Positions 1-64,000 of a stretch of 64,000 bases of DNA are shown in pieces. Each line of letters starts with the position of its first letter. Within the stretch, counting starts at the first letter, position 1. The position numbers and the translations under genes were made by a program. A model generated the notes under the pieces. The model saw only the letters and a program-made list of their open reading frames with translations, had not been told where the DNA came from and did not search any database. This DNA comes from Cerasicoccus maritimus. Its GTDB lineage: Bacteria; Verrucomicrobiota; Verrucomicrobiia; Opitutales; Cerasicoccaceae. The stretch is from assembly GCA_031296935.1 (NCBI GenBank), contig JAVDPD010000019.1, positions 31,958-95,957 on the forward strand. Reading direction: 5' to 3'.

Positions 1-594
1 TGCAATGAGGATAGCGCCGCCACCACCGCCGCCGCTGATGCCGTCGGCACCGCCACCAGAACCACCGATGAGCGGGATGATTTGCGGGTTGCCGTAAACG
101 CTGCCGTAAAGACCTTCGCCGGAGCCGGTGTTGCCGCCGGGGCCATAGCCGTCACCAGCTCCGTCTGGGCCGATGGCGCTGCCGCGGAAACCACCGGGGC
201 CGGGCTCGGATGAGACGAGCTTTTCGATGGTGTCGGTGTTGCCGGCTTCACCGGAAATATCGAGCGTGCCGTCGATGGTGACATCACCCGAAACAAGCAT
301 CACCACGGGGGCGTGAGTGGGGTGGTTGATGAAACTCACGGTGACATCAGCAGGGATGTTGACCGAAGTGTATTTGAAGACCACGGCCCACTGCTCAGAG
401 TCGTAGATGCCGTTGCCAGCGTTGCCGGAGTTGTCGTCGTCCCAATTTCCGGTGGTGGCCAGTGAGAGGTCGATGACGATGTCACTGGTGGGCGAGAGTG
501 CGCCGTCGGATCCGTCTGATGGGATGGTGATGGCTTTGGCGCTGCCCGTAGCCAGGAGGGAGAGCAGTAGTGCGTGTGTGAGCGGTGCTTTCAT
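1..594 (-). CDS. Secreted Gly-rich protein, 3' part beyond window
   Basis: An open frame runs leftward from an ATG at 594 to the window edge without a stop, so only the N-terminal 198 residues are seen. It begins MKAPLTHALLLSLLATGSAKA, a clear Sec signal peptide with an AKA-type cleavage site. Next comes a beta-rich stretch, then Gly-rich segments (GGSGGGADG, SGGGGGGAILIA) typical of large secreted surface proteins of Verrucomicrobiota and Planctomycetota. It starts 7 bp after the stop of the SREVS-repeat gene, so the two are probably co-transcribed. The function is unknown; an extracellular or cell-surface role is inferred from the signal peptide and composition only. Confidence 0.8.
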   Translation of the reverse strand, partial: MKAPLTHALLLSLLATGSAKAITIPSDGSDGALSPTSDIVIDLSLATTGNWDDDNSGNAGNGIYDSEQWAVVFKYTSVNIPADVTVSFINHPTHAPVVMLVSGDVTIDGTLDISGEAGNTDTIEKLVSSEPGPGGFRGSAIGPDGAGDGYGPGGNTGSGEGLYGSVYGNPQIIPLIGGSGGGADGISGGGGGGAILIA

Positions 595-601
595 TATGTG
601 C

Positions 602-1450
602 TTAGGATTCGGGAATGTCGTTGTAGATCGAGACCTCGCGGGAAACGGCCTCGATGCTGTAAATGGGTGCGCCCATGTTGTAGACGCTGACCTCTCGTGA
701 GTAGCTTTGCGGGTAGCCGACGATGGCCGGCTGCTCGCCGTTGTAGACGCTGACTTCGCGGCTCAGCGTTTCGATGCTGTAGGCTGCTGCGCCGAAATTA
801 TAGACGCTGACTTCGCGGGAGTAACTCTGCGGGTAGCCCGCGATGGCGGGTTGCTCGCCATTGAAAATGGAAACCTCGCGGCTGTAGTAGTTGGCAAAGG
901 AGTCGCCGAAATTAAAGAGCGACACCTCACGAGAAATCGTCGCATACTCGCCGCCAATTGACGCGCCGAAGTTGAAGAGGCTCACCTCGCGGGAGTAAAC
1001 CTGTGGGGCATTGTCGTCGAGGCCGTAGAGCAGCAGGAAAGCTTCGAGGTTCGTTAGGCCGGCAAAGATCGGTGATTCCTCCAGGGCGTCGGCGGGGTCC
1101 AGTGGGTCGAGGTAAGGGCGCTGGAGTTCGTAAACATCGTCAAGCCCGTCGCCATCAGCGTCTTGCGGGGCAAACATGCTGATCGGCTGCCCGCGGAAAA
1201 ACCAATTTGCGTCCACGCCGGTGCGGTCGTAGGTGAAGGAGGGCGCCGGGCTGCCGAGCGCCATGTCAATCGTCTCGAAGTCGCCCAGGTATTCGCTGAA
1301 CTCGACGCCGTAGTAGAATTCAGAGGTGTTTTCGAGCGTGACAGTTACCTCGCTGCCAGCACGTGATATTTCAATCGTCGACGCCGAGGTTCCTGATAAC
1401 GCGCACAGCAAAATTGCCGGCAGAGTTAACGCCTTCCGTAGTAGTAACAT
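602..1450 (-). CDS. Secreted SREVS-repeat protein with Ca-binding-like loop
   Basis: A 282-residue protein with a signal peptide (residues 1-23, LLCALSGTSA before the mature part), a beta-rich region (24-95), a thrombospondin-type-3-like acidic loop DADGDGLDD (97-105), a linker, then seven SREVS-(L/I/V)-(F/Y)-N repeats at residues 153, 173, 190, 211, 230, 251 and 270. The last copies form a higher-order unit of about 40 residues containing GEQPAI and GYPQSY. I recognise SREVS repeats as recurring in hypothetical secreted proteins of related phyla, but know no function. The chain ends shortly after the last repeat, with no anchor or sorting domain. It lies just upstream of the Gly-rich secreted protein. 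Confidence 0.85.
   Translation of the reverse strand: MLLLRKALTLPAILLCALSGTSASTIEISRAGSEVTVTLENTSEFYYGVEFSEYLGDFETIDMALGSPAPSFTYDRTGVDANWFFRGQPISMFAPQDADGDGLDDVYELQRPYLDPLDPADALEESPIFAGLTNLEAFLLLYGLDDNAPQVYSREVSLFNFGASIGGEYATISREVSLFNFGDSFANYYSREVSIFNGEQPAIAGYPQSYSREVSVYNFGAAAYSIETLSREVSVYNGEQPAIVGYPQSYSREVSVYNMGAPIYSIEAVSREVSIYNDIPES
620..994 (-). repeat. Seven tandem SREVS coding repeats
   Basis: This is the DNA encoding the seven repeats in the preceding protein. Repeat starts are 17-21 codons apart (20, 17, 21, 19, 21, 19), so the array is degenerate at unit level. The last four units pair into a roughly 120-bp higher-order duplication that is still similar at nucleotide level, which suggests recent internal expansion. 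Confidence 0.85.
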
Positions 1451-1452
1451 TG

Positions 1453-1476
1453 GTTCTACATGTAATTATGTAGAAC
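1453..1476. promoter_or_regulatory. Perfect palindrome abutting the SREVS gene start
   Basis: GTTCTACAT, six bases, then ATGTAGAAC form a perfect 9-bp inverted repeat that ends two bases before the ATG of the SREVS-repeat gene. It could be an operator for a dimeric regulator overlapping the promoter, or a leader hairpin that hides the ribosome-binding region. The sequence alone cannot separate these. Confidence 0.5.
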
Positions 1477-1571
1477 GCAACGGCAAGCGTATCTAGACAC
1501 TGCTCGGGACTTTTGACACTTTTTTACGATTTGGGCGCGAACGCCGGTGGGTTCAGTGTAGCCTTAGCGCG

Positions 1572-3785
1572 CTACGCACCTTCGTATTTGAAGACCAGCA
1601 CGGTGTGGCCGGGGAGGACGACTTCGATGCTGTGCTCGCGGTTGTCCCATTCGCCGGGGATGGAGTTCACGCCGCCGCCGTTGCCCGCGCCCTGGCCGCC
1701 GTATACATCGGCATTGCTGTTGATGACTTCCTTCCAATGGCCGGCGTGCGGTACGCCGAAGCGGAACGTATCCCGGTGCACGGGCGTGAAGTTCGCAATG
1801 ACGACAAAGGTGTCCTCCGGCTTGGCGCTGCGGCGGAGGAAGATGGAGAGCGATTCTTCCCAGTAACCGTCGCCGTTGATCCACTCAAAGCCCGCGGGGT
1901 CAAGGTCGTGCGCCGAGAGGCTGGGATATCGGTGGTAAAGTGCGTTGAGGTCCTTGATGAGCAGCTTGATGCCCTGGTGGTCCATGTATTGGAGGAGCTC
2001 CCACTGGAGCTGGCCATCGTATTTCCACTCCTGTGACTGCCCAAACTCGCTGCCCATGAAAAGGCACTTTTTGCCGGGCCAGAGCCACATCCAGGTGTAG
2101 AGGCAGCGGAGGTCGGCGGCCTTTTGAGACATCTCGTAGCCGGCGCCCATCTTGAGCATCATCGAGCCCTTACCGTGGACGACTTCATCGTGGCTAAACA
2201 CCGTGATGAACTGCTCGGAATACTGGTAAAGCATGCCAAAGGTGAGCTCGCCGTGGTGGTACTTGCGGTGGATGGGCTCGTGGGCGAGGTATTCGAGCGT
2301 GTCGTGCATCCAGCCCATGTTCCACTTCAAGTCGAAGCCGAGGCCGCCTTCGCTGGTCGGCTTGGTTACGCCGCCGAAGGACGTCGATTCCTCGGCGATC
2401 ATCAGCACGCCGGGGAAATACTGGTGGACGAGGTCGTTGACCTGCCGCAGGAAATCGATGGCGCCGATGTTCTCATTGCCGCCGTATTCATTAGGAATCC
2501 ATTCGCCATCCTCGCGCGAGTAGTCGAGGTAGAGCATCGAGGCCACGGCGTCGACGCGGAGGCCGTCGATGTGGAAACGCTCGCACCAGGCCAGCGCACT
2601 GCCGATCAGGAAATTGCGGACTTCGTGGCGGCTGTAGTTGAAGATGAGCGTGCCCCAGTCCATGTGTTCGCCGAGGCGCGGGTCTTCGTGTTCGTAGAGG
2701 CAGGAGCCGTCGAACTGGGCCAGGGCAAAGGCGTCTTTGGGGAAGTGCGCGGGGACCCAGTCGATCAGCACGCCGATGCCGTGGCGGTGCAGGTAATCGA
2801 CGAGATACATGAAGTCCTGCGGCGCGCCAAAGCGGTGGGTGGGCGCGAAAAAGCCGGTGACCTGATAGCCCCAAGAACCGTCGAAGGGGTGCTCGGAGAG
2901 CGGCATGAGCTCGACGTGGGTAAAGCCCATTTCGAGCACGTAGCGGGTCAACTCGGCCGCCATTTCTCGGTAATTCAGCGGGCGGTTGCCGTCCTCGGGG
3001 ACGCGTCGCCAGGAGCCAAAGTGGACTTCGTAAACGGAAATGGGCTGGGTCTTCCAGTCGCGGCCGGCGCGTTGATTCATCCACTCGTTATCGCGCCACT
3101 CGAAGTCGTCGATTTCCCAGACGATGGATGCGTTGTGCGGGGGCGATTCAAAGTATTCGCCGTAGGGATCGCTTTTCAGGCGGAGTGATCCATCGGCGCC
3201 GATGAGCTCGTATTTATACTTGGTGCCCACGCCGATGCCGGGCAGGAACAGCTCCCAAACACCGGAGCTGCCGAGGCGGCGCATTTGGTGGCGGCGGCCG
3301 TCCCAGTGGTTGAACTCACCTACGACGGACACGCGCTCAGCACTCGGCGCCCACACCGCAAACGCCGTGCCTTGCACGCCGTCGTAGTGTTTTATGTGAG
3401 CGCCCAGCTTTTGATAAATGTGGTGGTGGTTGCCCTGACCGAAGAGGAAGGCGTCGTCTTCGCTGATGGTCGGCAGGAAGCAGTAGGGGTCCCAGATTTG
3501 GAAAACTTCGCCATTGGCGTTTTCCGTGCGGATGCGGTAGTCGAACGCTTCGGTGCGGCCTTCGATGACGCCCTCGAAAAAGCCTTCGCGGCAGAGGCGC
3601 TTGAGGCGAAACCGTTCGTCGGTTTGCACATCGACGATGTCGCAGGTGACGGCCTCGGGCTGAAAAGTCCGGGCAACAAGGCATTGCGCGCCGCTGCGCT
3701 TCACGGTGTGCAGGCCCAGGATATCATGGGGTGCAGCGTGCCGGGCGGTGATGACGGAATCGAGTTCGGCCTGGGTAATGATCAC
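1572..3785 (-). CDS. glgB: 1,4-alpha-glucan branching enzyme
   Basis: GlgB moves alpha-1,4 glucan segments to alpha-1,6 branch points during glycogen synthesis in the cytoplasm. The 737 residues match the usual length. An N-terminal extension and a CBM48 domain (AVWAPSAERVSVVGEFNHW near 150) precede the GH13 barrel. Barrel signatures are visible: LIDWVPAHF (region I), DGLRVDAVASMLYLD (region II, nucleophile Asp near 400), IAEES (region III, acid/base Glu) and FSHDEVVHGKG (region IV). The all-beta C-terminal domain ends in HTVLVFKYEGA. The start is the ATG at 3785. No other glg gene is in the window, so it stands alone here. Confident. Confidence 0.97.
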   Translation of the reverse strand: MIITQAELDSVITARHAAPHDILGLHTVKRSGAQCLVARTFQPEAVTCDIVDVQTDERFRLKRLCREGFFEGVIEGRTEAFDYRIRTENANGEVFQIWDPYCFLPTISEDDAFLFGQGNHHHIYQKLGAHIKHYDGVQGTAFAVWAPSAERVSVVGEFNHWDGRRHQMRRLGSSGVWELFLPGIGVGTKYKYELIGADGSLRLKSDPYGEYFESPPHNASIVWEIDDFEWRDNEWMNQRAGRDWKTQPISVYEVHFGSWRRVPEDGNRPLNYREMAAELTRYVLEMGFTHVELMPLSEHPFDGSWGYQVTGFFAPTHRFGAPQDFMYLVDYLHRHGIGVLIDWVPAHFPKDAFALAQFDGSCLYEHEDPRLGEHMDWGTLIFNYSRHEVRNFLIGSALAWCERFHIDGLRVDAVASMLYLDYSREDGEWIPNEYGGNENIGAIDFLRQVNDLVHQYFPGVLMIAEESTSFGGVTKPTSEGGLGFDLKWNMGWMHDTLEYLAHEPIHRKYHHGELTFGMLYQYSEQFITVFSHDEVVHGKGSMMLKMGAGYEMSQKAADLRCLYTWMWLWPGKKCLFMGSEFGQSQEWKYDGQLQWELLQYMDHQGIKLLIKDLNALYHRYPSLSAHDLDPAGFEWINGDGYWEESLSIFLRRSAKPEDTFVVIANFTPVHRDTFRFGVPHAGHWKEVINSNADVYGGQGAGNGGGVNSIPGEWDNREHSIEVVLPGHTVLVFKYEGA

Positions 3786-3900
3786 GAGTTATGATGCTTA
3801 ATAGGGTTGGGTATAAAGTAAAGTGTCAACCGTGCAAAACGCCATGTCAAATTCGGGTTTACGATTGATTAAAGGCTTATTCGGTATTATTATTTTTCTT

Positions 3901-4446
3901 ATGAAGTCATTAGCCGTCCTTGTTTCCTCCCTTCTACTGTCCACTTCTGCTTTTGCCTCCGACCTCAAGTGGCAAAGCGTCTCCATCAACAGCGACAAAG
4001 TCACCCTGACGATGCCGGGCAAACCCACCGAAAAAAACGAAAGCTCCAGCTCGATCGTGGGCGACGTCAATACGCAGATTTACAAGGTGGTCGTGCCCGA
4101 TGATGGCAACGTGACCATTGCCTGCTCCGACCTCCCCGGCGCGGCGCTCTTTTTTGCAGGCAAGGACACGATTTACGGCAACGCCAAGGGCAAATTCCTC
4201 TCCGGCGCCTACGGCAAAGAGCTTTCCTGGGACCCCATCACCTACGAGGGCATTGACGGCATGAAGCTGATGTTCCAGACCCCGCCGCTGAAGGGGCACC
4301 CCGGCTACGACGGCGAGGCGCAATTCTACTTAGTCGGCGATTATCTTTACGTAATCTCGGTCACGGACTTGGTCGGCAGCGACCTGAAAATGCAGGATAA
4401 GGTCTTTACGTCGCTTAAGTTCGCCGACGCCAGCTCGGGAAGCTGA
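3901..4446 (+). CDS. Small exported protein of unknown function
   Basis: The ATG at 3901 gives 181 residues starting MKSLAVLVSSLLLSTSAFA, a classical signal peptide with an AFA cleavage site. An in-frame upstream start at 3823 would bury this signal, so I reject it. The mature part is a mixed alpha/beta domain of about 160 residues (LKWQSVSINSDKVTLTMPG, then FYLVGDYLYVISVTD near the end) with one Cys. I do not recognise the family; the pattern resembles small periplasmic proteins that follow a membrane or gliding-type fold. The gene is divergent from glgB, with 115 bp of shared AT-rich upstream DNA. Confidence 0.7.
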   Translation: MKSLAVLVSSLLLSTSAFASDLKWQSVSINSDKVTLTMPGKPTEKNESSSSIVGDVNTQIYKVVVPDDGNVTIACSDLPGAALFFAGKDTIYGNAKGKFLSGAYGKELSWDPITYEGIDGMKLMFQTPPLKGHPGYDGEAQFYLVGDYLYVISVTDLVGSDLKMQDKVFTSLKFADASSGS

Positions 4447-4462
4447 GGGTTGGGCGCGTGGT

Positions 4463-4654
4463 TTTTGAACAGAAGGCAGCAAAGAGAGGAAAGCCACTCC
4501 GCCGTATCGTTTTCCACGCAAAGACGCAAAGGCGCGAAGGTTACTTTAAACATGTTTAATTTTTTTGGGTGGCTCTTTGCGCCTTCGCGTCTTCGCGTGA
4601 GTTTCAAAGTCCTGCCTCTCAGCCTTTCCTCTCTTTGCTGCCTTCTGTTCAAAA
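4463..4654. repeat. Nested inverted repeat, perfect 31-bp outer arms
   Basis: The outer arms at 4463-4493 and 4624-4654 are perfect 31-bp inverted copies beginning TTTTGAACAGAAGGCAGC. Inside sits a second inverted pair, 4515-4540 against 4576-4600, built of ACGCAAAGACGC/GGCGCGAAGG-type units. It fills the space after the exported-protein gene. Translated, these motifs give FNRRQQRE and RKDAKTRR strings, a dispersed repeat type I have seen as spurious ORFs in environmental genomes. A long RNA hairpin would form from either strand. Confidence 0.85.
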
Positions 4655-4713
4655 TTTAAAAACGCTGGTTTTAGTCTTCCCGTTCTTCCCAATCTTCCTG
4701 TTAAATCCCCAAT

Positions 4714-5010
4714 ATGCCGCCAACCGATGACATTGCCGACCTCCGAGCCCGCGCCTGGGTGGGGGACGCCGTGCTCGCGCTCTATGCGCGCCAGTGGATT
4801 CTTGCCCAAGTGGACATCAAGCCCGCCGACCGCACCGAGGAGTTTATCCGCATGACTGCCAACGACTTCCTGGGCTGCATGGGCGAACCGACGAAGGTCG
4901 AGGCCGGCATTGGCGACGTCTACCAGGCCGACGGCCTCGACGCGGCCTTTGCCCACATCGAGTCGACGCTCCTGCCGCTGTATTTGACACAGCGAAAAAA
5001 GCGCCGATAA
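4714..5010 (+). CDS. Mini-ribonuclease III-like protein
   Basis: This 98-residue helical protein carries two RNase III-type motifs: ARAWVGDAVLALYAR (10-26) and KVEAGIGDVY followed by DGLDAAFAHIESTLLP (from about 61). Compared with full RNase III the first Glu of LEFLGD is Ala and the first Asp of DxxE is Thr. Those same substitutions occur in Mini-III enzymes (MrnC), which keep the Asp of GDAV and the Glu of VEA, and both are present here. Mini-III trims 23S rRNA termini in Firmicutes, so a similar RNA-processing role is possible. At 98 residues it is shorter than typical Mini-III (about 130-140). No dsRNA-binding domain is present. Confidence 0.55.
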   Translation: MPPTDDIADLRARAWVGDAVLALYARQWILAQVDIKPADRTEEFIRMTANDFLGCMGEPTKVEAGIGDVYQADGLDAAFAHIESTLLPLYLTQRKKRR

Positions 5011-5164
5011 GAGATTTTTTCACCTCCTATAAACTCCCGAATCCAAGGCAGCATGCAGGCTCCAGCGCGACGCGATCAACCGTTTTTCGTTACGTTGTTA
5101 CGCGAGCGTGAATTCATGCTGGCTTTCTGGCTTTTGCGGCCTTTACTACGATGGGCTTTCCCTG

Positions 5165-7081
5165 ATGAGCGACCAAATTAAGCATGAGTGCGGCATTGCG
5201 ATCGTTCGGCTGTTGAAGCCGTTGCGGTATTATCGCGACCAATACGACGACCTTCTTTACGGATTCCAGAAGCTGTTTTTGCTGATGGAAAAACAGCATA
5301 ACCGTGGGCAGGACGGCGCTGGCATCGGCTGTGTGAAGCTGGACATGCCTCCCGGTGAGCAGTTCATGGAGCGCGAGCGCGACAACGGGCGCAACCCAAT
5401 CGCCAACGTGGTCAAGAAGATCATGAAGGACTACAACAAGAAGCTCAACAAGACCATCTTCCCTGAGTTTCCGGATACCTTCAAAAAGAATTTCCCCTTC
5501 GGCGGCGAGGTCCTGATGGGCCACCTGCGCTACGGCACCTCCGGTGGTTACGGCAAGGGCGTCTGCCAGCCTTACTTCCGCCGCAGCCCCTGGCCGACCC
5601 GCAACCTCATGCTCGCGGGTAACTTCAACATGACCAACGTTGAAGACCTGAACGCCAAGCTCATCGCCCGCGGCGCGCACCCTATTTTCAATACCGACAC
5701 CCAAACCGTCCTCGAGGAAATCGGCTATCACCTCGATGAAGAGCACCAGCGCCTCTACCACGAGCTGCGCGACAGCGGTGTGCCGAGCGATCAGATTGCG
5801 GCGATCATTAGCGAGCGCATGGACCTGATCAATATCCTCAAGGATGCTTCGCACGACTGGGATGGTGGTTACACCCTGGGCGGCCTCGTCGGCAACGGCG
5901 ACTGCTTCGTGACCCGCGACCCGCTGGGCATCCGCCCGGCCTATTATTTTGCCAATGACGATGTCGTCGCCTTCGCTTCCGAGCGCGTGGCGCTGATGAC
6001 GATCTTTGACCAGCACGAAGGCGACGTGAAGGAAATCGCGCCCGGCAGCGCCGTGGTCGTGAAGGCCAATGGCGAGCTGCGCGTCGGCCAGGTCCGTGAG
6101 CCCGCGCCCGATCCCGCGCCGTGCTCATTCGAGCGCATTTACTTCTCCCGCGGCAACGACCCGGAAATCTATGCCGAGCGCAAGGCCCTCGGTGGTGCCT
6201 TGTCTGACCAGATTTGCGACGCGATCGATGACGACTTTGGTCACAGCGTGTTCAGCTTCATTCCGAACACCGCCGAGACGGCCTACTACGGTCTCATGGA
6301 CGAGCTCCGTGTGCGCCGCCGCGAACAGGTCCGCAAGGGCCTGCTCGAAGCCCACGCCAAGGGCGAGTTCAACGAGCAGTTGCTCGACGAGCTCATCATG
6401 AGCAACTGGCCGCGCGGCGAAAAAATCGCCCACAAGGACATCAAGATTCGCACCTTTATCAGCCAGGAATCGAACCGTATCCAGATGGCGTCGCACGTTT
6501 ACGACATCACCTACGGCCAGATCGAAAGCGGCGTGGACCACCTTGTCTGCATCGACGACTCCATCGTCCGCGGCACCACGCTCAAGCGCTCCATCCTGCG
6601 CATCCTTTCCCGCACTGAGCCGAAGTCGATTGTCATTGCCTCCACGGCGCCGCAGATCCGCTACCCGGACTGCTACGGCATCGACATGTCCGAGCTCGGC
6701 AAGTTTATCGCCTTCCAGGCGACAATTGCGCTCCTGAAGGACACCGGTGCCACCGAGCTGATTGACGAAGTTTACCGCGACTGCCGCGCGCAGGCCGAAA
6801 AGCCGGTCAGCGAAATGGTCAACCACGTGAAGCGTCTCTACGACCACTTCACGCCGGAGCAAATTTCGGAGAAAATCGCTGAGCTCGTCGCGCCGAAAAC
6901 ACCCGATTGGGACGGCGAGGTAAAGGTGATTTATCAGACAATTGAGAACCTCCACAAGAGCTGCCCGAACAACCACGGGGACTGGTATTTCACCGGTAAC
7001 TACCCGACGCCGGGCGGCTTTGGCGTCCTCAACCGCGCCTTCATCAACTACTACGAAAAGCGCGAAGGCCGCTCGTATTGA
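5165..7081 (+). CDS. purF: Amidophosphoribosyltransferase, long Bacteroides-type
   Basis: This cytoplasmic enzyme would make phosphoribosylamine from PRPP and glutamine, the first step of purine synthesis. The start at 5165 (MSDQIKHECGIA) places the class-II glutamine amidotransferase Cys at residue 9, implying removal of a short propeptide; the longer start at 5108 adds a non-homologous tail. The N-terminal domain has EKQHNRGQDGAG and GHLRYGTSGG. The PRPP loop is CIDDSIVRGTT near 465. At 638 residues it is much longer than classical PurF (about 500) and resembles the second PurF-like protein I recall from Bacteroidetes. Whether it is the housekeeping PurF or a paralogue cannot be told from this window. 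Confidence 0.88.
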   Translation: MSDQIKHECGIAIVRLLKPLRYYRDQYDDLLYGFQKLFLLMEKQHNRGQDGAGIGCVKLDMPPGEQFMERERDNGRNPIANVVKKIMKDYNKKLNKTIFPEFPDTFKKNFPFGGEVLMGHLRYGTSGGYGKGVCQPYFRRSPWPTRNLMLAGNFNMTNVEDLNAKLIARGAHPIFNTDTQTVLEEIGYHLDEEHQRLYHELRDSGVPSDQIAAIISERMDLINILKDASHDWDGGYTLGGLVGNGDCFVTRDPLGIRPAYYFANDDVVAFASERVALMTIFDQHEGDVKEIAPGSAVVVKANGELRVGQVREPAPDPAPCSFERIYFSRGNDPEIYAERKALGGALSDQICDAIDDDFGHSVFSFIPNTAETAYYGLMDELRVRRREQVRKGLLEAHAKGEFNEQLLDELIMSNWPRGEKIAHKDIKIRTFISQESNRIQMASHVYDITYGQIESGVDHLVCIDDSIVRGTTLKRSILRILSRTEPKSIVIASTAPQIRYPDCYGIDMSELGKFIAFQATIALLKDTGATELIDEVYRDCRAQAEKPVSEMVNHVKRLYDHFTPEQISEKIAELVAPKTPDWDGEVKVIYQTIENLHKSCPNNHGDWYFTGNYPTPGGFGVLNRAFINYYEKREGRSY

Positions 7082-7180
7082 ATTGCTCAAAGGTTATTCA
7101 ATATTGAAAACCGTCTTCATCTCTATGCCGTTGAGTTGTTTGAGGCCTGCTGCTACTTTTGGGAGAACGCTACAAGCCTG

Positions 7181-10100
7181 CTAGGTTTGGGGGATTGCAG
7201 GTTGAGCGGGTAACTCGTCTGATTCCGTATCCGTCTCGAGAATGTCCTGACCCTTCAGGTCTTCGAGGATCACGTAGAGGCAGGGTACGAGGACGAGGAT
7301 GATCAGCGTGGCGAACAGGATGCCGAAGCCGAGCGAGATCGCCATGGGGATCATGAAGCGGGCTTGGCGCGAGGTTTCCATAATCATCGGGAAGAGGCCG
7401 CCGAAAGTGGTTAGCGTTGTCAGCACGATGGCGCGGAAACGCGAGGTCGCCGCTTGGGCAATTGCCTCCATCGGAGAAAGACCGTCTTTGCGGAATTGGT
7501 TGGTGCGGTCGATCAGCACGAGCGAGTCGTTGACCACCACGCCGCTCAGCGCGACGATGCCGAAAAGGCTCATAAGGCTCAAATTGTAACCCATGATGAT
7601 GTGGCCGATCACGGCGCCCACGATGCCGAACGGAATCGCGACCATCACAATCGCCGGCTGCGAATAGCTGTTGAAGGGAATGGCCAGCAGGGCATACACA
7701 CCGCCCACCGCGAAGAGCAGGCCAATGATCATGGCGCTGACGCTTTCCTGCATGTCGGCTTGGCGGCCTTCAAAGCTGTAGCTCAGGCCCGGATACTCCG
7801 CTTCGATTTGGGGCATTACGTTGGCCATGATGTCTTCGAGAATAGGTCCGGCGTCGGCGGGGTCGCTGGTGTCCGCAGTCACGTTGAGCACGCGTCGGCC
7901 ATTGCGGCGCGAGATGCTGGTGAAGGCGCGGTCGCGGTCGATGTCCACAGCCTCGATTAGCGGGACCTCACCACCGTTGGGCGTCATGAGAATCAGCGAA
8001 TCAATGTCGGCTTCCGAAGTGCGTTGCTCCTCGGGGAGGCGCACCATGATTTTGATCTCGTGGCGGCCGCGTAATTGGCGAATCGCTTCGGCTCCATAGA
8101 ATGCGCCGCGCACCTGCTGGGCGACATCGCGTGAGGTCAGGCCGAGGCTTTGCGCCTCGGGGCGGACGGTGAAGTTAAACTGCTCCTTGCCGGGCTGGAA
8201 GCCGTCGTTAATGTCCTTGGTTTGCGGGTATTCGCGGAGCTCGCCAGCAAGGCGTTCAGCGGCGGCTTCGAGGATGTCGGTATCGCGGTGGCTGAGCTCG
8301 ACCGTGATGGAATCACCCGAGCCGGGACCACCGCGGTCGGAGGCAAAGCTGCTGGTGTCGATGCCGTAAAGCTGGCCAACTTCTTCGCGCCAAAGCTGCG
8401 TGAACTGCATGGTCGAAATCGGGCGCGTGTTGGCGTCGGTCAGGAAGACGCGGAACTCCACGGCGTGGCTGCCGCCGCTACCCACGAGCGTGTATATGCC
8501 CTTGGAAAGTTGATCGCCGCCATTTTTCGCGACCACGCGTTCGGCGGCGGCGAGGACTTGTTGGCGAATTTTTTCCGTCTGCTCCACGGGCGAACCGTAG
8601 GGGAGCTCGACGGAGGCGTAGGCGTAGTCGGACTCAACGCGCGGCATGAGAATCATGTGCATGCGGCCGCTGTCGACGTATGAGAAAATCAGGGCCATGA
8701 ACGACAGGCCGATGACGACGACCACGTAGCGCCAAGCGAGCACTTTGCGAATCCACGGGCTATAGCGATTCTCAACGAAACTACTGAATGCATTGCCAAA
8801 GCGTTGCTGCGCGTGGTGGAGCTTGCCGCGAATACCCGTTGGGTGGATGTCCTTTTGATGTGAAAGGTGCGCGGGCAAAATGAAGAGCGATTCGATCAGC
8901 GAAATGCTGAACACGGCGATGACGACGATCGGGATCACGCCAAACACTTTCCCCATAAAGCCGGGGATGAAGAACAGCGGCATGAACGCCACGATGTTCG
9001 TCAGCACGCTGAAGACGACCGGCATGGCGACCTCGCGCGCGCCATCAATCGCGGCAACGCCAAAGCTTTTGCCGCGTTGGTGGTGGCTGTAAATATTTTC
9101 GCCGACGACGATGGCGTCGTCCACCACGATGCCGAGCGTGATGATGAACGCGAACATCGTGATCATGTTGATGGTCGTGTCCAGTGGCGGGAAAAACAGG
9201 AATGCGCCGAGGAAGGAGATTGGAATGCCGAGTGTGACCCAGAAGGCGAGGCGCGCTTCCAGGAAGATGCCAAGTACGAGGAGCACGAGTACGAGGCCCA
9301 TCAGCAAATTCTTCACGAGGAGCTCCGCGCGCTGGCGGTAGATCTCGGAGTGGTCGTCCATCACGTCGAGGTGAAGCCCCTCGGGCAGGGTGCCGCGAAG
9401 TTCCTCCACGACTTCCATGGTGGCGTCGGAAACACCGATTGGCGTTTGGTCGCCGATGCGGTAAACTTCGAGCAGCACTACGGGCTCGCCATCGAAGTGT
9501 GCGTAGAGATCGGAGTCTTCTTCGAAGCCGTCGGTGATGGTCGCGATGTCTCCCAGGAGCACACGCACACCGTCGTCGGTGGTGATGATCGGAATGTTTT
9601 CAAACTCGCGGGCGTAGTCGCGGCGCTCTTTAACGCGGACCAGAATTTCGCCCGTGGCCGTCTTGACGCCGCCGCCAGCCAAGTCCAGCGAGGACTGGCT
9701 GACGAGGTCGGCAATGTCGTTGAGCGTGAGTCCGTAGAGGCGCAGGGTTTCGCGCGGAACGTTGATCGTGACTTCATAGTCGCGGGCACCTTCCAGTTCG
9801 ACTTGCGTGACGCCGCTGTTACTGAGCAAGGTATCGCGCACGGTTTCGGCGGCGCTGCGCAACGTCCACTCGTCGAGGTTGCCGTGGAGTGCGAGCGTGA
9901 CCACGCCACGCTTGCGGCTGGCGATGGCGACATTGGGCTCCTCGGCTTCGTCGGGGAACGTGGTGATGCGGTCGATCTCGTTTTTAATCTCGTTCGACAA
10001 CTGCTGCAGGTCGGAACCTTCGGCCAGCTCAATGCTGACCGAGCCGCTGCCTTCGTTGGCGGTCGAGGTGACTTCCTTCACGCCGTCGAGACCTTCCACG

Positions 10101-10336
10101 GCTTCCTCGACAGGGAGCACAATACTCTGCTCCACTTCCTCCGGCGCCGCGCCAGGGTAGCTGACGCTGACGTTGACGAAGTCCATGGTGAACTCCGGGA
10201 AGATCTCCTGCTTGACGCGCAGCATCATGATGCTGCCACCGATGAGGAAGACGAGCATGATGAGGTTCGCGGTGACGGAGTGTCCCGCCATCCAGGCGAT
10301 GGCGCCCTTTTGCTTAGTGAAGGAAGATTTGCTCAT
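7181..10336 (-). CDS. RND efflux pump, HAE1/AcrB type
   Basis: This 1051-residue inner-membrane pump would use proton flow to export drugs or lipophilic compounds through the co-encoded periplasmic and outer-membrane parts. A cytoplasmic N-terminus leads into TM1 (SVTANLIMLVFLIGG). TM4 holds the proton-relay pair in GIVVDDAIVVGENIYSHHQRG, and TM10 has VVVNDSLVLIDRTNQF. Two large periplasmic loops and an internal repeat of the two halves match the family length. The ATG at 10336 follows the MFS stop by 10 bp; a longer upstream start would overlap that gene, so I reject it. It is the last gene of the five-gene efflux operon. Confidence 0.95.
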   Translation of the reverse strand: MSKSSFTKQKGAIAWMAGHSVTANLIMLVFLIGGSIMMLRVKQEIFPEFTMDFVNVSVSYPGAAPEEVEQSIVLPVEEAVEGLDGVKEVTSTANEGSGSVSIELAEGSDLQQLSNEIKNEIDRITTFPDEAEEPNVAIASRKRGVVTLALHGNLDEWTLRSAAETVRDTLLSNSGVTQVELEGARDYEVTINVPRETLRLYGLTLNDIADLVSQSSLDLAGGGVKTATGEILVRVKERRDYAREFENIPIITTDDGVRVLLGDIATITDGFEEDSDLYAHFDGEPVVLLEVYRIGDQTPIGVSDATMEVVEELRGTLPEGLHLDVMDDHSEIYRQRAELLVKNLLMGLVLVLLVLGIFLEARLAFWVTLGIPISFLGAFLFFPPLDTTINMITMFAFIITLGIVVDDAIVVGENIYSHHQRGKSFGVAAIDGAREVAMPVVFSVLTNIVAFMPLFFIPGFMGKVFGVIPIVVIAVFSISLIESLFILPAHLSHQKDIHPTGIRGKLHHAQQRFGNAFSSFVENRYSPWIRKVLAWRYVVVVIGLSFMALIFSYVDSGRMHMILMPRVESDYAYASVELPYGSPVEQTEKIRQQVLAAAERVVAKNGGDQLSKGIYTLVGSGGSHAVEFRVFLTDANTRPISTMQFTQLWREEVGQLYGIDTSSFASDRGGPGSGDSITVELSHRDTDILEAAAERLAGELREYPQTKDINDGFQPGKEQFNFTVRPEAQSLGLTSRDVAQQVRGAFYGAEAIRQLRGRHEIKIMVRLPEEQRTSEADIDSLILMTPNGGEVPLIEAVDIDRDRAFTSISRRNGRRVLNVTADTSDPADAGPILEDIMANVMPQIEAEYPGLSYSFEGRQADMQESVSAMIIGLLFAVGGVYALLAIPFNSYSQPAIVMVAIPFGIVGAVIGHIIMGYNLSLMSLFGIVALSGVVVNDSLVLIDRTNQFRKDGLSPMEAIAQAATSRFRAIVLTTLTTFGGLFPMIMETSRQARFMIPMAISLGFGILFATLIILVLVPCLYVILEDLKGQDILETDTESDELPAQPAIPQT

Positions 10337-10346
10337 TGGGTTATGC

Positions 10347-11549
10347 TTAGGCGGCTTGATGTGCGGGCGTGAATTGCAAGCGACGTTGGATGAATGGCCA
10401 GCCGAGTAATACGGCACCGGGCATTAACAGCATTAAGAAACCGAGCGCGACGATGGGGCATGACCAGCCTCCAGTGGTGAAGGCCATGCAAATGGCGCCC
10501 GCCATGAATTGCGTGAAGATGATCGTGGAGGAAGCCGCGCCGATGTCGCGGTCGACTTGCTCGAGCACGAGGTGGTTGGTCAGCGGGCGGCTGACGCCGG
10601 TGAAGAACCCGAAAATGCTCATGCCGATGACAAAGGCTGCGACGTGCAGCGAGCCAATCGAAAGCAGCACAATGCTGGCGAGGACGCAGCCGATCAGACT
10701 GGATTGAATCAAGGTGCGATCACTGTAGACCTTGAGCAGGCGCGTGCAGATGAATGCGCCGACCATTGAGCTCATCGGCACAGCGGCAAAGAGCAGTGCG
10801 AAAGTAGCTTCACTCAAATGAAAGTGCTCGATATAAACCACACTGGCGATGCCCACGTAGCCCAGAACCGGAGCCGCAATGAGCGTCATGCTGAAGTTGG
10901 CGATGACGAAATTGCGGTTCTGCGAAAGGCGGACAAAGCGGTTGAGCGCTTTGAGTGCGCCGCCGGTTTCGCGAGTTGTTGAACTCTCTTCAAAGTAGAA
11001 CCAGGATAGCACGAGCATGCTGGCGCTGTAAGCGGCGAGGAGCGCAAAGATGGTCTGCCAGGGCGCGTAGTGCATGATGAAGGCACCGACCGACGGCGCA
11101 GCCATCGGCGCGACCATGAGGATGATGCCCAACCAAGCGAGTAGCTTTTGCCGGGCGTGCCCTTCAAAATTATCGCGGCAGTAGGCCATCGTCATGGAGG
11201 ACGGAGCCGCTGCGGCAATGCCTTGCAGGACGCGGAAGACGATCAACTGAACAGGTCCCGTCGCCATGGCGCACAGAGCCGAGGCCAACGCAAACAGCGC
11301 GAGCCCGCCCAGCATGATTGGTCGGCGGCCCCAGCGGTCGGACAGCGATCCGAACACCAGCAAGCTGATGCTGAACGCGACGAACCATAGGACGAGTGAC
11401 AGGTTAATGATGTTCGTGGGCGCGGACCAGGTTTCAGCCAAGTGCGGAATGGCGACCAAATACATATCGGTCGACAAAGGCGGCATCGCGCTCAGCGCCG
11501 CGAGAAAGATCACGCGGCCTTTACTGGGTTCGTTTGTAGTATGACTCAT
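10347..11549 (-). CDS. Bcr/CflA-type MFS drug exporter
   Basis: A 400-residue, 12-helix major-facilitator protein. The N-terminal signature LSAMPPLSTDMYLVAIPHLAE is the Bcr/CflA hallmark, and the cytoplasmic loop 2-3 motif GSLSDRWGRRPIMLGG follows. TM5 carries VAPMAAPSVGAFI, close to the antiporter motif C. Its ATG overlaps the stop of the membrane-fusion gene by four bases (ATGA), so the two are translationally coupled. An MFS pump between an MFP and an RND gene is unusual; it may widen the substrate range or hand substrates to the tripartite system. Substrates are unknown. Confidence 0.92.
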   Translation of the reverse strand: MSHTTNEPSKGRVIFLAALSAMPPLSTDMYLVAIPHLAETWSAPTNIINLSLVLWFVAFSISLLVFGSLSDRWGRRPIMLGGLALFALASALCAMATGPVQLIVFRVLQGIAAAAPSSMTMAYCRDNFEGHARQKLLAWLGIILMVAPMAAPSVGAFIMHYAPWQTIFALLAAYSASMLVLSWFYFEESSTTRETGGALKALNRFVRLSQNRNFVIANFSMTLIAAPVLGYVGIASVVYIEHFHLSEATFALLFAAVPMSSMVGAFICTRLLKVYSDRTLIQSSLIGCVLASIVLLSIGSLHVAAFVIGMSIFGFFTGVSRPLTNHLVLEQVDRDIGAASSTIIFTQFMAGAICMAFTTGGWSCPIVALGFLMLLMPGAVLLGWPFIQRRLQFTPAHQAA

Positions 11550-12793
11550 GAATCGCCTCCATTGCTTTCGGTGGGCAGCGCAGCCGACAGCACGTTGCCA
11601 TCCTCGTCAGCGACGACGAGGCTCAGGCCGGGGGTCGGCATTGCCAGGTTGCTGAGGACGAGGCGCTCGCCGTCGGCCAAACCTTGGTCGACAATCACGA
11701 ACTCGTCGCCTTGCCACACTGGTGTGATGGGGCGGATTTCAAGCTGATCGTTGGCGGCAGCCAACCACACGCGTCCTCCATCGCGGAAGGCTTCGCGGGG
11801 CAGGCTGTAGATATCGTTCATCTCGCGGCCGAGGATTTCGACACGTAAGTAGTCGCCGAGAAGTAGTGGTGGCTGGCCGGCGTTCTCGGCCTTGAGTGAA
11901 AGCGGGTCATCGATGGCGATGATCACGCGGGCCATGCGGCCGTCGGGATCGAGGTCGCCGAGGAGCGAAATGATTTTGCCAATGCGGAACTCGGACTTGC
12001 TGGCGGTCGGGTAAACGCGGGCCGTGCTGCCCGTGTCTTGATCGCTTGCCGGGACGGTGAGCCATTGGAGCTGAGACTTCGGCACCGCAGCGCGAATCCA
12101 ATAAGTGTCGGTGCCAGCGAGGCTGGCGACTTCGCTTTGCGGCGAAACGTAAGAGCCGAGGTCGACGCCTTTCTCCAGCACAATCGCGTTGAACGGCGCG
12201 GTGATGCGTGTGCGGGCCAAGTCGGTCTGGGCCTGTTCGAGGGCGGCTTGCGCCATGGAGACTTGTGCTTCGGCATACTTCAACTGCGGCTGTCGCAGAG
12301 CCAGCGAGGAATCAACGCCCGCGACTTCACTGGCTTCTTGAATGAGCTCCCACTCGCGCTTGGCGATGGTCTGGTTGCCTGCCTCGATCGCCATGTCGCT
12401 CATGACGGAGTCGAGCGTGGCTTGGGCGCTGGCGAGTGCGGTCTGGTAATCGCGGTCGTCAATTTTAACGATGAACTGGCCTTTGGCGATGTGGTTGCCC
12501 TCCGAGAAATCGGGCCCAAGCTCGGTGACTTCGCCGCTGACTTGTGAGCTGAGCGAAATGGAACGCATCGGGATCACGCTGCCCATCGCGCTGACAATGA
12601 TCTGCTCGTTCGTGCGTTCCAGTGGGCGGACCTTGACATTGGCCTGCATCGGCGCCGGCGGTTTGCGGGTGGCCTTCGGGCCTGTCTCGATCAGGACGAC
12701 GCAGACTGCGGCGCAGACGCCGATGATGGCGACGATTGCAATGGTGCGACGCCAGGGAAAACGTTTCTTAGTGGTGGAAGGTTGGTCGGACAT
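11546..12793 (-). CDS. RND-type periplasmic membrane-fusion protein
   Basis: A 415-residue HlyD/AcrA-family adaptor. One N-terminal membrane anchor (IAIVAIIGVCAAVCVVLI, about residues 15-33) is followed by the lipoyl halves (SLSSQVSGEVTELGPDFSEG and ARTRITAPFNAIVLEKGVDLGSYV) flanking a coiled-coil hairpin of about 90 residues, then the beta-barrel and membrane-proximal domains. It joins the RND pump to the outer-membrane factor. Five bases separate it from the outer-membrane factor gene, and its stop overlaps the MFS start. Lacking a lipobox, it is membrane-anchored rather than a lipoprotein. Confidence 0.93.
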   Translation of the reverse strand: MSDQPSTTKKRFPWRRTIAIVAIIGVCAAVCVVLIETGPKATRKPPAPMQANVKVRPLERTNEQIIVSAMGSVIPMRSISLSSQVSGEVTELGPDFSEGNHIAKGQFIVKIDDRDYQTALASAQATLDSVMSDMAIEAGNQTIAKREWELIQEASEVAGVDSSLALRQPQLKYAEAQVSMAQAALEQAQTDLARTRITAPFNAIVLEKGVDLGSYVSPQSEVASLAGTDTYWIRAAVPKSQLQWLTVPASDQDTGSTARVYPTASKSEFRIGKIISLLGDLDPDGRMARVIIAIDDPLSLKAENAGQPPLLLGDYLRVEILGREMNDIYSLPREAFRDGGRVWLAAANDQLEIRPITPVWQGDEFVIVDQGLADGERLVLSNLAMPTPGLSLVVADEDGNVLSAALPTESNGGDS

Positions 12794-12798
12794 GGCAG

Positions 12799-14295
12799 TT
12801 AATTTTCGGAAGTCGTGGTTTCTTGAGCGTCGTCGTTTTCGAGCAGCTCGGCAAAGACGGGCACGAGCGGGATCGTGTCTTCGGGCGAAAGAATGGGCTC
12901 GGGTTGCGGGTTGGTCAGCGGTATGTCGCCACCGAGCGCGAGGTGCAGATCGATGCGGGATTGCAGTAAGTCGGCGAGCAGAGCAATGCGCTCACGTTGC
13001 AGGGATTGGAGCGAAGAAAGGGAGGACGTGACGTCTAGGTAGTTCGTGAGGCCGCTGAGGTAGCGTGATTGCGCCTCGGTGAACTCCTGCTGCGCGGCGT
13101 CCATCTGGCGGTCCATCGCTGCAAGCTCGGCGTAATACCACTGCTCCTTAACCAGTGCGTCGCGCACTTCCTTGTAGGCGGTAAGGACCGTCGTGCGGTA
13201 TTGCAAGAGCGACTGCTTGGCTAGGGCGAGCTGGCGCTCGACTTCGGCCTGACGTTGACCTGCGTCGAAGAGCGGCTGCGCAAGACCGGCCAGGAACGAG
13301 GCGGACCAACTGTCGAACAAATCGGCAAAGGCGCCAGCGGTCGTGGTGGCGTCGACGCTCAAGGTGACCTTGGGCAAACGGTCGGCGCGGGCTTCGGCTA
13401 CGTTCCACTCGGCGGAGTTGAGCGTCTCATAAGCGGCGCGGACATCCGGGCGCTGAAGCAGGAGTTCGGACGGCGCACCCGTGGTGGGGGCAGGGGGCAT
13501 GGTCGGCATGCTAAGGCTGTCCACGGCGAACTCCCAGTCGGCCGGCTGGCCGAGGAGCAACGCGAGCTGATGCTGATAGAGTCGGATTTGCCGCTCCACT
13601 TGCGGGACGATGGTCTCCGCGCTGGCGAGGAGCTGCTTCTGTTGATAAACATCCAAGGCGCTGGCCTGGCCGTTGCCAAACCGCAGCAGAACCAACTCCA
13701 GTTGCGTGCGGTTGGTCGCGACCTGTTGCTCAAGCAGGCGCATGCCGTCGGCCAGCGCGAGGATGTTCAGCCAGGATCCCGCCACATCGCCGCTGAGGGT
13801 GAGGGCGGTTGCCTGGACATCAAATTGACTTACATTGACGAGCGATTGGGCGCTCTCGGCTTGGGCGCGAATGCGGCCCCACAGGTCGACCTCGTAGCCG
13901 ACGCCCGCGCCGAGGGTCCATTGCTCCGTGGAGCCGGTGCGCGTGGAATTCCCTTCGTAGCCTTTGCTCCAGCTAGCCGTGCCGTCGACGGTAGGGTATT
14001 GGCCGACGCCACTGATCACGGCTTGCGCCTGCGCGGCGCGAAGGCGGGCCCAGGCTTCGGCGAGGTCGAGGTTGTCCGCGAGCGCCTGGTCTTCGAGGTC
14101 GTTCAAATCCGGGCGCTCAAACGAGGTCCACCAGGTCGTTTCGCTAGCCGCGTCGGTCACGCTGTCGTGCGTGACGCCGTAGCTCTCAGGCAAGGCTTGC
14201 GGCGAGGACGCACTGGGCGTTTGCGCCGTGTATTGGCAACCGGTCAAAACGCCGAGTGCCAGGGCTGCAGAAAGAGTGAGGAGTTTATTACACAC
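12799..14295 (-). CDS. Outer-membrane efflux lipoprotein, NodT/OprM type
   Basis: A TolC-like channel of 498 residues. I prefer a GTG start at 14295: it yields a signal peptide ending in the lipobox LTGC and overlaps the TetR stop by eight bases, while the longer TTG start at 14340 adds a charged tail before the signal. The two OEP repeats are visible, with long coiled helices (LEDQALADNLDLAEAWARLRAAQAQ, then LLLQRPDVRAAYETLNSAEWNVAEARADRLPKVTLS split across the second half). The signature LQRPDVR is typical of the family. It forms the exit duct of the operon's pump. Confidence 0.9.
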   Translation of the reverse strand: MCNKLLTLSAALALGVLTGCQYTAQTPSASSPQALPESYGVTHDSVTDAASETTWWTSFERPDLNDLEDQALADNLDLAEAWARLRAAQAQAVISGVGQYPTVDGTASWSKGYEGNSTRTGSTEQWTLGAGVGYEVDLWGRIRAQAESAQSLVNVSQFDVQATALTLSGDVAGSWLNILALADGMRLLEQQVATNRTQLELVLLRFGNGQASALDVYQQKQLLASAETIVPQVERQIRLYQHQLALLLGQPADWEFAVDSLSMPTMPPAPTTGAPSELLLQRPDVRAAYETLNSAEWNVAEARADRLPKVTLSVDATTTAGAFADLFDSWSASFLAGLAQPLFDAGQRQAEVERQLALAKQSLLQYRTTVLTAYKEVRDALVKEQWYYAELAAMDRQMDAAQQEFTEAQSRYLSGLTNYLDVTSSLSSLQSLQRERIALLADLLQSRIDLHLALGGDIPLTNPQPEPILSPEDTIPLVPVFAELLENDDAQETTTSEN

Positions 14296-14935
14296 GGGCT
14301 GCGATCTCCGCTTGTTTGTGGTGTAGGCCAGCCAGCGCAAAGCCTACAGTGTGTTGGATCACATGCTCAATGTTGGGCGGCTCCTTGCGTAATTTGCGCT
14401 GGAGCATTTGCCGAATTGAGCGGCTGAAATTGAAAAACTGGAACAACGCCACGATGGAAAGGTGGCTGAGTATGAGGTCCTCTTCGGTGGCTTTGGGACC
14501 GAGTATTTCGCGGACGATGCCGATGATGATGTCGCGCTCTTTTGCCACGAGGTCGCGTAAAATGGTTTCGAGGGCCTCGGTCGGTTCGGCCATTTCCTTG
14601 ACCATCATTTTAGGGAAGAGACTGCCTTCGGATTCGTCAAAAATGCGTCGACAGGCGGCAGACAGGAACTGGCGCAGGCGCTCTTCGGGGGGCAGGGATT
14701 CGTCGCAGGGGAGGGGGAATTTGGCGCTGGCAATTTCGAGCGCGTGCTTGAGGCTGCTTTCATAGAGCTCATATTTGCCGCCAAAGTGATAGCTGACCGC
14801 GGCCTGGTTGGCCTCGGCTTCGTGGCAGATGTCAGCCACGCGCGCCTGGCGGTAACCTTGGGCAGCAAAATGCTCCGCCGCGACCTTGAGCAGGCGTTCG
14901 CAGGTTTCCTCCGACTTCTTGGTTTTGATGGTCAT
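14288..14935 (-). CDS. TetR-family regulator of the efflux operon
   Basis: A 215-residue regulator, first gene of the efflux operon. The N-terminal helix-turn-helix is clear (HFAAQGYRQARVADICHEAE, then QAAVSYHFGGKYELYESS). The C-terminal ligand domain resembles the CerR/YbiH subgroup (LSIVALFQFFNFSRSIRQML). The ATG at 14935 is preferred over a TTG five codons upstream. It probably represses its own operon through the palindrome just upstream (14967-14986) and is relieved by a pump substrate. The downstream outer-membrane factor overlaps its stop codon. Confidence 0.9.
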   Translation of the reverse strand: MTIKTKKSEETCERLLKVAAEHFAAQGYRQARVADICHEAEANQAAVSYHFGGKYELYESSLKHALEIASAKFPLPCDESLPPEERLRQFLSAACRRIFDESEGSLFPKMMVKEMAEPTEALETILRDLVAKERDIIIGIVREILGPKATEEDLILSHLSIVALFQFFNFSRSIRQMLQRKLRKEPPNIEHVIQHTVGFALAGLHHKQAEIAARV

Positions 14936-14966
14936 CACTCCGTCAAACAACCATATTAAACGAAAG

Positions 14967-14986
14967 TTTCAAATGGATATTTGAAA
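14967..14986. promoter_or_regulatory. Likely TetR operator, perfect 8-4-8 palindrome
   Basis: TTTCAAAT-GGAT-ATTTGAAA is a perfect inverted repeat 32 bases upstream of the TetR start, and a further half-site-like TATTTGAAAT follows at 14989-14998. Position and symmetry fit a self-regulating TetR dimer. The AT-rich divergent region up to the histidine kinase start at 15170 holds nothing else I can name. Confidence 0.6.
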
Positions 14987-15169
14987 AATATTTGAAATAC
15001 TTCGATAGCGATGTCCTTTGGACGCTAAAATTACTAGAGTGCTCTAATTTTATTCAGAGTTAATAAGTCTTAGATTGTTAGAGACTTAGATCATTTTTAA
15101 ACGCTTTAAGTATGATTTGTGGTTAATATGTGGGTTGATATCTGAGAGGCTTTACTTCATGCCGTCTCA

Positions 15170-16942
15170 ATGACCGGGTTTGCCAGATACCGTTTGGTAT
15201 GGATTGTATGCATGCTTTTGCTGATTGGTTTTTTGACCAATAGCATCAGTAGCTACTATGTATCTCGCGCCAATGTGCGTGAGACGATTACTGAAAGTTC
15301 GTTGCCCTTGACTTCGGACAACATCTATTCGGTCATTCAGCGGGATCTCCTGCAGCCAACCTTTATCTCGTCGATGATGGCCAATGACGCCTTTCTGCGT
15401 GATTGGGCGATCTCGGGCGAGCAGGATCCGGATCAGTTGCGCCGCTATTTGGACGAAATTCGCCGAGAATACGGAACCGTGACGAGCTTTTTTGTCTCGG
15501 AGGAATCGCGCACCTACTACTATTGGGGCGGGATTTTGAAACAGGTGGATGAGCAAGAGCCGCGCGATGTTTGGTATTTCCGTGTCCGTGAAATCGATGA
15601 GCCATTTGAGATCAATGTCGATGTCGATATGGCCAACAACGACGCCTTAACCGTCTTTGTGAATTACCGCGTTTACGATTACGAACAGAACTTCATTGGT
15701 GTTACGGGCACTGGGCTCACCGTGAACCGCGTTAACGCCATGATTGAGGACTACGAGGCTCGCTTCAATCGAGAGATTTTCTTTGTCGGCGCTGATGGTC
15801 GTATCGTGTTGAGTCCGAGTAACAGCCGACTGGCGGCGTTTGACAACGTGTCTGAGATACCGGGACTTGCTGCTCAGGTCGGTGGTTTGCTGGCAACGCA
15901 GGAGGAGTGTAAGCTGAGCTATCAGCGGGACGGCAAAACGTATTTCCTCAACAGTCGATGGGTGCCGGAACTGCATTGGTATTTGATGGTCGAACAATCA
16001 GAGGACGAGCTGCTTTCGCCCCTGCGTAATACGTTAACGTTTAACATCTTCCTGGCGTTGGTCATCACGGTCATTGTGTCGGGTATGTGCATTTCTGCGA
16101 TTGGTTTGCACCAAAAGCGGCTACAGGTGCGCAATGAAGAGCTCTCCTCGAAGAATGTGGAAATCGAAAGGCAGAAGCATGAGCTTGAGCTGTCTGCCCA
16201 AGAGCTGGCCGACGCCAATGCCGCATTGTCCATGGTGAATCGCGAGAAGGACGACTTTTTGGGGATTGTTGCGCATGACTTGCGTGGGCCCTTGAGTAAT
16301 ATTTTTGGTTTAGCCGATTTGATGAAAGACGGGCTGCGCGGAGACGATACTCAGGCCCGTGAGCTTCTGAGCGATATTCGAAAGTGTGGTAAGCAGATGC
16401 TGGAGTTGATTGGTGACTTGCTTGATGTTAGTTCGATTGAGAGCTTCCACGGGCCGGTGGAGTTGGAGCCCTGTCCGTGGAATCGCTTGGCGGTGGATGT
16501 GCAGGAGCGTTTTCAAGCTCGGGCTGCGGCGAAGCGCATCGAGCTTGTATTACACTTGGATAAGTGCGCCGAGCAGGGAATCCTCACGCGCAGTAAGTGG
16601 ATGGATATTTGCCTGAATAACCTCGTGAACAACGCGATCAAATACGCACCGCAGGGCAGTCAAGTGACGATCGAAACAGCTGTCACGCCGAATGAGGAAT
16701 TTGAATTGCGCGTGCGCGACGCGGGACCCGGGATTCCGGAAGGCGAGCGCGAATTGCTCTTCCAAAAATTTCGTCCACTTTCTTCTCGCCCGAGCGGTGG
16801 CGAACACTCCAGCGGCCTCGGCCTCTACATCGTCCGCAAAATGTGCCAACGGCTCGGCGCTACAGTTGAATTGGAAGAGACGAAGGGGCAGGGGTGCTGC
16901 TTTGTGATCCGGCATCCACGCTACACTACGACACGGATTTAG
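15170..16942 (+). CDS. Membrane sensor histidine kinase
   Basis: A 590-residue sensor kinase with a TM helix near residues 7-26 (LVWIVCMLLLIGFLTN), a periplasmic Cache-like domain of about 270 residues (FFVSEESRTYYYWGG, TVFVNYRVYDYEQNFIGVTG, IFFVGADGRIVLSPS), a second TM near 290-312 and a coiled coil. The HisKA H-box is AHDLRGPLSNIFG (His near 368); the ATPase has the N-box NNAIKYAP, G1 DAGPGIP and G2 GLGLYIV. It should autophosphorylate in response to a periplasmic small-molecule signal. No response regulator lies nearby, so the partner is elsewhere. It is divergent from the efflux operon, but a functional link is only a guess. Confidence 0.93.
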   Translation: MTGFARYRLVWIVCMLLLIGFLTNSISSYYVSRANVRETITESSLPLTSDNIYSVIQRDLLQPTFISSMMANDAFLRDWAISGEQDPDQLRRYLDEIRREYGTVTSFFVSEESRTYYYWGGILKQVDEQEPRDVWYFRVREIDEPFEINVDVDMANNDALTVFVNYRVYDYEQNFIGVTGTGLTVNRVNAMIEDYEARFNREIFFVGADGRIVLSPSNSRLAAFDNVSEIPGLAAQVGGLLATQEECKLSYQRDGKTYFLNSRWVPELHWYLMVEQSEDELLSPLRNTLTFNIFLALVITVIVSGMCISAIGLHQKRLQVRNEELSSKNVEIERQKHELELSAQELADANAALSMVNREKDDFLGIVAHDLRGPLSNIFGLADLMKDGLRGDDTQARELLSDIRKCGKQMLELIGDLLDVSSIESFHGPVELEPCPWNRLAVDVQERFQARAAAKRIELVLHLDKCAEQGILTRSKWMDICLNNLVNNAIKYAPQGSQVTIETAVTPNEEFELRVRDAGPGIPEGERELLFQKFRPLSSRPSGGEHSSGLGLYIVRKMCQRLGATVELEETKGQGCCFVIRHPRYTTTRI

Positions 16943-17065
16943 CGGATCAGCGCAGTTTCTAGGTGATAAAGCTTCAAGCTCACATCGGTGCAGACGGCAT
17001 GCTACACCTCCATTTGCCCGTAAAAACGTCTGATGCACGCCCAGTCAATTTGGATAACCGGAATA

Positions 17066-17131
17066 CTAGAGATAACATGAAGTTGCCGGGTTGAGCAAGT
17101 GCTGGACCCGGCAACTTCATGTTATCTCTAG
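17066..17131. repeat. Perfect 26-bp stem-loop, 14-nt loop
   Basis: The arms 17066-17091 and 17106-17131 are perfectly complementary over 26 bases (left arm starts CTAGAGATAACATGAAG) around a 14-base loop. No T-run follows on either strand, so it is not a standard intrinsic terminator. It occupies the 297-bp space between the histidine kinase and the esterase. The rest of that space shows nothing recognisable. Confidence 0.85.
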
Positions 17132-17239
17132 CTTGGAGATCGGCACAATTTTGCTGGGTGCACTGTTTCTGATCCTACATCACTTCAGCAGTTTACAATT
17201 TTTGTTGAAGTTGGTGAGGTGAGGTTGCTCAATGGTGAT

Positions 17240-18556
17240 ATGCATGTGCCCTTAAAGAAAACCCTGTTGGCAACGCTTGGCTTGACGGCCATTTATTCCT
17301 CGCTCTGGGCGGCTGAATTTAAGATCCGAACGGACCGTGAGGATGGCATTTATCAGCCGGGTGAAAGCGTCATTTGGTCGATTGAGACCGTGAATTTGGA
17401 GGAGGGTGAGGCAGCGCCCAAGTCTGCGCACTATCGCATTTTACTCAATGGCTTGGACGAGTGGTTTAGCGGCGAGATTCCACTGGATTCACAGGGAAAG
17501 GCCTCGATCAGCGGTACTAAGCAGGAGCCCGGGACGCTGCTACTGAAGCTACAGTCAGGCGACGTGAAGGGTAATTCCGGTGCGGCGTTTTCGCCAAAAG
17601 AACTGGCACCCAGTATCGAGCGACCGGCGGACTTTGATGAATTTTGGGCGTCTAAAAAGGCAATGGCCGACTCCGTGGCGCTTAATCCTGTCTTAATTCC
17701 CGAAGAATCGACCAAGGACGGTGTTGAGCTTTGGCAAGTGACGTTGGACAACATCAACGACACCAAGGTCCGTGGTCAATTGGCAAGGCCGGAGAAGGCT
17801 GAGGGCAAATTACCGGCGCTGCTCATTGTGCAATGGGCGGGGGTCTATCCGCTGCAAAAGCCCTGGGCTTGTAATCGTGCAGCTGACGGCTGGCTGACGC
17901 TGAACATTCTTGCGCATGATCTGCCGGTTTACGAAAACAAGGAGTTTTACGCCCAGAAGTCCAAAGGGCCGCTGAAAGGTTACACTGCGCAGGGCAACGA
18001 CGATCGTGAAACGAGTTACTTCTTGCGCATGTATTTGAGCTGCTATCAGGCGGTTCGCTATCTACAGGAGCGTGATGACTGGGATGGGGAAATCCTGGTT
18101 GTCGTCGGCTCGAGCCAAGGCGGCATGCAAACGCTGGTTACGGCGGCGTTGTGTAATGATGTAGTCACGGCGGCCCTGGCCAAGATTCCAGCGGGCTGCG
18201 ATCTCAATGGACCAATGGCAGGCCGCGCGCCGGGTTGGCCCAACTGGTATAACGCGGTGGAAAACAAGGATAAGACCGCAGTGCGCAAGGCGGCCGAATA
18301 TTATGATGTCGTCAATTTCAGCTCGCTAATCGAGTGCCCAACGCTCATCGGCTTGGGCTTGGCGGATATCACTTGCCCGCCGAGTGGTGTTTTTGCTGTC
18401 GCCAACGAAATCGAAGGCCCGGTCGAGCTTGTATCGATGCCGTCGGCCGGCCATAAATCGACCAAGGTGAATCCGCACAAGCCATTTTATGTGGTTGAAA
18501 GCCTCTGGCTCAATACGCTTCGCGAGGGGGGGAATCCTCTCACATCGCAGCAATAG
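17240..18556 (+). CDS. Secreted acetyl xylan esterase-like hydrolase (CE7-like)
   Basis: An exported alpha/beta hydrolase of 438 residues. The ATG at 17240 gives a signal peptide (KKTLLATLGLTAIYSSLWAA); the longer GTG start at 17219 adds seven residues. An N-terminal Ig-like beta domain (about 25-130) precedes the hydrolase. The nucleophile elbow is GSSQGG, the acid Asp lies in GLADITCPPSG and the His in SAGHKS, the order seen in acetyl xylan esterase/cephalosporin deacetylase proteins. It would remove acetyl or similar esters from polysaccharides outside the cytoplasm. Its neighbour GH38 and the AraC gene suggest a carbohydrate-use locus. Substrate unproven. Confidence 0.82.
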   Translation: MHVPLKKTLLATLGLTAIYSSLWAAEFKIRTDREDGIYQPGESVIWSIETVNLEEGEAAPKSAHYRILLNGLDEWFSGEIPLDSQGKASISGTKQEPGTLLLKLQSGDVKGNSGAAFSPKELAPSIERPADFDEFWASKKAMADSVALNPVLIPEESTKDGVELWQVTLDNINDTKVRGQLARPEKAEGKLPALLIVQWAGVYPLQKPWACNRAADGWLTLNILAHDLPVYENKEFYAQKSKGPLKGYTAQGNDDRETSYFLRMYLSCYQAVRYLQERDDWDGEILVVVGSSQGGMQTLVTAALCNDVVTAALAKIPAGCDLNGPMAGRAPGWPNWYNAVENKDKTAVRKAAEYYDVVNFSSLIECPTLIGLGLADITCPPSGVFAVANEIEGPVELVSMPSAGHKSTKVNPHKPFYVVESLWLNTLREGGNPLTSQQ

Positions 18557-18659
18557 ATCTCGAAGTCCCCTTTAATCGGATGCCCTAAAAACTGCTCTAA
18601 ATTGGGCTTGCCCTATAGTGTGGGATTCTTGCCTGCATCCAATAATTAGTGAGGGCTTT

Positions 18660-19502
18660 CTAGGGGAAGCTAGGGATACCGTTTTTAAGGCGATGTTGGC
18701 GTGGGGTGGTGTTGAGCTGTTGCTTGAAGACTTTGTAGAAGTGGCCCAGGTTTTCGTAGCCGCATTCGTGCGCGATATCGACGATTTCTTTCGTCGTGGT
18801 TTCAAGCTGGATGCTCGCCCATTGGATGCGCGCGCGATTGACGATGTCGCGCGGGGTGGTGTTGAGCAGTCGTCGACAATCACGGCTCACGTGCTCGTGG
18901 CTACGCCCAGCAATGCGGACAAACTCCGGGACACCGCCCACGAAATACGGCCAGGACTCAATCTTGCGCACCGCGCGGATCAGCCACTCGGGGCCTTGCG
19001 GGATTTGCGCTTGGTTGTTCACGTGGTTGGCGAGCATAGAGAGTGAGCCGTGGAGAAAGGCGGCTGCGTTGCCCGTGGTTAACCGACCTGCGGCGAGATC
19101 TGTGCCTAGGTGGCGGAGGCGTTCGCGCTCATCGAGGCCGATTTGATATTCGCGATCGGCGATGTCGGGCTGGTCGAAGAAAACTGGTTTGCCCGGGAAG
19201 AACGTATCGCGAATTTGATACCATAGGCGGGAGGGGAAGGCGAAGTTGATAAGGCTGGTGCGCCCATCGGTATCCCACGCCGAAAACCCGTGGATATCGT
19301 CGTGGCGGATCAGGGCGAGGTAGCCCGTTTCCATCAGGCGTGACTGCTCATTGATCGCGTGCTTGCCGCGCCCTCCCTCAATCCAGAAGAATTCATGGTA
19401 GTCTTGGCTATGCAAGTGCGGATGTCCCGTAAACTGATAGTCCCAGACTTCATACGTGCAGCCGTAAGCTTTAGGCCAGTCATGCGTGGAAAGATGACGC
19501 AT
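18660..19502 (-). CDS. AraC-family transcriptional regulator
   Basis: A 280-residue protein with an N-terminal cupin-like sensing domain (HPHLHSQDYHEFFWIEGGRGKHAIN, read in two halves) and a C-terminal pair of AraC helix-turn-helix motifs (FVRIAGRSHEHVSRDCRRLL and EIVDIAHECGYENLGHFYKVFKQ, the latter being the family signature). The ATG at 19502 is preferred over an adjoining TTG. It is divergent from the GH38 gene across 74 bp and convergent with the esterase, so it most likely controls the mannosidase and possibly the esterase in response to a sugar. The effector is unknown. Confidence 0.9.
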   Translation of the reverse strand: MRHLSTHDWPKAYGCTYEVWDYQFTGHPHLHSQDYHEFFWIEGGRGKHAINEQSRLMETGYLALIRHDDIHGFSAWDTDGRTSLINFAFPSRLWYQIRDTFFPGKPVFFDQPDIADREYQIGLDERERLRHLGTDLAAGRLTTGNAAAFLHGSLSMLANHVNNQAQIPQGPEWLIRAVRKIESWPYFVGGVPEFVRIAGRSHEHVSRDCRRLLNTTPRDIVNRARIQWASIQLETTTKEIVDIAHECGYENLGHFYKVFKQQLNTTPRQHRLKNGIPSFP

Positions 19503-19576
19503 CAAGTCAGCGTAAAAAATTACCTTGGCGGCGCAAGATATGTTTTGCGGAATCTGATAAGCTATCTACCATCGAT

Positions 19577-22500
19577 ATGCTTCCGAAACATCACCTCCCC
19601 CAACTGATCCCCAATCGTGTTAACGCGGCTGCTCAAAGGCTGGAAAACGCCATCTGGGCGAACCAGCGTCCGCTCCAAGTTGAGGCCTCGAAGCCCTCGC
19701 CAAAGCAGGTGACACTGGCCGAGGCCAAGAGCCTGAAAATGACCAAGGCACCGCGGGCGTCGTTTTGGGGCAAACTCTTCGACCAGCGTTGGTGCCGTGT
19801 GATTCTGGATGAGCCGACAGATGACAACAGCTGGTTGATCTGGCGCGATCAGGGGGAGGCGACGCTTTACGTGAACGACGAGCCGCATTTCGGCTTCAAC
19901 GTGGCCCACCGCTACTGCCGTTTGCCCAAGGGAGCGACTGAGCTGTGGGTTCAGTCGAGCTGCATTCAAAGCGCAATCTGGCACCCGGAAGCAGCGGGCA
20001 TGGGCGAGAAGGGCAGCTACTTTGAAGGTGCCACGCTGGCGGCTCGCGACTACGAAGCCTGGGATGCCTACCACGACATGAAGTGCCTCGTGGACTTGGC
20101 GATGGATCAACGTGTTCGCGAAAATCCGCTCATTCCACCGCTCAGCGGGGCTGGCCTCCAGCCGGTGGTCGACAGCTATTCGCCGGCCTACCGCAAGCTG
20201 CTCGCGGGCATGGATGCCGCCGTCGATGCGCTCGACCAAAAGGGCGTTGCCGCGATGCGCAAATGCTTGGCCGACGTTTACGCGAGCCTCAAGGCCGACA
20301 AGACTTTTGCCCGTTGCGTGCTGACTGGTCACGCGCACCTGGACCTCGTCTGGATTTGGCCTGAGCGCATGGGCGAACTCAAGGCGGTTAACTTGTTCGC
20401 CACGGCCGACCGTCTGATGGACGAGTATCCTGAATACCGCTTTGCCTACAGTCAGCCCGCAAGTTATGAGGTAATTGCCCGCCGCGAGCCCGGTCTCTAC
20501 CAGCGCACGTTGAAGCGCATTGAGTCCGGCCAATGGCAGGCCACCGGTGCCATGTATGTGGAGTCGGACACGCTGATTGCCTGCGGCGAAGCACTTGCCC
20601 GCAGCTTTGTGCTCGGTCAAAAGGGCTTTGTGGAAATCATTGGCGAGCCGTCCAAGCTGACCTGGCTGCCCGACGTCTTCGGCTACTCGGCCTGCATGCC
20701 GCAGATTATGCAGCAGACCGGCGTGGACTATTTCTTCACCACCAAGATGACATGGAATGCGATCAACCGCTTCCCCCACAGCAGCTTCATCTGGAAGGGC
20801 AACGACGGCTCGGAAGTCCTCGCGCACGTGACGCAGGATTCCGGTTACGTGACCCAAATGGAGATCAGCCACGTGAAGGCGCCGATGAACGCCAACCAGC
20901 AGGCGGCGATCTTCGATAGCTTCCTGCTGCCGACCGGCTACGGCGACGGCGGAGGTGGCGCCACGGACTCCATGCTCGAGCGCGCGCGTCGCCTCGGCAA
21001 TCTGCCGGGCATGCCGTCGATCGAGTGGGATCAGCCTGAGAATTTCTTTGATCAACTGAGCGGCGTTCGCGACCAGTTGCCGACCCACCAGGGCGAGTGT
21101 TATTTGGAATACCATCGCGGCACTTACACGACGCATGGCAACCTGAAGGCCAGCTTCCGCGGCCTCGAGCGTGCAATGCAAGTCGCCGAATCAGTCTCGG
21201 CCGTCACGGGTAAAACCTGGGAAATGGAAACCGCGTGGAAGCGCCTCGTGTTCGCGCAGTTCCACGACTACATTCCGGGCAGCTCGGTGTGGGACGTTTA
21301 TTTGGAAGGCCTGCCGGAGCTCGATGGCCACGCCGCCGAGCAACTCGCCGCCGCCGGTAAGGCGCTGGCGGGTAAGGGCACCGACTGCCTCTTCAACCCG
21401 CACGCCGTGGAGGTCCGCCGTTGGGTGGATGTCGCTGGCCAGCCTGCTTACGTCAGCCTGCCGCCGGTGAGTGGCAAGCCTGTTGCTGAAGCCGTGATCG
21501 AGTCGCCGGAAGCAGTGACTGTGAAGGGCAAGACTGCGAGCAACGGCCTCGTTGAGATTCACCTGAATGCCGCTGGCTGGGTGGATCGCCTGAGCTGGGA
21601 AGGCGTCGATGTGCCGCTAAGCGCGCCGTTGGGGCAACTGGAAATTTATGCCGATGTCGCGGCGAATTTCGAAGCGTGGGACATCGACCGCCACGTGCTT
21701 TCGCTGGGCGAAATTTGCCGCAATAAGCCGACCGTGACGACGGTGGAAGCAGGCGTCCGCGCCGGCTTTGCCGTGACCCGCAAGGTCGGCCAAGCTAGCG
21801 AAGCCACGGTGACCTTCTTGCTCGAGCCGGGCAGCCCGCTGGTCGACATTCGCGTGGACCTGGATTGGCAGGAGCCGGAGTGCTTGATCAAGCTGCTCAT
21901 TCCCACGGAATACGCCGCCGCCAACGCCCGCTTTGGCTCGCCGTTCGGTAGCGTGCTGCGTCCGCAGTTGGCCAGTGGCATGTTGGCCGAAGCCATGTGG
22001 GAGTTGCCGTTTAGCCGCTACCTGGCTGTCTTCGACGAAGGCGAGCGCGAAGGCATGTTTGTCGTGACAGAGTCGAAATACGGTGCCACGGTGCGCGATG
22101 GCGTGATCGGCCTGAGCCTCGTGCGCAGCCCGAAGGTGACCGGTTATGATCGTGGCCACGGCAATGCTTGGCCTGCACATTTGACGCGTCTCAAGGACCT
22201 GCCGACGTGCAGTGACATGGGCCAGCATTCGATCGAGCTGAGCATCGGCCGTTACGACTCCGCTTTGCCGCGTGAGCGTCAGCCCGCGATGCTCGCGGAC
22301 ACGCTCTTCACTGCGCCAGTGGCCTACCAAGGTAAGGCGTTGCCGAGCTGCCTGGAGTCGATTACTGGCGGTGAAACACTCATTCCCGCGTGGGTCAAGC
22401 CGTCGAAGCAAGGCGGCTGGCTGGTGCGTTTGCATGAGGCATCGGGCCAACGCGGCGTCGCGGAATTCCAGTTCAGCGAAGACGTGAAGCTGTTCAAAAC

Positions 22501-22600
22501 GGACATCATCGAAAGCGGCGTCGGCGAGGCGCTCAGTGGTGCCAAGGTGCGTTTCAAGCCCTACGAAATCGTCACGTTGCGCATTGAGCCGTTGACGTAA
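19577..22600 (+). CDS. Alpha-mannosidase, GH38
   Basis: A 1007-residue GH38 enzyme that cleaves alpha-linked mannose. The N-terminal beta region is followed by the catalytic barrel with the zinc-site motif HAHLDLVWIWP (near 252) and the nucleophile region LTWLPDVFGYS (Asp near 366). A histidine-containing QFHDYIPGSSVWDVY segment (near 560) is also typical. A long all-beta C-terminal half closes the protein at the usual family length. There is no signal peptide, so it acts in the cytoplasm on imported mannosides. The divergent AraC gene is the likely regulator. Confidence 0.94.
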   Translation: MLPKHHLPQLIPNRVNAAAQRLENAIWANQRPLQVEASKPSPKQVTLAEAKSLKMTKAPRASFWGKLFDQRWCRVILDEPTDDNSWLIWRDQGEATLYVNDEPHFGFNVAHRYCRLPKGATELWVQSSCIQSAIWHPEAAGMGEKGSYFEGATLAARDYEAWDAYHDMKCLVDLAMDQRVRENPLIPPLSGAGLQPVVDSYSPAYRKLLAGMDAAVDALDQKGVAAMRKCLADVYASLKADKTFARCVLTGHAHLDLVWIWPERMGELKAVNLFATADRLMDEYPEYRFAYSQPASYEVIARREPGLYQRTLKRIESGQWQATGAMYVESDTLIACGEALARSFVLGQKGFVEIIGEPSKLTWLPDVFGYSACMPQIMQQTGVDYFFTTKMTWNAINRFPHSSFIWKGNDGSEVLAHVTQDSGYVTQMEISHVKAPMNANQQAAIFDSFLLPTGYGDGGGGATDSMLERARRLGNLPGMPSIEWDQPENFFDQLSGVRDQLPTHQGECYLEYHRGTYTTHGNLKASFRGLERAMQVAESVSAVTGKTWEMETAWKRLVFAQFHDYIPGSSVWDVYLEGLPELDGHAAEQLAAAGKALAGKGTDCLFNPHAVEVRRWVDVAGQPAYVSLPPVSGKPVAEAVIESPEAVTVKGKTASNGLVEIHLNAAGWVDRLSWEGVDVPLSAPLGQLEIYADVAANFEAWDIDRHVLSLGEICRNKPTVTTVEAGVRAGFAVTRKVGQASEATVTFLLEPGSPLVDIRVDLDWQEPECLIKLLIPTEYAAANARFGSPFGSVLRPQLASGMLAEAMWELPFSRYLAVFDEGEREGMFVVTESKYGATVRDGVIGLSLVRSPKVTGYDRGHGNAWPAHLTRLKDLPTCSDMGQHSIELSIGRYDSALPRERQPAMLADTLFTAPVAYQGKALPSCLESITGGETLIPAWVKPSKQGGWLVRLHEASGQRGVAEFQFSEDVKLFKTDIIESGVGEALSGAKVRFKPYEIVTLRIEPLT

Positions 22601-22712
22601 GCGACGCGGCAAATTGGAAGCCTGTGAGCGAAAACCCAATGCGGCTGGTGCGGAAAAGCACTCGGTCCAGACATTCTGTGCGCGGGTAATTGGCTTACAG
22701 GAATTCCTCCGC

Positions 22713-23813
22713 CTATAGTAGGTGCAGCGGCTTGCCGTCGCACTTGAAGAAGGGATACAGCGCGGGGTTTTTCAGCCCGAAGCGTTGGGTGATGGCGCGG
22801 ATGCGCTCGATGGTTGGCTCGGTCGTGTTGAAGAGGAGGAGGTCGACGTAGGTGGAATTGTGGCCCATGGCGCCGCCGAGGATTTCACCCGCGTGGTCGG
22901 CTGTGAGCGCTTCATCGATGGCGGCTTCGAGGCCGCCGCGAAGGGTGTCTTCCTCGCCCTTGGGCAGGGAATCCGTGTCGAAGGCCAGAAAGGTGAATTG
23001 CGCGCCGGTGCCGGCAATAGGGTCTTCGGCGATACGGCCGCCCTCGCTCAGGAACTCGTTGATGAGCGGGCGATGCCGGGTGCTGCCGACGAGGGTGTCG
23101 GACCGGATAAAGCTGTTGTCCGGCGCGGGGAGGCGGTAGGTGGAGTAGATGCCGCGGGCATCGGGGGCTTCCCAGTTTTGGCAGATGGACTCGACCTCTT
23201 CGCGCAGCTCGTGGATGGGGACGGATTTGGCGAGCTTGTCGTTGCTGATGTGGATGTCGCCAATATGGTTTTCCACGGCGTCCTCGCCGAGGGCCTCGTC
23301 GAGCAGGATGAAAATGATTTGATAGGCGGCATTTTCGGGCAGCTCGCTGAAGCAGGGGTGCCACGCCGAGAGGTTGATCAGCTGGGTGTCGCGCTGAGGG
23401 TGGAGCGTGACCCAGATTTCCTCCGCGCTGATTTTTTGGCCGGCGATTTCCAACTGAATACCGCCATGAAAGTCGGGCGAGGGCTGGCGGCTGGCATAAA
23501 AAGTCCACCCGGGTAGCTCAGGTGCCTGGGCGAGCCAGAAGTTGGTGAGCAAACGCCTGTGTGGGTTGCCCTCTGGTGACAAGGTGAAGGAGTGTCCACC
23601 TTTTTTCTCGGGGCCGGGGCCGAAAACCCAAGCCAAGCCGGGCAGGAGCTCTGCCATTTTCGCGCTGACTTCGTCGCTGAGGTCGGCGCAGCTCCCCGCG
23701 TCGATGGTCTGAGTAAAGCGCTCGGCCTGCGCTGCATACCACGCCCAAAACTGCGCAACGCGCTGGTTGAACGGGGGGATGACTGGCGCTTGGGATTTGC
23801 GACGAAAAAACAT
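22713..23813 (-). CDS. Conserved-looking protein of unknown function
   Basis: A soluble-looking 366-residue protein with no signal peptide or membrane helix. The N-terminal half has AQFWAWYAAQAERFTQTID and a beta-rich middle (GWTFYASRQPSPDFHGG). The C-terminal half contains GAQFTFLAFDTDSLPKGEEDTL and LGGAMGHNSTYVDLLLFN, reminiscent of a duplicated two-layer domain. I cannot name the family. It lies 34 bp downstream of rpiB on the same strand and may be the last gene of that operon. Codon use matches its neighbours. Confidence 0.75.
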   Translation of the reverse strand: MFFRRKSQAPVIPPFNQRVAQFWAWYAAQAERFTQTIDAGSCADLSDEVSAKMAELLPGLAWVFGPGPEKKGGHSFTLSPEGNPHRRLLTNFWLAQAPELPGWTFYASRQPSPDFHGGIQLEIAGQKISAEEIWVTLHPQRDTQLINLSAWHPCFSELPENAAYQIIFILLDEALGEDAVENHIGDIHISNDKLAKSVPIHELREEVESICQNWEAPDARGIYSTYRLPAPDNSFIRSDTLVGSTRHRPLINEFLSEGGRIAEDPIAGTGAQFTFLAFDTDSLPKGEEDTLRGGLEAAIDEALTADHAGEILGGAMGHNSTYVDLLLFNTTEPTIERIRAITQRFGLKNPALYPFFKCDGKPLHLL

Positions 23814-23847
23814 GACGCCGTTTCTATCGACCGATTAGGAAAAATGC

Positions 23848-24294
23848 TTATCGTTCATCTTCAATGGCAGTAATCTTATTGAGACGGCGTTCGTGGCGTT
23901 CGCCACCTGAAAACTCAGTGGCCAGGAAGATACGTGTCATCTTGGAGGCCATGTAGGGCGTGTCGTATTTCTGGCCGAAGCAGATGATGTTGGCGTTATT
24001 GTGGAGGCGGCAGAATTCGGCGGCGTCTTCGTTGTGGCAGACTGCCGCGCGTATGCCGTGGACCTTGTTGGCACTGATGCTGATGCCGATGCCCGTCGTG
24101 CAAATAAGCACGCCGTAGTCGGCCGCGCGGCTGGTGACGTCCTTGGCCACGGCTTCGCCGAAGTCCGGGTAGTCGACGCTGTCGTGGCCATTGGCACCGC
24201 GGTCAATGACTTCATGGCCATCTTCCTGGAGTGTGGCGACAAGCGCGGTTTTCAGGTCGTAGCCGCCGTGGTCGGATCCGATGGAAATCTTCAT
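23848..24294 (-). CDS. rpiB: Ribose-5-phosphate isomerase B
   Basis: RpiB interconverts ribose-5-phosphate and ribulose-5-phosphate in the pentose phosphate pathway. The 148 residues match the family. MKISIGSDHGGYDLK opens the protein with the substrate-binding Asp-His, and CTTGIGISISANKV holds the catalytic Cys and the phosphate loop. NNANIICFGQ is also conserved. It follows the phosphatase gene by three bases, so the two are one operon. The same adjacency (ywlE-ywlF) is known in Bacillus. Confidence 0.96.
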   Translation of the reverse strand: MKISIGSDHGGYDLKTALVATLQEDGHEVIDRGANGHDSVDYPDFGEAVAKDVTSRAADYGVLICTTGIGISISANKVHGIRAAVCHNEDAAEFCRLHNNANIICFGQKYDTPYMASKMTRIFLATEFSGGERHERRLNKITAIEDER

Positions 24295-24297
24295 AAG

Positions 24298-24792
24298 TTA
24301 GGATTGGAGGTAGCGCGGGTATTCCTCGCGCAGAAATGTGAGGAGGCTGGGAATGGCCTCGACCATAGAGTCGCGGCAAAGCTCGTAGGCGTCCAGGTCG
24401 CGGCCGAAAGGGTCGGGGATCTCAATGGAGGCGTCTGGCGGCATGAGCTCGCGGAACAAATACAGGTGCCGCGGGATGTGCTCGAAATGCACCTCAATTA
24501 GCGCGCGGTGGGTCTGTGTCATGCAGAACACGGCAAATGCGCGGTTGAGCATTTCCTGGCTGATCTGCTGGCTCTTGTGGTCGCGCAGATCCAAGCCCAC
24601 GGTGCTGAGCGCCTTAACTGAGTTGAGCGAGGCGGCGTCGCCCGTGTAAGCTGAGACGCCAGCTGAGACGACCTTGAGCTGGTTGACCGGACTTTCTTCG
24701 GCGGCCAGACCATGCGCAAGCAGGCGTTCGCCCATCGGGCTACGGCAGATGTTTGCAGTGCAAACGATGATGATTTGGTCGCGCTCTGACAT
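24298..24792 (-). CDS. Low-molecular-weight protein tyrosine phosphatase
   Basis: A 164-residue cytoplasmic phosphatase with the P-loop CTANICRS near residue 11 and the general acid in EIPDPFGRD near 130. The position that decides specificity in this family is Ile (CTANI). Arginine phosphatases such as YwlE carry Thr there, so tyrosine phosphatase activity is more likely. It sits immediately upstream of rpiB. Targets cannot be told from the sequence. Confidence 0.92.
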   Translation of the reverse strand: MSERDQIIIVCTANICRSPMGERLLAHGLAAEESPVNQLKVVSAGVSAYTGDAASLNSVKALSTVGLDLRDHKSQQISQEMLNRAFAVFCMTQTHRALIEVHFEHIPRHLYLFRELMPPDASIEIPDPFGRDLDAYELCRDSMVEAIPSLLTFLREEYPRYLQS

Positions 24793-24861
24793 AGTTATTT
24801 TCGTTATAACACGGGCTGATGGCCTTGCACTAAAAAACTAGAGCCGCCGCTAAAAAGGACT

Positions 24862-26139
24862 TTATCCTTCGCGGGCGAGTTGGCGCCAGGCGATGTCGCG
24901 GCGGTAGAAGGCGTTCTTCCACTTCACCTGTTCGACCACCTTATAGACGTCTTCCTTGGCCTGCTGGAGGGTGGGGGCGTTGGCCACCACGCCGAGCACG
25001 CGACCGCCGGCGGTCAGGATTTCGCCAGCCTCGTTCTTCACCGTGCCAGCGTGGACGATCGACACGTTGTCCGGCAGCTCAGCCGGGAAAGAGATCACGT
25101 CGCCCTTGTGGTAGGCGTCAGGGTAACCACCGGCGGCCATGACGACGATCATCGAATACTCGTCCTTCACGCGGACCGACTCGGGCTTGAGCTCACCGCG
25201 GGCGCAGTCGAGGATCAGTTGAACGGGGTCTTGCTCCAGCAGCGGCAGGAGGATCTGGCACTCGGGGTCGCCAAAGCGGACGTTGAACTCGACCACCTTG
25301 GGCTGGCCATCGGGCAGCACCATGATGCCGATGTAAAGCGTGCCGCGGTAGTCGATGCCGTCGGCCTTGAGAGCCTTGAGCGTCGGCAGGATGATTTCCT
25401 CGCGGACCTTCTTTTCGACGGCCTCGTCAACCACGGCTGCGGGAGCGTAGGCACCCATGCCGCCGGTGTTGAGGCCGGTGTCGCCTTCGCCCACGCGCTT
25501 GTGGTCCTGGCTGGCTGGCAGCATCACGTAGTCTTCGCCGGAGACCATCAGCATGATGGAGGCTTCCTCGCCGTCCATGAACTCCTCGATGAGAATTTCG
25601 CGCCCGGCGGCGCCAAAGGCGTTCTGGATGAGCATATCCTTGGCGACTGCCTGGGCTTGCTCGAAAGTTTGGCAGATCAGCACGCCTTTGCCCGCGGCGA
25701 GGCCGTTGGCCTTGATGACGATCGGGTAGTCGACGTTACTCAGGTAGTTGACCGACTTGGTGTAGTCAGTAAATTTCTCGCCCCAGGCGGTGGGGATCTT
25801 GTTGTTGATCAGGAAGTCCTTGGTGAAGGTCTTGCTGGCCTCCAGACGGGCGCCATCGAGGTTTGGGCCATAGACGTCAAAACCGGCGGCGCGCAGGGCG
25901 TCGGATGCGCCGACGGCAAGCGGGGCCTCGGGGCCGACAATCACCAGATCGGCCGCAACTTCCTTGGCCAAGGCCACGATTGCCTCGGAGTCGTTCACAT
26001 CGACGGGGCGGCAATCGGCGTCCATCGCCATGCCGCCATTGCCGGGCGCGGCAATGATTTCGTCCACCAGGGGGCTTTTCTTGCAGGCGATGACCAGCGA
26101 GTGCTCACGACCACCAGAACCAATGACCAAAACTTTCAT
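24862..26139 (-). CDS. purD: Phosphoribosylamine-glycine ligase
   Basis: PurD joins glycine to phosphoribosylamine, the second step of purine synthesis, using ATP. The start MKVLVIGSGGREHSL at 26139 is chosen over one six codons upstream because it opens directly on the family's first beta strand. ATP-grasp signatures are visible: KANGLAAGKGVLIC, EEFMDGEEASIMLMVSGEDYV (read in two parts), GGMGAYAPA and VEFNVRFGDPECQ. At 425 residues it has the usual length. It lies 69 bp upstream of the phosphatase-rpiB pair on the same strand and could be co-transcribed. Confidence 0.97.
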   Translation of the reverse strand: MKVLVIGSGGREHSLVIACKKSPLVDEIIAAPGNGGMAMDADCRPVDVNDSEAIVALAKEVAADLVIVGPEAPLAVGASDALRAAGFDVYGPNLDGARLEASKTFTKDFLINNKIPTAWGEKFTDYTKSVNYLSNVDYPIVIKANGLAAGKGVLICQTFEQAQAVAKDMLIQNAFGAAGREILIEEFMDGEEASIMLMVSGEDYVMLPASQDHKRVGEGDTGLNTGGMGAYAPAAVVDEAVEKKVREEIILPTLKALKADGIDYRGTLYIGIMVLPDGQPKVVEFNVRFGDPECQILLPLLEQDPVQLILDCARGELKPESVRVKDEYSMIVVMAAGGYPDAYHKGDVISFPAELPDNVSIVHAGTVKNEAGEILTAGGRVLGVVANAPTLQQAKEDVYKVVEQVKWKNAFYRRDIAWRQLAREG

Positions 26140-26294
26140 GGGGCTGAACAAACACACCTCGCGCGTGGGATGAAAGGAAAAAGCGCAAACTTCTCGTTTT
26201 GGCGGTGCTCATTCCATTAGTATGAACCTGTTCCATAAAATTCTCCTGCTAAGCGGCTGGACATATTCTCCGGCATTTTCCTAACTGGATAGCC

Positions 26295-27611
26295 ATGAAG
26301 AAGCCCAACGTCATCTGGTTTGTCTGTGATCAAATGCGTGGCCAAGCCACGGGTTACAATGGCGACCCGAACGTCTTTACCCCCAATCTCGACAACATGG
26401 CCATTTGCGGCGCTGCCTTTAGCCAGGCCGTCTCGGGCTACCCGCTTTGCTGTCCCTTTCGCGCTACGATGCTCACTGGGCGCTACGCGCACAACCACTC
26501 GGTTAAGATTCACGAGGACAAGCTGGAGCCGTCCTATCAGACATTGGCCGATACATTTAATGAGAATGGCTATGAGACCATCTACCTCGGCAAGTGGCAC
26601 TTGGCCGGCTTTAAGCAACGCGAAGGGCGCGTCTCGCTGATGACCGTTCCCCGGGAAGACCGTTTCCGCTTTGATACCTGGATCGGCTACGAAAACAATA
26701 ATAGCCAGTGGGACTGCCACCTCCACGGCCACGAGGGCGACACCGAGATCCCGCATTTCAAGCTGATTGATTACGAGACCGATGCCCTGACCGACATGGC
26801 CTTGGAGCGCATCAAGGCGCGCAAGGATTCCGACAAACCGTTCTTCATGGTGGTGTCGGTCCAGCCGCCGCATGTGCCGTGCCTCGCGCCGCCGGAGCAT
26901 CGCCACTACCAGGCGCAGCAGCTGGAGCTGCGTCCCAACGTGTCGGCGAAGCACGAGGAGCAGGCCCGCTTCGACCTCTCCGGCTACTACGCCCAGATTG
27001 AGAATATCGACCACAACGTCGGCCGCATCATGGAGCTGTTGCGCACCGAGGAAATGATCGACGACACGCACCTGATGTTCTTCTCCGACCACGGCGACCA
27101 GATGGGCAGCCAGGGGGCCTTTGGCAAATGCGTGCCCTACGAGGAGTCGGCCCGCGTGCCCTTCCTGATGGGCGGCGGGCAGCCGATGAATTACTACGGG
27201 CGCGCCGGTAAAAACGATTGCCTGATGAACCATGTGGACATCGCCCCGACCACGCTTGGCCTTTGCGGCATCGCCACGCCGGACTGGATGGAAGGCTTCG
27301 ATTACTCGCATCGCCGCACCGGAGTCGACTTCGCCGACCGCGTTCACCAAGAGCCCGACAGCGCCTTCCTGCAGCTAATTGGCGACCGTGAATCCGGCTA
27401 TGCCTGGCGTTGCGTGGTCACCCGTGACGGGTGGAAATATGCAGCCGTGAAAAGCGGCCACTGGCTCATGTATAATCTCAACGAGGACCCCTACGAGCAA
27501 ACGAACCTCGCGTTCAATACTTGGTATCACCAAAAGCGCTGCGAGCTCAAGGCGCTACTCCAAGATTGGATTACCAAAACCGGCGACGACTTCCCCCTCC
27601 CAGCCGACTAG
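26295..27611 (+). CDS. Sulfatase, formylglycine type
   Basis: A 438-residue type I sulfatase. It opens KKPNVIWFVCDQMRGQATG with the metal-binding Asp, then has the CxPxR signature as CCPFRATMLTGRYAH (near 54-68), whose first Cys should become formylglycine. FFSDHGDQMGSQGAFGK holds the second metal ligands. There is no signal peptide, so it would act on imported, already shortened sulfated glycans, or the start is mis-set; no better start is visible. The gene stands alone, divergent from purD. Marine Verrucomicrobiota use many such enzymes on algal polysaccharides. The exact substrate is unknown. Confidence 0.93.
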   Translation: MKKPNVIWFVCDQMRGQATGYNGDPNVFTPNLDNMAICGAAFSQAVSGYPLCCPFRATMLTGRYAHNHSVKIHEDKLEPSYQTLADTFNENGYETIYLGKWHLAGFKQREGRVSLMTVPREDRFRFDTWIGYENNNSQWDCHLHGHEGDTEIPHFKLIDYETDALTDMALERIKARKDSDKPFFMVVSVQPPHVPCLAPPEHRHYQAQQLELRPNVSAKHEEQARFDLSGYYAQIENIDHNVGRIMELLRTEEMIDDTHLMFFSDHGDQMGSQGAFGKCVPYEESARVPFLMGGGQPMNYYGRAGKNDCLMNHVDIAPTTLGLCGIATPDWMEGFDYSHRRTGVDFADRVHQEPDSAFLQLIGDRESGYAWRCVVTRDGWKYAAVKSGHWLMYNLNEDPYEQTNLAFNTWYHQKRCELKALLQDWITKTGDDFPLPAD

Positions 27612-27653
27612 GCAACGTGCCGTTGCATCCATAGATTGGCGCATTGCGCCAAT
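27612..27653. repeat. Two-hairpin 42-bp unit, copy 1
   Basis: Immediately after the sulfatase stop comes GCAACG-TGC-CGTTGC (27612-27626), then eight bases, then ATTGGCGC-ATT-GCGCCAAT (27635-27653). A 42-bp unit of the same design lies at 59877-59918, differing only in a few spacer or loop bases. Both hairpins have three-base loops. See the finding on the hairpin family. Confidence 0.85.
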
Positions 27654-27745
27654 AGCCAATCAAGGACTCTGAGATAGCGCGGATCGTCTCGCCCCGCAGT
27701 TTCATCCGCTCGCCTGTGTTGTTTTAGTCAGATGAGAATCGGTAT

Positions 27746-27846
27746 ACAGGCGAGACGCCCGTGCTACGCCAATACACACCGCCTCCACGATACATCGCTA
27801 AGCCATTTGCCCACCGGGCAAAACTATGGGTGCAGCGGCACGCTGC
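27746..27846. repeat. Cluster of three small hairpins downstream of mutM
   Basis: Three three-base-loop palindromes lie at 27746-27762 (ACAGGCG-AGA-CGCCCGT, one G-T pair), 27806-27822 (TTTGCCC-ACC-GGGCAAA) and 27832-27846 (GCAGCG-GCA-CGCTGC). The last overlaps the final codons of mutM. It belongs to a 20-bp sequence repeated exactly at 58321-58340. The rest of the 212-bp space between the sulfatase and mutM shows no gene. Confidence 0.8.
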
Positions 27847-28666
27847 CGCTGGGTTGGCAGAGGGGGCAGAAGCAGCTGGTGCGGCCGCCGACTGCTTTGC
27901 GTTGCAAAGCTTCGCCGTCTTTGGGGCAATGGCCGCCATCCCTCCAGCGGTGCCAAAAGAGCCAGCTCTCGGGGATGTTGACATTCATGTCGGGCGGCAG
28001 TTCGCCACCAGCGCCGGCAATGCAACGCATGGCGTCGGCTGCGACTTCGCGAACATTGCGATACAAAGTAATGCGCTGCGCGGCGGTGAGTTGGCCGCAT
28101 TTGGTTTCGGGGAAAACCTGCGCGCGCCAGAGTATCTCGTCGGCCATCCAGTTACCGATGCCGGGGAAGCGTTCCTGCATCAGCAGCACGGCTTTGATCG
28201 GCGACTTTGCACGCCGGGCGAGAAAGGCGTCCATGACTTCCTGCGTGAAGGCGTCGGATAAAACCGGCGGCGGAAAATCGGTCCACCATTGGGGCGGCTC
28301 TTTGCCAATGTGCAGCTTGAGTAGGCCAAATTGACGCGGGTCGCGAAAGATGAGCGTGCGCTTCGCCTGCCGCAAAACGAAGTGGTCCCACTTGGCCCGC
28401 TCGACTTGCTTTGCATCGCAAAGTAACTTCCCTGTCATACCAAGATGCAGGCCCAACCAGCGTCCGCCAGAGAACTCAAAAAGCATTTGCTTGGCCTGCG
28501 CGTAGGAGGCCTTGAGCGTGGCGCCGGTCAAGGCGTTGATGACCACTGTGGCGGCTGACTCGCGGTAGATGCGCGCCTTGGGGTTGGCTTCGATGGCTTG
28601 AACTTTGCCGCCGATACCGGGGTCCCATTGCTGGCGGAAATATTCGACTTCGGCGAGTTCAGGCAT
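27824..28666 (-). CDS. mutM: Formamidopyrimidine-DNA glycosylase family protein
   Basis: A 280-residue Fpg/Nei glycosylase for oxidised bases. It begins MPELAEVEYF with the catalytic Pro2 and Glu3, and has the helix-two-turn-helix NWMADEILWRAQVFPE, written here in one run of sixteen. The C-terminal zinc finger is odd: HCPKDG replaces the usual CxxCG, so the second Cys is Asp, while FCPLCQ is intact. An extra Cys lies two residues before FCPLCQ. Three small hairpins fall inside the gene (27832-27846, 27894-27910 and 28409-28423) and change or encode zinc-finger loop and C-terminal residues. Activity is likely but finger integrity is uncertain. Nei-like specificity is also possible. Confidence 0.9.
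   Translation of the reverse strand: MPELAEVEYFRQQWDPGIGGKVQAIEANPKARIYRESAATVVINALTGATLKASYAQAKQMLFEFSGGRWLGLHLGMTGKLLCDAKQVERAKWDHFVLRQAKRTLIFRDPRQFGLLKLHIGKEPPQWWTDFPPPVLSDAFTQEVMDAFLARRAKSPIKAVLLMQERFPGIGNWMADEILWRAQVFPETKCGQLTAAQRITLYRNVREVAADAMRCIAGAGGELPPDMNVNIPESWLFWHRWRDGGHCPKDGEALQRKAVGGRTSCFCPLCQPSGSVPLHP
27894..27910. repeat. Small hairpin inside the mutM zinc-finger coding region
   Basis: GCTTTGC-GTT-GCAAAGC is a perfect 7-bp-arm palindrome with a three-base loop. Read on the coding strand it supplies the in-frame residues ALQRKA of the zinc-finger loop. It shares its core with 28409-28423, 28763-28777 and 44553-44567. Confidence 0.8.
28409..28423. repeat. Small hairpin inside mutM, central region
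   Basis: CTTTGC-ATC-GCAAAG is a perfect 6-bp-arm palindrome, read in frame as part of LLCDAKQV. The same 15 bases recur exactly at 28763-28777, just past the next gene's stop. Confidence 0.8.
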
Positions 28667-28679
28667 GGCGTGAGAAAGG

Positions 28680-28759
28680 CAAAATTATAAATTCTAAATG
28701 CAAAATAATGTGGCTCAACTTCGCATCTTTTGAATTTTGCATTTATAATTTTGAATTGT
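28680..28759. repeat. AT-rich inverted repeat upstream of mutM
   Basis: Imperfect inverted copies of CAAAATTATAAAT-type and AAATGCAAAAT-type words face each other across about 25 bases. Translated it gives NAKFKI-like strings, a known look of dispersed repeats. It could act as a bidirectional hairpin between the convergent ends or upstream leaders of mutM and SulP. Confidence 0.7.
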
Positions 28760-28762
28760 AAG

Positions 28763-28777
28763 CTTTGCATCGCAAAG
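28763..28777. repeat. Small hairpin after the SulP stop codon
   Basis: CTTTGC-ATC-GCAAAG lies 4 bases beyond the SulP stop codon, identical to the palindrome at 28409-28423 inside mutM. It is a member of the three-base-loop hairpin family. Confidence 0.8.
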
Positions 28778-28781
28778 TTGA

Positions 28782-30788
28782 TTATTCCTCTCCGACTTTC
28801 TTGCGCTTGTTGGGGTTGACGTAGATTTTGATGTCGACCTCTTGGTCGCCGAGAATCTCCTGGGCGCGGCCGAGGGCGAGTGCGGTGGAGAGGGTGGCGT
28901 TGGCGTGGTTGTCAGGGAAGACGTTCTTCGGGTTGAGCGTGTCCATGATGCCGGAGTTGGTCAGCGTGCGCATGCATTCCTCGCGGCATTCGCTAAGGAT
29001 GAGGATGCGGTCGCGCTCATTCATGTAGCCCACTAGCTCCTCAATCGCCATGGCGGAGGTGGCGTCGAGGTGGCGCGCGTTGCGCATTTTAAGGACGACT
29101 ATTTTCAGGTTTTCGCGCTCGGAGACGCGGCGCATTTGCTCGTCAAAAATTTCGGCAGCGCCAAAGAAGAGGTCGCCTTCCACGTGGACAATTGAGATCT
29201 CGGCATTCTGTGGCTTGTCCTTGTCTTCCATTTGCGAGAGGCCGCCTTCGTCGTCGAAGCCAAACTCCGAAAGCTCGGGCGTGGCGGCCTTACGCAGAAA
29301 GAGGATAATGCTCAGCGCGGCTCCGAGATAGATCGCAGTATCGAGGGGGATCAGCAGGCCTGCGATGCACGTCGTGTAAAAGACGGCGGCGTCACTGCGG
29401 GTGGCCTTGGTGACGATCTTGATCGCGTGGCGGTTGAAGAGACCGATGCCGATGAAGATGACGAGCACCGCTAGCACGGACTGCGGGATATACATGATCA
29501 GCGGTCCGAGGATGAAGGCGCCGGCGGCGACCATGAGGCCGTTCATTAGCGAGGCAAGCGGCGTGCGCCCGCCACTGCTCCACGAGAGCTGGGAACGCGT
29601 CAGCGAGCCCGAGGCTGGCATGCCGCCAAAGAAACCGGAGGCAATATTGGCTGCGCCGATGGAAAACATTTCCTGGTTGCCATCGAGTTTTTCGCCCGAG
29701 CGCGCGGCGAGGCTTTTGCCGATGCTGGTGCCTTCGAGGACGCAGAGCAGGGCGAGGGCGAGGGCCACGTTGGCGAGCTGCGCGATGGAGTCGAAATCGA
29801 TGCTGGGCATCGTGATGGGCCAATTGCTGGCGTCGATGGGCTGGAGCCAGCGGATGTCGGAGCCTGACCATATACGCTCTTCCTCGGGGCGCTGTTGGTC
29901 GGCCATGACTTCGAGCGGAAATTCGTCTGCACGCGGGGGAATGGACTCGGGCGAGAGAATTTCCTCCTTCATCTCTTCCTCGACGATTGCGCTCTGCATG
30001 GTCATCAGCTGGGCATGGCGCTCGAAGCTGAATTCCGGGTTGAGCGTCTTGGTCGCGAGCACGGCGATGCCGGATACGACCAGCATCGTGATGGCGACGT
30101 TGGGCAGCGTCTTGAATTTCTTTTGCAGCGCGACGAACAGGATGGCCGTTATGGCGCTGAGCGTGGCGGACTCCAGATGGAGCTCGGGCAGGTGCTGGCA
30201 GGTGACGATCAGCTTTTCAAAAAACGTCGTGGCGCGCTCTTTTTCATCGGGGGTAAAAGTGATGCCGAGCGCGTTCTTGGCCTGGCCGACGATGATCAGC
30301 AGCGAGGCCGCCGTGATGTAGCCGGTGACGACCGTGCGCGAAATGTATTGGATCACGTTGGCCACACGCAGGTAGGCGCCGACGACCATGAAGCCGCCAA
30401 TCATCACGAGGAGCAGGGGCAGCATCGCCGCGCGCGCCTCTTCGTTGATGATCGAGAGCGCCGCCATCGCCGAAGCAAAAGTGACAGAGGTGGCGTTCGT
30501 TGGCCCCAACGTGATGAAGCGCGAGCCTGCGAAAAACGACGCAACAATCGCCGCCACCGCCGAGCCGTAAATTCCGTATTGAATCGGTAGCCCGGCGATC
30601 AGCGCGTAGGCCATGCCTTGCGGAAAGGCCAGCAGCGCGACATTGAGCCCGGCGCGAAAGTCGCAGCCCGCCGTCTTCGCGTTGTATCCGCGCACGTGCT
30701 TGCGAAGCGGGAAAAAGTCCAGCTGGTTAGCTTGCTTCAGCCAGCGTAGCGTAGATTTCAGGCGTTCGGCGTTCAAGCCTTTACCCAA
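28782..30788 (-). CDS. SulP-family anion transporter with STAS domain
   Basis: A 668-residue inner-membrane transporter for sulfate, bicarbonate or a related anion. The membrane domain begins near residue 45 (AGLNVALLAFPQGMAYALIAGLP, read in two parts) with the SulP signature and continues through about 12 helices. A long polar insertion of about 90 residues rich in Glu lies near 265-350. The cytoplasmic STAS domain is at the C-terminus (ISIVHVEGDLFFGAAEIF, MRNARHLDATSAMAIEEL). No ATG is available upstream: an in-frame stop lies two codons before the TTG at 30788, so a TTG start there, or four codons on, must be used. Substrate is not determined. Confidence 0.9.
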   Translation of the reverse strand: MGKGLNAERLKSTLRWLKQANQLDFFPLRKHVRGYNAKTAGCDFRAGLNVALLAFPQGMAYALIAGLPIQYGIYGSAVAAIVASFFAGSRFITLGPTNATSVTFASAMAALSIINEEARAAMLPLLLVMIGGFMVVGAYLRVANVIQYISRTVVTGYITAASLLIIVGQAKNALGITFTPDEKERATTFFEKLIVTCQHLPELHLESATLSAITAILFVALQKKFKTLPNVAITMLVVSGIAVLATKTLNPEFSFERHAQLMTMQSAIVEEEMKEEILSPESIPPRADEFPLEVMADQQRPEEERIWSGSDIRWLQPIDASNWPITMPSIDFDSIAQLANVALALALLCVLEGTSIGKSLAARSGEKLDGNQEMFSIGAANIASGFFGGMPASGSLTRSQLSWSSGGRTPLASLMNGLMVAAGAFILGPLIMYIPQSVLAVLVIFIGIGLFNRHAIKIVTKATRSDAAVFYTTCIAGLLIPLDTAIYLGAALSIILFLRKAATPELSEFGFDDEGGLSQMEDKDKPQNAEISIVHVEGDLFFGAAEIFDEQMRRVSERENLKIVVLKMRNARHLDATSAMAIEELVGYMNERDRILILSECREECMRTLTNSGIMDTLNPKNVFPDNHANATLSTALALGRAQEILGDQEVDIKIYVNPNKRKKVGEE

Positions 30789-30827
30789 AGGCTAAATCAA
30801 TCGAGTGAAAAGTCTTTTTTGAAACTA

Positions 30828-30937
30828 GTTTCGAGTGGCGAGTTGGGGGTTGCGAGTTGGGAGTGGGGTTGCTTTCTTCGCGGAATGGGAGTTAAGCGTT
30901 TCTTAACTCGCAACTCGCCCCTCATAACTCGAAACTG
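30828..30937. repeat. Inverted repeat of CGAGTTG-type words
   Basis: Copies of TTTCGAGT/GGCGAGTTG/TTGCGAGTTG on the left face their complements (AACTCGCAACTCGCCCC, AACTCGAAACT) on the right, making a long imperfect hairpin between the divergent SulP and TPR genes. This is another member of the large dispersed-repeat class seen at 4463, 35017 and 49985. Confidence 0.75.
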
Positions 30938-30942
30938 TTTTC

Positions 30943-31254
30943 ATGAATAACCGCTCGGACATTTTTAAAGAAAAGGTCGCCAAAGACCCGAACAACAGCC
31001 TCTTCCGCTACAGCCTCGGACAGGCGCTCTTTGACGAGAAGCAATACGCCGATGCGCAGGAGCACTTGCAGTTCTGTGCGGACAGTCGCGAGGACTGGAT
31101 GATGCCGCGCATTTTGCTGGGCAAGGCCTTGCTCGAAGCTGGCGATACCGAGGCCGCAAAGCCGGTCCTGGCTGACGCGCTACAGTTGGCTGTCGACCAA
31201 AATCACGACGACCCCGCCGCCGAGCTGCGCGAGATCCTGGCTGACTTGGCCTAG
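30943..31254 (+). CDS. Small TPR protein
   Basis: A 103-residue helical protein made of about three tetratricopeptide helix pairs (NNSLFRYSLGQALFDEKQYADA, DWMMPRILLGKALLEAGDTEAA). There is no signal peptide, so it is cytoplasmic. It ends 10 bp before the GT1 glycosyltransferase gene and probably shares its transcript. TPR units usually bind partner proteins; the partner is not known. Confidence is high that it is a real gene, lower on role. Confidence 0.85.
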   Translation: MNNRSDIFKEKVAKDPNNSLFRYSLGQALFDEKQYADAQEHLQFCADSREDWMMPRILLGKALLEAGDTEAAKPVLADALQLAVDQNHDDPAAELREILADLA

Positions 31255-31264
31255 GAGAATTTCG

Positions 31265-32515
31265 ATGCGCGTCGTCATCACCAGTCATGGCTCCACGGGG
31301 GACATGGTGCCTATGGTGGCCCTGAGCCGTGCGTTGCTCGATGCCGGGCATGACGTGGTGTTTACGGCGCCGGATTTGTTTCAAGATTTGATCGAAGGCG
31401 CGGGCGTGCCGTTTTACGAGGTCCCGCCCAAGTGGTCCACGGAAGACGGACGCACGGCGATGAAAGCGCTGGCGCGCATCAAGTCGCCGATGAATCAGCT
31501 CAAGCGAATTTACGAATTTGGCAGCGGGCATTACCAAGAGTATTTCGAGAAACTGGAGGCGCTGACCGAGGGCGCGGACCTGCTGGTGTCGTCGTATTTA
31601 TACCCGTGCTTGCAGGCCTTGGCCGAGCGACAGGGCGCGAAGTTTGCCGTGGCGACCTTTGCGCACAATGCCGTGCCGACGGATGATCAGTCGCCGTTGC
31701 CGTTGCTGGATTTTCCGTTTTTGCCGGGTGCCTTGGGAGTTGCGTGGCGTCGGCTTTGGTGGTGGATCGCGGACACCGCTGTTGTGCCAACGCTCAATGG
31801 CGTGGTGGGCGCTGACCTGCGCGCACGCGGTTATTCGACGAAGTGGAGTTTCTTCCGGCGGCCGGCGCCGCTGGCGTTGGTGACGGTGTCGGAAAAGCTG
31901 TTTGCACCGGGCAAGGGCCGGGTGGACCCGCGCTTTGTTTACACCGGCTACTGGCGCTACCAAACGCCGGTCAACGACGCCTTCGAAGCGGAGGTTGACG
32001 CGTTTTGCGCGGGCGAGCGCGTGCCGGTGTTGAACTTTGGCAGCGTGACGTGGGACAGCGCGACGGATGAGTTTACCGAGCTGCTGGAGGTCTGGCCACG
32101 TGGCAAAAAACTCATCGTGCAAAGCGGCTGGGCGGGCTTTGCCCAACTGCCGGGTGCCGAGCGGAAGGACATTCTTTTAATCGGCCATGCGAACCACGAC
32201 CGCCTCTTTGCGCGGGCCTCAGTGGTGATTCATCATGGCGGCGCCGGGACGACGGCTTCCGTGCTGCATGCCGGTGTGCCGCAAATCGTGATCCCCAGCA
32301 TTGCGGACCAATTCTTTTGGGCGCGGCAATGCGAGAAGCTCGGCGTGGCGATCATTGGTCGACAGAAAACTTGGTCCCGTGATTTGCCCCAATGGGTGGC
32401 GACGGTGGAGGCCGGCGCTGGCTACCGTGCATCGGCGGTGTCGGTGGCGGAGACGTTGGGCCAGGAAGACGGCCCCGCGAAGGCGGTACGCATGCTGGAA
32501 GATTACGTGCGCTGA
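31265..32515 (+). CDS. GT1 family glycosyltransferase
   Basis: A 416-residue GT-B fold transferase similar to UDP-glycosyltransferases acting on lipids, sterols or secondary metabolites. The N-terminal acceptor domain opens RVVITSHGSTGDMVPMVALSRALLDAGHDVVF (the GSxGDxxP start is typical), and the donor-binding signature is VVIHHGGAGTTASVLHAGVPQIVIPSIADQF, read in two parts. No membrane helix is present. It follows the TPR gene by 10 bp. Acceptor and donor cannot be told from the sequence. Confidence 0.92.
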   Translation: MRVVITSHGSTGDMVPMVALSRALLDAGHDVVFTAPDLFQDLIEGAGVPFYEVPPKWSTEDGRTAMKALARIKSPMNQLKRIYEFGSGHYQEYFEKLEALTEGADLLVSSYLYPCLQALAERQGAKFAVATFAHNAVPTDDQSPLPLLDFPFLPGALGVAWRRLWWWIADTAVVPTLNGVVGADLRARGYSTKWSFFRRPAPLALVTVSEKLFAPGKGRVDPRFVYTGYWRYQTPVNDAFEAEVDAFCAGERVPVLNFGSVTWDSATDEFTELLEVWPRGKKLIVQSGWAGFAQLPGAERKDILLIGHANHDRLFARASVVIHHGGAGTTASVLHAGVPQIVIPSIADQFFWARQCEKLGVAIIGRQKTWSRDLPQWVATVEAGAGYRASAVSVAETLGQEDGPAKAVRMLEDYVR

Positions 32516-32626
32516 TAGCGCGTGGGCGTCTGATACACATCAAAGGACGCTTCTATCATTAGCATCTCTTGGTGGATTGATAATTATTGCTTGCGCTCCA
32601 GTGCTTTACCTTCGATAACAGCGCGC

Positions 32627-32935
32627 GTGCCTCAACCCACCCCTACAAAAGAAGCGCTCGTTAACCGCTATTGGCGAGCAAATGTCTTAATTACGCTTGG
32701 CCTCCTGTTTGTCTGGGCGTTCGTCAGCTTTGGCTGCGGAATCTTATTCGCCGATAAACTGGACGCTATCCATTTGTTTGGCACTGGCTACCCGCTCGGG
32801 TTTTGGTTCGCTCAGCAGGGCTCGATTATTGTGTTTGTCTTCCTGATTCTGTTCTACGCGATTTTCATGAATGCACTCGACCGCAAGCACAAGCGTGAGA
32901 TGGACGAGTTTAAGGCGAAGGGAGGTGAGGCATGA
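32627..32935 (+). CDS. Na+/solute symporter small subunit (DUF4212)
   Basis: A 102-residue protein with two membrane helices (VLITLGLLFVWAFVSFGCGI and SIIVFVFLILFYAIFMNALD), the DUF4212 pattern found before VC_2705-like sodium/solute symporters. The GTG at 32627 is preferred to a TTG 12 codons upstream because it gives the compact family N-terminus (PQPTPTKEALVNRYWRAN). Its stop overlaps the large-subunit start by four bases, so they are coupled. Confidence 0.87.
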   Translation: MPQPTPTKEALVNRYWRANVLITLGLLFVWAFVSFGCGILFADKLDAIHLFGTGYPLGFWFAQQGSIIVFVFLILFYAIFMNALDRKHKREMDEFKAKGGEA

Positions 32936-34833
32936 GCGTTCAAGTTTGGACATATATTTTCGTCGGCCTCAGCTTCTCGCTCTATTTGGGCATCGCCTGG
33001 TGGGCGCGCGTGGCCGACACGAAGGGCTTCTACATTGCCGGGGGCGGCGTGCCGGCGTCCGCCAACGGCATGGCTACGGCGGCTGACTGGATGTCCGCCG
33101 CGTCGTTTATTTCAATGGCTGGCCTCGTTTCGACGATGGGCTATTCGGGTGGCGTTTACCTGATGGGCTGGACCGGAGGCTATGTGCTGCTCGCGTTGCT
33201 CATCGCGCCGTATCTCCGCAAGTTTGGCCATTTCACGGTGCCGGACTTTGTGGGCGACCGCTTTGGCACGAACTACGGTGAAGGCAAGCCGGACTCGATG
33301 ATGAAGCGCATTTTGGCCAACCCCGCGCGCGTGGTGGCGGTGGTCTGCGCTTTGTTCGTGAGCTTCACTTATGTGGCCGGGCAAATGCGTGGTGTGGGCT
33401 TGGTCTTTAGCCGCTTCCTCGAAGTGGAGATCAACGTTGGCGTGGTCATTGGTATGATCATTGTGTTTGTCTATTCGACGCTTGGTGGGATGAAGGGCAT
33501 TACGTGGACGCAGGTAGCGCAGTTCTGGGTGCTGATCACGGCCTTCCTCGTGCCGACGATTGCCATTTCGCTCAAACTGACTGGGGAAATGGTCCCGCAG
33601 ATCGGTCTCGGTTCGGAGCTGGTTGACGGCGGCATGATGCTGCTCGACCGCCTCGACGGCCTCCACAAGGAACTAGGCTTCAGCAGCTACACCGAGCCTT
33701 TCCAGGGCAAGTGGGACAAGGCGAACGTCTTCATGGTCGCCCTCGTTTTGATGGCTGGCACCGCAGGCTTGCCGCACGTTATTGTGCGCTTCTACACAGT
33801 GAAGTCACCCGCGGCGGCTCGCTGGAGTGGCTTTTGGGCGCTGCTGTTCATCTCGGGCCTCTACCTGAGCGCGCCGGCGCTGGCAGGCTTTGCACGCTTC
33901 TACATGATCAATACGCTCAATGGTGCGACCGAGGAAAACATTCCCCAGTGGTTCACCAACTGGGAGGAAACCGGCCTGATTCTATGGGTGGATGATGGCG
34001 ACGGCAAACTGCATTTCTCCAATAAAGAGGACAACGAAATCTTCCGTCAGGGGCCAACGCTCAGCGATAGTGAACTGCTCCACATCATCAAGGATCACCA
34101 GCTCTACATTGACACCAAGGGGACTGCAGACCCGCGAGGCGTCGACGGACGTGCGGTTCTGCGCGACATGGGCCTAAGCGGTCCGGACAAGGATATCATC
34201 GTTTTGGCAACGCCCGAAATGGCCGAGCTGTCGAACTGGATCATCGCGTTCATTGCGGCTGGTGGTTTGGCCGCGGCGCTCTCCACGGCGAGTGGTCTGC
34301 TGCTGGTGATTTCCTCCTCTGTCGCGCACGACCTTTACTACCGCATCATCAATCCCGTGGCCTCGGAGAAGCAAAGGCTGATGGTCGGTCGCGGCTTTAT
34401 TGGGTTGGCGGTCGTGATCGCGGGCATCTTTGGCATCTACCCGCCCGGGTTTGTGGGCGAGGTGGTGGCCTTCGCGTTTGGTTTGGCCTCGGCGAGCTTC
34501 TTCCCGGTCATTCTGCTCGGCATCTTCAATCGCCGCGTCAGCACGACTCCAGCCGTGTTTGGCATGATGGCGGGCATGGGCTTCACGATGTTCTACATCA
34601 TCGCGGTGAAATACTTCGGGATGGCACAGTGGACCTTCTGGGGCCTTAGTGAGCCTGGTATTCAACCGGCGGCCATTGGCGCCATCGGCATGGTGATCAA
34701 CTTCATCGTCGCGATTGCGTTGTCCTATGTTTGCGAAAAGCCGGGACCGGAAATTCAGAAGTTGATCGACTCCGTCCGCGAACCCGAAGACGCCGAAGGC
34801 TCAATCAATATCGAAGACGCGCCGGAGCACTGA
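32932..34833 (+). CDS. Sodium/solute symporter large subunit, VC_2705-like
   Basis: A 633-residue member of the SSS family with about 13 helices. The N-terminus KGFYIAGGGVPASANGMATAADWMSAASF (in two parts) is the family signature, followed by the conserved segment VSTMGYSGGVYLMGWTGGY. A soluble insertion of about 110 residues (near 335-430) is typical of this subfamily. Related proteins move acetate or other short carboxylates with Na+. Together with the coupled small subunit it forms a two-protein transporter. The carried solute is unknown. A hairpin and a strong terminator follow. Confidence 0.93.
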   Translation: MSVQVWTYIFVGLSFSLYLGIAWWARVADTKGFYIAGGGVPASANGMATAADWMSAASFISMAGLVSTMGYSGGVYLMGWTGGYVLLALLIAPYLRKFGHFTVPDFVGDRFGTNYGEGKPDSMMKRILANPARVVAVVCALFVSFTYVAGQMRGVGLVFSRFLEVEINVGVVIGMIIVFVYSTLGGMKGITWTQVAQFWVLITAFLVPTIAISLKLTGEMVPQIGLGSELVDGGMMLLDRLDGLHKELGFSSYTEPFQGKWDKANVFMVALVLMAGTAGLPHVIVRFYTVKSPAAARWSGFWALLFISGLYLSAPALAGFARFYMINTLNGATEENIPQWFTNWEETGLILWVDDGDGKLHFSNKEDNEIFRQGPTLSDSELLHIIKDHQLYIDTKGTADPRGVDGRAVLRDMGLSGPDKDIIVLATPEMAELSNWIIAFIAAGGLAAALSTASGLLLVISSSVAHDLYYRIINPVASEKQRLMVGRGFIGLAVVIAGIFGIYPPGFVGEVVAFAFGLASASFFPVILLGIFNRRVSTTPAVFGMMAGMGFTMFYIIAVKYFGMAQWTFWGLSEPGIQPAAIGAIGMVINFIVAIALSYVCEKPGPEIQKLIDSVREPEDAEGSINIEDAPEH

Positions 34834-34835
34834 TG

Positions 34836-34858
34836 CCGTTTCGGCGGAGCCGAAACGG
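34836..34858. repeat. 10-bp-arm hairpin right after the symporter stop
   Basis: CCGTTTCGGC-GGA-GCCGAAACGG is a perfect hairpin with a three-base loop, two bases after the stop codon. It lacks a T-run and precedes the real terminator at 34890. It is the largest-armed member of the small hairpin family. Confidence 0.8.
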
Positions 34859-34889
34859 AGATTAAAGGAAAAAGTTTAAAGATTAAAGT

Positions 34890-34926
34890 AGTGGCGAATT
34901 CCTTGAATGGAGTTCGCCACTTTTTT
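34890..34926 (+). terminator. Intrinsic terminator of the symporter operon
   Basis: AGTGGCGAA and TTCGCCACT pair as a 9-bp stem around 14 bases and are followed by six T residues. Position 57 bp after the symporter stop and the T-run fit a rho-independent terminator on the plus strand. Confidence 0.85.
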
Positions 34927-34950
34927 CGCGGAGGTAGTGCATCAAAGTTG

Positions 34951-34969
34951 AAGCGGCATTTTGCCGCTT
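34951..34969. repeat. Small hairpin AAGCGGCA-TTT-TGCCGCTT
   Basis: A perfect 8-bp-arm palindrome with a three-base loop in the space between the symporter terminator and the next inverted repeat. It belongs to the small hairpin family. Confidence 0.8.
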
Positions 34970-35016
34970 TGCCTTGTCAGGAGAGCGTTAGGGGCAGGTG
35001 AGAATGAACCGGATTT

Positions 35017-35092
35017 TTTGAACAGAAGGTAACAAAGAGAGCAAAGCCACTTACGGCTATCCTTTGCTAACTCTGCTGCATTCTGTTCAAAG
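35017..35092. repeat. Inverted repeat of the GAACAGAAGG family
   Basis: TTTGAACAGAAGGTAACAAA-type sequence on the left faces an imperfect complement ending CATTCTGTTCAAAG on the right. It is a shorter relative of the outer arms at 4463-4654. It ends 8 bp from the stop of the DUF2721 gene. Confidence 0.75.
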
Positions 35093-35099
35093 AGTTGTC

Positions 35100-35510
35100 T
35101 CAGCCACGCTTCTTGGCGCGGCCTTCAGGGCGGCAGTTCTCGAGGACAACTTTCAACGCGTTGCCAGCGAGCATGACTTCGCGCAGGCAGACGGTGAGTG
35201 ACGCAAACAGCAGCACTACGCTCAGCCCGAAGAGCACTTCGCCGAGCATTTGAAGATTGGTATGAATCGCGAGGATCGACGCCAGGCAACTGAGCAACGA
35301 GAGGATGCCCAGCGCCTGCATCCACTTGATGAGGACAAGGCGTATTTCGAGGTTGTCGATCTGCCGCTGCATCGACTCGTCGTCGTGCTCCATGAGCTGC
35401 CCGGCGAGGTCGCGGACGATGCGCGCGAGCGCGAGGAAGCGGTTCGTGTAAGCCAGCATCAGCAGTGATACTGCAGGGAATAGAATGGCTGGCGTCTTTA
35501 CGTCGATCAT
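35100..35510 (-). CDS. DUF2721 family membrane protein
   Basis: A 136-residue inner-membrane protein. The N-terminal helix leads into LLMLAYTNRFLALARIVRDL, a pattern I associate with DUF2721. A cytoplasmic helix with DDESMQRQIDNLEIRLVLIK follows, then two more helices (LGILSLLSCLASILAIHT, VLFGLSVVLLFASLTVCLREV). A basic tail ends the protein. The function is unknown. The gene stands alone on the minus strand with a repeat behind it. Confidence 0.82.
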   Translation of the reverse strand: MIDVKTPAILFPAVSLLMLAYTNRFLALARIVRDLAGQLMEHDDESMQRQIDNLEIRLVLIKWMQALGILSLLSCLASILAIHTNLQMLGEVLFGLSVVLLFASLTVCLREVMLAGNALKVVLENCRPEGRAKKRG

Positions 35511-35664
35511 GGGTGGCTGACTTACTGGGAGTGCTTGGTTACTTCTATTGAAATCCTTCGTGCTTCAAAATGGAGGAAGACCACGCCTGAACACAAGGCG
35601 CAAAGCTGTGGCGATGACTTCGAGATTGCTTCCCAGGCTGCGATGCAGTCTGATTGTTTATCCA

Positions 35665-36534
35665 ATGAAAGCTACCGCGATCTACCTGGCCCTGGCCGTA
35701 TACACCCCGACATTTGCGGGTGCCGGAATTTTTTCCAACATCCAGGAGCGCCTCAATGAGCGCACTGAAAACATCACTGATCGCAGCGCACTTCTGTCTT
35801 CGACCGAGCCGCTGGACACCGATTCCGCCAACCAAACCGGGCCAGCTCAGGCCATCGTCGATACGGTCAAGGCGCCGATTCAGGACGGCATCTCCGAGCT
35901 GACGCCTACGCGCGCGGCGCCGATGACCAAGTCCGGCTTTTTACCGAGCTACGATGGCTTTAAGGAAGACCCCGAGACTGGCGCCTGGATCTGGACTGCG
36001 AAGCCCAAGCCGTTGGCCGCATACAAGAGCTTCGCCATCGCACCGATCGTGGTTTACCCAATGAAGGGGGCGGAGTTTCAAGCCGTGAGCCCCGACGACC
36101 TGAAGAAGCTCACGGACTATTTCCGCTACGAGCTGACGAAGGCTCTGGAGGCGCAAGGCTTTTCCGTGGTGGAGCAGGGAGGCAAGGGCGTGGCCGTGTT
36201 GCGCATTGCGATCGTCAACGTCGTGCCAGGCAACCCGGTGAAGTATGCGGGCTCGTTTTTTCCCTACGCGCGCATTGCCGACGCCACGAAGTCTGCGACT
36301 GGCGGCACGCACATGGGCGTGGGCGTTATCTCCATCGAAGCCGAGGCGCTCGACTCCGCAACGGGAGAACCGGTGGCGGCGGCGATCGATACGCTGGCTG
36401 GCAAGAAGCTCGATGTCCGCCAAAGCCTCAACAAGTGGGGCGACATCGCGCAGGGCATCGACACCTGGGCGCAGCGCTTTGCCAAGCGAGTCAGCCAAGC
36501 GCATGGCGATAGTGCTTCGGGAAGTGCAGAGTGA
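35665..36534 (+). CDS. Exported DUF3313-like protein
   Basis: A 289-residue exported protein. The ATG at 35665 gives a signal peptide (KATAIYLALAVYTPTFAGA); a longer start at 35548 places 39 non-signal residues ahead and is rejected. After a low-complexity region comes SGFLPSYDGFKEDPETGAWIW, the opening of DUF3313 proteins, then a strand-helix domain (YFRYELTKALEAQGFSVVEQ, GVAVLRIAIVNVVPGNP) resembling the periplasmic part of LPS-assembly or efflux accessory proteins. There is no lipobox Cys, unlike many relatives. Function unknown. A MITE-like element begins at its stop. Confidence 0.8.
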   Translation: MKATAIYLALAVYTPTFAGAGIFSNIQERLNERTENITDRSALLSSTEPLDTDSANQTGPAQAIVDTVKAPIQDGISELTPTRAAPMTKSGFLPSYDGFKEDPETGAWIWTAKPKPLAAYKSFAIAPIVVYPMKGAEFQAVSPDDLKKLTDYFRYELTKALEAQGFSVVEQGGKGVAVLRIAIVNVVPGNPVKYAGSFFPYARIADATKSATGGTHMGVGVISIEAEALDSATGEPVAAAIDTLAGKKLDVRQSLNKWGDIAQGIDTWAQRFAKRVSQAHGDSASGSAE

Positions 36535-36538
36535 CGCC

Positions 36539-36711
36539 CTCTTAGAGGGCGTCTAAAAACTCAAGTGGTCTTCGCCCGAGAGCGTCTTCGGGGTCAAAAT
36601 ATCATTTCTTCATCTCGACGAAACTGGTTTCGCCTCGCTTCAGAAGCCGAAATTTTGCCTCTCGAATACATCTCCCCGACTCGATCAGACTTTTTAGACG
36701 TCCTCTAAGAG
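36539..36711. mobile_element. MITE-like element with 24-bp terminal inverted repeats
   Basis: The ends 36539-36562 and 36688-36711 are inverted copies with two mismatches (left end CTCTTAGAGGGCGTCTAAAA). The 125-bp interior has no ORF. The left end also folds with the upstream GACGCCCTCT into a tight palindrome. The pattern fits a non-autonomous miniature element; no matching transposase is in the window. It sits between the DUF3313 gene and the GH16-like gene. Confidence 0.65.
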
Positions 36712-36797
36712 ATAATCACGGATAAGTGTATTTGCATCGCGATTCTCGTAATTATCAATGCATTGACTCGCTTGGGTTACTGAGCAATTCTGTTTCC

Positions 36798-37985
36798 ATG
36801 AAACGATACCTCGTATTATTTACCCTTTTGTGTCTGCTCGTCTCGGGAGCACAGGCTGAGCAAAATGTCGCCCTCGGAGATTGGGCCAAAGTGACTGCGC
36901 CAACGGAATACCAGCAAGGCGTTCCGTTTACGATCAAGGTCGATGTGCTAAAAGTTGATGCGCCGACGAAGTTGGTCATCAATGCAAATTGGCTGAAGAA
37001 GAGCGGCGGCTTTGGCGGATTCCTACAGCTGCTCAATATCAATGAGGACATTTCCGAGCCGAAAAGTTTCGAGTTCCAAGTGACGATTAAGAAGTCCAAG
37101 CCCGACTTGAAGAGCGTGAGCTTGGCCCTGTATCTCTCACCCGATGGCAATTGGAAAAACAAGACCGAGTCGGGCGTGGTTGGCCTCACACCGAAAGCAA
37201 AGCCAGCTACCGGCCATGAGACGATGGAGTACGAGAAAATCACTGCCGAGGCCAAGCCGTTTTACATGAACTCAGCTCCTCCAGTGGCGACCTTGGCAGA
37301 AGGAGGTTTTGCGGCGGAGCCGTCGTTTGAGGACAATTTTGATCCCGGTTGGCCCAACAAGAAGGCCTGGCGCGTGGCAAGCTGGAAGCAAAACGGCACG
37401 ATGATGAGCCCGGAGCGCTGCTATGTGGACGATTCTGGCATGCTCGTGCAAACCGTTTTAAAGGGCGGCCCTCCTTACAAGGGTGGCTCGTTGCAGAGCG
37501 CGAGTGAGTTTGGCTGGGGGCGCTGGGTTGCGCGTATTAAGCCCACCGATGTTCCCGGCGCGTTGAACAGCATGTTCACCAAGGATTGGGACGATTTGAC
37601 GACCGCCAAGCCCGATAACGACGGCACCGGCTTCGAGATCGATATTGAGCTGCTCTCCTACACCTTTGGCAAGGACAAGGGCGCGGTCCACCTCGCGATC
37701 CATGCTAAGGGCTACACCAATTACATCAGCATCAACCCGACGCTGGATTTCAATCCCTCCGACGATTATCACGAGTGGGGCTTCGACGTGTTGCCCGACC
37801 GCATCATTTGGCACATCGATGGCAAACTCTTGCACGAGTGGAAATACACCGAGGAGGTATACGCCAACGAAGGCTACGAAATGTTCTTCAACTCCTGGAC
37901 CATGCCGAAGTGGATCCACGGTCCGACCACGGAAGACGCGGACTACTTCATCGACTGGGTGAAGTTCTACCCGCTGGAAAAGTAG
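36798..37985 (+). CDS. Secreted GH16-like glycoside hydrolase
   Basis: A 395-residue exported enzyme. The ATG at 36798 gives the signal peptide KRYLVLFTLLCLLVSGAQA; an upstream start at 36726 is rejected. The N-terminal 150 residues form a beta-rich accessory domain. The GH16 domain begins near 190 (FEDNFDPGWPNKKAWRVASW) and has the catalytic motif FEIDIELLS (ExDxE, two Glu), as in licheninases and xyloglucan transglycosylases. HEWGFDVLPDRIIWHIDG is a further family hallmark. It probably cuts a beta-glucan or galactan outside the cytoplasm. The exact polysaccharide cannot be told. Confidence 0.87.
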   Translation: MKRYLVLFTLLCLLVSGAQAEQNVALGDWAKVTAPTEYQQGVPFTIKVDVLKVDAPTKLVINANWLKKSGGFGGFLQLLNINEDISEPKSFEFQVTIKKSKPDLKSVSLALYLSPDGNWKNKTESGVVGLTPKAKPATGHETMEYEKITAEAKPFYMNSAPPVATLAEGGFAAEPSFEDNFDPGWPNKKAWRVASWKQNGTMMSPERCYVDDSGMLVQTVLKGGPPYKGGSLQSASEFGWGRWVARIKPTDVPGALNSMFTKDWDDLTTAKPDNDGTGFEIDIELLSYTFGKDKGAVHLAIHAKGYTNYISINPTLDFNPSDDYHEWGFDVLPDRIIWHIDGKLLHEWKYTEEVYANEGYEMFFNSWTMPKWIHGPTTEDADYFIDWVKFYPLEK

Positions 37986-38000
37986 CGGCTATGATCAGGG

Positions 38001-38033
38001 GGCGGCGCGCAAATCCTTACTTGTTGCGCCGCC
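38001..38033. terminator. GC-rich hairpin between convergent GH16-like and rnr genes
   Basis: GGCGGCGC (38001-38008) and GCGCCGCC (38026-38033) form an 8-bp GC stem that covers the rnr stop codon. There is no good T-run, so termination is only possible, not shown. It would act on transcripts from both sides. Confidence 0.45.
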
Positions 38034-40383
38034 GTTGACCCTGCCGGCTTTTGCCGCCACTGCCATAGCCTTTGCCCCCACGTCCGCCGCGCCTGGGCTT
38101 CTCTTCGATTTGGTCGGTGAGGCGGAAGTCCATCTGGCGCTTGAAGCGGTCGATGCGCTCGATGACCACCTGCACATTGTCGCCCACGCTGTAGCGCTTT
38201 TGCTTCTTGCGGCCGAGGAGGGCTGCGCCGCCATCGACGACGTGGTAGATGTCGTCTTGCAGCGTGGAAATGTGCACCATGCCGAAGGCCATTGTTTGCG
38301 TGAGCTCGATGAAGAGACCGTGGTTGCGGGCGTCGGTGATGACTGCGTCGAAGTGATTCTTCTCGGGGCGCTCGGCCTCGCGTTCGAAGAATTCGAGGAG
38401 CTTGATTTTATTGGACTCGCGTTCGGCTTCCTGACTGTTGCGCTCAGTGATCGAGACGTGGTCGCCGAGGCGGTCGAGTTCGCTCTTGGAGTAAATCTTG
38501 GGCGGTCGCGAAGGCGCGGTTTCGTTGCCGGACTTCGTCAGGTGGAAGTCGAAGATTCGGTGGACAATGAGGTCCGAGTAACGGCGGATCGGCGAGGTGA
38601 AGTGCGCGTAGAATTGCTTGGCTAGGCCGTAGTGGCCGTCGGCCTCGGCGCGGTAGCAGGCTTGCTTCAGGCTGCGCAAAAAGCTGATGCGGAGCGTGTA
38701 GCCTTGCGGGTGATCCTTGATCGTGCGGAGCAGCTTGGTGACTTCGCCGCGCTTGGTGAGGTCGCCGCATTTGATGCCGGCGATGGCCATTTGCTGGCGC
38801 AGCTCGTCGAGCTTGTCGGGCTCGGGTTCGTCGTGGACGCGCGAGAGGTAAGGCAGCTTCGCCAGGGACAATTCCTTGGCGACGACTTCGTTGGCCAACA
38901 GCATGTATTCCTCGATGAGCTGGTGGCTCTCGTCGTATTCGTGCTGGACGATTTTGTCCGCATAGCCAGCCTCATCGACGTAGATTTTAACCTCGGGCAT
39001 ATCGAGCTCCAGGCTGCCTTTCTTGAAGCGGTCACGGCGAAGTTTTGCAGCGACTTTCCACAGGGCGCGGACTCCCTTTTGCAGGTCGAGTAGTTCGTCG
39101 TCTTTGAGCTCATTCAGCGCGCGGCCGGTGGAGCCGGTCTGGTGCGCGGCGGGCAGCGGTGTGGCGCGAACTTTCTCCAAATCACTCTGCTTGAGCAGCG
39201 CTAGGGCCTGTGCATAAGTCAGGCGTTTGTTAGAGCGGATGACGGAGTTACTAAAAGATTTTTTGCGCAAGCCGCCTTTGACATCGAAGTCCAGCCAGAC
39301 GGTTTTTACGAGCCGGTCTTCGGCCTCGACCAGCGAGCAAATGCCGTTGGACAAGGCGTGAGGCAGCATGGGGATCACGCAGCCGACGAGGTAGGTGGAG
39401 TTGCCACGTTTTTGCGCCTCGCGGTCGAGCGGGGTGTTGTGTTTTACGTAGGCGGAGACGTCGGCGATGTGCACGCCGATCTTCACGCCGCCGCTCTTTT
39501 TATACTCGATGGAAAGGGCGTCGTCGAAGTCCTTCGCGTCGTCCGGGTCGATGGTGAAGGTGAAGATTTTGCGTGCGTCGAAGCGGTTGCCGATGTCGCT
39601 GTTCGTCACCTTGGGCGAGACTTCGAGCACCTGCTCGCTGACGGCCTGTGGGAATTCCGGTGTGAGGTCAAACTTGTGGAGCAGCGCCTTAAACTCGGCG
39701 CCGGGCTCATGCGTTTCGCCGAGGACTTCGATGATCTCGCCTTCGGGATTAAGGTGGCGCTGGCGCCATTCGAGCATGCGCACGATGACCTTGTCGTCCT
39801 CCTTGGGGCGTGGAAGGAAGGCAGATTGCTCAGGCGGTGAGACGAGGATGTCCTGGATGATGCGCGGGTCGTCCGGGATGACATACCAAAACATGCGAGA
39901 GCGCTTGAGCGTGCCCGGGAACGTTTCCCGCTTGCGCTGGAGAATGCGGATAACGCGGCCAAACTGCATGTTGGCAAAGTCGGTGCGGCGGCGACTGCCA
40001 CGGTCGCGCCCGTGAAAGCGCTTTTCGTAATCGTCCACGCGGACGAGGACTTTGTCGCCATGCATGGCGAGGCCAGTGTCCTCGGACTTGATTTCCAGGG
40101 GCTCGCGGGTGGCCTGCCCGGGTTTTTGCTCGGGAAAGACGCGGGCGGAGCCGCTTTGGCGGAAACTGATTTCGCCGGCGACGAGGTCGGCGTCCTTGGG
40201 CAGCACAAAGCGGTCTTTTTTGACGCGGGCAATGACGCCCTCGTCGAGCAGTTTATGCAGGGTTCGGCGCAGCTGTTTACGTTCGTTTTTGCGGAGCAGG
40301 AGGGCGGTTGCCAGTTCGTCCTGGCGCATCGGGGAGTAATCTTTCTTCCCCAGCAATTCGATAATCGATTCTTCTAAAGCCAT
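38017..40383 (-). CDS. rnr: Ribonuclease R
   Basis: A 788-residue 3'-5' exoribonuclease that degrades structured RNA. The start MALEESIIELLG at 40383 is chosen over one six codons upstream. An N-terminal winged-helix and cold-shock domains precede the RNB catalytic domain, where IDPDDAKDFDDALSIEY carries the metal-binding Asp residues and GVHIADVSAYVKH follows. YAHFTSPIRRYSDLIVHR is the RNase II-family signature. A C-terminal S1 domain and a short Gly/Arg/Lys-rich tail (PRRGGRGGKGYGSGGK) end the protein. It is transcribed alone; a hairpin (40427-40462) lies in its leader. Confidence 0.96.
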   Translation of the reverse strand: MALEESIIELLGKKDYSPMRQDELATALLLRKNERKQLRRTLHKLLDEGVIARVKKDRFVLPKDADLVAGEISFRQSGSARVFPEQKPGQATREPLEIKSEDTGLAMHGDKVLVRVDDYEKRFHGRDRGSRRRTDFANMQFGRVIRILQRKRETFPGTLKRSRMFWYVIPDDPRIIQDILVSPPEQSAFLPRPKEDDKVIVRMLEWRQRHLNPEGEIIEVLGETHEPGAEFKALLHKFDLTPEFPQAVSEQVLEVSPKVTNSDIGNRFDARKIFTFTIDPDDAKDFDDALSIEYKKSGGVKIGVHIADVSAYVKHNTPLDREAQKRGNSTYLVGCVIPMLPHALSNGICSLVEAEDRLVKTVWLDFDVKGGLRKKSFSNSVIRSNKRLTYAQALALLKQSDLEKVRATPLPAAHQTGSTGRALNELKDDELLDLQKGVRALWKVAAKLRRDRFKKGSLELDMPEVKIYVDEAGYADKIVQHEYDESHQLIEEYMLLANEVVAKELSLAKLPYLSRVHDEPEPDKLDELRQQMAIAGIKCGDLTKRGEVTKLLRTIKDHPQGYTLRISFLRSLKQACYRAEADGHYGLAKQFYAHFTSPIRRYSDLIVHRIFDFHLTKSGNETAPSRPPKIYSKSELDRLGDHVSITERNSQEAERESNKIKLLEFFEREAERPEKNHFDAVITDARNHGLFIELTQTMAFGMVHISTLQDDIYHVVDGGAALLGRKKQKRYSVGDNVQVVIERIDRFKRQMDFRLTDQIEEKPRRGGRGGKGYGSGGKSRQGQRRRNK

Positions 40384-40503
40384 AGGTGGTAGGCGAAGCA
40401 TAGCGTAAGTTCATGGCGGGTGAACAGCTTTTATCTTCTTTCACGTGAATTGTAATAAAAGCAACGGCTCAATGCAAATTTTGTTGCCGATCTGAAGCAT
40501 GGC

Positions 40504-42240
40504 TCACTGCTTGAGCAAATTCTGAATCATGGCGCGATCTGCGTCGTAGAGATTGGGGGTGCTGAGCAGAGCCGCGCCGTTTTGTGGATTGCGCTTGAGC
40601 GACAATTTTGCTGCTTTCTCCAGATTCTCGGCGCGCCGCTTGTCATCGTGAGTCATCGTCGCGATGAGCTCGAAGGTTAGTTGCGGCCGTTGTTTGAGAC
40701 GCTTATCGATCATGGCCAGAATGGCGGAATTTCGGCGATGGCCGGGGGGCAGCTCAACAATCCACTCGACCGCCATGTCGTCATTAATTTCCAGCAAGCC
40801 CGTGGTTACGCCATAAGCGGAGCCGTATTCCGGGCCGCCCGCAGTGATCGTTTTGGCCCAGGCAATCGCGGCTTCGGGGTCTTCGGACGCCCACTTTTGG
40901 GCCACCCTCATGTAGGGGCGGTGGTGGGTCTTGGAGTCCGGGTGATTCTCCAGATAATGGGTCACGGCGTCCGGGCTGATGATGATCATGTCCGCGAGGC
41001 GGGTGAAGTTGTAGTCGCGCGTGGTGATCGGCGGCAGCGCTGCCAGCCATTCAAACATGACTTCGGGGTTTGCTTGAGCGGCGTGGCTCATAATCGCTTG
41101 CACCGTGACTTGCTGGAGATTGACGGGGAGGTCGTGCGGGTATTGTTCGATGGCAAATTCCAAATCGTATTTGGCGACGTGCTTATAAAATGCCTTGGTG
41201 GGTTCGCGCATGTCCATGGCGTTTTGGTTGTCGCGAATCCACTGGAGGCCAAGCGCGGGGTCGCTGTCCGCCAAGGCGCGGGCGATCTTTGGCGCTAATT
41301 CTGCCCGCGCGCCCAAGTCTTGAACCTGGTTAAACAGCTGAGCCGCCAAGCGGCCATCTGCATTGGCAGATGCATGACTGAGGGCTTGGATGACCAATGG
41401 CTGGAGCGTGGGTTCGTCCACCGAGAGTGACCATGCTTCAGTGGCGGTTGGGTCGGTTTGATACCAGCCATTGATTGCTTTGCCTAAGGGAGAGTTGCCC
41501 GATCCTTCGCAGACTCCGGTGAGTTGGGTGGATGCGGCGATTGCCGCGTGGGCGTCTTTGCTGGCCCAGTCCTGAAATAAGTCGCTGTGTTGGCAGGCGG
41601 TCTCAGGCTTTGATTTCAGATACTGGATCAGGCTTTCGGAGTCGAGGTAGAGCCAGCGGTCGAGTAGATGCCGCATCTGTTGCTTGCGATCCCAGTCCTC
41701 TAACTCGGCTTTGCTGAGTAGTTTCTCATAGGCGTAGAAGTCTGGCTGTGGATGACGCCTCAGATAATACTCGGCCAGGTTATATTGGAAATAAACGGGC
41801 AGCAGGTCTGTGTCTGGTGTTTTCAAACCGTATCGCAAGCGGGTTTGCATTACGTCATAAAGGTATTTCGCCTGCGCCTTCTCGGGCAGTGCTTCAACCA
41901 CGGCCAGAACTTCTTGGGGTTGGTCGAAGGTGACGCGCACCAGAGCGTTGAGCAGCACGCCGACCGTCTCCCTTTCGCTTTGTAAGCTGTCGCCAATGGC
42001 TTTGACCAGGGCGGGGCGCTCGCTCAGCGCCCAAGCTGCCGCGAGGGTCAGCGCTGGTTGGTAGTCCGCATTCTTCGACTTCGGCGGAGGCATGAGTGAA
42101 ATCACGCCGGTCAGGTAATCGGCTTGGACTGCTGGGTCAGAAATCGCCGTATAACTTGCAAACGTGGGGCCTTGCCCGAATGCATTGAGCAGGCAACACA
42201 TGAACGCGAAAATCGTGAGATGGATGGGAAGTTTCGGCAT
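40504..42240 (-). CDS. Exported helical-repeat protein, paralogue A
   Basis: A 578-residue exported protein. The start at 42240 gives a signal peptide (PKLPIHLTIFAFMCCLLNAFG); a longer start adds 36 basic residues and is rejected. The body is a chain of helical repeats with a recurring W-x(3)-D-P-x-A pattern (WASEDPEAAIAWAKT, WASKDAHAAIAAS, WYQTDPTATEAWS). This resembles repeat proteins common in Verrucomicrobiota with no known role. It lies two bases after the paralogue at 42243-44327, in the same operon. Likely periplasmic or surface, for protein binding. Confidence 0.8.
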   Translation of the reverse strand: MPKLPIHLTIFAFMCCLLNAFGQGPTFASYTAISDPAVQADYLTGVISLMPPPKSKNADYQPALTLAAAWALSERPALVKAIGDSLQSERETVGVLLNALVRVTFDQPQEVLAVVEALPEKAQAKYLYDVMQTRLRYGLKTPDTDLLPVYFQYNLAEYYLRRHPQPDFYAYEKLLSKAELEDWDRKQQMRHLLDRWLYLDSESLIQYLKSKPETACQHSDLFQDWASKDAHAAIAASTQLTGVCEGSGNSPLGKAINGWYQTDPTATEAWSLSVDEPTLQPLVIQALSHASANADGRLAAQLFNQVQDLGARAELAPKIARALADSDPALGLQWIRDNQNAMDMREPTKAFYKHVAKYDLEFAIEQYPHDLPVNLQQVTVQAIMSHAAQANPEVMFEWLAALPPITTRDYNFTRLADMIIISPDAVTHYLENHPDSKTHHRPYMRVAQKWASEDPEAAIAWAKTITAGGPEYGSAYGVTTGLLEINDDMAVEWIVELPPGHRRNSAILAMIDKRLKQRPQLTFELIATMTHDDKRRAENLEKAAKLSLKRNPQNGAALLSTPNLYDADRAMIQNLLKQ

Positions 42241-42242
42241 GG

Positions 42243-44327
42243 CTATTTCACGTATTCCTGAACGTTGGCGAGCTCTGCTTCGGTAAAGGTTCCTGAGGCG
42301 CGCGCGTCGTCGAGTATCTGTTGTTTGCGCTCTTTGCTTTCGTCCCAAAAGATGGTGCCAAAGGCCTTTTTGCGGCGATCCGGATCTTGAATCTGGGCGG
42401 CATAGCGCGCGGATTTGATGGCGTCTATTTCTTCAAAATGCAGGGAGCAGGCGTAGGCGGCGGCGGAGTGCTCCAGCGAGCCGGCCTCCAGCGAAGTAGT
42501 CCACTGCTCCACGGTATCGGGCGTCTGGCGGAGGTAGCCATAGAGCGAAATGATCACGCCGTTGGTGCGAACCTCGTCATTGAGCGAGAGCGCCCACTCC
42601 AAGGCGGCAGGCGGGTCCTTGCGGCCCCAACTGCGGGCAATGGGGTTGATGGCATTGACGTCGTAAGCTTCGTCCGGTAGATCTTTCAGGTAGGCCGCCG
42701 CCTTAACGGGAGTTCGCCGGGATAGAGACTTCGCGATTTCCGCATTGGCATGTTTCTGGGCCGCAGTCGGCAGGGTTCGAATCCATTTTGCTGCGGCTGC
42801 CGGGTCTTGGCGGTAGAAGTCATTGGCGACTGCTTCGACGAGATCCTTGTTGTTAATTTTCTCACTTGAGGCCAAGTATTTGGCGGCTTCCTGGGGGGAT
42901 TCGCTGGCCCAGCCTTCAAACAGGGATTCTTCCATGTCCGGGTTCCGGTTTTCGATGGGGACTGACTCGACCCAGGCCAGAGCAGACGCGGGGTCTTGTG
43001 CGCCCCACGAGTCCAGCATGGATTCCGTCGCCTTGTCACGGGCCCAATTTTCATTGATCGCACTGATTAGTTCCGCGGCGCGTTCGGGGTTATGCCGATA
43101 ATGGCTGGCCAGCTCGAGCAGGTAATGATTGCGGGTGCGCCCCGGGGGGAGCGTTAACGCCCACTCGGTGGCGGCGCCCAAGTCTTTATCAGCCCAGAAT
43201 CCAATCAACCTTTGGTGAGAGGTTGAATTGGTCGCTAAACTGCGAAGGCCGACCATTCTGGAACTCACCGCATTCATGGCGCTCTCTGGATCTTGCTGGA
43301 CCCAAGGCTGGAAGACGGTGCTCATCATGCGGATTTCATAGGAAGGCAGCGCGATGGCGTATTCGGAGGCGGCGGCGGGGTCGCGCTCCATCCATTGGGA
43401 CAAGATATCGGTGAGCACTTGCTGCCGGATGCCGGTGGCAACGATGTTGTTGGTTGCGAAATCCAGGGCCGCTACAGGCTCTGTGCGAGCCCACACGAGC
43501 ATGGCGTCGGGCAGCAGCTCGTTGATGGCGGTCAGGCTTGGCTGTGAGTCAATAGCCATGATCGCCGCATCGGGATCGACGGCTGCCCAGTTTGCCACGA
43601 TGAACGCAAAGCGGGATGCTTGATCAGGGTGGTCGCTGACGTAGTCCAATGCATACTTTGCCGCGCCCTCGGGCTCACCCTCGTAGATGCGCCGGAGCAA
43701 GGTAATGGTGGTGTCGGTGTCCGTCTCCGGGCCCAGGTGAATACGCATGAGGTTGAGCGCTTTTTCTGAATCTGTCTCGGCAAGGGCGTAGATGCTTTTC
43801 GCATTGGGCTGCCCGGAGTCTGCCTGCTCATTTAGCCATGCTTGAAATGGTGCTGCCGCATCCGTTCCTTTCAGCAGATAGGCGGCATATTTCGCTGCCC
43901 CCCGAAGGTCGTGTTCCTGGCAAATCTTCAACAACGCTTCTGGATTCTCCCGACTCAGAACTTGGACTGGTTGGGGGCTGAGTTCGTGGAGAACGCAGCG
44001 GGGATCTTGGCTGATTGTTGTGGCAAGGTTGGAGGCGTCTTGTTCGGCCCATTGGGTGAGTAACGCATCCAGCAGATTCGCGGCAAGGAACGGACGGCCC
44101 GTATCCAGTTCATCCATCATGCGGCCGTATAATTCGGCCCAATCCTGCACGTTGCCGTGTTCGATCAAGGCGAAGTCGCGGTCAAATTGCTCGCTGCGGG
44201 AGAGGGCGCGTGGTGCGGGCTTATCTGCGTGATCCTGTGGCGTTGGGGGGGCTTCTGGCTCAGGAGAGCAGGCTACCAGAAGGAACATAGCGCCCAAAGA
44301 TACAGCGGATCGGCAGAGAACGTTCAT
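42243..44327 (-). CDS. Lipoprotein with helical W-DP-A repeats, paralogue B
   Basis: A 694-residue protein that begins MNVLCRSAVSLGAMFLLVACSPEPEAPP, a lipoprotein signal with lipobox LVAC. About ten repeats follow, including WAAVDPDAAIMAI, WARTEPVAALDFA, WMERDPAAASEYA, WVQQDPESAMNAV, WADKDLGAATEWALTLPPG, WGAQDPASALAWV, YRQDPAAAAKWIRTLP and WGRKDPPAALEWALSL. Each is about 35-45 residues, likely a two-helix unit forming a solenoid. It is upstream of, and clearly paralogous with, the neighbour at 40504. Expected location is the periplasmic face of a membrane. No catalytic motif is visible. Confidence 0.85.
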   Translation of the reverse strand: MNVLCRSAVSLGAMFLLVACSPEPEAPPTPQDHADKPAPRALSRSEQFDRDFALIEHGNVQDWAELYGRMMDELDTGRPFLAANLLDALLTQWAEQDASNLATTISQDPRCVLHELSPQPVQVLSRENPEALLKICQEHDLRGAAKYAAYLLKGTDAAAPFQAWLNEQADSGQPNAKSIYALAETDSEKALNLMRIHLGPETDTDTTITLLRRIYEGEPEGAAKYALDYVSDHPDQASRFAFIVANWAAVDPDAAIMAIDSQPSLTAINELLPDAMLVWARTEPVAALDFATNNIVATGIRQQVLTDILSQWMERDPAAASEYAIALPSYEIRMMSTVFQPWVQQDPESAMNAVSSRMVGLRSLATNSTSHQRLIGFWADKDLGAATEWALTLPPGRTRNHYLLELASHYRHNPERAAELISAINENWARDKATESMLDSWGAQDPASALAWVESVPIENRNPDMEESLFEGWASESPQEAAKYLASSEKINNKDLVEAVANDFYRQDPAAAAKWIRTLPTAAQKHANAEIAKSLSRRTPVKAAAYLKDLPDEAYDVNAINPIARSWGRKDPPAALEWALSLNDEVRTNGVIISLYGYLRQTPDTVEQWTTSLEAGSLEHSAAAYACSLHFEEIDAIKSARYAAQIQDPDRRKKAFGTIFWDESKERKQQILDDARASGTFTEAELANVQEYVK

Positions 44328-44552
44328 AAGTGTGGGAGGGCGGGAGAGAAAAATATTGGCCGGAATGGGGAAGGCTGTGTTTATGTAGTAGTAGTTATTC
44401 GTTTAGATCAATGCAGTAAGTGCAGGAATTGATCTATATTTTTGATTTGGCCTTTGCCGAGCGCAGGCCCGTGGTCCGCGTCGAGTCGCACCATCCGGTG
44501 GTTGCGCTACGGGTATTGGCGGAGTCTTCGTCTTTTGCACCCTGCAAGATTG

Positions 44553-44567
44553 CTTTGCGCGGCAAAG
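44553..44567. repeat. Small hairpin 19 bp before the ydbH start
   Basis: CTTTGC-GCG-GCAAAG, arms identical to the hairpins at 28409 and 28763 but with a different loop. It lies in the leader of the ydbH-ynbE-ydbL operon. The remaining 225 bp back to the lipoprotein gene shows no other feature. Confidence 0.75.
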
Positions 44568-44586
44568 TAAATAGCGTGGTTCTTTA

Positions 44587-46233
44587 ATGCGACGCTTGTG
44601 GCGATTCATTTGGTGGACCGCGCTGGTAATCGGCCTGCTGATTGCTGTGGCGTTGTTCACGCTGCGCTGGTGGGTGACGAGCGCTGTGAATGCCGCCTTG
44701 CCGCCGCTGCTGGCGAAAGCTCCTTTGGAGCAAGCAACGCTGGAAAGCCGAGAGCTGGGCATTACGGCCAGTGAAGTGCAGATCGATGAACTGCGCATGC
44801 CGGGCGTGACCTTGCGAGACACCGAAATCGAAGTCGATTACACCGTCGAGCAATTGCAGCGTCAGAACATCGATTCGATTACGATCAGTCATCCGTTTCT
44901 GGCGCTCGATCTCGGTGCGCTGTTGAATCAGTCAAGCGAATCGGAAGAGGTCGAAAACGAATCCAGTGGCTTCCATATCCCAGCTGAAAAACCGCTGCGT
45001 CAGTTCCTGGTAGAGGACGCCGAGATCGAGCTGCTCAAGGGCGACTGGCGGCAGCAGCTGAACGCCAATGCGGACATCAATTTCGATGCGCGCACGCGCA
45101 TTAAGCTGATGGTGGACGATGGTGTGAGTCCGCTGAACATGACTGCTGTTGGCTACCGTGAAGGCAAGCGCGCCGTGCTGCGCGCCTCGTGGACCCTCGA
45201 CAGCGTGACGCATTGGCTGAACTCTGCGAAGGAGTTCGATGTTCAATTGCCGAAGCTCGCGCGCGGCATCGATATGAGTGGCACGCTGAATTTTGATGCA
45301 GCCTTGGCGCGCAAGGACGCGCTCGATGTAAAGGCAAGTTTGCGCGCGGCTCCGATCTCTGCGTCGATTGCCGATGGTTCGCTGGAAGGCGATTCGCTGG
45401 AGGCCGCGGTTTATGGCTTTTGGCCGGATGGCTTGAAGGCGCGTTTGGCCCTGACGCCCGCCACGCTGGCTTGGCTCAACGGCTCGGGCAGCATCGAAGG
45501 ATTACGTGGCAAGATCGATCCCGTCTCACTGACGCCGCTTGGCGTCTTCGAGCCGCAGACGCTCAGCTTCGACAGTTTTGCACAGGGCAAACTCACGGCC
45601 AGCGAAGGTCGGCTCACGTTTACTTACACGCCGGATAGCGAGCCAGTGCTTGATGTGGATTTGGACGCGAAGGCGCTCGATGGAACGATTACCATTTTCA
45701 TCAAAGGCAGCCCGTTTGAGCCGCGTTCGTTGGAAGTACGCGTGCGCTTTGACCACGTGGACTTGGAGAAACTCGCTGCGCTGATGCCCGATTTCGAAGG
45801 GCGCATCATCGGCTCCGTGTCGGGCGAACTTGGTCTACGGCTGAGCCACGAAATCGACGGGCTCATGCAAGGGCATCTTGAAATGACTCCGGGCACGACG
45901 GGGCGTTTTCAATTTTATAAACAAGGCTGGATCACCCAGGACCCGAGCATGGATGTGGCGGCTTACGTTCGCGACAAGGATTTGCTGACGCTGCTGCAAG
46001 AGCCCAATGGGGCGACGATCCTGACCGAGCTTGCCATGCGCGATCTGTCGATGACGAACTTTCGCCTCGATGTTTCCGAAACCAAGAAAGCTCAGCCCGC
46101 AAAGGTGGTGATTTCCATCGAAGGTGAGAGCACAGTGAAGGGCACGACGGTGCCTATCGTGCTCGATATCCCGGTGAAGGGCGACGTGCTGGAGACGCTC
46201 AACCTGATTTTAAAACTTCAACAAAAGATGTAA
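44587..46233 (+). CDS. ydbH: YdbH-like intermembrane lipid transport protein
   Basis: A 548-residue AsmA-like protein with one N-terminal membrane anchor (FIWWTALVIGLLIAVALFTL) and a long periplasmic beta-rich body (ELGITASEVQIDELRMPGV, IDSITISHPFLALDLGALL). YdbH, with TamB and YhdP, moves phospholipids to the outer membrane in E. coli by a long hydrophobic groove. The assignment rests mainly on the following genes, which match YnbE and YdbL. At 548 residues it is shorter than E. coli YdbH (about 880). It is the first gene of the operon. Confidence 0.75.
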   Translation: MRRLWRFIWWTALVIGLLIAVALFTLRWWVTSAVNAALPPLLAKAPLEQATLESRELGITASEVQIDELRMPGVTLRDTEIEVDYTVEQLQRQNIDSITISHPFLALDLGALLNQSSESEEVENESSGFHIPAEKPLRQFLVEDAEIELLKGDWRQQLNANADINFDARTRIKLMVDDGVSPLNMTAVGYREGKRAVLRASWTLDSVTHWLNSAKEFDVQLPKLARGIDMSGTLNFDAALARKDALDVKASLRAAPISASIADGSLEGDSLEAAVYGFWPDGLKARLALTPATLAWLNGSGSIEGLRGKIDPVSLTPLGVFEPQTLSFDSFAQGKLTASEGRLTFTYTPDSEPVLDVDLDAKALDGTITIFIKGSPFEPRSLEVRVRFDHVDLEKLAALMPDFEGRIIGSVSGELGLRLSHEIDGLMQGHLEMTPGTTGRFQFYKQGWITQDPSMDVAAYVRDKDLLTLLQEPNGATILTELAMRDLSMTNFRLDVSETKKAQPAKVVISIEGESTVKGTTVPIVLDIPVKGDVLETLNLILKLQQKM

Positions 46234-46284
46234 TAATGCGTGGCATGCATTGACGCCCACGTTGCCCAGTGTATGCTCAGGTTT

Positions 46285-46500
46285 ATGCAAAAAGCCTTTC
46301 CTCTGGCGGTCATCGCCTCGAGCCTCCTCTGCGGTTGTATACAGACCGAGCACAAAGTCGAAACGCATCACAAGATCGACCCGATTCATATCACCGTCGA
46401 CGTGAACCTGAAAGTAGAGCGCGAGCTGGACGATTTCTTTGGCGATCTTGACAACCAGTCGAGCTTGATCGACGAATCCGCCGCAGACAGCGCTCAATAA
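46285..46500 (+). CDS. ynbE: YnbE-like lipoprotein
   Basis: A 71-residue lipoprotein. The ATG at 46285 gives MQKAFPLAVIASSLLCGC with lipobox LCGC; starts further upstream would bury it. The mature part HKIDPIHITVDVNLKVERELDDFF is the YnbE pattern (KxPIxIxxNVKIEHE). In E. coli YnbE is an outer-membrane partner of YdbH. Too short to show anything else. It lies 51 bp after the ydbH stop. Confidence 0.82.
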   Translation: MQKAFPLAVIASSLLCGCIQTEHKVETHHKIDPIHITVDVNLKVERELDDFFGDLDNQSSLIDESAADSAQ

Positions 46501-46521
46501 CCTCAACCCCCTTTACGAGCC

Positions 46522-46893
46522 ATGAAGCAACGAGTCATCATTACCTTTTTCCTCTCTTTAATTTTCTCCATCGCCTCCGCCAGCGCCGCCGATTTGGGAG
46601 CGGTGAAAAAAGCGATGCAGCAGCGCCTGCCGCAGATTGAATCCTTGTGGTCCCAGGGCCTGGTTGGTGAAAACAATCAGGGCTACCTCGAAGCCCGCGG
46701 CAGCCTCTCGGCAGATCAGACGAAGCTCGTTGCCGCGGAAAATGCCGATCGCAAAACTGTCTACACGGCCATTGCCAAATCGGCGAATGTTTCCGCTGCG
46801 CAAGTCGGCCAACAGCGCGCCTTACAGATTTCCAAAGGCGCCAAGCCCGGGCTCTGGCTCCAGGACACCAAAGGCAACTGGTATAAGAAATAG
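46522..46893 (+). CDS. ydbL: YdbL-like periplasmic protein (DUF1318)
   Basis: A 123-residue protein with a signal peptide (QRVIITFFLSLIFSIASASA). The mature part has QGLVGENNQGYLEARGSL and AENADRKTVYTAIAKSANVSAAQVG, matching DUF1318/YdbL, and ends LWLQDTKGNWYKK. In E. coli YdbL is encoded with YdbH and YnbE and modulates their function. It follows ynbE by 21 bp and converges with the phytoene synthase gene seven bases away. Confidence 0.87.
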   Translation: MKQRVIITFFLSLIFSIASASAADLGAVKKAMQQRLPQIESLWSQGLVGENNQGYLEARGSLSADQTKLVAAENADRKTVYTAIAKSANVSAAQVGQQRALQISKGAKPGLWLQDTKGNWYKK

Positions 46894-46900
46894 CCGTGCT

Positions 46901-47827
46901 CTAGCTCGCAACTGACTTCAGCGCGATGCAGAGCTTGCGGCGGGTCGGCACGTAGCAACGGCCCGCAAATACATCGCCTTGCTTGCGCTCAATCGCGCCG
47001 AGGATGCCGCCGTAAACGCGGCTCATCAGTTTTACGCAAAAGCGCGAGCCATCGCCATCGAGGTAGCGCAGGCCGGTTTCGCCGGAGCGGTAGTAGTCGC
47101 GCGCGCGCTCGATTTGAAAGCGCACAAACTTCTGCCAACGCGGGTCCGCGGCGTTGGGCGTGGCGAGGAATTCTCGGTCGAGGCCGAACTCGGTCAGCTC
47201 CTCGCGCGGCAGGTAAATACGGTTGCGCGCAAAGTCTTCCGCCACGTCGCGCAGGATGTTCGTGAGCTGCATCGCGATGCCCATTTCGATGGCGCGCGGC
47301 ACGCCTTCGATTTCCTGTAAGCCGAAGATGCGGCTCATGATCAGCCCGACGACTGAGGCTACGTGGTAGCAATAAAGTTCCAGCTCAGGCCAGTCGACAA
47401 ACTCCACGGGCTTGCGGTCCCAGCAGCAGCCTTCCATCAGGTCCACGTAAAAGCTGGTTGGCACGGCGTATTGGTGCGTCACTTCGGCAAAGGCGGGCGC
47501 GAAGGGCAGGGCGCTTTGCCCAGCGAGCATGGCGTCGAGCTCGGCTTGTAGCGTGGCGAGGTCGGGCTGTTGATCCGGCGGCGTTTCATCGATCACGTCG
47601 TCGACCCAGCGGCAAAACGCATAGATCGCATAGGCCGCGCATTTCTTCTCTGCGGGCAGCGGAAACGACGCAAAGAAGAAGCTCGTTGCGTGTTCGCGCG
47701 TGGCCTCTTTGCAAGCGGCGAGTGATTCGGCCAGCGCAGGGTTGCGGCTCCAGCCAGCCTCCGGCTGCGGGGTGTCCCAGTCGGTCGGTAGTTTGCGGGT
47801 GATGTCGTTGCCCAGTGGTTTCGGCAT
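46901..47827 (-). CDS. Squalene/phytoene synthase family protein
   Basis: A 308-residue trans-isoprenoid head-to-head synthase that joins two prenyl diphosphates. The first Asp-rich motif is YAFCRWVDDVIDE and the second is NILRDVAEDFARNRIYLP, both with the diphosphate-binding Asp residues. QLTNILRDVAED is diagnostic of the CrtB/HpnD group. The start MPKPLGNDITRK at 47827 is chosen because longer frames run into the dispersed repeat upstream. The product could be phytoene (carotenoid), or squalene precursor for hopanoids; no partner gene is present to decide. The 5' end is triplicated (see repeat). Confidence 0.9.
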   Translation of the reverse strand: MPKPLGNDITRKLPTDWDTPQPEAGWSRNPALAESLAACKEATREHATSFFFASFPLPAEKKCAAYAIYAFCRWVDDVIDETPPDQQPDLATLQAELDAMLAGQSALPFAPAFAEVTHQYAVPTSFYVDLMEGCCWDRKPVEFVDWPELELYCYHVASVVGLIMSRIFGLQEIEGVPRAIEMGIAMQLTNILRDVAEDFARNRIYLPREELTEFGLDREFLATPNAADPRWQKFVRFQIERARDYYRSGETGLRYLDGDGSRFCVKLMSRVYGGILGAIERKQGDVFAGRCYVPTRRKLCIALKSVAS

Positions 47828-48518
47828 GCGTAGCGTGATTTTTGAACTCAGGTAGGGACGGTTGCCCTCAACCGTCCGCCACTGTGCATACAGAAGATCG
47901 TTTGTCCAACTGAATGAAACGCGGACGGTTGAGGGCAACCGTCCCTACCATTTGCAAACAGCGATCAAAAACACCGCCAAGCTGAAGATACGGCGCGAGC
48001 CAGCCTCCGGTTGCGGGGTGTCCCGGTGGGTTGGTAATTTGCCTGTGATGGCGTTGCCCAGTGGTTTCGGCATGCGTAGCGTGATCTTTGAACTCCGGTA
48101 GGGACGGTTGCCCTCAACCGTCCGGTTTCATTGGGTAACCGTCCGGTTTCATTGGGTAGCCCTCAATCGTCCGCCACTGTGCCTAGAGAAGATCGTTTGT
48201 TCAACTGATTGAAACGCGGACGGTTGAGGGCAACCGTCCCTACCATCTTCAAACAGTGATCAAAAACACCGCCAAGCTGAAGATGCGGCGCGAGCCAGCC
48301 TCCGGTTGCGGGGGTTCCCGGTGGGTTGGTCGTTTGCCGGTGATGGCGTTGCCCAGTGGTTTCGGCATGCGTAGCGTGATCTTTGAACTCAGGTAGGGAC
48401 GGTTGCCCTCAACCGTCCGGTTTCATTGGGTTGCCCTCAACCGCCCGCCACTGTGCATACAGAAGATCGTTTGTCCAACTGAATGAAACGCGGACGGTTG
48501 AGGGCAACCGTCCCTACC
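47753..48518. repeat. Triplicated 5' end of the phytoene synthase gene plus inverted repeat
   Basis: The first 25 codons of the gene (47753-47827) recur at 47999-48073 and 48294-48368. Each copy is followed, going right, by an inverted-repeat element with GGTAGGGACGGTTGCC arms (47851-47949, 48097-48244, 48392-48518). Copies 2 and 3 also share a 53-base spacer to their left. Extra GTTTCATTGGGTA words are inserted in copies 2 and 3. Copies are diverged and only the first leads into an intact gene. The 803-bp space up to the glutaredoxin gene is almost entirely this repeat. Confidence 0.9.
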
Positions 48519-48552
48519 TGACGCGAGCGGAGGCAACAACGTACGGCCCAAA

Positions 48553-48583
48553 GAAAAACGCCGCTCCCGAATTGGGTGCGGCG
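48553..48583 (-). terminator. Likely terminator of the glutaredoxin gene
   Basis: On the minus strand CGCCGC and GCGGCG form a stem around 13 bases and are followed by TTTTTC. It lies 48 bases past the stop codon. Stem and T-run support an intrinsic terminator. Confidence 0.7.
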
Positions 48584-48587
48584 CGTC

Positions 48588-48606
48588 ATTTTCGCAGTGC
48601 GAAAAT
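48588..48606. repeat. Small hairpin ATTTTCGC-AGT-GCGAAAAT
   Basis: A perfect 8-bp-arm palindrome with a three-base loop between the glutaredoxin stop and its terminator. The loop AGT is also used at 59908-59910. It is a member of the small hairpin family. Confidence 0.8.
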
Positions 48607-48630
48607 CTAACGGTCCAGCCGGAGGCTGGC

Positions 48631-48966
48631 TTAGAAGAAGCGCATCGTTTTGGACGCCATGCGCTCGTGCTCTTCATCGGTGCACGGGGCGTTGGTGGGG
48701 ACGTCTGCTTCGGCGCTGCTGGGCTCGACAATCTGGTTGCTGAGCATGTAATTTTCGACTTCTTCGCCGCTGACGTCGGCGAGCATGACGCCGTCGATCT
48801 CGACACAGGGTGAAAGTGTTTGGCCTGATTTTTCTACCATTTCGGCGTAGATCTCCGGGTTGTTAATGATGTCCCGGTCTTCAAATTCGATGTTATATTT
48901 TTTGAAGATAGCGCGGACGCCATTGCTCCAGCCGCAGTATGGTTTTAACCAAGCAATTACTTTCAT
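48631..48966 (-). CDS. Glutaredoxin-like protein
   Basis: A 111-residue thioredoxin-fold protein. Its active site is PYCGWSNG (Cys11, one Cys only, since the second position is Ser). The cis-Pro lies in TLSPCVEIDG and the glutathione-binding region in DVSGEEVENYM. It could reduce glutathionylated proteins or carry a cluster. The C-terminal 30 residues are variable and hold one Cys. It stands alone on the minus strand, with a 150-bp upstream stretch free of recognisable features. Confidence 0.88.
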   Translation of the reverse strand: MKVIAWLKPYCGWSNGVRAIFKKYNIEFEDRDIINNPEIYAEMVEKSGQTLSPCVEIDGVMLADVSGEEVENYMLSNQIVEPSSAEADVPTNAPCTDEEHERMASKTMRFF

Positions 48967-49114
48967 GTGTTGTTCTCCAGTTTAAATGTTGCGCGCGTCT
49001 CAGTTGAGTAGCGAGTATTATTAAAGTGGTAAGCTACAGATATATGCCGGGAAAATCAAGGTCGCACGTGAATTTAATGTTAATTCTGCGGGCCACCGAA
49101 TGCATGGCTTTTAG

Positions 49115-49960
49115 ATGTCCTCGCTGAAACCGGGTTTTGCGCTGAGGCGCCTGCCGAATGATCTGGCGCTGGACGCCGCAGGAATCGCTGTGGTGTGGCG
49201 CCTGGCGCTGGCGCATGGGTTGGGGCTAACGGTCTCGGCGGGCTCTCAGTGGGTGTTGGGATTGTCGGTGTGGCTGGTGTATTTGGGAGATCGTTGGCTG
49301 GACGTGCGTCGGAAAGCACCGTCGCAGCTGCCGACGCAGCGCCACTGGCTGGCAGCGCGCTGGCGTTGGCCGTTGCTGGGCTTGTGGCTTGTGGTGCTGA
49401 TCGTGGATGTCTGGTTGGCCTGGCAGACGCTGACTGCCGCACAGTTTAATGCTGGTTTGCTCGTGCTTGGCTTGAGCGTGGCCTATACGGTTGGTATTCA
49501 GCGGCGGGCTCGAGTGCGACGGACGAAGGAGCTGCAGGTGGCGTTGATCTTTGCCGTGGGCGTGGGGGCGTTTTTTGTGGGTGAAACATTGGGCGGCGCA
49601 GCGTGGTTTTGGCTCGTGCTGAAGCTAATGCTGTTTGGCATGGCTTGCTTTGCCAACTGCGTGCTGCTGGCGCGCTGGGAAATGGATGCAGACGTCGCGC
49701 TGGGGCGGCAGTCTTTGCCGCTAGCTATGCCAGACCGCGCTGCAAAGCTCCGGCACTACGCGCTGGCCACGTGTATCTTTGGACTGCTGGTCTTTGTCTT
49801 TGCCACGCCGATCCTGTCGCACAGCGCCATCGCACTTGCGATTTACGGGCTCTCGCTTCTGGCGATTGATAAATTTGAATGGCCCCGCGATCCGGAAGAC
49901 CGTCGTTGTGTGGCCGACGGCTGGCTGCTCGTGGTTGGGTTACTGGCCTGGCTGGCGTAG
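49115..49960 (+). CDS. UbiA-like polytopic membrane protein
   Basis: A 281-residue inner-membrane protein with about eight helices. WLVYLGDRWLDVRRK near 50 resembles a short Asp-rich motif of the UbiA prenyltransferases (only two Asp are kept), and a later KFEWPRDPEDRRCVADGW region replaces the second motif. I suspect a divergent UbiA-like enzyme or a non-catalytic relative, and do not assign a substrate. The start at 49115 opens with a basic segment before the first helix. Nearby repeats follow the gene. Confidence 0.55.
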   Translation: MSSLKPGFALRRLPNDLALDAAGIAVVWRLALAHGLGLTVSAGSQWVLGLSVWLVYLGDRWLDVRRKAPSQLPTQRHWLAARWRWPLLGLWLVVLIVDVWLAWQTLTAAQFNAGLLVLGLSVAYTVGIQRRARVRRTKELQVALIFAVGVGAFFVGETLGGAAWFWLVLKLMLFGMACFANCVLLARWEMDADVALGRQSLPLAMPDRAAKLRHYALATCIFGLLVFVFATPILSHSAIALAIYGLSLLAIDKFEWPRDPEDRRCVADGWLLVVGLLAWLA

Positions 49961-49984
49961 GGCGGGGTTTCCGGCACAACGGAC

Positions 49985-50188
49985 TTTTAACCACGAAGGA
50001 CACGAAAAGCACGAAGGCTGAGAGGCAATGATTTTAGTCTCACGCGAAGACGCAAAGACGCGAAGATTCTTTGGGGCAGTCATTGCCACATAATCTCAAA
50101 TTCGATGGTTGGCTCTTCGCGCCTTCGCGTGAAACAACACTCGCCTCGGTGGAAACCTTCGTGCTTTTCGTGTCCTTCGCGGTTAAAA
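49985..50188. repeat. Nested inverted repeat with CACGAAGGACACG arms
   Basis: The outer arms, 49985-50017 and 50156-50188, are 33-bp inverted copies with one mismatch (TTTTAACCACGAAGGACACG at the start). Inside is a second pair of ACGCGAAGACGCAAAG-type arms. The design is the same as at 4463-4654, with a different outer word and a related inner word. The rest of the 452-bp space to lspA (50189-50412) shows no gene or motif I can name. Confidence 0.85.
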
Positions 50189-50412
50189 AACGTCTCGCGG
50201 GTGATTGGGCTATCGCATGACAGCGCTGGCTATTTGTCTAATCCGGTAATCTGACTTGGCGAAACCCGAGGCAAGGCGCGGCCCAAAGTATGCTTTAGAT
50301 TCCATGAAATTGCCCCAAATGGGTCGGAAAATGGAATAAAAGTATTGGTTTGGAAATTCATAAGCACGGTAAGTGTGCTGTAAGTATATGAATACCTAGC
50401 GTTTAGGAAGTT

Positions 50413-50982
50413 TTAGCTCTTTTCTGGAGCGGGGGCGGCCTTTTTTTCCTTAAATGCCTCAATCAGAGACAAAACGATATAGATGCCGACGCCAACGGTA
50501 ATGCCGCTGTCGGCGACGTTGAAGGCCGGGTAGCGGTAGCTGCCGAGGTGGAAATCAAGGAAGTCCACCACATGGCCGTAGGCAAAGCGGTCGATCATGT
50601 TGCCGATAATGCCGCCGATCAGCAGGCCGAAGATCAACTGTAAGAGACTGCGATGCAGCTCCAGCTGTTTGCGGAAAAAGTAGATAGCGCCCAGCGCAAC
50701 AAAGCCCAGCAGGCCGAGGATGGTCGAGTAGCCGGAGAAGATGCTCCAGGCCGCGCCATCGTTGTAAACGTGGATGATGTAAAAGAAGTTGGGGACGACC
50801 TCGATCATCCCCCCATCATACGGGTTGGCACCCGCGGGCACCGAGTTGACGATCCAAAGCTTGGTGGCCTGATCGAGGACCAATACCACCACTGCGATGA
50901 TCCATAGCTTGGCGTAACTAACGGGGGCCGAAGCGGCCTTTGGGTTGCTGGGGCTGCTCACGGCCGGGTTCGTAGCGGCCAT
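50413..50982 (-). CDS. lspA: Lipoprotein signal peptidase
   Basis: A 189-residue inner-membrane aspartic protease that cleaves prolipoprotein signal peptides. Four helices are visible, and the catalytic motifs are NMIDRFAYGHVVDFLDF and FNVADSGITVG, each with its Asp. A polar 20-residue N-terminal extension precedes the first helix. It follows the DksA-like gene by three bases on the same strand, the last gene of the ileS operon. Several lipoproteins in this window would depend on it. Confidence 0.96.
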   Translation of the reverse strand: MAATNPAVSSPSNPKAASAPVSYAKLWIIAVVVLVLDQATKLWIVNSVPAGANPYDGGMIEVVPNFFYIIHVYNDGAAWSIFSGYSTILGLLGFVALGAIYFFRKQLELHRSLLQLIFGLLIGGIIGNMIDRFAYGHVVDFLDFHLGSYRYPAFNVADSGITVGVGIYIVLSLIEAFKEKKAAPAPEKS

Positions 50983-50985
50983 CGA

Positions 50986-51855
50986 CTAGTTGTCGTCGTC
51001 GTCGCCACCCATAGCGAGATCGTTGTCGTCCGCATCTGCAAAGACGCCGCCACGGTGGCTCTTGTGCTTGCGGGTGCGTTCCATCTGACGCTGACCTTCG
51101 AGTGAGTAGCGGGTGAACGGCACAGCCAGCAAACGCTCCTTGTCGATGGGTTCACCGGTGTGCTCACAGACGCCATAGTCGTCGTCGAAAATGCGTTGGA
51201 TCGCTTCTTCGATCTCGTAAAGGGCTTCCTGCTCGTTGGACACGAGGCTCAGGGCGAAGTCGCGGTCGAAAGTGTCGGTGCCGGCGTCGGCCATGTGCTG
51301 GCCGTAGCCAGAGAGGTCGCCGGAGTCGTCGCGGTTGGAGCGCTTGAGGGTGTCTGCGGTGTGAAGCTCGAGCTCGGCGGTGACGTGCTCGCGTAGCTCG
51401 AGGAGCAGCTTGTAGTGCTTGGCCCACTTCTTGGGGACTTGGCGGCCAGGGGGGACGTCTGAAGACTTCTTCTCGGTCGGGTTGAAGCCGAGGATGTCGG
51501 CTAGCGAAGCGGCGTTGTGGGCGCGGTTCTCGACTGGCTCGTCCTTGATTTCGGTCTTTGCCTTGGCAGCCTTCTTGGCTACCTTGGGCTTTTCTTCTTC
51601 GGCCTCCGGCTTCTTGGATTCCAAAATCTGAGCCACGTCTTCCATTGTGAAGACGACGGGGGTCTTGCCCTTCTTCACCTTGAACATGGAGGGAGTGTTG
51701 CTGCGGCGGCGAGCGCCGAGCACAAGTGCCTTGGTTTGTTCGTCAGGCACATTTTTAGCCGCAGGCGCATCCTTTTTCCCATTCGATTTCGCGGGAGAAG
51801 CCTTAGCAGATGTTTTCTTAGACGACTTGGATGCTGTTTTCTTTTTTGCGGGCAT
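50986..51855 (-). CDS. DksA/TraR-like protein, zinc ligands mostly lost
   Basis: A 289-residue protein. A Lys/Ala-rich basic N-terminus (about 120 residues) precedes a DksA-like coiled coil (YKLLLELREHVTAELELH, then SNEQEALYEIEEAIQRIF). The finger region YGVCEHTGEPIDKERLLAVPFTRY has only one of the usual four Cys, so zinc binding is unlikely, as in the zinc-free DksA paralogues known from Pseudomonas. The acidic tail ends GGDDDDN. It sits between ileS and lspA, a gene order I associate with Verrucomicrobiota. It may regulate RNA polymerase secondary channel function. Confidence 0.83.
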   Translation of the reverse strand: MPAKKKTASKSSKKTSAKASPAKSNGKKDAPAAKNVPDEQTKALVLGARRRSNTPSMFKVKKGKTPVVFTMEDVAQILESKKPEAEEEKPKVAKKAAKAKTEIKDEPVENRAHNAASLADILGFNPTEKKSSDVPPGRQVPKKWAKHYKLLLELREHVTAELELHTADTLKRSNRDDSGDLSGYGQHMADAGTDTFDRDFALSLVSNEQEALYEIEEAIQRIFDDDYGVCEHTGEPIDKERLLAVPFTRYSLEGQRQMERTRKHKSHRGGVFADADDNDLAMGGDDDDN

Positions 51856-51888
51856 AATTATGTGTGATTTAAGGTAAAGGGTATGTGG

Positions 51889-54681
51889 TTAAATTAAGTT
51901 CAGCGCCTTCAGAGCGTCGCGGTCGCGTGGGGATACGCTACCAAAATCACCTGCTGGCACGAGCTCAGAAACCCAACGCCAGGAGCGTGGGCAACGTTCG
52001 CCATCGGCATGTGCGGCTGTGAGTTCAACTTCGCCATCGGTCTTCGTGGCCAAGCTGACTTGAGAAACGATAAATAGTTCCGGTAAATCTGCTTCATACT
52101 TCTTAAGAAGCTTCAGGAGCGGATCTTCTTCCGTCGCCGTGATGGAAACTTTGGCCTCAAGGTTGGCCCCAATGACCTTCTCTTCACGCAGCTTTTCGAG
52201 GGGCAGGTTGACCTGCTCTTCGCGGAAGTTGATGACGGCGTCGATGTCGGCCGCGACTTGGGCGTCGAACGGGAAGTCGCTCGCCTTGGGCCAGGGCTGT
52301 AGGTGAATGCTGTCGTCGGCCAGCTCTTCGCCGCTGACGTGGAAGCTCCAGGCTTCGTCGGCGGTGAAGGTGAGCACCGGCGCAATGACGCGCACCAACG
52401 CACGGAAAATCAGGTAGATCGCGGTCTGCGAGGACGCGCGCTCGGTCCACTCCGGCGCAAAGGTGTAAAGACGGTCTTTGAGGATCGCATGATACACGCG
52501 CGAGAGGGTGACGCCCACGAAACGGTCGATTTCCTGATAGGCGCGGTGGAACTCGTAGTTGTCCATCGCCGTCGTGACGCGCTCCACGAAACCAGCGGTC
52601 TGCATGAGCGCCCACTGGTCGATCGGAGTCAGGTCGGCAGGCTTCACGGCGTCGGTTTCGTAATCGAAGCCGGCGAGGTTGCCGAGCTGATACATCAGCG
52701 TGTTGCGAACGCCGCGATAGACGTTCGAGACGAGCTTGAAGTGGTTTTCCGACAAACGGATGTCGCCACGGTAGTCCTGTGAAGCGACCCACAGGCGCAT
52801 GATGTCCGCGCCAAACTTTTTCACCCAGCCGTCGGAGCTCATCGCGCCCTTGGACTTGGAGATCTTCTCGCCCTTTTCGTCGACTATGAAGCCGTGGGTG
52901 ACGACGTTCTTATACGGTGCCGCGCCATCGGCGATGACCCCCGTCCAGATCGAGCTCTGGAACCAGCCACGGTGCTGGTCGCTGCCTTCTAAATAGAGGT
53001 CGGCGGGCCAGGAAAGCTTTTCGTTCTGCTGAAGCACGGCGCGGTGTGAGCAACCGGAGTCGATCCACACATCGAGCGTATCGCCGCCCTTGGTCAGCGT
53101 CTTGCCAGCAAATTCAGCGGGCAGCTCAATGCCATCGAGCAACTCTGCGGCAGACTGCTCAAACCAGATGTTGGTCCCGTTTTCAGCCACCTTGTCGGCG
53201 AGGGCCTTGATGACGTCGGCGTCGATCAGCGGATTCTTGTCATCGTCATAGAAAACAGGGATCGGCACGCCCCAGGAGCGTTGACGGCTGATGCACCAGT
53301 CCGGGCGGGTTTCGACCGCGCCGCGGATGCGCTTGATGCCAGCTTCGGGCGTCCACTTGACCTGCTCGATTTGCTCCAGGACCTTTTCGCGCATGTGATG
53401 CGCGTCGAGCGAGACGAACCATTGGTCCATCGCCCGGAAGACAACCGGCGTCTTCGAACGCCAGCAATGCGGGTAAGAGTGCTCGTGCTTCTTGACCGCC
53501 ATGAGTGCGCCTTTCTCCGTAAGGATACTCAGGACGGCGCTGTTGGCCGGGCACTTGCCCTTTGTTTCGAGGACGGTCACGCCGACGAGTTCAGCAGGAA
53601 CCTGGCCATCATCGACATAGCAGCCATTATCGTCGAGCGGACAGTAAATTTCGAGGCCGTATTTGAGGCCGGTCAGGTAGTCTTCCAGACCGTGACCGGG
53701 GGCGGTGTGCACGCAGCCGGTGCCGGACTCGGTGGTGACATAGTCGGCGAGGACGACCGGGCTGTTGCGATCGATGAACGGATGCTTGGGCTGGAGGCTC
53801 TCCAGCTTGCGGCCTAGGTGCTTTTCGCCCAGCGTCGCGCCTTCGAGTTCGCAGCTCTGGATAAAGTTTTCCGCAAGCTGGTCGACGACGATGTAGGTCG
53901 CGCCGTTGTGCTTCACCTCGACGTATTCGAGGTCCGGGTGCACGGCTACCGCGAGGTTGGCAGGCAGCGTCCAGGGAGTCGTCGTCCAGATGACGATGTA
54001 AAGTGGGCCGTCGATGTGGAGGAACTGATGGCCGGGGATTTCGAAGCGAACCCAGATCGACGGACTGATGTGGTCGTGGTATTCGACTTCGGCTTCGGCT
54101 AGTGCCGTCTCGCAGGGGATCGACCAGTAAACCGGCTTCTTGCTCCGGTAAACCAAACCCTGCTCGACGAACGACGCAAAGGTGCGCAGGATAGTCGCCT
54201 CGTAGGTCGGCTTCATGGTCTTGTATTCCTCGGCCCAATCGGCGAGGACACCAAGGCGCTGGAATTGACCGCGCTGCTTCTCGATGAACGATGCGGAGAA
54301 ATCGGCACAGGCTTCACGCAGCTGAGCGGGGGAGAGGTCTTCGCCCTTTTCGCGCAGCTCTTTGGTGACCTTGAATTCGATCGGCAGGCCGTGGCAGTCC
54401 CAGCCAGGCACGTAGGGCGCGCGGAAGCCCTGCATGGACTTGTAGCGCAAAATGGAATCCTTAAGAATCTTGTTCAGCGCGGTGCCAATGTGCACATCAC
54501 CATTGGTGAACGGCGGGCCGTCGTGCAGCACGAAGGAAGGGCCCTGGGCGTTCTGCTCCTGAATTTTTTCATAGAGCCCCATTTTCCGCCAATGCTCGAG
54601 GCGGGAGGGTTCTCGTTTGACCAAATTCCCACGCATGGGAAACTTGGTGTCTGGGAGGTTTAAGGTGTCTTTGAGTTCCAT
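51889..54681 (-). CDS. ileS: Isoleucyl-tRNA synthetase
   Basis: A 930-residue class I synthetase that loads isoleucine on tRNA. The HIGH motif is in GPPFTNGDVHIGTALNK (near 60) and the KMSKS equivalent is EKISKSKGAM. CP1 editing and anticodon-binding domains fill the usual length. The C-terminal zinc knuckle looks lost: ERCPRSWRW and SPRDRDAL stand where CxxC pairs are expected. It is the first gene of the ileS-dksA-like-lspA operon, 33 bp ahead of the next. Confidence 0.97.
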   Translation of the reverse strand: MELKDTLNLPDTKFPMRGNLVKREPSRLEHWRKMGLYEKIQEQNAQGPSFVLHDGPPFTNGDVHIGTALNKILKDSILRYKSMQGFRAPYVPGWDCHGLPIEFKVTKELREKGEDLSPAQLREACADFSASFIEKQRGQFQRLGVLADWAEEYKTMKPTYEATILRTFASFVEQGLVYRSKKPVYWSIPCETALAEAEVEYHDHISPSIWVRFEIPGHQFLHIDGPLYIVIWTTTPWTLPANLAVAVHPDLEYVEVKHNGATYIVVDQLAENFIQSCELEGATLGEKHLGRKLESLQPKHPFIDRNSPVVLADYVTTESGTGCVHTAPGHGLEDYLTGLKYGLEIYCPLDDNGCYVDDGQVPAELVGVTVLETKGKCPANSAVLSILTEKGALMAVKKHEHSYPHCWRSKTPVVFRAMDQWFVSLDAHHMREKVLEQIEQVKWTPEAGIKRIRGAVETRPDWCISRQRSWGVPIPVFYDDDKNPLIDADVIKALADKVAENGTNIWFEQSAAELLDGIELPAEFAGKTLTKGGDTLDVWIDSGCSHRAVLQQNEKLSWPADLYLEGSDQHRGWFQSSIWTGVIADGAAPYKNVVTHGFIVDEKGEKISKSKGAMSSDGWVKKFGADIMRLWVASQDYRGDIRLSENHFKLVSNVYRGVRNTLMYQLGNLAGFDYETDAVKPADLTPIDQWALMQTAGFVERVTTAMDNYEFHRAYQEIDRFVGVTLSRVYHAILKDRLYTFAPEWTERASSQTAIYLIFRALVRVIAPVLTFTADEAWSFHVSGEELADDSIHLQPWPKASDFPFDAQVAADIDAVINFREEQVNLPLEKLREEKVIGANLEAKVSITATEEDPLLKLLKKYEADLPELFIVSQVSLATKTDGEVELTAAHADGERCPRSWRWVSELVPAGDFGSVSPRDRDALKALNLI

Positions 54682-55088
54682 TGCCTGACGGCTTGGTCGC
54701 CGATTGGCGCACTATTTGCAAAAGGCGGGGAGTCTGCTGCTTTCACACCGCAAGTCAAGGGTGGTTTTACCCATCGCCGCATTCCTGCATGGTCAGAGTT
54801 TGTGTAAATGGATTAATGGGTCAATCCTCTGCTTAATGTTGAATTCTATTCACTTATGTTTGGTGGGGTTTGATTACTGTTTTCTGCTTCGGAAATTCAC
54901 CGTTGATGTGGAAAATTCTGAAAAATAGTGCTCGCATTAGTCGGGGTAATTAGTCACATCAATGGCTTTACCTAAAGTGGCGTTAAATCGGCATTTTCTT
55001 AATCATATTCTTGTTAAATTGTAAAATCATCTTGTCACTGAGGGCTGATTTATTCAACAATTAGGTATTATAACCTAGATGGGCTGCG
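54682..55088. other. 407-bp AT-rich intergenic region, no feature recognised
   Basis: The space between the ileS start and the small 55089 gene is visibly more AT-rich than the flanks. It must hold the ileS promoter on the minus strand. A 74-codon open frame at 54704-54928 has no family or signal support. I see no terminator, RNA gene or clear repeat. Confidence 0.4.
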
Positions 55089-55388
55089 ATGAATCGTTTA
55101 GTTGAGCAATGTAATTTATCTGAGTTCGAAGCAGATGTGTCCTTTTTGAAGAGGCTTTTGCTCGAACTATATGAGCGTACATCTTGTGAGGTGCATGATG
55201 ATGTGCTGAGGTTCAGTTTTGAGCTCGAGCAGAAGTATGATTACGTCAAGGATTGTATGTTGTTTTTACTGATCATTGGCGGAACGTTACCGACTCAAAC
55301 GAGGATTTATGATTTCGAAGGGACGGATTCTATCGAAAAATTCATTAAGAATTTGTATTTTACGCATTGTATTGAAGGCGTTGCATAG
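55089..55388 (+). CDS. Small AT-rich hypothetical protein
   Basis: A 99-residue, acidic, helix-rich protein (EFEADVSFLKRLLLELYERT, FELEQKYDYVKDCMLFLLII) with a hydrophobic middle segment and no signal. Codon use is much more AT-rich than in neighbouring genes, suggesting recent gain. I do not recognise the family. The gene is isolated between ileS and the pnp terminator. It might be real or a chance frame; the amino-acid composition argues mildly for real. Confidence 0.45.
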   Translation: MNRLVEQCNLSEFEADVSFLKRLLLELYERTSCEVHDDVLRFSFELEQKYDYVKDCMLFLLIIGGTLPTQTRIYDFEGTDSIEKFIKNLYFTHCIEGVA

Positions 55389-55521
55389 TGTTACGCCGCA
55401 GGGCCACATGGGTTTGGCGATATTAGATCGCAGCGGGAGCTAATAAAAATTTTCGGGCAAAGTGATGCGGTGTGCATGGTGTGCAGGTTACCATCATGAG
55501 TGTCGATTCTCTGCGTGTGTC

Positions 55522-55552
55522 AAAAAAACCGCGCCCTTACAGGACGCGGTTT
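55522..55552 (-). terminator. Intrinsic terminator of pnp
   Basis: On the minus strand AAACCGCG and CGCGGTTT pair around 11 bases and are followed by a T-run of seven, partly shared with the stem. It lies 27 bp past the pnp stop, a standard rho-independent arrangement. Confidence 0.9.
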
Positions 55553-55578
55553 GAAATGAATGAATTGAGAGCGGGCGC

Positions 55579-57894
55579 TTAGGCTTCGGAGGAAGCTTCT
55601 TCACGCTTGTCCCCGCCGGAGTCGCCATCGCGATCACGGCGCGGACCACGGCCACGACCACCATCGCGACCGCCACGACCGCCGTCACGGCCACGGCCAC
55701 GGCCACCGTCACGACCACCACGGCCACGATCACCACCTCCATCACGGCCTTTGGGCTCGTAAGGCTTGCCTTGGGCTTCGCAGAGGGCTGCGAGGCGGGA
55801 CAGGCGGACACGGCCCTTGTCGTCGATGCCAACGCACTTGACGAGGATTTCGTCGCCCAGCTTGCAAACGTCTTCGACCTTCTCCACGCGGAACTCTGCG
55901 AGTTCGGAAACGTGAACGAGGCCTTCCTTGCCCGGGAGGCATTCGACGAAGCAGCCAAACTCCTTAATCGCACGGACGATACCCTTGTAGGTCTTGCCCG
56001 GTTCGATTTCGGCGGTGACGAGTTCAATCTCGTTGATCGCACGCTGCATGGCGTCGCCATCGCTGGCGAAGATGAGCACGCGGCCGGAGTTGTCTTCGTT
56101 GATGTCGATCTGTGCGCCGGTGATTTCCACGATGCGCTTGATGTTCTTGCCGCCGGGGCCGATGAGGGCACCGATCTTTTCCGGGTCGATCTGGACCTGC
56201 TCGATGCGCGGTGCACAGGGCTTGAGCTCGGTGCTCGGCGCTTCGATGGAAGCGGTCATGATGTCGAGAATCTTGTCGCGGGCGATCTTGTTCTGGTAGA
56301 TAGCCTCCTTCGCGAGATCCAGCGGGATGCCCTTGATTTTAAGGTCGAGCTGGAAGCCGGTGATGCCTTCCTTGGTGCCGCAGATCTTGAAGTCCATGTC
56401 GCCGAAGTGGTCTTCTGCGCCGAGGATGTCGGTCAGGATGACGCTTTCGGTTATGTTGCCTTCTTCCGCGCCACGGGTCACAAGGCCCACGGAGATGCCG
56501 GCAACTGGAGCGCTGATCGGCACGCCCGCGTCCATGAGGGACAGGGTACCGCCGCAAACGGAAGCCATCGAGGTGGAGCCGTTGGACTCGAAAATATCGG
56601 AGACCAGACGGATTGAGTAAGGGAACTCATCTTCGCCGGGGAGCACTGCGAGGAGCGAACGCTCGGCAAGTGCGCCGTGGCCAATTTCGCGACGACCCGG
56701 GCCGGTGAAGCGACCGCATTCGCCAACCGAGAACGGCGGGAAGTTGTAGTGGAGGATGAAGCTCTTGCTCTTCACGCCGCCGGTGAGGGCGTCAAGTTCC
56801 TGCGAGTCCTTGCTGGTGCCGAGGGTCAGGGAAACGATGCCCTGGGTTTCACCACGCTGGAACAGCGAGGAGCCGTGCACGCGGGGAAGGACGTCGGTTT
56901 TGCAGGAGATCGGGCGCAGGTCATCCGGACCACGGCCATCCACGCGCTTCTTGTTCACTAGGATGTTTTCGCGATAGAGCTCTTCCTGGAGCACTTCGAA
57001 AGCCATGTTGATCTGCGGGCCGATCATGCCTTCCTCGACGAGGTTGGCTTCGGTCAGGGCAGCGGTGGCTTCGTCCTTCAGGGCGGAAACGGCGTTGCCG
57101 CGCTCGACCTTGGAGTCCTGGAATACGGCGGCCTGCATCTTTTCGCCCACCGTCTTGCGGCAGAGCTCGAGGACGTCGTCTTGAACCTTGATGAGGTCAA
57201 AGTCCTTCTTGGTCTTGCCAACCTTGGAAGCGAGTTCCTTCTGAGCGGCGATGAGCGGTTGGATGGCGTTTTGCGCAAACTCAAGGGCTTCGATGAAGCG
57301 AGATTCGGGGAGCTGGTCCGCCGAGCCTTCGATCATCATCATTTCCTTTTCGTTACCAACGTAGATGAGGTCGAGTGTGGACTCGAACATTTCTTCGTGG
57401 GTCGGGTTGACGACGAACTCGCCGTCGATCTCGCCCAGGCGGATGCAGCCGATCGGGCCGTGCCACGGAATGTCGGAGCACAAGCAGGCGGCGGATGCGG
57501 CGTTGACCATGAGGACGTCCGGGTCGTTGACCAAGTCGGTGCTCATGAGGATGCCGATGACCTGAACCTCAAAGAGGAAGCCCTTCGGGAAGAGCGGGCG
57601 CAGCGGGCGGTCGCAGAGACGCGAGGTGAGGATTTCCTTCTCGGAGGGGCGGCCTTCACGCTTGAAGTAGCCACCAGGGAAACGACCGGCAGCGGAGAAA
57701 CGCTCGCGGTAGTCCACAGTGAGTGGGAAGAAGTCCTGGTCTGGTGAGCGCAGGCTGGTAGCAGCGGTGGCGGAGACAAATACGGTGGTCTCGCCCTTGG
57801 TGATGGTAACAGCGCCGTTGGCCTGTTTTGCGATGGTGCCCGACGCAATAGTGATGTCGAGCGATTCGATGTATACGCTATGTTCTTGTTTCAT
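55579..57894 (-). CDS. pnp: Polyribonucleotide nucleotidyltransferase
   Basis: PNPase degrades RNA 3'-5' using phosphate and is part of RNA-turnover complexes. The 771 residues include two RNase PH domains ([20 protein letters not shown] in the first; [18 protein letters not shown] in the second), then KH ([17 protein letters not shown]) and S1 ([18 protein letters not shown]) domains. The C-terminal tail of about 60 residues is unusual: a Gly-Arg-Asp-rich run of RGG-like repeats, which may bind RNA or partners. It follows a small membrane protein and rpsO on the same strand, keeping the rpsO-pnp linkage seen in many bacteria. Confidence 0.97.
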
Positions 57895-57958
57895 TTATCT
57901 TTTTGGATGTGTCAGCGGGCGGATCGGACGCGGTCGCGGACATGTTTCTTTTTGGGTT

Positions 57959-58192
57959 TTATGATGAAATGGTTTTACGGAGAGTGGAGTAGTGGACGAG
58001 CCAGTAGAAGGCGGCGCCGATGATGCCGGAAATGAGCGTCATGAGTCCCCACAATGCGGGTGAGTCCAGAAAGAGCCCTTGGCGGTTCCGAAATACTTTG
58101 GCGTCAAAGAAAATATATAGCGCCAGCCAGACATGAAGCACGATGAGCAATAAGGGGAACAACAAAGTAATTAATTGCAGCCAATTGATCAT
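57959..58192 (-). CDS. Small two-helix membrane protein
   Basis: A 77-residue protein with two membrane helices (LITLLFPLLLIVLHVWLALYIFF in two parts, and LMTLISGIIGAAFYWLVHY). A short loop DAKVFRNRQGLFLD joins them. I do not know the family. It lies between rpsO and pnp on the same strand, 64 bp ahead of pnp and just after a terminator-like hairpin, so it could be transcribed with pnp. Confidence 0.7.
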   Translation of the reverse strand: MINWLQLITLLFPLLLIVLHVWLALYIFFDAKVFRNRQGLFLDSPALWGLMTLISGIIGAAFYWLVHYSTLRKTISS

Positions 58193-58213
58193 TGGGTGGG
58201 GCTAATTAAAAGA

Positions 58214-58246
58214 AATAGCGGGCGCGGCGTAACCGGGCCCGCTATT
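58214..58246 (-). terminator. Terminator-like hairpin after rpsO
   Basis: AATAGCGGGC and GCCCGCTATT form a perfect 10-bp stem around 13 bases; on the minus strand TTTCTTTT follows. It stands 94 bp past the rpsO stop and would limit read-through into the membrane-protein and pnp genes. Confidence 0.75.
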
Positions 58247-58300
58247 GCGGAATTTAAAAGAACTGTCGTTGCTTTAGAAGGCGTTGAGCCATGCTAAACT

Positions 58301-58339
58301 TTGGGCAATGCCCAACCGTTGGGTGCAGCGGCACGCTGC
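58301..58339. repeat. Two small hairpins directly after the rpsO stop
   Basis: TTGGGC-AAT-GCCCAA lies at 58301-58315 and GCAGCG-GCA-CGCTGC at 58325-58339, next to the rpsO stop at 58340-58342. The latter is inside a 20-bp sequence identical to 27828-27847, at the mutM stop. Both have three-base loops. Confidence 0.85.
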
Positions 58340-58612
58340 CTAGCGGCGTAGGCCGAGGCGCTGAATAATATTCTTATAGCGCTCGAGGTCGTTCTTGCGC
58401 AGGTAGTTGAGCAGCTTGCGGCGCTTGTTGGTCATTTGGATCAGACCGCGACGGGTGTGGAAGTCCTTGCGGTGGGTGCGCAAGTGCTCGGTGAGGTGGC
58501 TGATACGAGCAGACAGCAGAGCGATCTGGACCTCGGGCGAACCGGTGTCGCCGTCCTTGGTTTTGTATTCAGCGATGATCTTATCTTTATCGATTGCGGT
58601 GGAACTAGCCAT
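58340..58612 (-). CDS. rpsO: 30S ribosomal protein S15
   Basis: A 90-residue ribosomal protein that binds 16S rRNA and helps small-subunit assembly. [24 protein letters not shown] (in two parts), [19 protein letters not shown] and [17 protein letters not shown] cover the whole S15 family signature. It is the first gene of the rpsO-pnp group. S15 often controls its own translation through leader RNA; I see no obvious such fold upstream. Confidence 0.97.
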
Positions 58613-59129
58613 TGTATTGATTACTGTTTTTCACGAACGCCGGGACCCCGAAATTGCTCGGAATCGCATTTCCCGCGACGCGCCGGAAATGCCGTTAACA
58701 ACCCGTGCTAACGGGCTGGGCTCGAGGAAGCGAGACTACGGCAAGCAGACTGGCTTCTAACGCAAGGCGAGAGAAAATCAGCATTTTGCGCCGAAGTTCA
58801 AGCTTTTTGTGCGTTCGTTTGGGCAAAGTTTTAAACGGCTGAACGGAGAATGTGCTCCAATAAACTCTTTTCTTGAGGATTTTTCAGCTGTCTATGACGT
58901 ATTCGCCAATTAGCCGCAAATCGGCCCTGCTGTGGGCGTAATTTACACCCGTGAAATTACTGACAATTTGAGGGCAGGCTAGGGGGATGGCCCTGACGTC
59001 GCTGAAGTTTTACAAATCCTTCAGCAGGATAAAACTTTGTGTTTTGCTCAGGTTTTGATAAGGTTTTTTCCGTCGGAGCAGATGGAATAGCACCCATGCA
59101 TCATTCTCACAATTATACCAACGCAAACC
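58613..59129. other. 517-bp intergenic region with a competing-hairpin motif
   Basis: Most of this region shows no gene. At 59001-59037 two hairpins compete: GCTGAAG (59001-59007) with CTTCAGC (59019-59025), and AAGTTTTA (59005-59012) with TAAAACTT (59030-59037), the second strengthened by an inner ATCC/GGAT. They share bases, so only one can form at a time, about 100 bp upstream of the 59130 gene. This could be an attenuator or a chance fold. The region must also hold the rpsO promoter. Confidence 0.4.
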
Positions 59130-59807
59130 ATGAAAACCAAAAAACGCTACCTATCCGTTGACGAGCTGCTTTATCTGGCTCAAGCCCCCAAGTCGCTCAT
59201 TCTTGAAATTCTCAAAACCCCCTCAGCCCAACATCACCTGATTGAAATCGACGCCTTCACCGCTTGGGATAAGGAGCGGCAGCGCGATTACCTGGTGGCT
59301 AAGCATCGGCTCCAGGAAATCATTGCCGACGGCACGCGCTATGAGAACATGGAAGTCGACCTCTCGAACTTACAGCTCGAATCTTTACCTCCTGAAGTGC
59401 ATTTTGTTATTCGCCGCGCCAAGCGCTTCCGTTTGAATCTCTCAGGTAACCAGTTTAGGCAGTATTTTGAGATTCGTCGCGCTATTACGCGGGATTCGCA
59501 TGATCATGGCATTCCGTTTGATGCGATCAATCTCGATGGTAATCCGATTCAAGACCTGTCGTTAGAGATGATCGAGCGCGGCAAGATATCGGCGCACTAT
59601 CTGGAAGAATACTGGCTACGCCATTGGGCGAAGCCTTTCACTATCGCCGAAAAGGTGACGCGCACAATGGAACTCCAGCGCTTCACTGGTCAGGATGTGG
59701 TCAATGCCCTCAAGCTAATGCTCGATATGACGGGCGCCTCGCACGCTGCCACGGTTTATACAGATGATGACCGCAGTGACGATCTCCTTGAGGCAATCAG
59801 TGCGTAA
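59130..59807 (+). CDS. LRR-like protein of unknown function
   Basis: A 225-residue cytoplasmic protein. The middle part resembles leucine-rich repeats (MEVDLSNLQLESLPPEVHF, RFRLNLSGNQFRQYFE, FDAINLDGNPIQDLSLEM), flanked by helices. The spacing is irregular, so it is a short or degenerate LRR fold. The C-terminal helix-rich part ends in an acidic DDDRSDDLLEAISA. No signal peptide. It is the only gene between two repeats and has its own terminator. Role unknown; LRR segments usually bind proteins. Confidence 0.72.
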   Translation: MKTKKRYLSVDELLYLAQAPKSLILEILKTPSAQHHLIEIDAFTAWDKERQRDYLVAKHRLQEIIADGTRYENMEVDLSNLQLESLPPEVHFVIRRAKRFRLNLSGNQFRQYFEIRRAITRDSHDHGIPFDAINLDGNPIQDLSLEMIERGKISAHYLEEYWLRHWAKPFTIAEKVTRTMELQRFTGQDVVNALKLMLDMTGASHAATVYTDDDRSDDLLEAISA

Positions 59808-59846
59808 AAAACTTTCGCATAGCGCGAATAGCAGTGGTTAATGAGA

Positions 59847-59875
59847 AAGGGACGCTCGACGACGGGCGTCCTTTT
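59847..59875 (+). terminator. Intrinsic terminator of the LRR-like gene
   Basis: GGACGC and GCGTCC pair around ten bases and are followed by CTTTTC; the flanking AA/TT extend the stem through a G-T pair. It lies 40 bp after the stop codon. It sits directly before the small-hairpin unit. Confidence 0.8.
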
Positions 59876-59876
59876 C

Positions 59877-59918
59877 GCAACGTGCCGTTGCATCCTGAGA
59901 TTGGCGCAGTGCGCCAAT
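59877..59918. repeat. Two-hairpin 42-bp unit, copy 2
   Basis: GCAACG-TGC-CGTTGC (59877-59891), eight bases, then ATTGGCGC-AGT-GCGCCAAT (59900-59918): the same architecture and length as 27612-27653, with changes only in four spacer and loop bases. It lies between a terminator and the convergent stop of the next gene, 10 bp away. Confidence 0.85.
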
Positions 59919-59928
59919 GGCGGAAGGC

Positions 59929-60630
59929 TTACTGCGTTATGCCGGCTTCCTTGGGGGCGACTTTCTCCGCGGAGGAGGTGTTGTCGAACTTACCCGCCAT
60001 GATGTGGCCTGGGGCGTAGGCGTATTTCTTAAACTTACCGTCGCCAAACACAATGATGTCTACCCAGCCGGAATTGTAAACGATGGTGATGCGGTTGCCC
60101 TCATGACGCCAGACGCCCGTTTCGCCAAAGACGCCTTCTTTGCCGCCACTGTAGCTGCTGCGCGCGGTGCGATCGGGCTTGGTGATTAGGTAAAAGGTGT
60201 CACCGTTTTCATCGTCGAGCTTCCATACACCGACGAAGTTTTCTTCGCTAACGGGTGCAAAGAGCGGTTGGTTGATCACTTGCTTGGCGGCGGAGGTATT
60301 GGAAGGCTCTGCCTTTAGGGAGCTGATTGGGCTGTAGCCGTGCTTGGTGTAGCTGCCGTCGTCGTTTTTGATGATCGAGTCAGCCCAGCCGCTATCATAT
60401 AGAATGGTGATGACATTGTCGTGGCGGTGCCAGTAGCCGACTTCGCCGAGAAAGCCATTGTCGCCCTTGCTGTAGTTGGTGCGGGCAAGATTGCCCTCAA
60501 AGAGTTTGATCAGGAACGTGCCGCCTTCGCCGTCACCAACTTCCCATACTTCCGGCAGGGGCTTGTCGGCGTGAGCGGAAAGTGTCGCGAGCAGTAGGGG
60601 GATCGTGAAGAGTATCAGTAGTTTTTTCAT
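59929..60630 (-). CDS. Exported protein with two duplicated beta domains
   Basis: A 233-residue exported protein with signal peptide KKLLILFTIPLLLATLSAHA. Two similar domains of about 70 residues follow: VWEVGDGEGGTFLIKLFEGN with GFLGEVGYWHRHDNVITILYDSGW, and VWKLDDENGDTFYLITKPD with GVFGETGVWRHEGNRITIVYNSGW. The (G/E)xGxWRHxxNxITIxYxSGW pattern is shared. An internal duplication is clear. I do not know a named family. It probably acts in the periplasm or outside. The small-hairpin unit lies just beyond its stop. Confidence 0.8.
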   Translation of the reverse strand: MKKLLILFTIPLLLATLSAHADKPLPEVWEVGDGEGGTFLIKLFEGNLARTNYSKGDNGFLGEVGYWHRHDNVITILYDSGWADSIIKNDDGSYTKHGYSPISSLKAEPSNTSAAKQVINQPLFAPVSEENFVGVWKLDDENGDTFYLITKPDRTARSSYSGGKEGVFGETGVWRHEGNRITIVYNSGWVDIIVFGDGKFKKYAYAPGHIMAGKFDNTSSAEKVAPKEAGITQ

Positions 60631-60689
60631 GGAGATGAAGGGATTGAGTCGCCAACTATGCGTTGATTGCTCCTTTAGGTCTAGTCATT

Positions 60690-61946
60690 TCAGGCGCACT
60701 CAAAGTCTGCTTTTCCCGCGGCTTGAGCGCCGGCGATCCAGCCCGTGGTCCAGTCGATCTGTAGGTTGAGCTCAGGGGAGATGGCGGTGGCGTTTAGGAC
60801 GTCCCCCACGAAGAACAAGTTGGGTGTGATGCGGCTGGCGAGGGTGCGGAAGTCGATCTCCTCGCTGGCCACGCCGCCGAGGACGCTGCTGATGCCGCGC
60901 ACGTTCTTTTTTTTGACGACTTCATAGTCGCCGGAAGCAAGCTCACGCACCAGCGCTGAGCGCTGAGGCGGTGTCAGTGAGCCCCAGGATTCCTCTCCCT
61001 TGAGCTTGGCTGTCGCGACGAGATTATGCCAGAGCCGAGATGCAATTTGCGGGTGCTCCAGCGCCCCAATTTTGCCATTTGGAAATTGGCGTAGTTGCTC
61101 ATCGATTAACTTGGCCGCAGCTCGGGAGCCACCAGTGAGCCAACTGATGCGCAGTGGAAACCGATATTGCAGCTTGTTTAAATAGTCTGTCTGTTGGGCA
61201 GATAGCTCCCAGGCGGCTGGGCCGCTGATGCCCCAGGGCTCGAGTCTGACAATGCCCGCAGCGCGGCGATCGGTTTCGCCTATGCGCAGCTCGCAGTGAC
61301 TGGGGAGCGTCTCGGTAAGGCCACGCAGACGCGGATCGTCGATCGTTTGAAAGCCAGTTAGCGCCGGGTAAAGCTCGGTGACGCTGTGCTTGAGGTCAGT
61401 CTGGATGATGCGCTTGAAGGCGCTGCTAATCAGTCCGCCGCCCGCAACGATTAAGCGGTCCGCCTGTAGGGTGCGCTCATCGGCCAAGGTTAACCAGAAG
61501 CCGCCAGTTGACTTAATGTCGATTGCGCGCGGCGCGGCTTTGGTGAGCACATTGACGCGGAGTTTGGCGAGCTGTGCTTGGAAGAAGTTGGCAATGTCAG
61601 CGGTGGTTGAATTCGCCAGGCATACGCGGCCATCGTCGTTGATGACGAGCGTTTGGCCGCATTCTTCGAGCCAGGCTTCGAAGTCGCCGGGACCATAGCG
61701 GGTGAAGGGGCCGATGAGTTCTTTTTCGCCAGCTACGAGCAGCGCAGCGAGCTCGGCAGGGTCCCAGATCTCGCGGGTTAGCCCGCAGGCAAAGGGCTCG
61801 CTGTTGCGCCAGGTGGGGAGGGGGGCGTCTTCGGCCAACAGGGTTACTTTGGCTTCAGGGGCGGTAGTTGCGGCGCTGATGGCGGCAAAAACGCCAGCCG
61901 GGTCTGCTCCGGCAATGATGATGTGAGGCGGGGTGTCTTCGCTCAT
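60690..61946 (-). CDS. HI0933/BaiN-type flavoprotein
   Basis: A 418-residue FAD-dependent oxidoreductase. The N-terminal dinucleotide-binding strand is IIIAGADPAGVFAAIS, in which the usual GxGxxG is GADPAG, so the first turn is altered. The C-terminal signature NLFFVGDVLNATAISPELNLQIDW is that of the HI0933 family, where it reads GEVLD...GYN. Middle residues LIVAGGGLISSAF give the second nucleotide site. The reaction is unknown; BaiN relatives reduce bile-acid double bonds, but most are uncharacterised. It follows tsf on the same strand behind a terminator. Confidence 0.82.
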   Translation of the reverse strand: MSEDTPPHIIIAGADPAGVFAAISAATTAPEAKVTLLAEDAPLPTWRNSEPFACGLTREIWDPAELAALLVAGEKELIGPFTRYGPGDFEAWLEECGQTLVINDDGRVCLANSTTADIANFFQAQLAKLRVNVLTKAAPRAIDIKSTGGFWLTLADERTLQADRLIVAGGGLISSAFKRIIQTDLKHSVTELYPALTGFQTIDDPRLRGLTETLPSHCELRIGETDRRAAGIVRLEPWGISGPAAWELSAQQTDYLNKLQYRFPLRISWLTGGSRAAAKLIDEQLRQFPNGKIGALEHPQIASRLWHNLVATAKLKGEESWGSLTPPQRSALVRELASGDYEVVKKKNVRGISSVLGGVASEEIDFRTLASRITPNLFFVGDVLNATAISPELNLQIDWTTGWIAGAQAAGKADFECA

Positions 61947-61952
61947 GCCAAG

Positions 61953-61983
61953 AAAAAGCCTTCGCTCCCGAAGGAACGAAGGC
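61953..61983 (-). terminator. Intrinsic terminator of rpsB-tsf
   Basis: GCCTTCG and CGAAGGC pair around 12 bases, followed on the minus strand by TTTTTC. It lies about 33 bp past the tsf stop and seven bp before the start of the flavoprotein gene. Confidence 0.85.
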
Positions 61984-62015
61984 CTGAAAAACTAGTCGTG
62001 AAACCGACGCATTGC

Positions 62016-62612
62016 TTATTCGCCGATTTGGAAACGGGCGAAGCGGCGGATCTTAATGTTTTCGCCAATGCGCTGGATGTTCTCCGTGAGGAGCTCCTGG
62101 ATCGTCTGATCCGGGTTCTTCACGTAGGACTGTTCGAGCAGGGCTACGGTGGAGATGTACTTGTCGACCTTGCCCTTCACGATGTTCTCGATGATATTGG
62201 CGGGCTTGCCGGCAGCCTGGGCTTCGGCGACTTCACGCTCCTTGGCGATCACGTCTTCCGGAATCTCTTCGCGGCTAACGGCGAGCGGGACTGGGTTGGC
62301 GGCAGCGATGTGCATCGCGATGTCGCGAGCCAGGGCCTGGTAAGCGTCGTTCTTGGCAACGAAGTCGGATTCGCAGTTGAGCTCGAGCAACACGCCGACC
62401 TTGCCGCCGGTGTGGATGTAGCTGGCTACGGTGCCTTCGCTGGCGTCACGGCCTGCCTTCTTGGCTGCCTTGATCGCGCCGTTCTTCTTAAGGTGATCGA
62501 TCGCTGCTTCTTGGTCGCCGCCGGCTTCGACAAGCGCCTTTTTGCAGTCCATCAAACCGAGGCCCGTGCGCTGACGGAGCTCGTTGACCATAGTTGCGGT
62601 AATTGCTGACAT
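62016..62612 (-). CDS. tsf: Elongation factor Ts
   Basis: A 198-residue nucleotide-exchange factor for EF-Tu. The N-terminal ITATMVNELRQRTGLGLMDCKKAL signature (in two parts) is complete, and the core NCESDFVAKNDAYQAL follows. It is the short form of about 200 residues, without the longer C-terminal module of E. coli (283 residues). It follows rpsB by 35 bp on the same strand, the classical pair. Confidence 0.97.
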   Translation of the reverse strand: MSAITATMVNELRQRTGLGLMDCKKALVEAGGDQEAAIDHLKKNGAIKAAKKAGRDASEGTVASYIHTGGKVGVLLELNCESDFVAKNDAYQALARDIAMHIAAANPVPLAVSREEIPEDVIAKEREVAEAQAAGKPANIIENIVKGKVDKYISTVALLEQSYVKNPDQTIQELLTENIQRIGENIKIRRFARFQIGE

Positions 62613-62647
62613 GGTTTTTCTAACGTTCGGGTTTTAATCGGTGGAAA

Positions 62648-63517
62648 TTATTCTTTTTCCGCAGCGGGTGCTTCTTCAACTGGTGCTTCGGGAGCAGCTT
62701 CTTCAGCGGCGGGAGCAGACTTTTTCGGATCTTCGAGAACGATGTCGTCGGCGAAGGTCACTTCCGGCTCGTTTTCGGTGAAGTCCTGGCGAACGATCGG
62801 GGTCACGCCTTGCTGCGGTGCATTGCGCACTTCGGTGCGGCGGGCGAGGCCGTTTTGGATCGCTTCCATGATGACTTCCGTTACGAGACGGATGGACTTT
62901 ACGGCGTCGTCGTTGCCCGGGATCGGGAGGTCGACGATGGTTGGGTCGGAATTGGTGTCGACGAGAGCGATGACCGGGATCTTGAGGCGGCGAGCTTCAT
63001 TCACAGCGATGGCTTCGTTCTTCACGTCGATGACGAAGAGAGCCTTCGGGATGCCCTTAATTTCGAGCATGCCTTCAAAGTTACGGTGCATGCGGGCCAT
63101 TTCGCGACGGATCGCGGCTTGTTCCTTGCCCGGCAGCTTTTGCAGGGAGCCATCGGCTTCCATGCGCAGGTAGCGCTTATATTTCTCGAGGCTGGCCTTG
63201 GAGGTGGTCCAGTTAGTGAGGGCACCACCCATCCAACGGTTCACTGCGAAAGGCATGTTACAGGTCGTGGCTGCTTCGCGCAGGATTTCCTGAGCTTGGC
63301 GCTTGGTGCCAACAAACATAATGTCTTCGCCGCTGGCGACGAGCTCTTCGATGAAGGCGTAGGCCTTTTCGAGGAGGGCGTAGGTCTTCTCCAGATTAAT
63401 AATGGAGATGCCGTGGCGGTGGTCGAAAACGTAAGGCTTCGATTTCGGATTCCAGCGACGGGTCTGGTGGCCAAAGTGGACGCCTGCGTCCAGGAGGTCT
63501 TTTACAGTGATATTCAT
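62648..63517 (-). CDS. rpsB: 30S ribosomal protein S2
   Basis: A 289-residue ribosomal protein, longer than the usual 240. The start MNITVKDLLDAGVHFGHQTRRW at 63517 is supported by an upstream GGAGAC; a longer frame adds 12 residues of no homology. FVGTKRQAQEILREAA and GIPKALFVIDVKNEAIAVNEARRLKIPVI (two parts) are family signatures. A C-terminal acidic, Ala-Pro-Glu-rich tail of about 40 residues is extra. It is the first gene of the rpsB-tsf pair. The 279-bp upstream stretch must hold its promoter; no other feature is seen there. Confidence 0.96.
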   Translation of the reverse strand: MNITVKDLLDAGVHFGHQTRRWNPKSKPYVFDHRHGISIINLEKTYALLEKAYAFIEELVASGEDIMFVGTKRQAQEILREAATTCNMPFAVNRWMGGALTNWTTSKASLEKYKRYLRMEADGSLQKLPGKEQAAIRREMARMHRNFEGMLEIKGIPKALFVIDVKNEAIAVNEARRLKIPVIALVDTNSDPTIVDLPIPGNDDAVKSIRLVTEVIMEAIQNGLARRTEVRNAPQQGVTPIVRQDFTENEPEVTFADDIVLEDPKKSAPAAEEAAPEAPVEEAPAAEKE

Positions 63518-63796
63518 TTTGATCTGTCTCCGTATTCGCGCCAGCCCCGGCATTGGGCGAACCTTGGATAATAGGGCGGCTCATCCGTTACGGACTCGCC
63601 ATTGTTTCTTATCGGGTTGATAAACCAAAGCGGCCCGGGAAGACGCCTTGGCAAAAGTTGAAGGGCGGAAGACTAGGCGCTGTCAGGCCTCTGGCAAGCA
63701 GGAAAAGTATTGTTTTTTGACGATTGTGAAAAATACTTTGAAATTTCTCTTGCATGAGGACGGCGCACCCGATTTGTTCCTGAGCTTTCCATTTGA

Positions 63797-63873
<77 letters not shown>

Positions 63874-63927
63874 ATTTTGGAAGCTGGTTGTTGCCCAACT
63901 GGCTTAATTAATTAACTAATATATTGA

Positions 63928-64000
<73 letters not shown>

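Follow-up and report, generated by a model that had tools for sequence, protein, structure and literature searches.

Hairpins with three-base loops recur along a 64,000-nucleotide stretch (the window) of the 4.81 Mb genome of a Cerasicoccus species (Verrucomicrobiota; hereafter G000), often close to the ends of genes. The question raised by this locus is whether these hairpins are one kind of element, and if not, what each kind may be. A sequence-only reading had listed sixteen of them as a single family, and fifteen of the sixteen are perfect three-base-loop hairpins at the positions given, with that at 27746 requiring a G-T pair, as had been claimed. The two recurrences that it described were also confirmed: a 42-bp unit is found at both 27612 and 59877, with a few differences, and a 20-bp unit is repeated exactly at 27828 and 58321. 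The idea of one common hairpin family is, in contrast, ruled out, as loops, location and mode of variation differ, and there are at least two families. The list mixes two unrelated families of short palindromes, which we call A and B, and which we followed into other Cerasicoccus genomes, including G001, G002 and G003.

Hairpin counts in the window and the genome

Counts of three-base-loop hairpins were compared with dinucleotide-shuffled DNA, both in the window and in 1,017,250 genome bases, and were higher than the shuffled counts in each. The window holds 39 with arms of at least 6 bp, against a mean of 22.1 and a maximum of 32 in 20 dinucleotide shuffles, a modest excess that leaves over half of them expected by chance. 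With arms of at least 8 bp the count is 7 against 1.9, and long-armed hairpins with four-base loops are in excess too (8 against 1.1 for arms of at least 8 bp). In the genome sample, where the null consisted of two shuffles per locus, the excess is clear, with 60 hairpins against a shuffled expectation of 19.5 for 8-bp arms and 301 against 221 for 6-bp arms. Pairs of hairpins 4–45 nt apart number 64, compared with 3, 4 and 3 in shuffles. The view that every site is either a palindrome arising by chance or an ordinary terminator gains something from the share of 6-bp-arm hairpins in the window that chance would supply, but the counts refute it, the fixed spacer of family A and the conservation within the genus (see below) speak against it as well, and we give it virtually no credence.

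When the window was scanned with Rfam 15 at the gathering score, only two tRNAs were returned and no hairpin family was matched. This agrees with the earlier remark that no named family fits, the class of REP repeats being the nearest named kind for family B.

A double hairpin mostly at gene ends

Family B is a 42-nt double hairpin in which an 8-nt linker joins a 6-3-6 hairpin to an 8-3-8 hairpin. It is present in four species, in at least 153 copies in one and in 92, 72 and 19 in the others (the last in G003). One window copy (27612..27653, plus strand) follows directly after the TAG of a sulfatase ORF (26295-27611), and another (27805..27846, minus strand) supplies, with its linker TAG, the stop codon of mutM. 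Further copies are found at 48588..48629 (minus strand), at 58300..58339 (minus strand; a weaker match of 35.7 bits that immediately follows the stop codon of the ribosomal S15 ORF, 58340-58612) and at 59877..59918 (plus strand), where the linker has TGA instead of TAG. The proximity to stop codons proposed for most of the list holds for this family, given that 20 of 31 copies lie within 45 nt of the end of an ORF on the same strand and 4 of 31 at a stop on the opposite strand. Six of these 20 gene-end copies are placed exactly at 0, and in five the linker TAG is itself the stop codon.

The arms change between copies yet stay complementary, with 99.1% of cells paired and 52 double-change cells against 15.6 after shuffling, statistics that come from pairing-filtered copies. 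Since copies were picked partly for their pairing, the stems are not independent evidence of structure, whereas couplings in the tail are. The row for L226 was left out before the 24-row alignment of the family was made. In a looser set of 67 copies, which may include a few false ones, two couplings lie outside the stems, between positions 4 and 17 (63/67) and 8 and 19 (64/67), with all four combinations seen. They suggest two covarying contacts, of linker bases with one stem pair and with the loop, as in a fold-back tail. The base before TAG in the linker is A in 40, G in 19, T in 7 and C in 1 of the 67, an NTAG-like pattern in which ATAG outnumbers GTAG.

At two B loci the element is missing in G002 and the neighbouring genes are kept, although neither is a clean empty site. 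The mutM element, absent in G002, is missing in C. arenae as well, and this is the only locus where gain or loss was polarized. The suggestion of selection for structure or of a spreading palindrome thus stands for family B, whose arms change in pairs, whose tail positions are coupled, and which lies at gene ends and is absent in a relative; its copies may have arrived by insertion. Located mostly in sense at gene ends, B would act at the mRNA 3′ end, possibly through 3′-end protection or slowed termination. The T-run that directly follows the hairpin of an intrinsic terminator is lacking in the 25 listed copies, none of which has a five-T run in the 10 nt that follow hairpin 2; T-runs among them consist of one TTTT from position 5 and one TTTTT from position 14.

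Based on these features, family B is probably a REP-like repeat, for which we found no matching transposase. It is, as REPs are, a short palindromic repeat in many copies mostly outside genes, but the conserved GTAG at the hairpin foot is not found. REPs of the GTAG superfamily occur in the verrucomicrobial O. terrae (PMC3733652). An imperfect hairpin of the window (27746..27762, with the G-T pair) adjoins GTAG on the minus strand. In G001, two GTAG-CACAGGCG-TCT-CGCCTGTG copies are inverted and point towards each other, an arrangement like that of REP pairs. Family B could be a classical REP mobilized by a RAYT (Y1 transposase), as it is short, multi-copy, palindromic, paired and near stop codons, with NTAG before hairpin 2, and Y1_Tnp genes exist in the genus. 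We nevertheless regard this as rather unlikely. GTAG is the minority form; the two intact Y1 loci examined (in G001 and G002) are flanked on either side by a CGGGGGTT repeat of their own, with B absent; G003 has its B copies and no Y1 match, while in G006 and G004 Y1 occurs and B does not; and the better Y1 copy of G000 is apparently frameshifted, with its halves in two overlapping ORFs. Three of the 13 Y1 matches in the genus were examined (L280, L281 and L068), and none is accompanied by B, while two carry the CGGGGGTT repeat. Translation is reported to be lowered by REPs situated fewer than 16 nt from a stop (PMC12306157), and a literature search for REPs together with ribosome rescue gave nothing on target among the matches listed.

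A fixed palindrome mostly within genes

Family A is CTTTGC-N3-GCAAAG (extended consensus WWRCTTTGC-RWY-GCAAAGYWW), with 169 copies in G000, or one per 28 kb. Three other Cerasicoccus genomes hold 176, 166 and 47 copies, and the reversed-pattern control gave 0-1. The site is also frequent in G006, unlike in G005 and G007-G009. It is the commonest 6+6 palindrome among all arms and spacers of 0-20. In a 1.02 Mb sample, 51 copies have a three-base spacer and at most one has any other; exact copies (51) compare with a mean of 0.12 and a maximum of 3 for 59 permuted arms, and one-mismatch copies (39) with a mean of 3.1 and a maximum of 15. Over-representation of the half-site was rejected, as CTTTGC occurs 1088 times against 1095 expected. 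The 51 copies comprise 17 strand-merged loops and 51 different flanks.

Proximity to stop codons does not hold for family A, as 42 of the 51 sites are inside ORFs, in reading phases of 22/12/8 and hence encoding different peptides. In the window, mutM (27824..28666, minus strand; Fapy_DNA_glyco and H2TH domains), the gene ended by a B element, hosts two of them. The first, CTTTGC-GTT-GCAAAG at 27895..27909, is intact in G001 and G002 without an indel, and the second, CTTTGC-ATC-GCAAAG at 28409..28423, has identical arms and a different loop in each of three species. An intergenic site at 28763..28777 is present in G001 and falls in a gap in G002. The site CTTTGC-GCG-GCAAAG at 44553..44567 is 19 nt before an ORF with no Pfam match, and a Pfam scan beside it found no DNA-binding protein. 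Host ORFs number 34, and Pfam scanning of 31 (30 plus mutM) identified several repair genes, a tally that has no background set; sites are found in MutM (2), MutL, RecQ, a DEAD_2 helicase and a B-family polymerase.

The perfectly complementary arms and three-base loop are what had suggested a hairpin with a role in RNA or in single-stranded DNA. This we consider very improbable, as there is one fixed arm sequence with no covariation and most sites are inside ORFs. Moreover, the next outward pair is G..T in 18, A..T in 16, A..C in 13, A..G in 2 and G..C in 2 copies (n=51), and on the sense strand A..T in 14, A..C in 12, G..T in 12, A..G in 2 and G..C in 2 (n=42). The pair is therefore R/Y, mostly non-complementary, and not selected for pairing.

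C. frondis retains 13 of 16 synteny-aligned A sites intact, against 3.2 expected. The six directed comparisons among G000, G001 and G002, which reuse loci in both directions and so are not independent, gave 13/16, 14/16, 5/7, 5/6, 3/6 and 3/3 intact in place, where phase-matched windows predict 3.2, 3.7, 0.8, 0.7, 0.8 and 0.4, respectively. In the G000 to G002 comparison, arm identity (0.764) is below flank identity (0.801) and one site is deleted. Distinct absences comprise six substitutions at the aligned site and two indels, both intergenic (L040:9027 in G001 and window 28763 in G002), which rules out an inserted mobile micro-palindrome; given that some BLAST alignments to C. arenae show small gaps at lost sites, the statement on indels rests on G000-G002 and the mutM alignment. 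A third indel flag, for window 28763 in G001, was an aligner artefact, the site being intact. Consequently, selection for structure or a spreading palindrome does not describe family A, whose arms keep the same letters while loops vary, mostly in genes, and whose absences are mostly substitutions. Template-switch repair of imperfect palindromes was also rejected, on the reasoning that it would give any arm sequence.

In the homology-fetched set, none of five A sites is intact in C. arenae, and arm identity exceeds flank identity only marginally (84.5% against 79.0%, p 0.04, 21 alignments). Other ortholog stretches gave 21/22 intact from G000 to G001 and 10/21 from G000 to G003, counts that are biased upward because the stretches were chosen around the target genomes' own A sites, and that do not serve as main evidence. 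For the syntenic comparisons, some of the 79 query sites of G000 were taken from stretches that had been retrieved around known A sites, so that queries are biased and targets are not.

Family A is best read as a recognition site in duplex DNA, WWRCTTTGCRWYGCAAAGYWW, rather than a gene-end hairpin. A putative two-fold symmetric (dimeric) protein would read it in double-stranded DNA, contacting both arms and the middle little. Sites would arise in place through point mutation and then be kept, forming a genome-wide address in Cerasicoccus, within genes as much as between. The use would most likely be chromosome-organizing or another genome-wide DNA-binding role, and, second to that, a DNA-uptake label. 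A sites occur on contigs C1-C4 and many others, and they cluster (7 gaps of <700 bp against 1.4 expected), which argues against an evenly spaced address, as such an address would not cluster. Per 20-kb bin, A and B show a weak negative relation (Spearman -0.24, p 0.10).

If A were a DNA uptake sequence, competent cells would prefer it and recombination would drive copies into tolerant places, including genes. In-place substitution, presence in coding DNA and conservation fit such a drive, as does the excess of both exact and one-mismatch copies. Two A-site stretches are 93% and 95% identical to G001, against 72-88% in most other site regions, as recent exchange would give, and the repair genes among the hosts, counted without a background, bring to mind the bias of uptake sequences towards genome maintenance. 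Published uptake sequences are far denser than family A, however, and the clustering also tells against this explanation. Of those described in PMC1939737, which are not palindromes, a part lies in ORFs (65% in one species and 35% in another). Overall, we judge uptake an improbable explanation, though clearly less so than a hairpin.

For the two families jointly, we favor, with some confidence, A as a protein-read duplex site and B as a REP-like gene-end element. A fuller version, which we hold slightly more doubtful than not, would make A a 21-bp palindromic address of Cerasicoccus's own, and B a mobile element of two hairpins, with a tail that folds back, able to rewrite the ends of genes and to contribute a stop codon itself. 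Within it, the address would occur in all three frames, be gained by point mutation and held against gene drift while its centre turns over, and be read by a putative, undescribed dimeric protein serving chromosome organization or selective DNA uptake.

Comparison with known systems

Few dispersed sites persist within genes in spite of codon drift, and a process on the scale of the genome came to light through every known kind (uptake sequences, matS, Chi, HIP1). Family A is a clear and countable site of this sort, bound to its lineage, in Verrucomicrobiota, where, to our knowledge, no other such dispersed in-gene site is known. Literature searches found nothing relevant by title on the motif among the matches listed, and nothing on Cerasicoccus with palindromes. 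Family B, in which loop and tail covary, is useful for studying how hairpin repeats are recognized and how repeats at stop codons are tolerated.

A resembles matS, the MatP site of the enterobacterial Ter macrodomain, in being a palindrome with a three-base middle (RNY in matS, RWY in A) at comparable density, 23 matS sites at ~one per 35 kb (PMC6907758) against one per 28 kb. The arms differ, however, GTGACRNYGTCAC in matS and CTTTGC/GCAAAG in A, and matS is confined to one region whereas A is spread over many contigs. Like the uptake sequences DUS and USS, A is dispersed, occurs more often than expected in coding as well as non-coding DNA, persists in place, changes by substitution and has an excess of near matches, but it is a palindrome.

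HIP1 is likewise a palindrome iterated through the coding DNA of one lineage, and is more frequent than family A. As an explanation of A, a HIP-type motif that a DNA methyltransferase creates and maintains together with linked repair would fit the substitution changes and the lineage-bound distribution, and is nonetheless about as improbable as the hairpin, if not slightly more so: A has 12 fixed letters in 15 bp, once per 28 kb, unlike the HIP motifs of 5-8 bp, and HIP1 itself is 8 bp and tied to methyltransferases (PMC4390886). Family B shares with REP and BIME elements its shortness, repetition, hairpin-forming capacity and place at gene ends, and differs in its mostly single orientation to the gene, the predominance of ATAG over GTAG, and a fixed 42-nt two-hairpin build with no cognate RAYT found among the three of 13 Y1 matches examined.

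Census of three-base-loop hairpins

All 16 of the hairpins with three-base loops that the sequence-only reading had listed are present in the window, 15 of them perfect. The comparison with dinucleotide shuffles that it had proposed gave a modest excess of such hairpins in the window (39 versus 22.1). The excess is clear in a larger sample of the C. maritimus genome (4.81 Mb in 66 contigs), comprising the window and 49 further loci (1,017,250 bases), where loop-3 hairpins with an arm of 8 number 60 versus 19.5 in shuffles. One fetched locus, L035 (C2:140001-160000), includes 2,500 bases of N, either masked or withheld. The hairpins had been proposed to form a single family; however, ranking the commonest arms splits the excess into unrelated families. 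Two are considered here, family A, the CTTTGC-N3-GCAAAG palindrome, and family B, a 42-nt double hairpin. A 10-bp hairpin directly 3′ of the stop codon of an SSF-family ORF (34836-34858) and an AGCGGCA-N3-TGCCGCT hairpin (34951-34969), which is also found at L053:173, belong to neither.

The family A palindrome

Family A, represented in the window at 27895, 28409, 28763, and 44553, has 51 copies in the 1.02 Mb sample. At every other spacer from 0 to 15 its arms give 0 or 1 copy, as do the arms in reversed order, used as a control, at each spacer. Across 59 permuted arms, exact copies averaged 0.12 (maximum 3) versus the 51 of family A, and one-mismatch copies 3.1 (maximum 15) versus 39. The logo reads WWR CTTTGC RWY GCAAAG YWW. 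The R/Y pair flanking the arms is not led by base pairing (G..T 18, A..T 16, A..C 13, A..G 2, and G..C 2 among the 51 sites), nor does it follow a pairing rule on the ORF sense strand, and the loop takes 17 strand-merged forms. Given the fixed spacer, the logo, the indifference of the R/Y positions to pairing, and the varied loop, family A looks like a two-fold protein site rather than a selected hairpin.

The gene-end placement proposed for the hairpins fails for family A, since 42 of the 51 sites lie within ORFs (coding fraction 0.89, by simple longest-ORF calls). These sites occupy all three reading phases (phase 1, 22; phase 2, 12; phase 0, 8) and therefore differ in the peptides that they encode (TLxxKV, FAxQS, and LCxAK are examples). 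Sites also cluster, with 7 gaps of <700 bp versus 1.4 expected on contigs C2-C4. The host ORFs number 34, and the 31 scanned against Pfam include MutM, MutL, RecQ, a DEAD_2 helicase, and a B-family DNA polymerase along with many metabolic genes; as there is no background count for comparison, a bias toward repair genes is only a hint.

The four Cerasicoccus genomes carry 169, 176, 166, and 47 copies. Elsewhere in the family, G006 has 46, G004 has 8, and the other four genomes searched have 0-1; outside the Cerasicoccus-family group, genomes of the class have 0-4 (385 class genomes searched). Two small genomes of the order (0.8-0.9 Mb), G050 and G033, contain 11 and 5 motifs, with 0 for the control.

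Both sites in mutM (27824-28666, reverse strand) are intact in C. maritimus, C. frondis, and a further Cerasicoccus, G002, and the loop at 28409 is different in each. The C. arenae mutM lacks both sites, with no indel at either place, and has a separate site of its own elsewhere in the gene. Three sites in an Fe-ADH/LuxE-LuxC ORF pair and three in a MacB-type gene keep their exact spacing between C. maritimus and C. arenae, although both stretches were chosen around the sites and are illustrative. For a fair test, stretches were fetched by synteny and expectations taken from phase-matched windows. From C. maritimus to C. frondis, 16 of 79 sites align and 13 of the 16 are intact versus 3.2 expected, a 14th being also intact and displaced by the aligner; to G002, 6 of 79 align and 3 are intact versus 0.8 expected. 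The remaining four directions gave 14/16 (3.7 expected), 3/3 (0.4), 5/7 (0.8), and 5/6 (0.7); all six have loci in common and are not independent. Identity across them was 0.76-1.00 in the arms, 0.50-0.89 in the loop, and 0.78-0.84 in the flanks, with the arms above the flanks in five of six comparisons and the loop below them in five of six. Counter-evidence comes from a homology-fetched set, in which C. arenae keeps 0 of 5 sites intact; over all 21 homology-fetched alignments, 12 sites are intact versus 3.0 expected. Two stretches, L029:10000-18000 and L040:500-2680, are 93% and 95% identical to C. frondis (most other site regions, 72-88%), and their sequence is compatible with possible recent exchange between species.

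Judging from sequence, we favor the idea that family A would be read by a DNA-binding protein that forms dimers and acts genome-wide; the main rival is that the palindrome was spread by natural-transformation drive. Among the papers listed by literature searches, none reported family A or Cerasicoccus palindromes, which leaves absence from print unproven.

The family B double hairpin and other repeats

The listed hairpins at 27612 and 27635, 27806 and 27832, 58301 and 58325, 59877 and 59900, and 48588 turned out to be copies of one 42-nt unit, family B, made up of hairpin 1 (SCARCV-TSC-BGYTGS), a linker (AYCSRTRG), and hairpin 2 (ATTnnnnC-AWT-GnnnnAAT). With a covariance model and 150 candidates scored per genome, the four Cerasicoccus genomes yielded copies numbering at least 153 in one and 92, 72, and 19 in the others, and 32 other genomes yielded none. 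In 23 distinct rows filtered for pairing, 99.1% of cells are paired over 15 pairs (including 8-19), and 52 cells show double-sided changes versus 15.6 in shuffles; because of the filter, this covariation reflects the variety of arm sequences and is not proof of selection. The filter did not act on two couplings, which tie position 17 of the linker to position 4 of the stem (63/67) and position 8 of the loop to position 19 of the linker (64/67), each in all four combinations. They suggest that the tail may fold back on hairpin 1, through a triple (T·A-T or C·G-C) together with a pair between loop and tail, or, alternatively, a guide-like rule by analogy with single-strand transposases, whose guide is reported to be located 5′ to the palindrome (PMC8266576).

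Among 31 copies examined, 20 start ≤45 nt from the end of a same-strand ORF, including 6 that begin exactly after the stop codon and 5 whose linker TAG serves as the stop; 4 of the 31 are at an opposite-strand stop. In C. maritimus, both mutM and the gene at L059:13912 terminate on a TAG supplied by family B. The element is absent from G002 at both genes, with the neighboring genes retained; other short sequence is present in the G002 counterparts, so these are not clean empty sites. Its gene-end placement and its absence at these two G002 loci suggest that family B is inserted DNA that comes to lie at gene ends.

Classical REP repeats are mobilized by Y1 (RAYT) transposases. Family B was not found next to the intact Y1 genes at the two loci examined, L281 in C. 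frondis and L280 in G002, and Y1 gene counts do not correspond to family B copy counts across genomes. Both of these RAYT-type genes are flanked on each side by CGGGGGTT-N2/3-AACCCCCG repeats, probably a cognate REP of the genus. The window also contains a GTAG-type REP array (47850-48520), consisting of three alike segments of ~250-300 bp with mutually facing GTAGGGACGGTTGCCCTCAACCGTCC repeats, the core of which has 17 copies in the 1.02 Mb sample. The 20-mers of a longer repeat containing CTTTGCCTTGAATCCAAAGCTTAATCGGGCAGACT occur 22-23 times each in the same sample. For family B itself, the reading that we favor on its sequence features is a REP-like element that would act at the 3′ ends of mRNA; REPs lying <16 nt from a stop codon have been reported to lower translation (PMC12306157).
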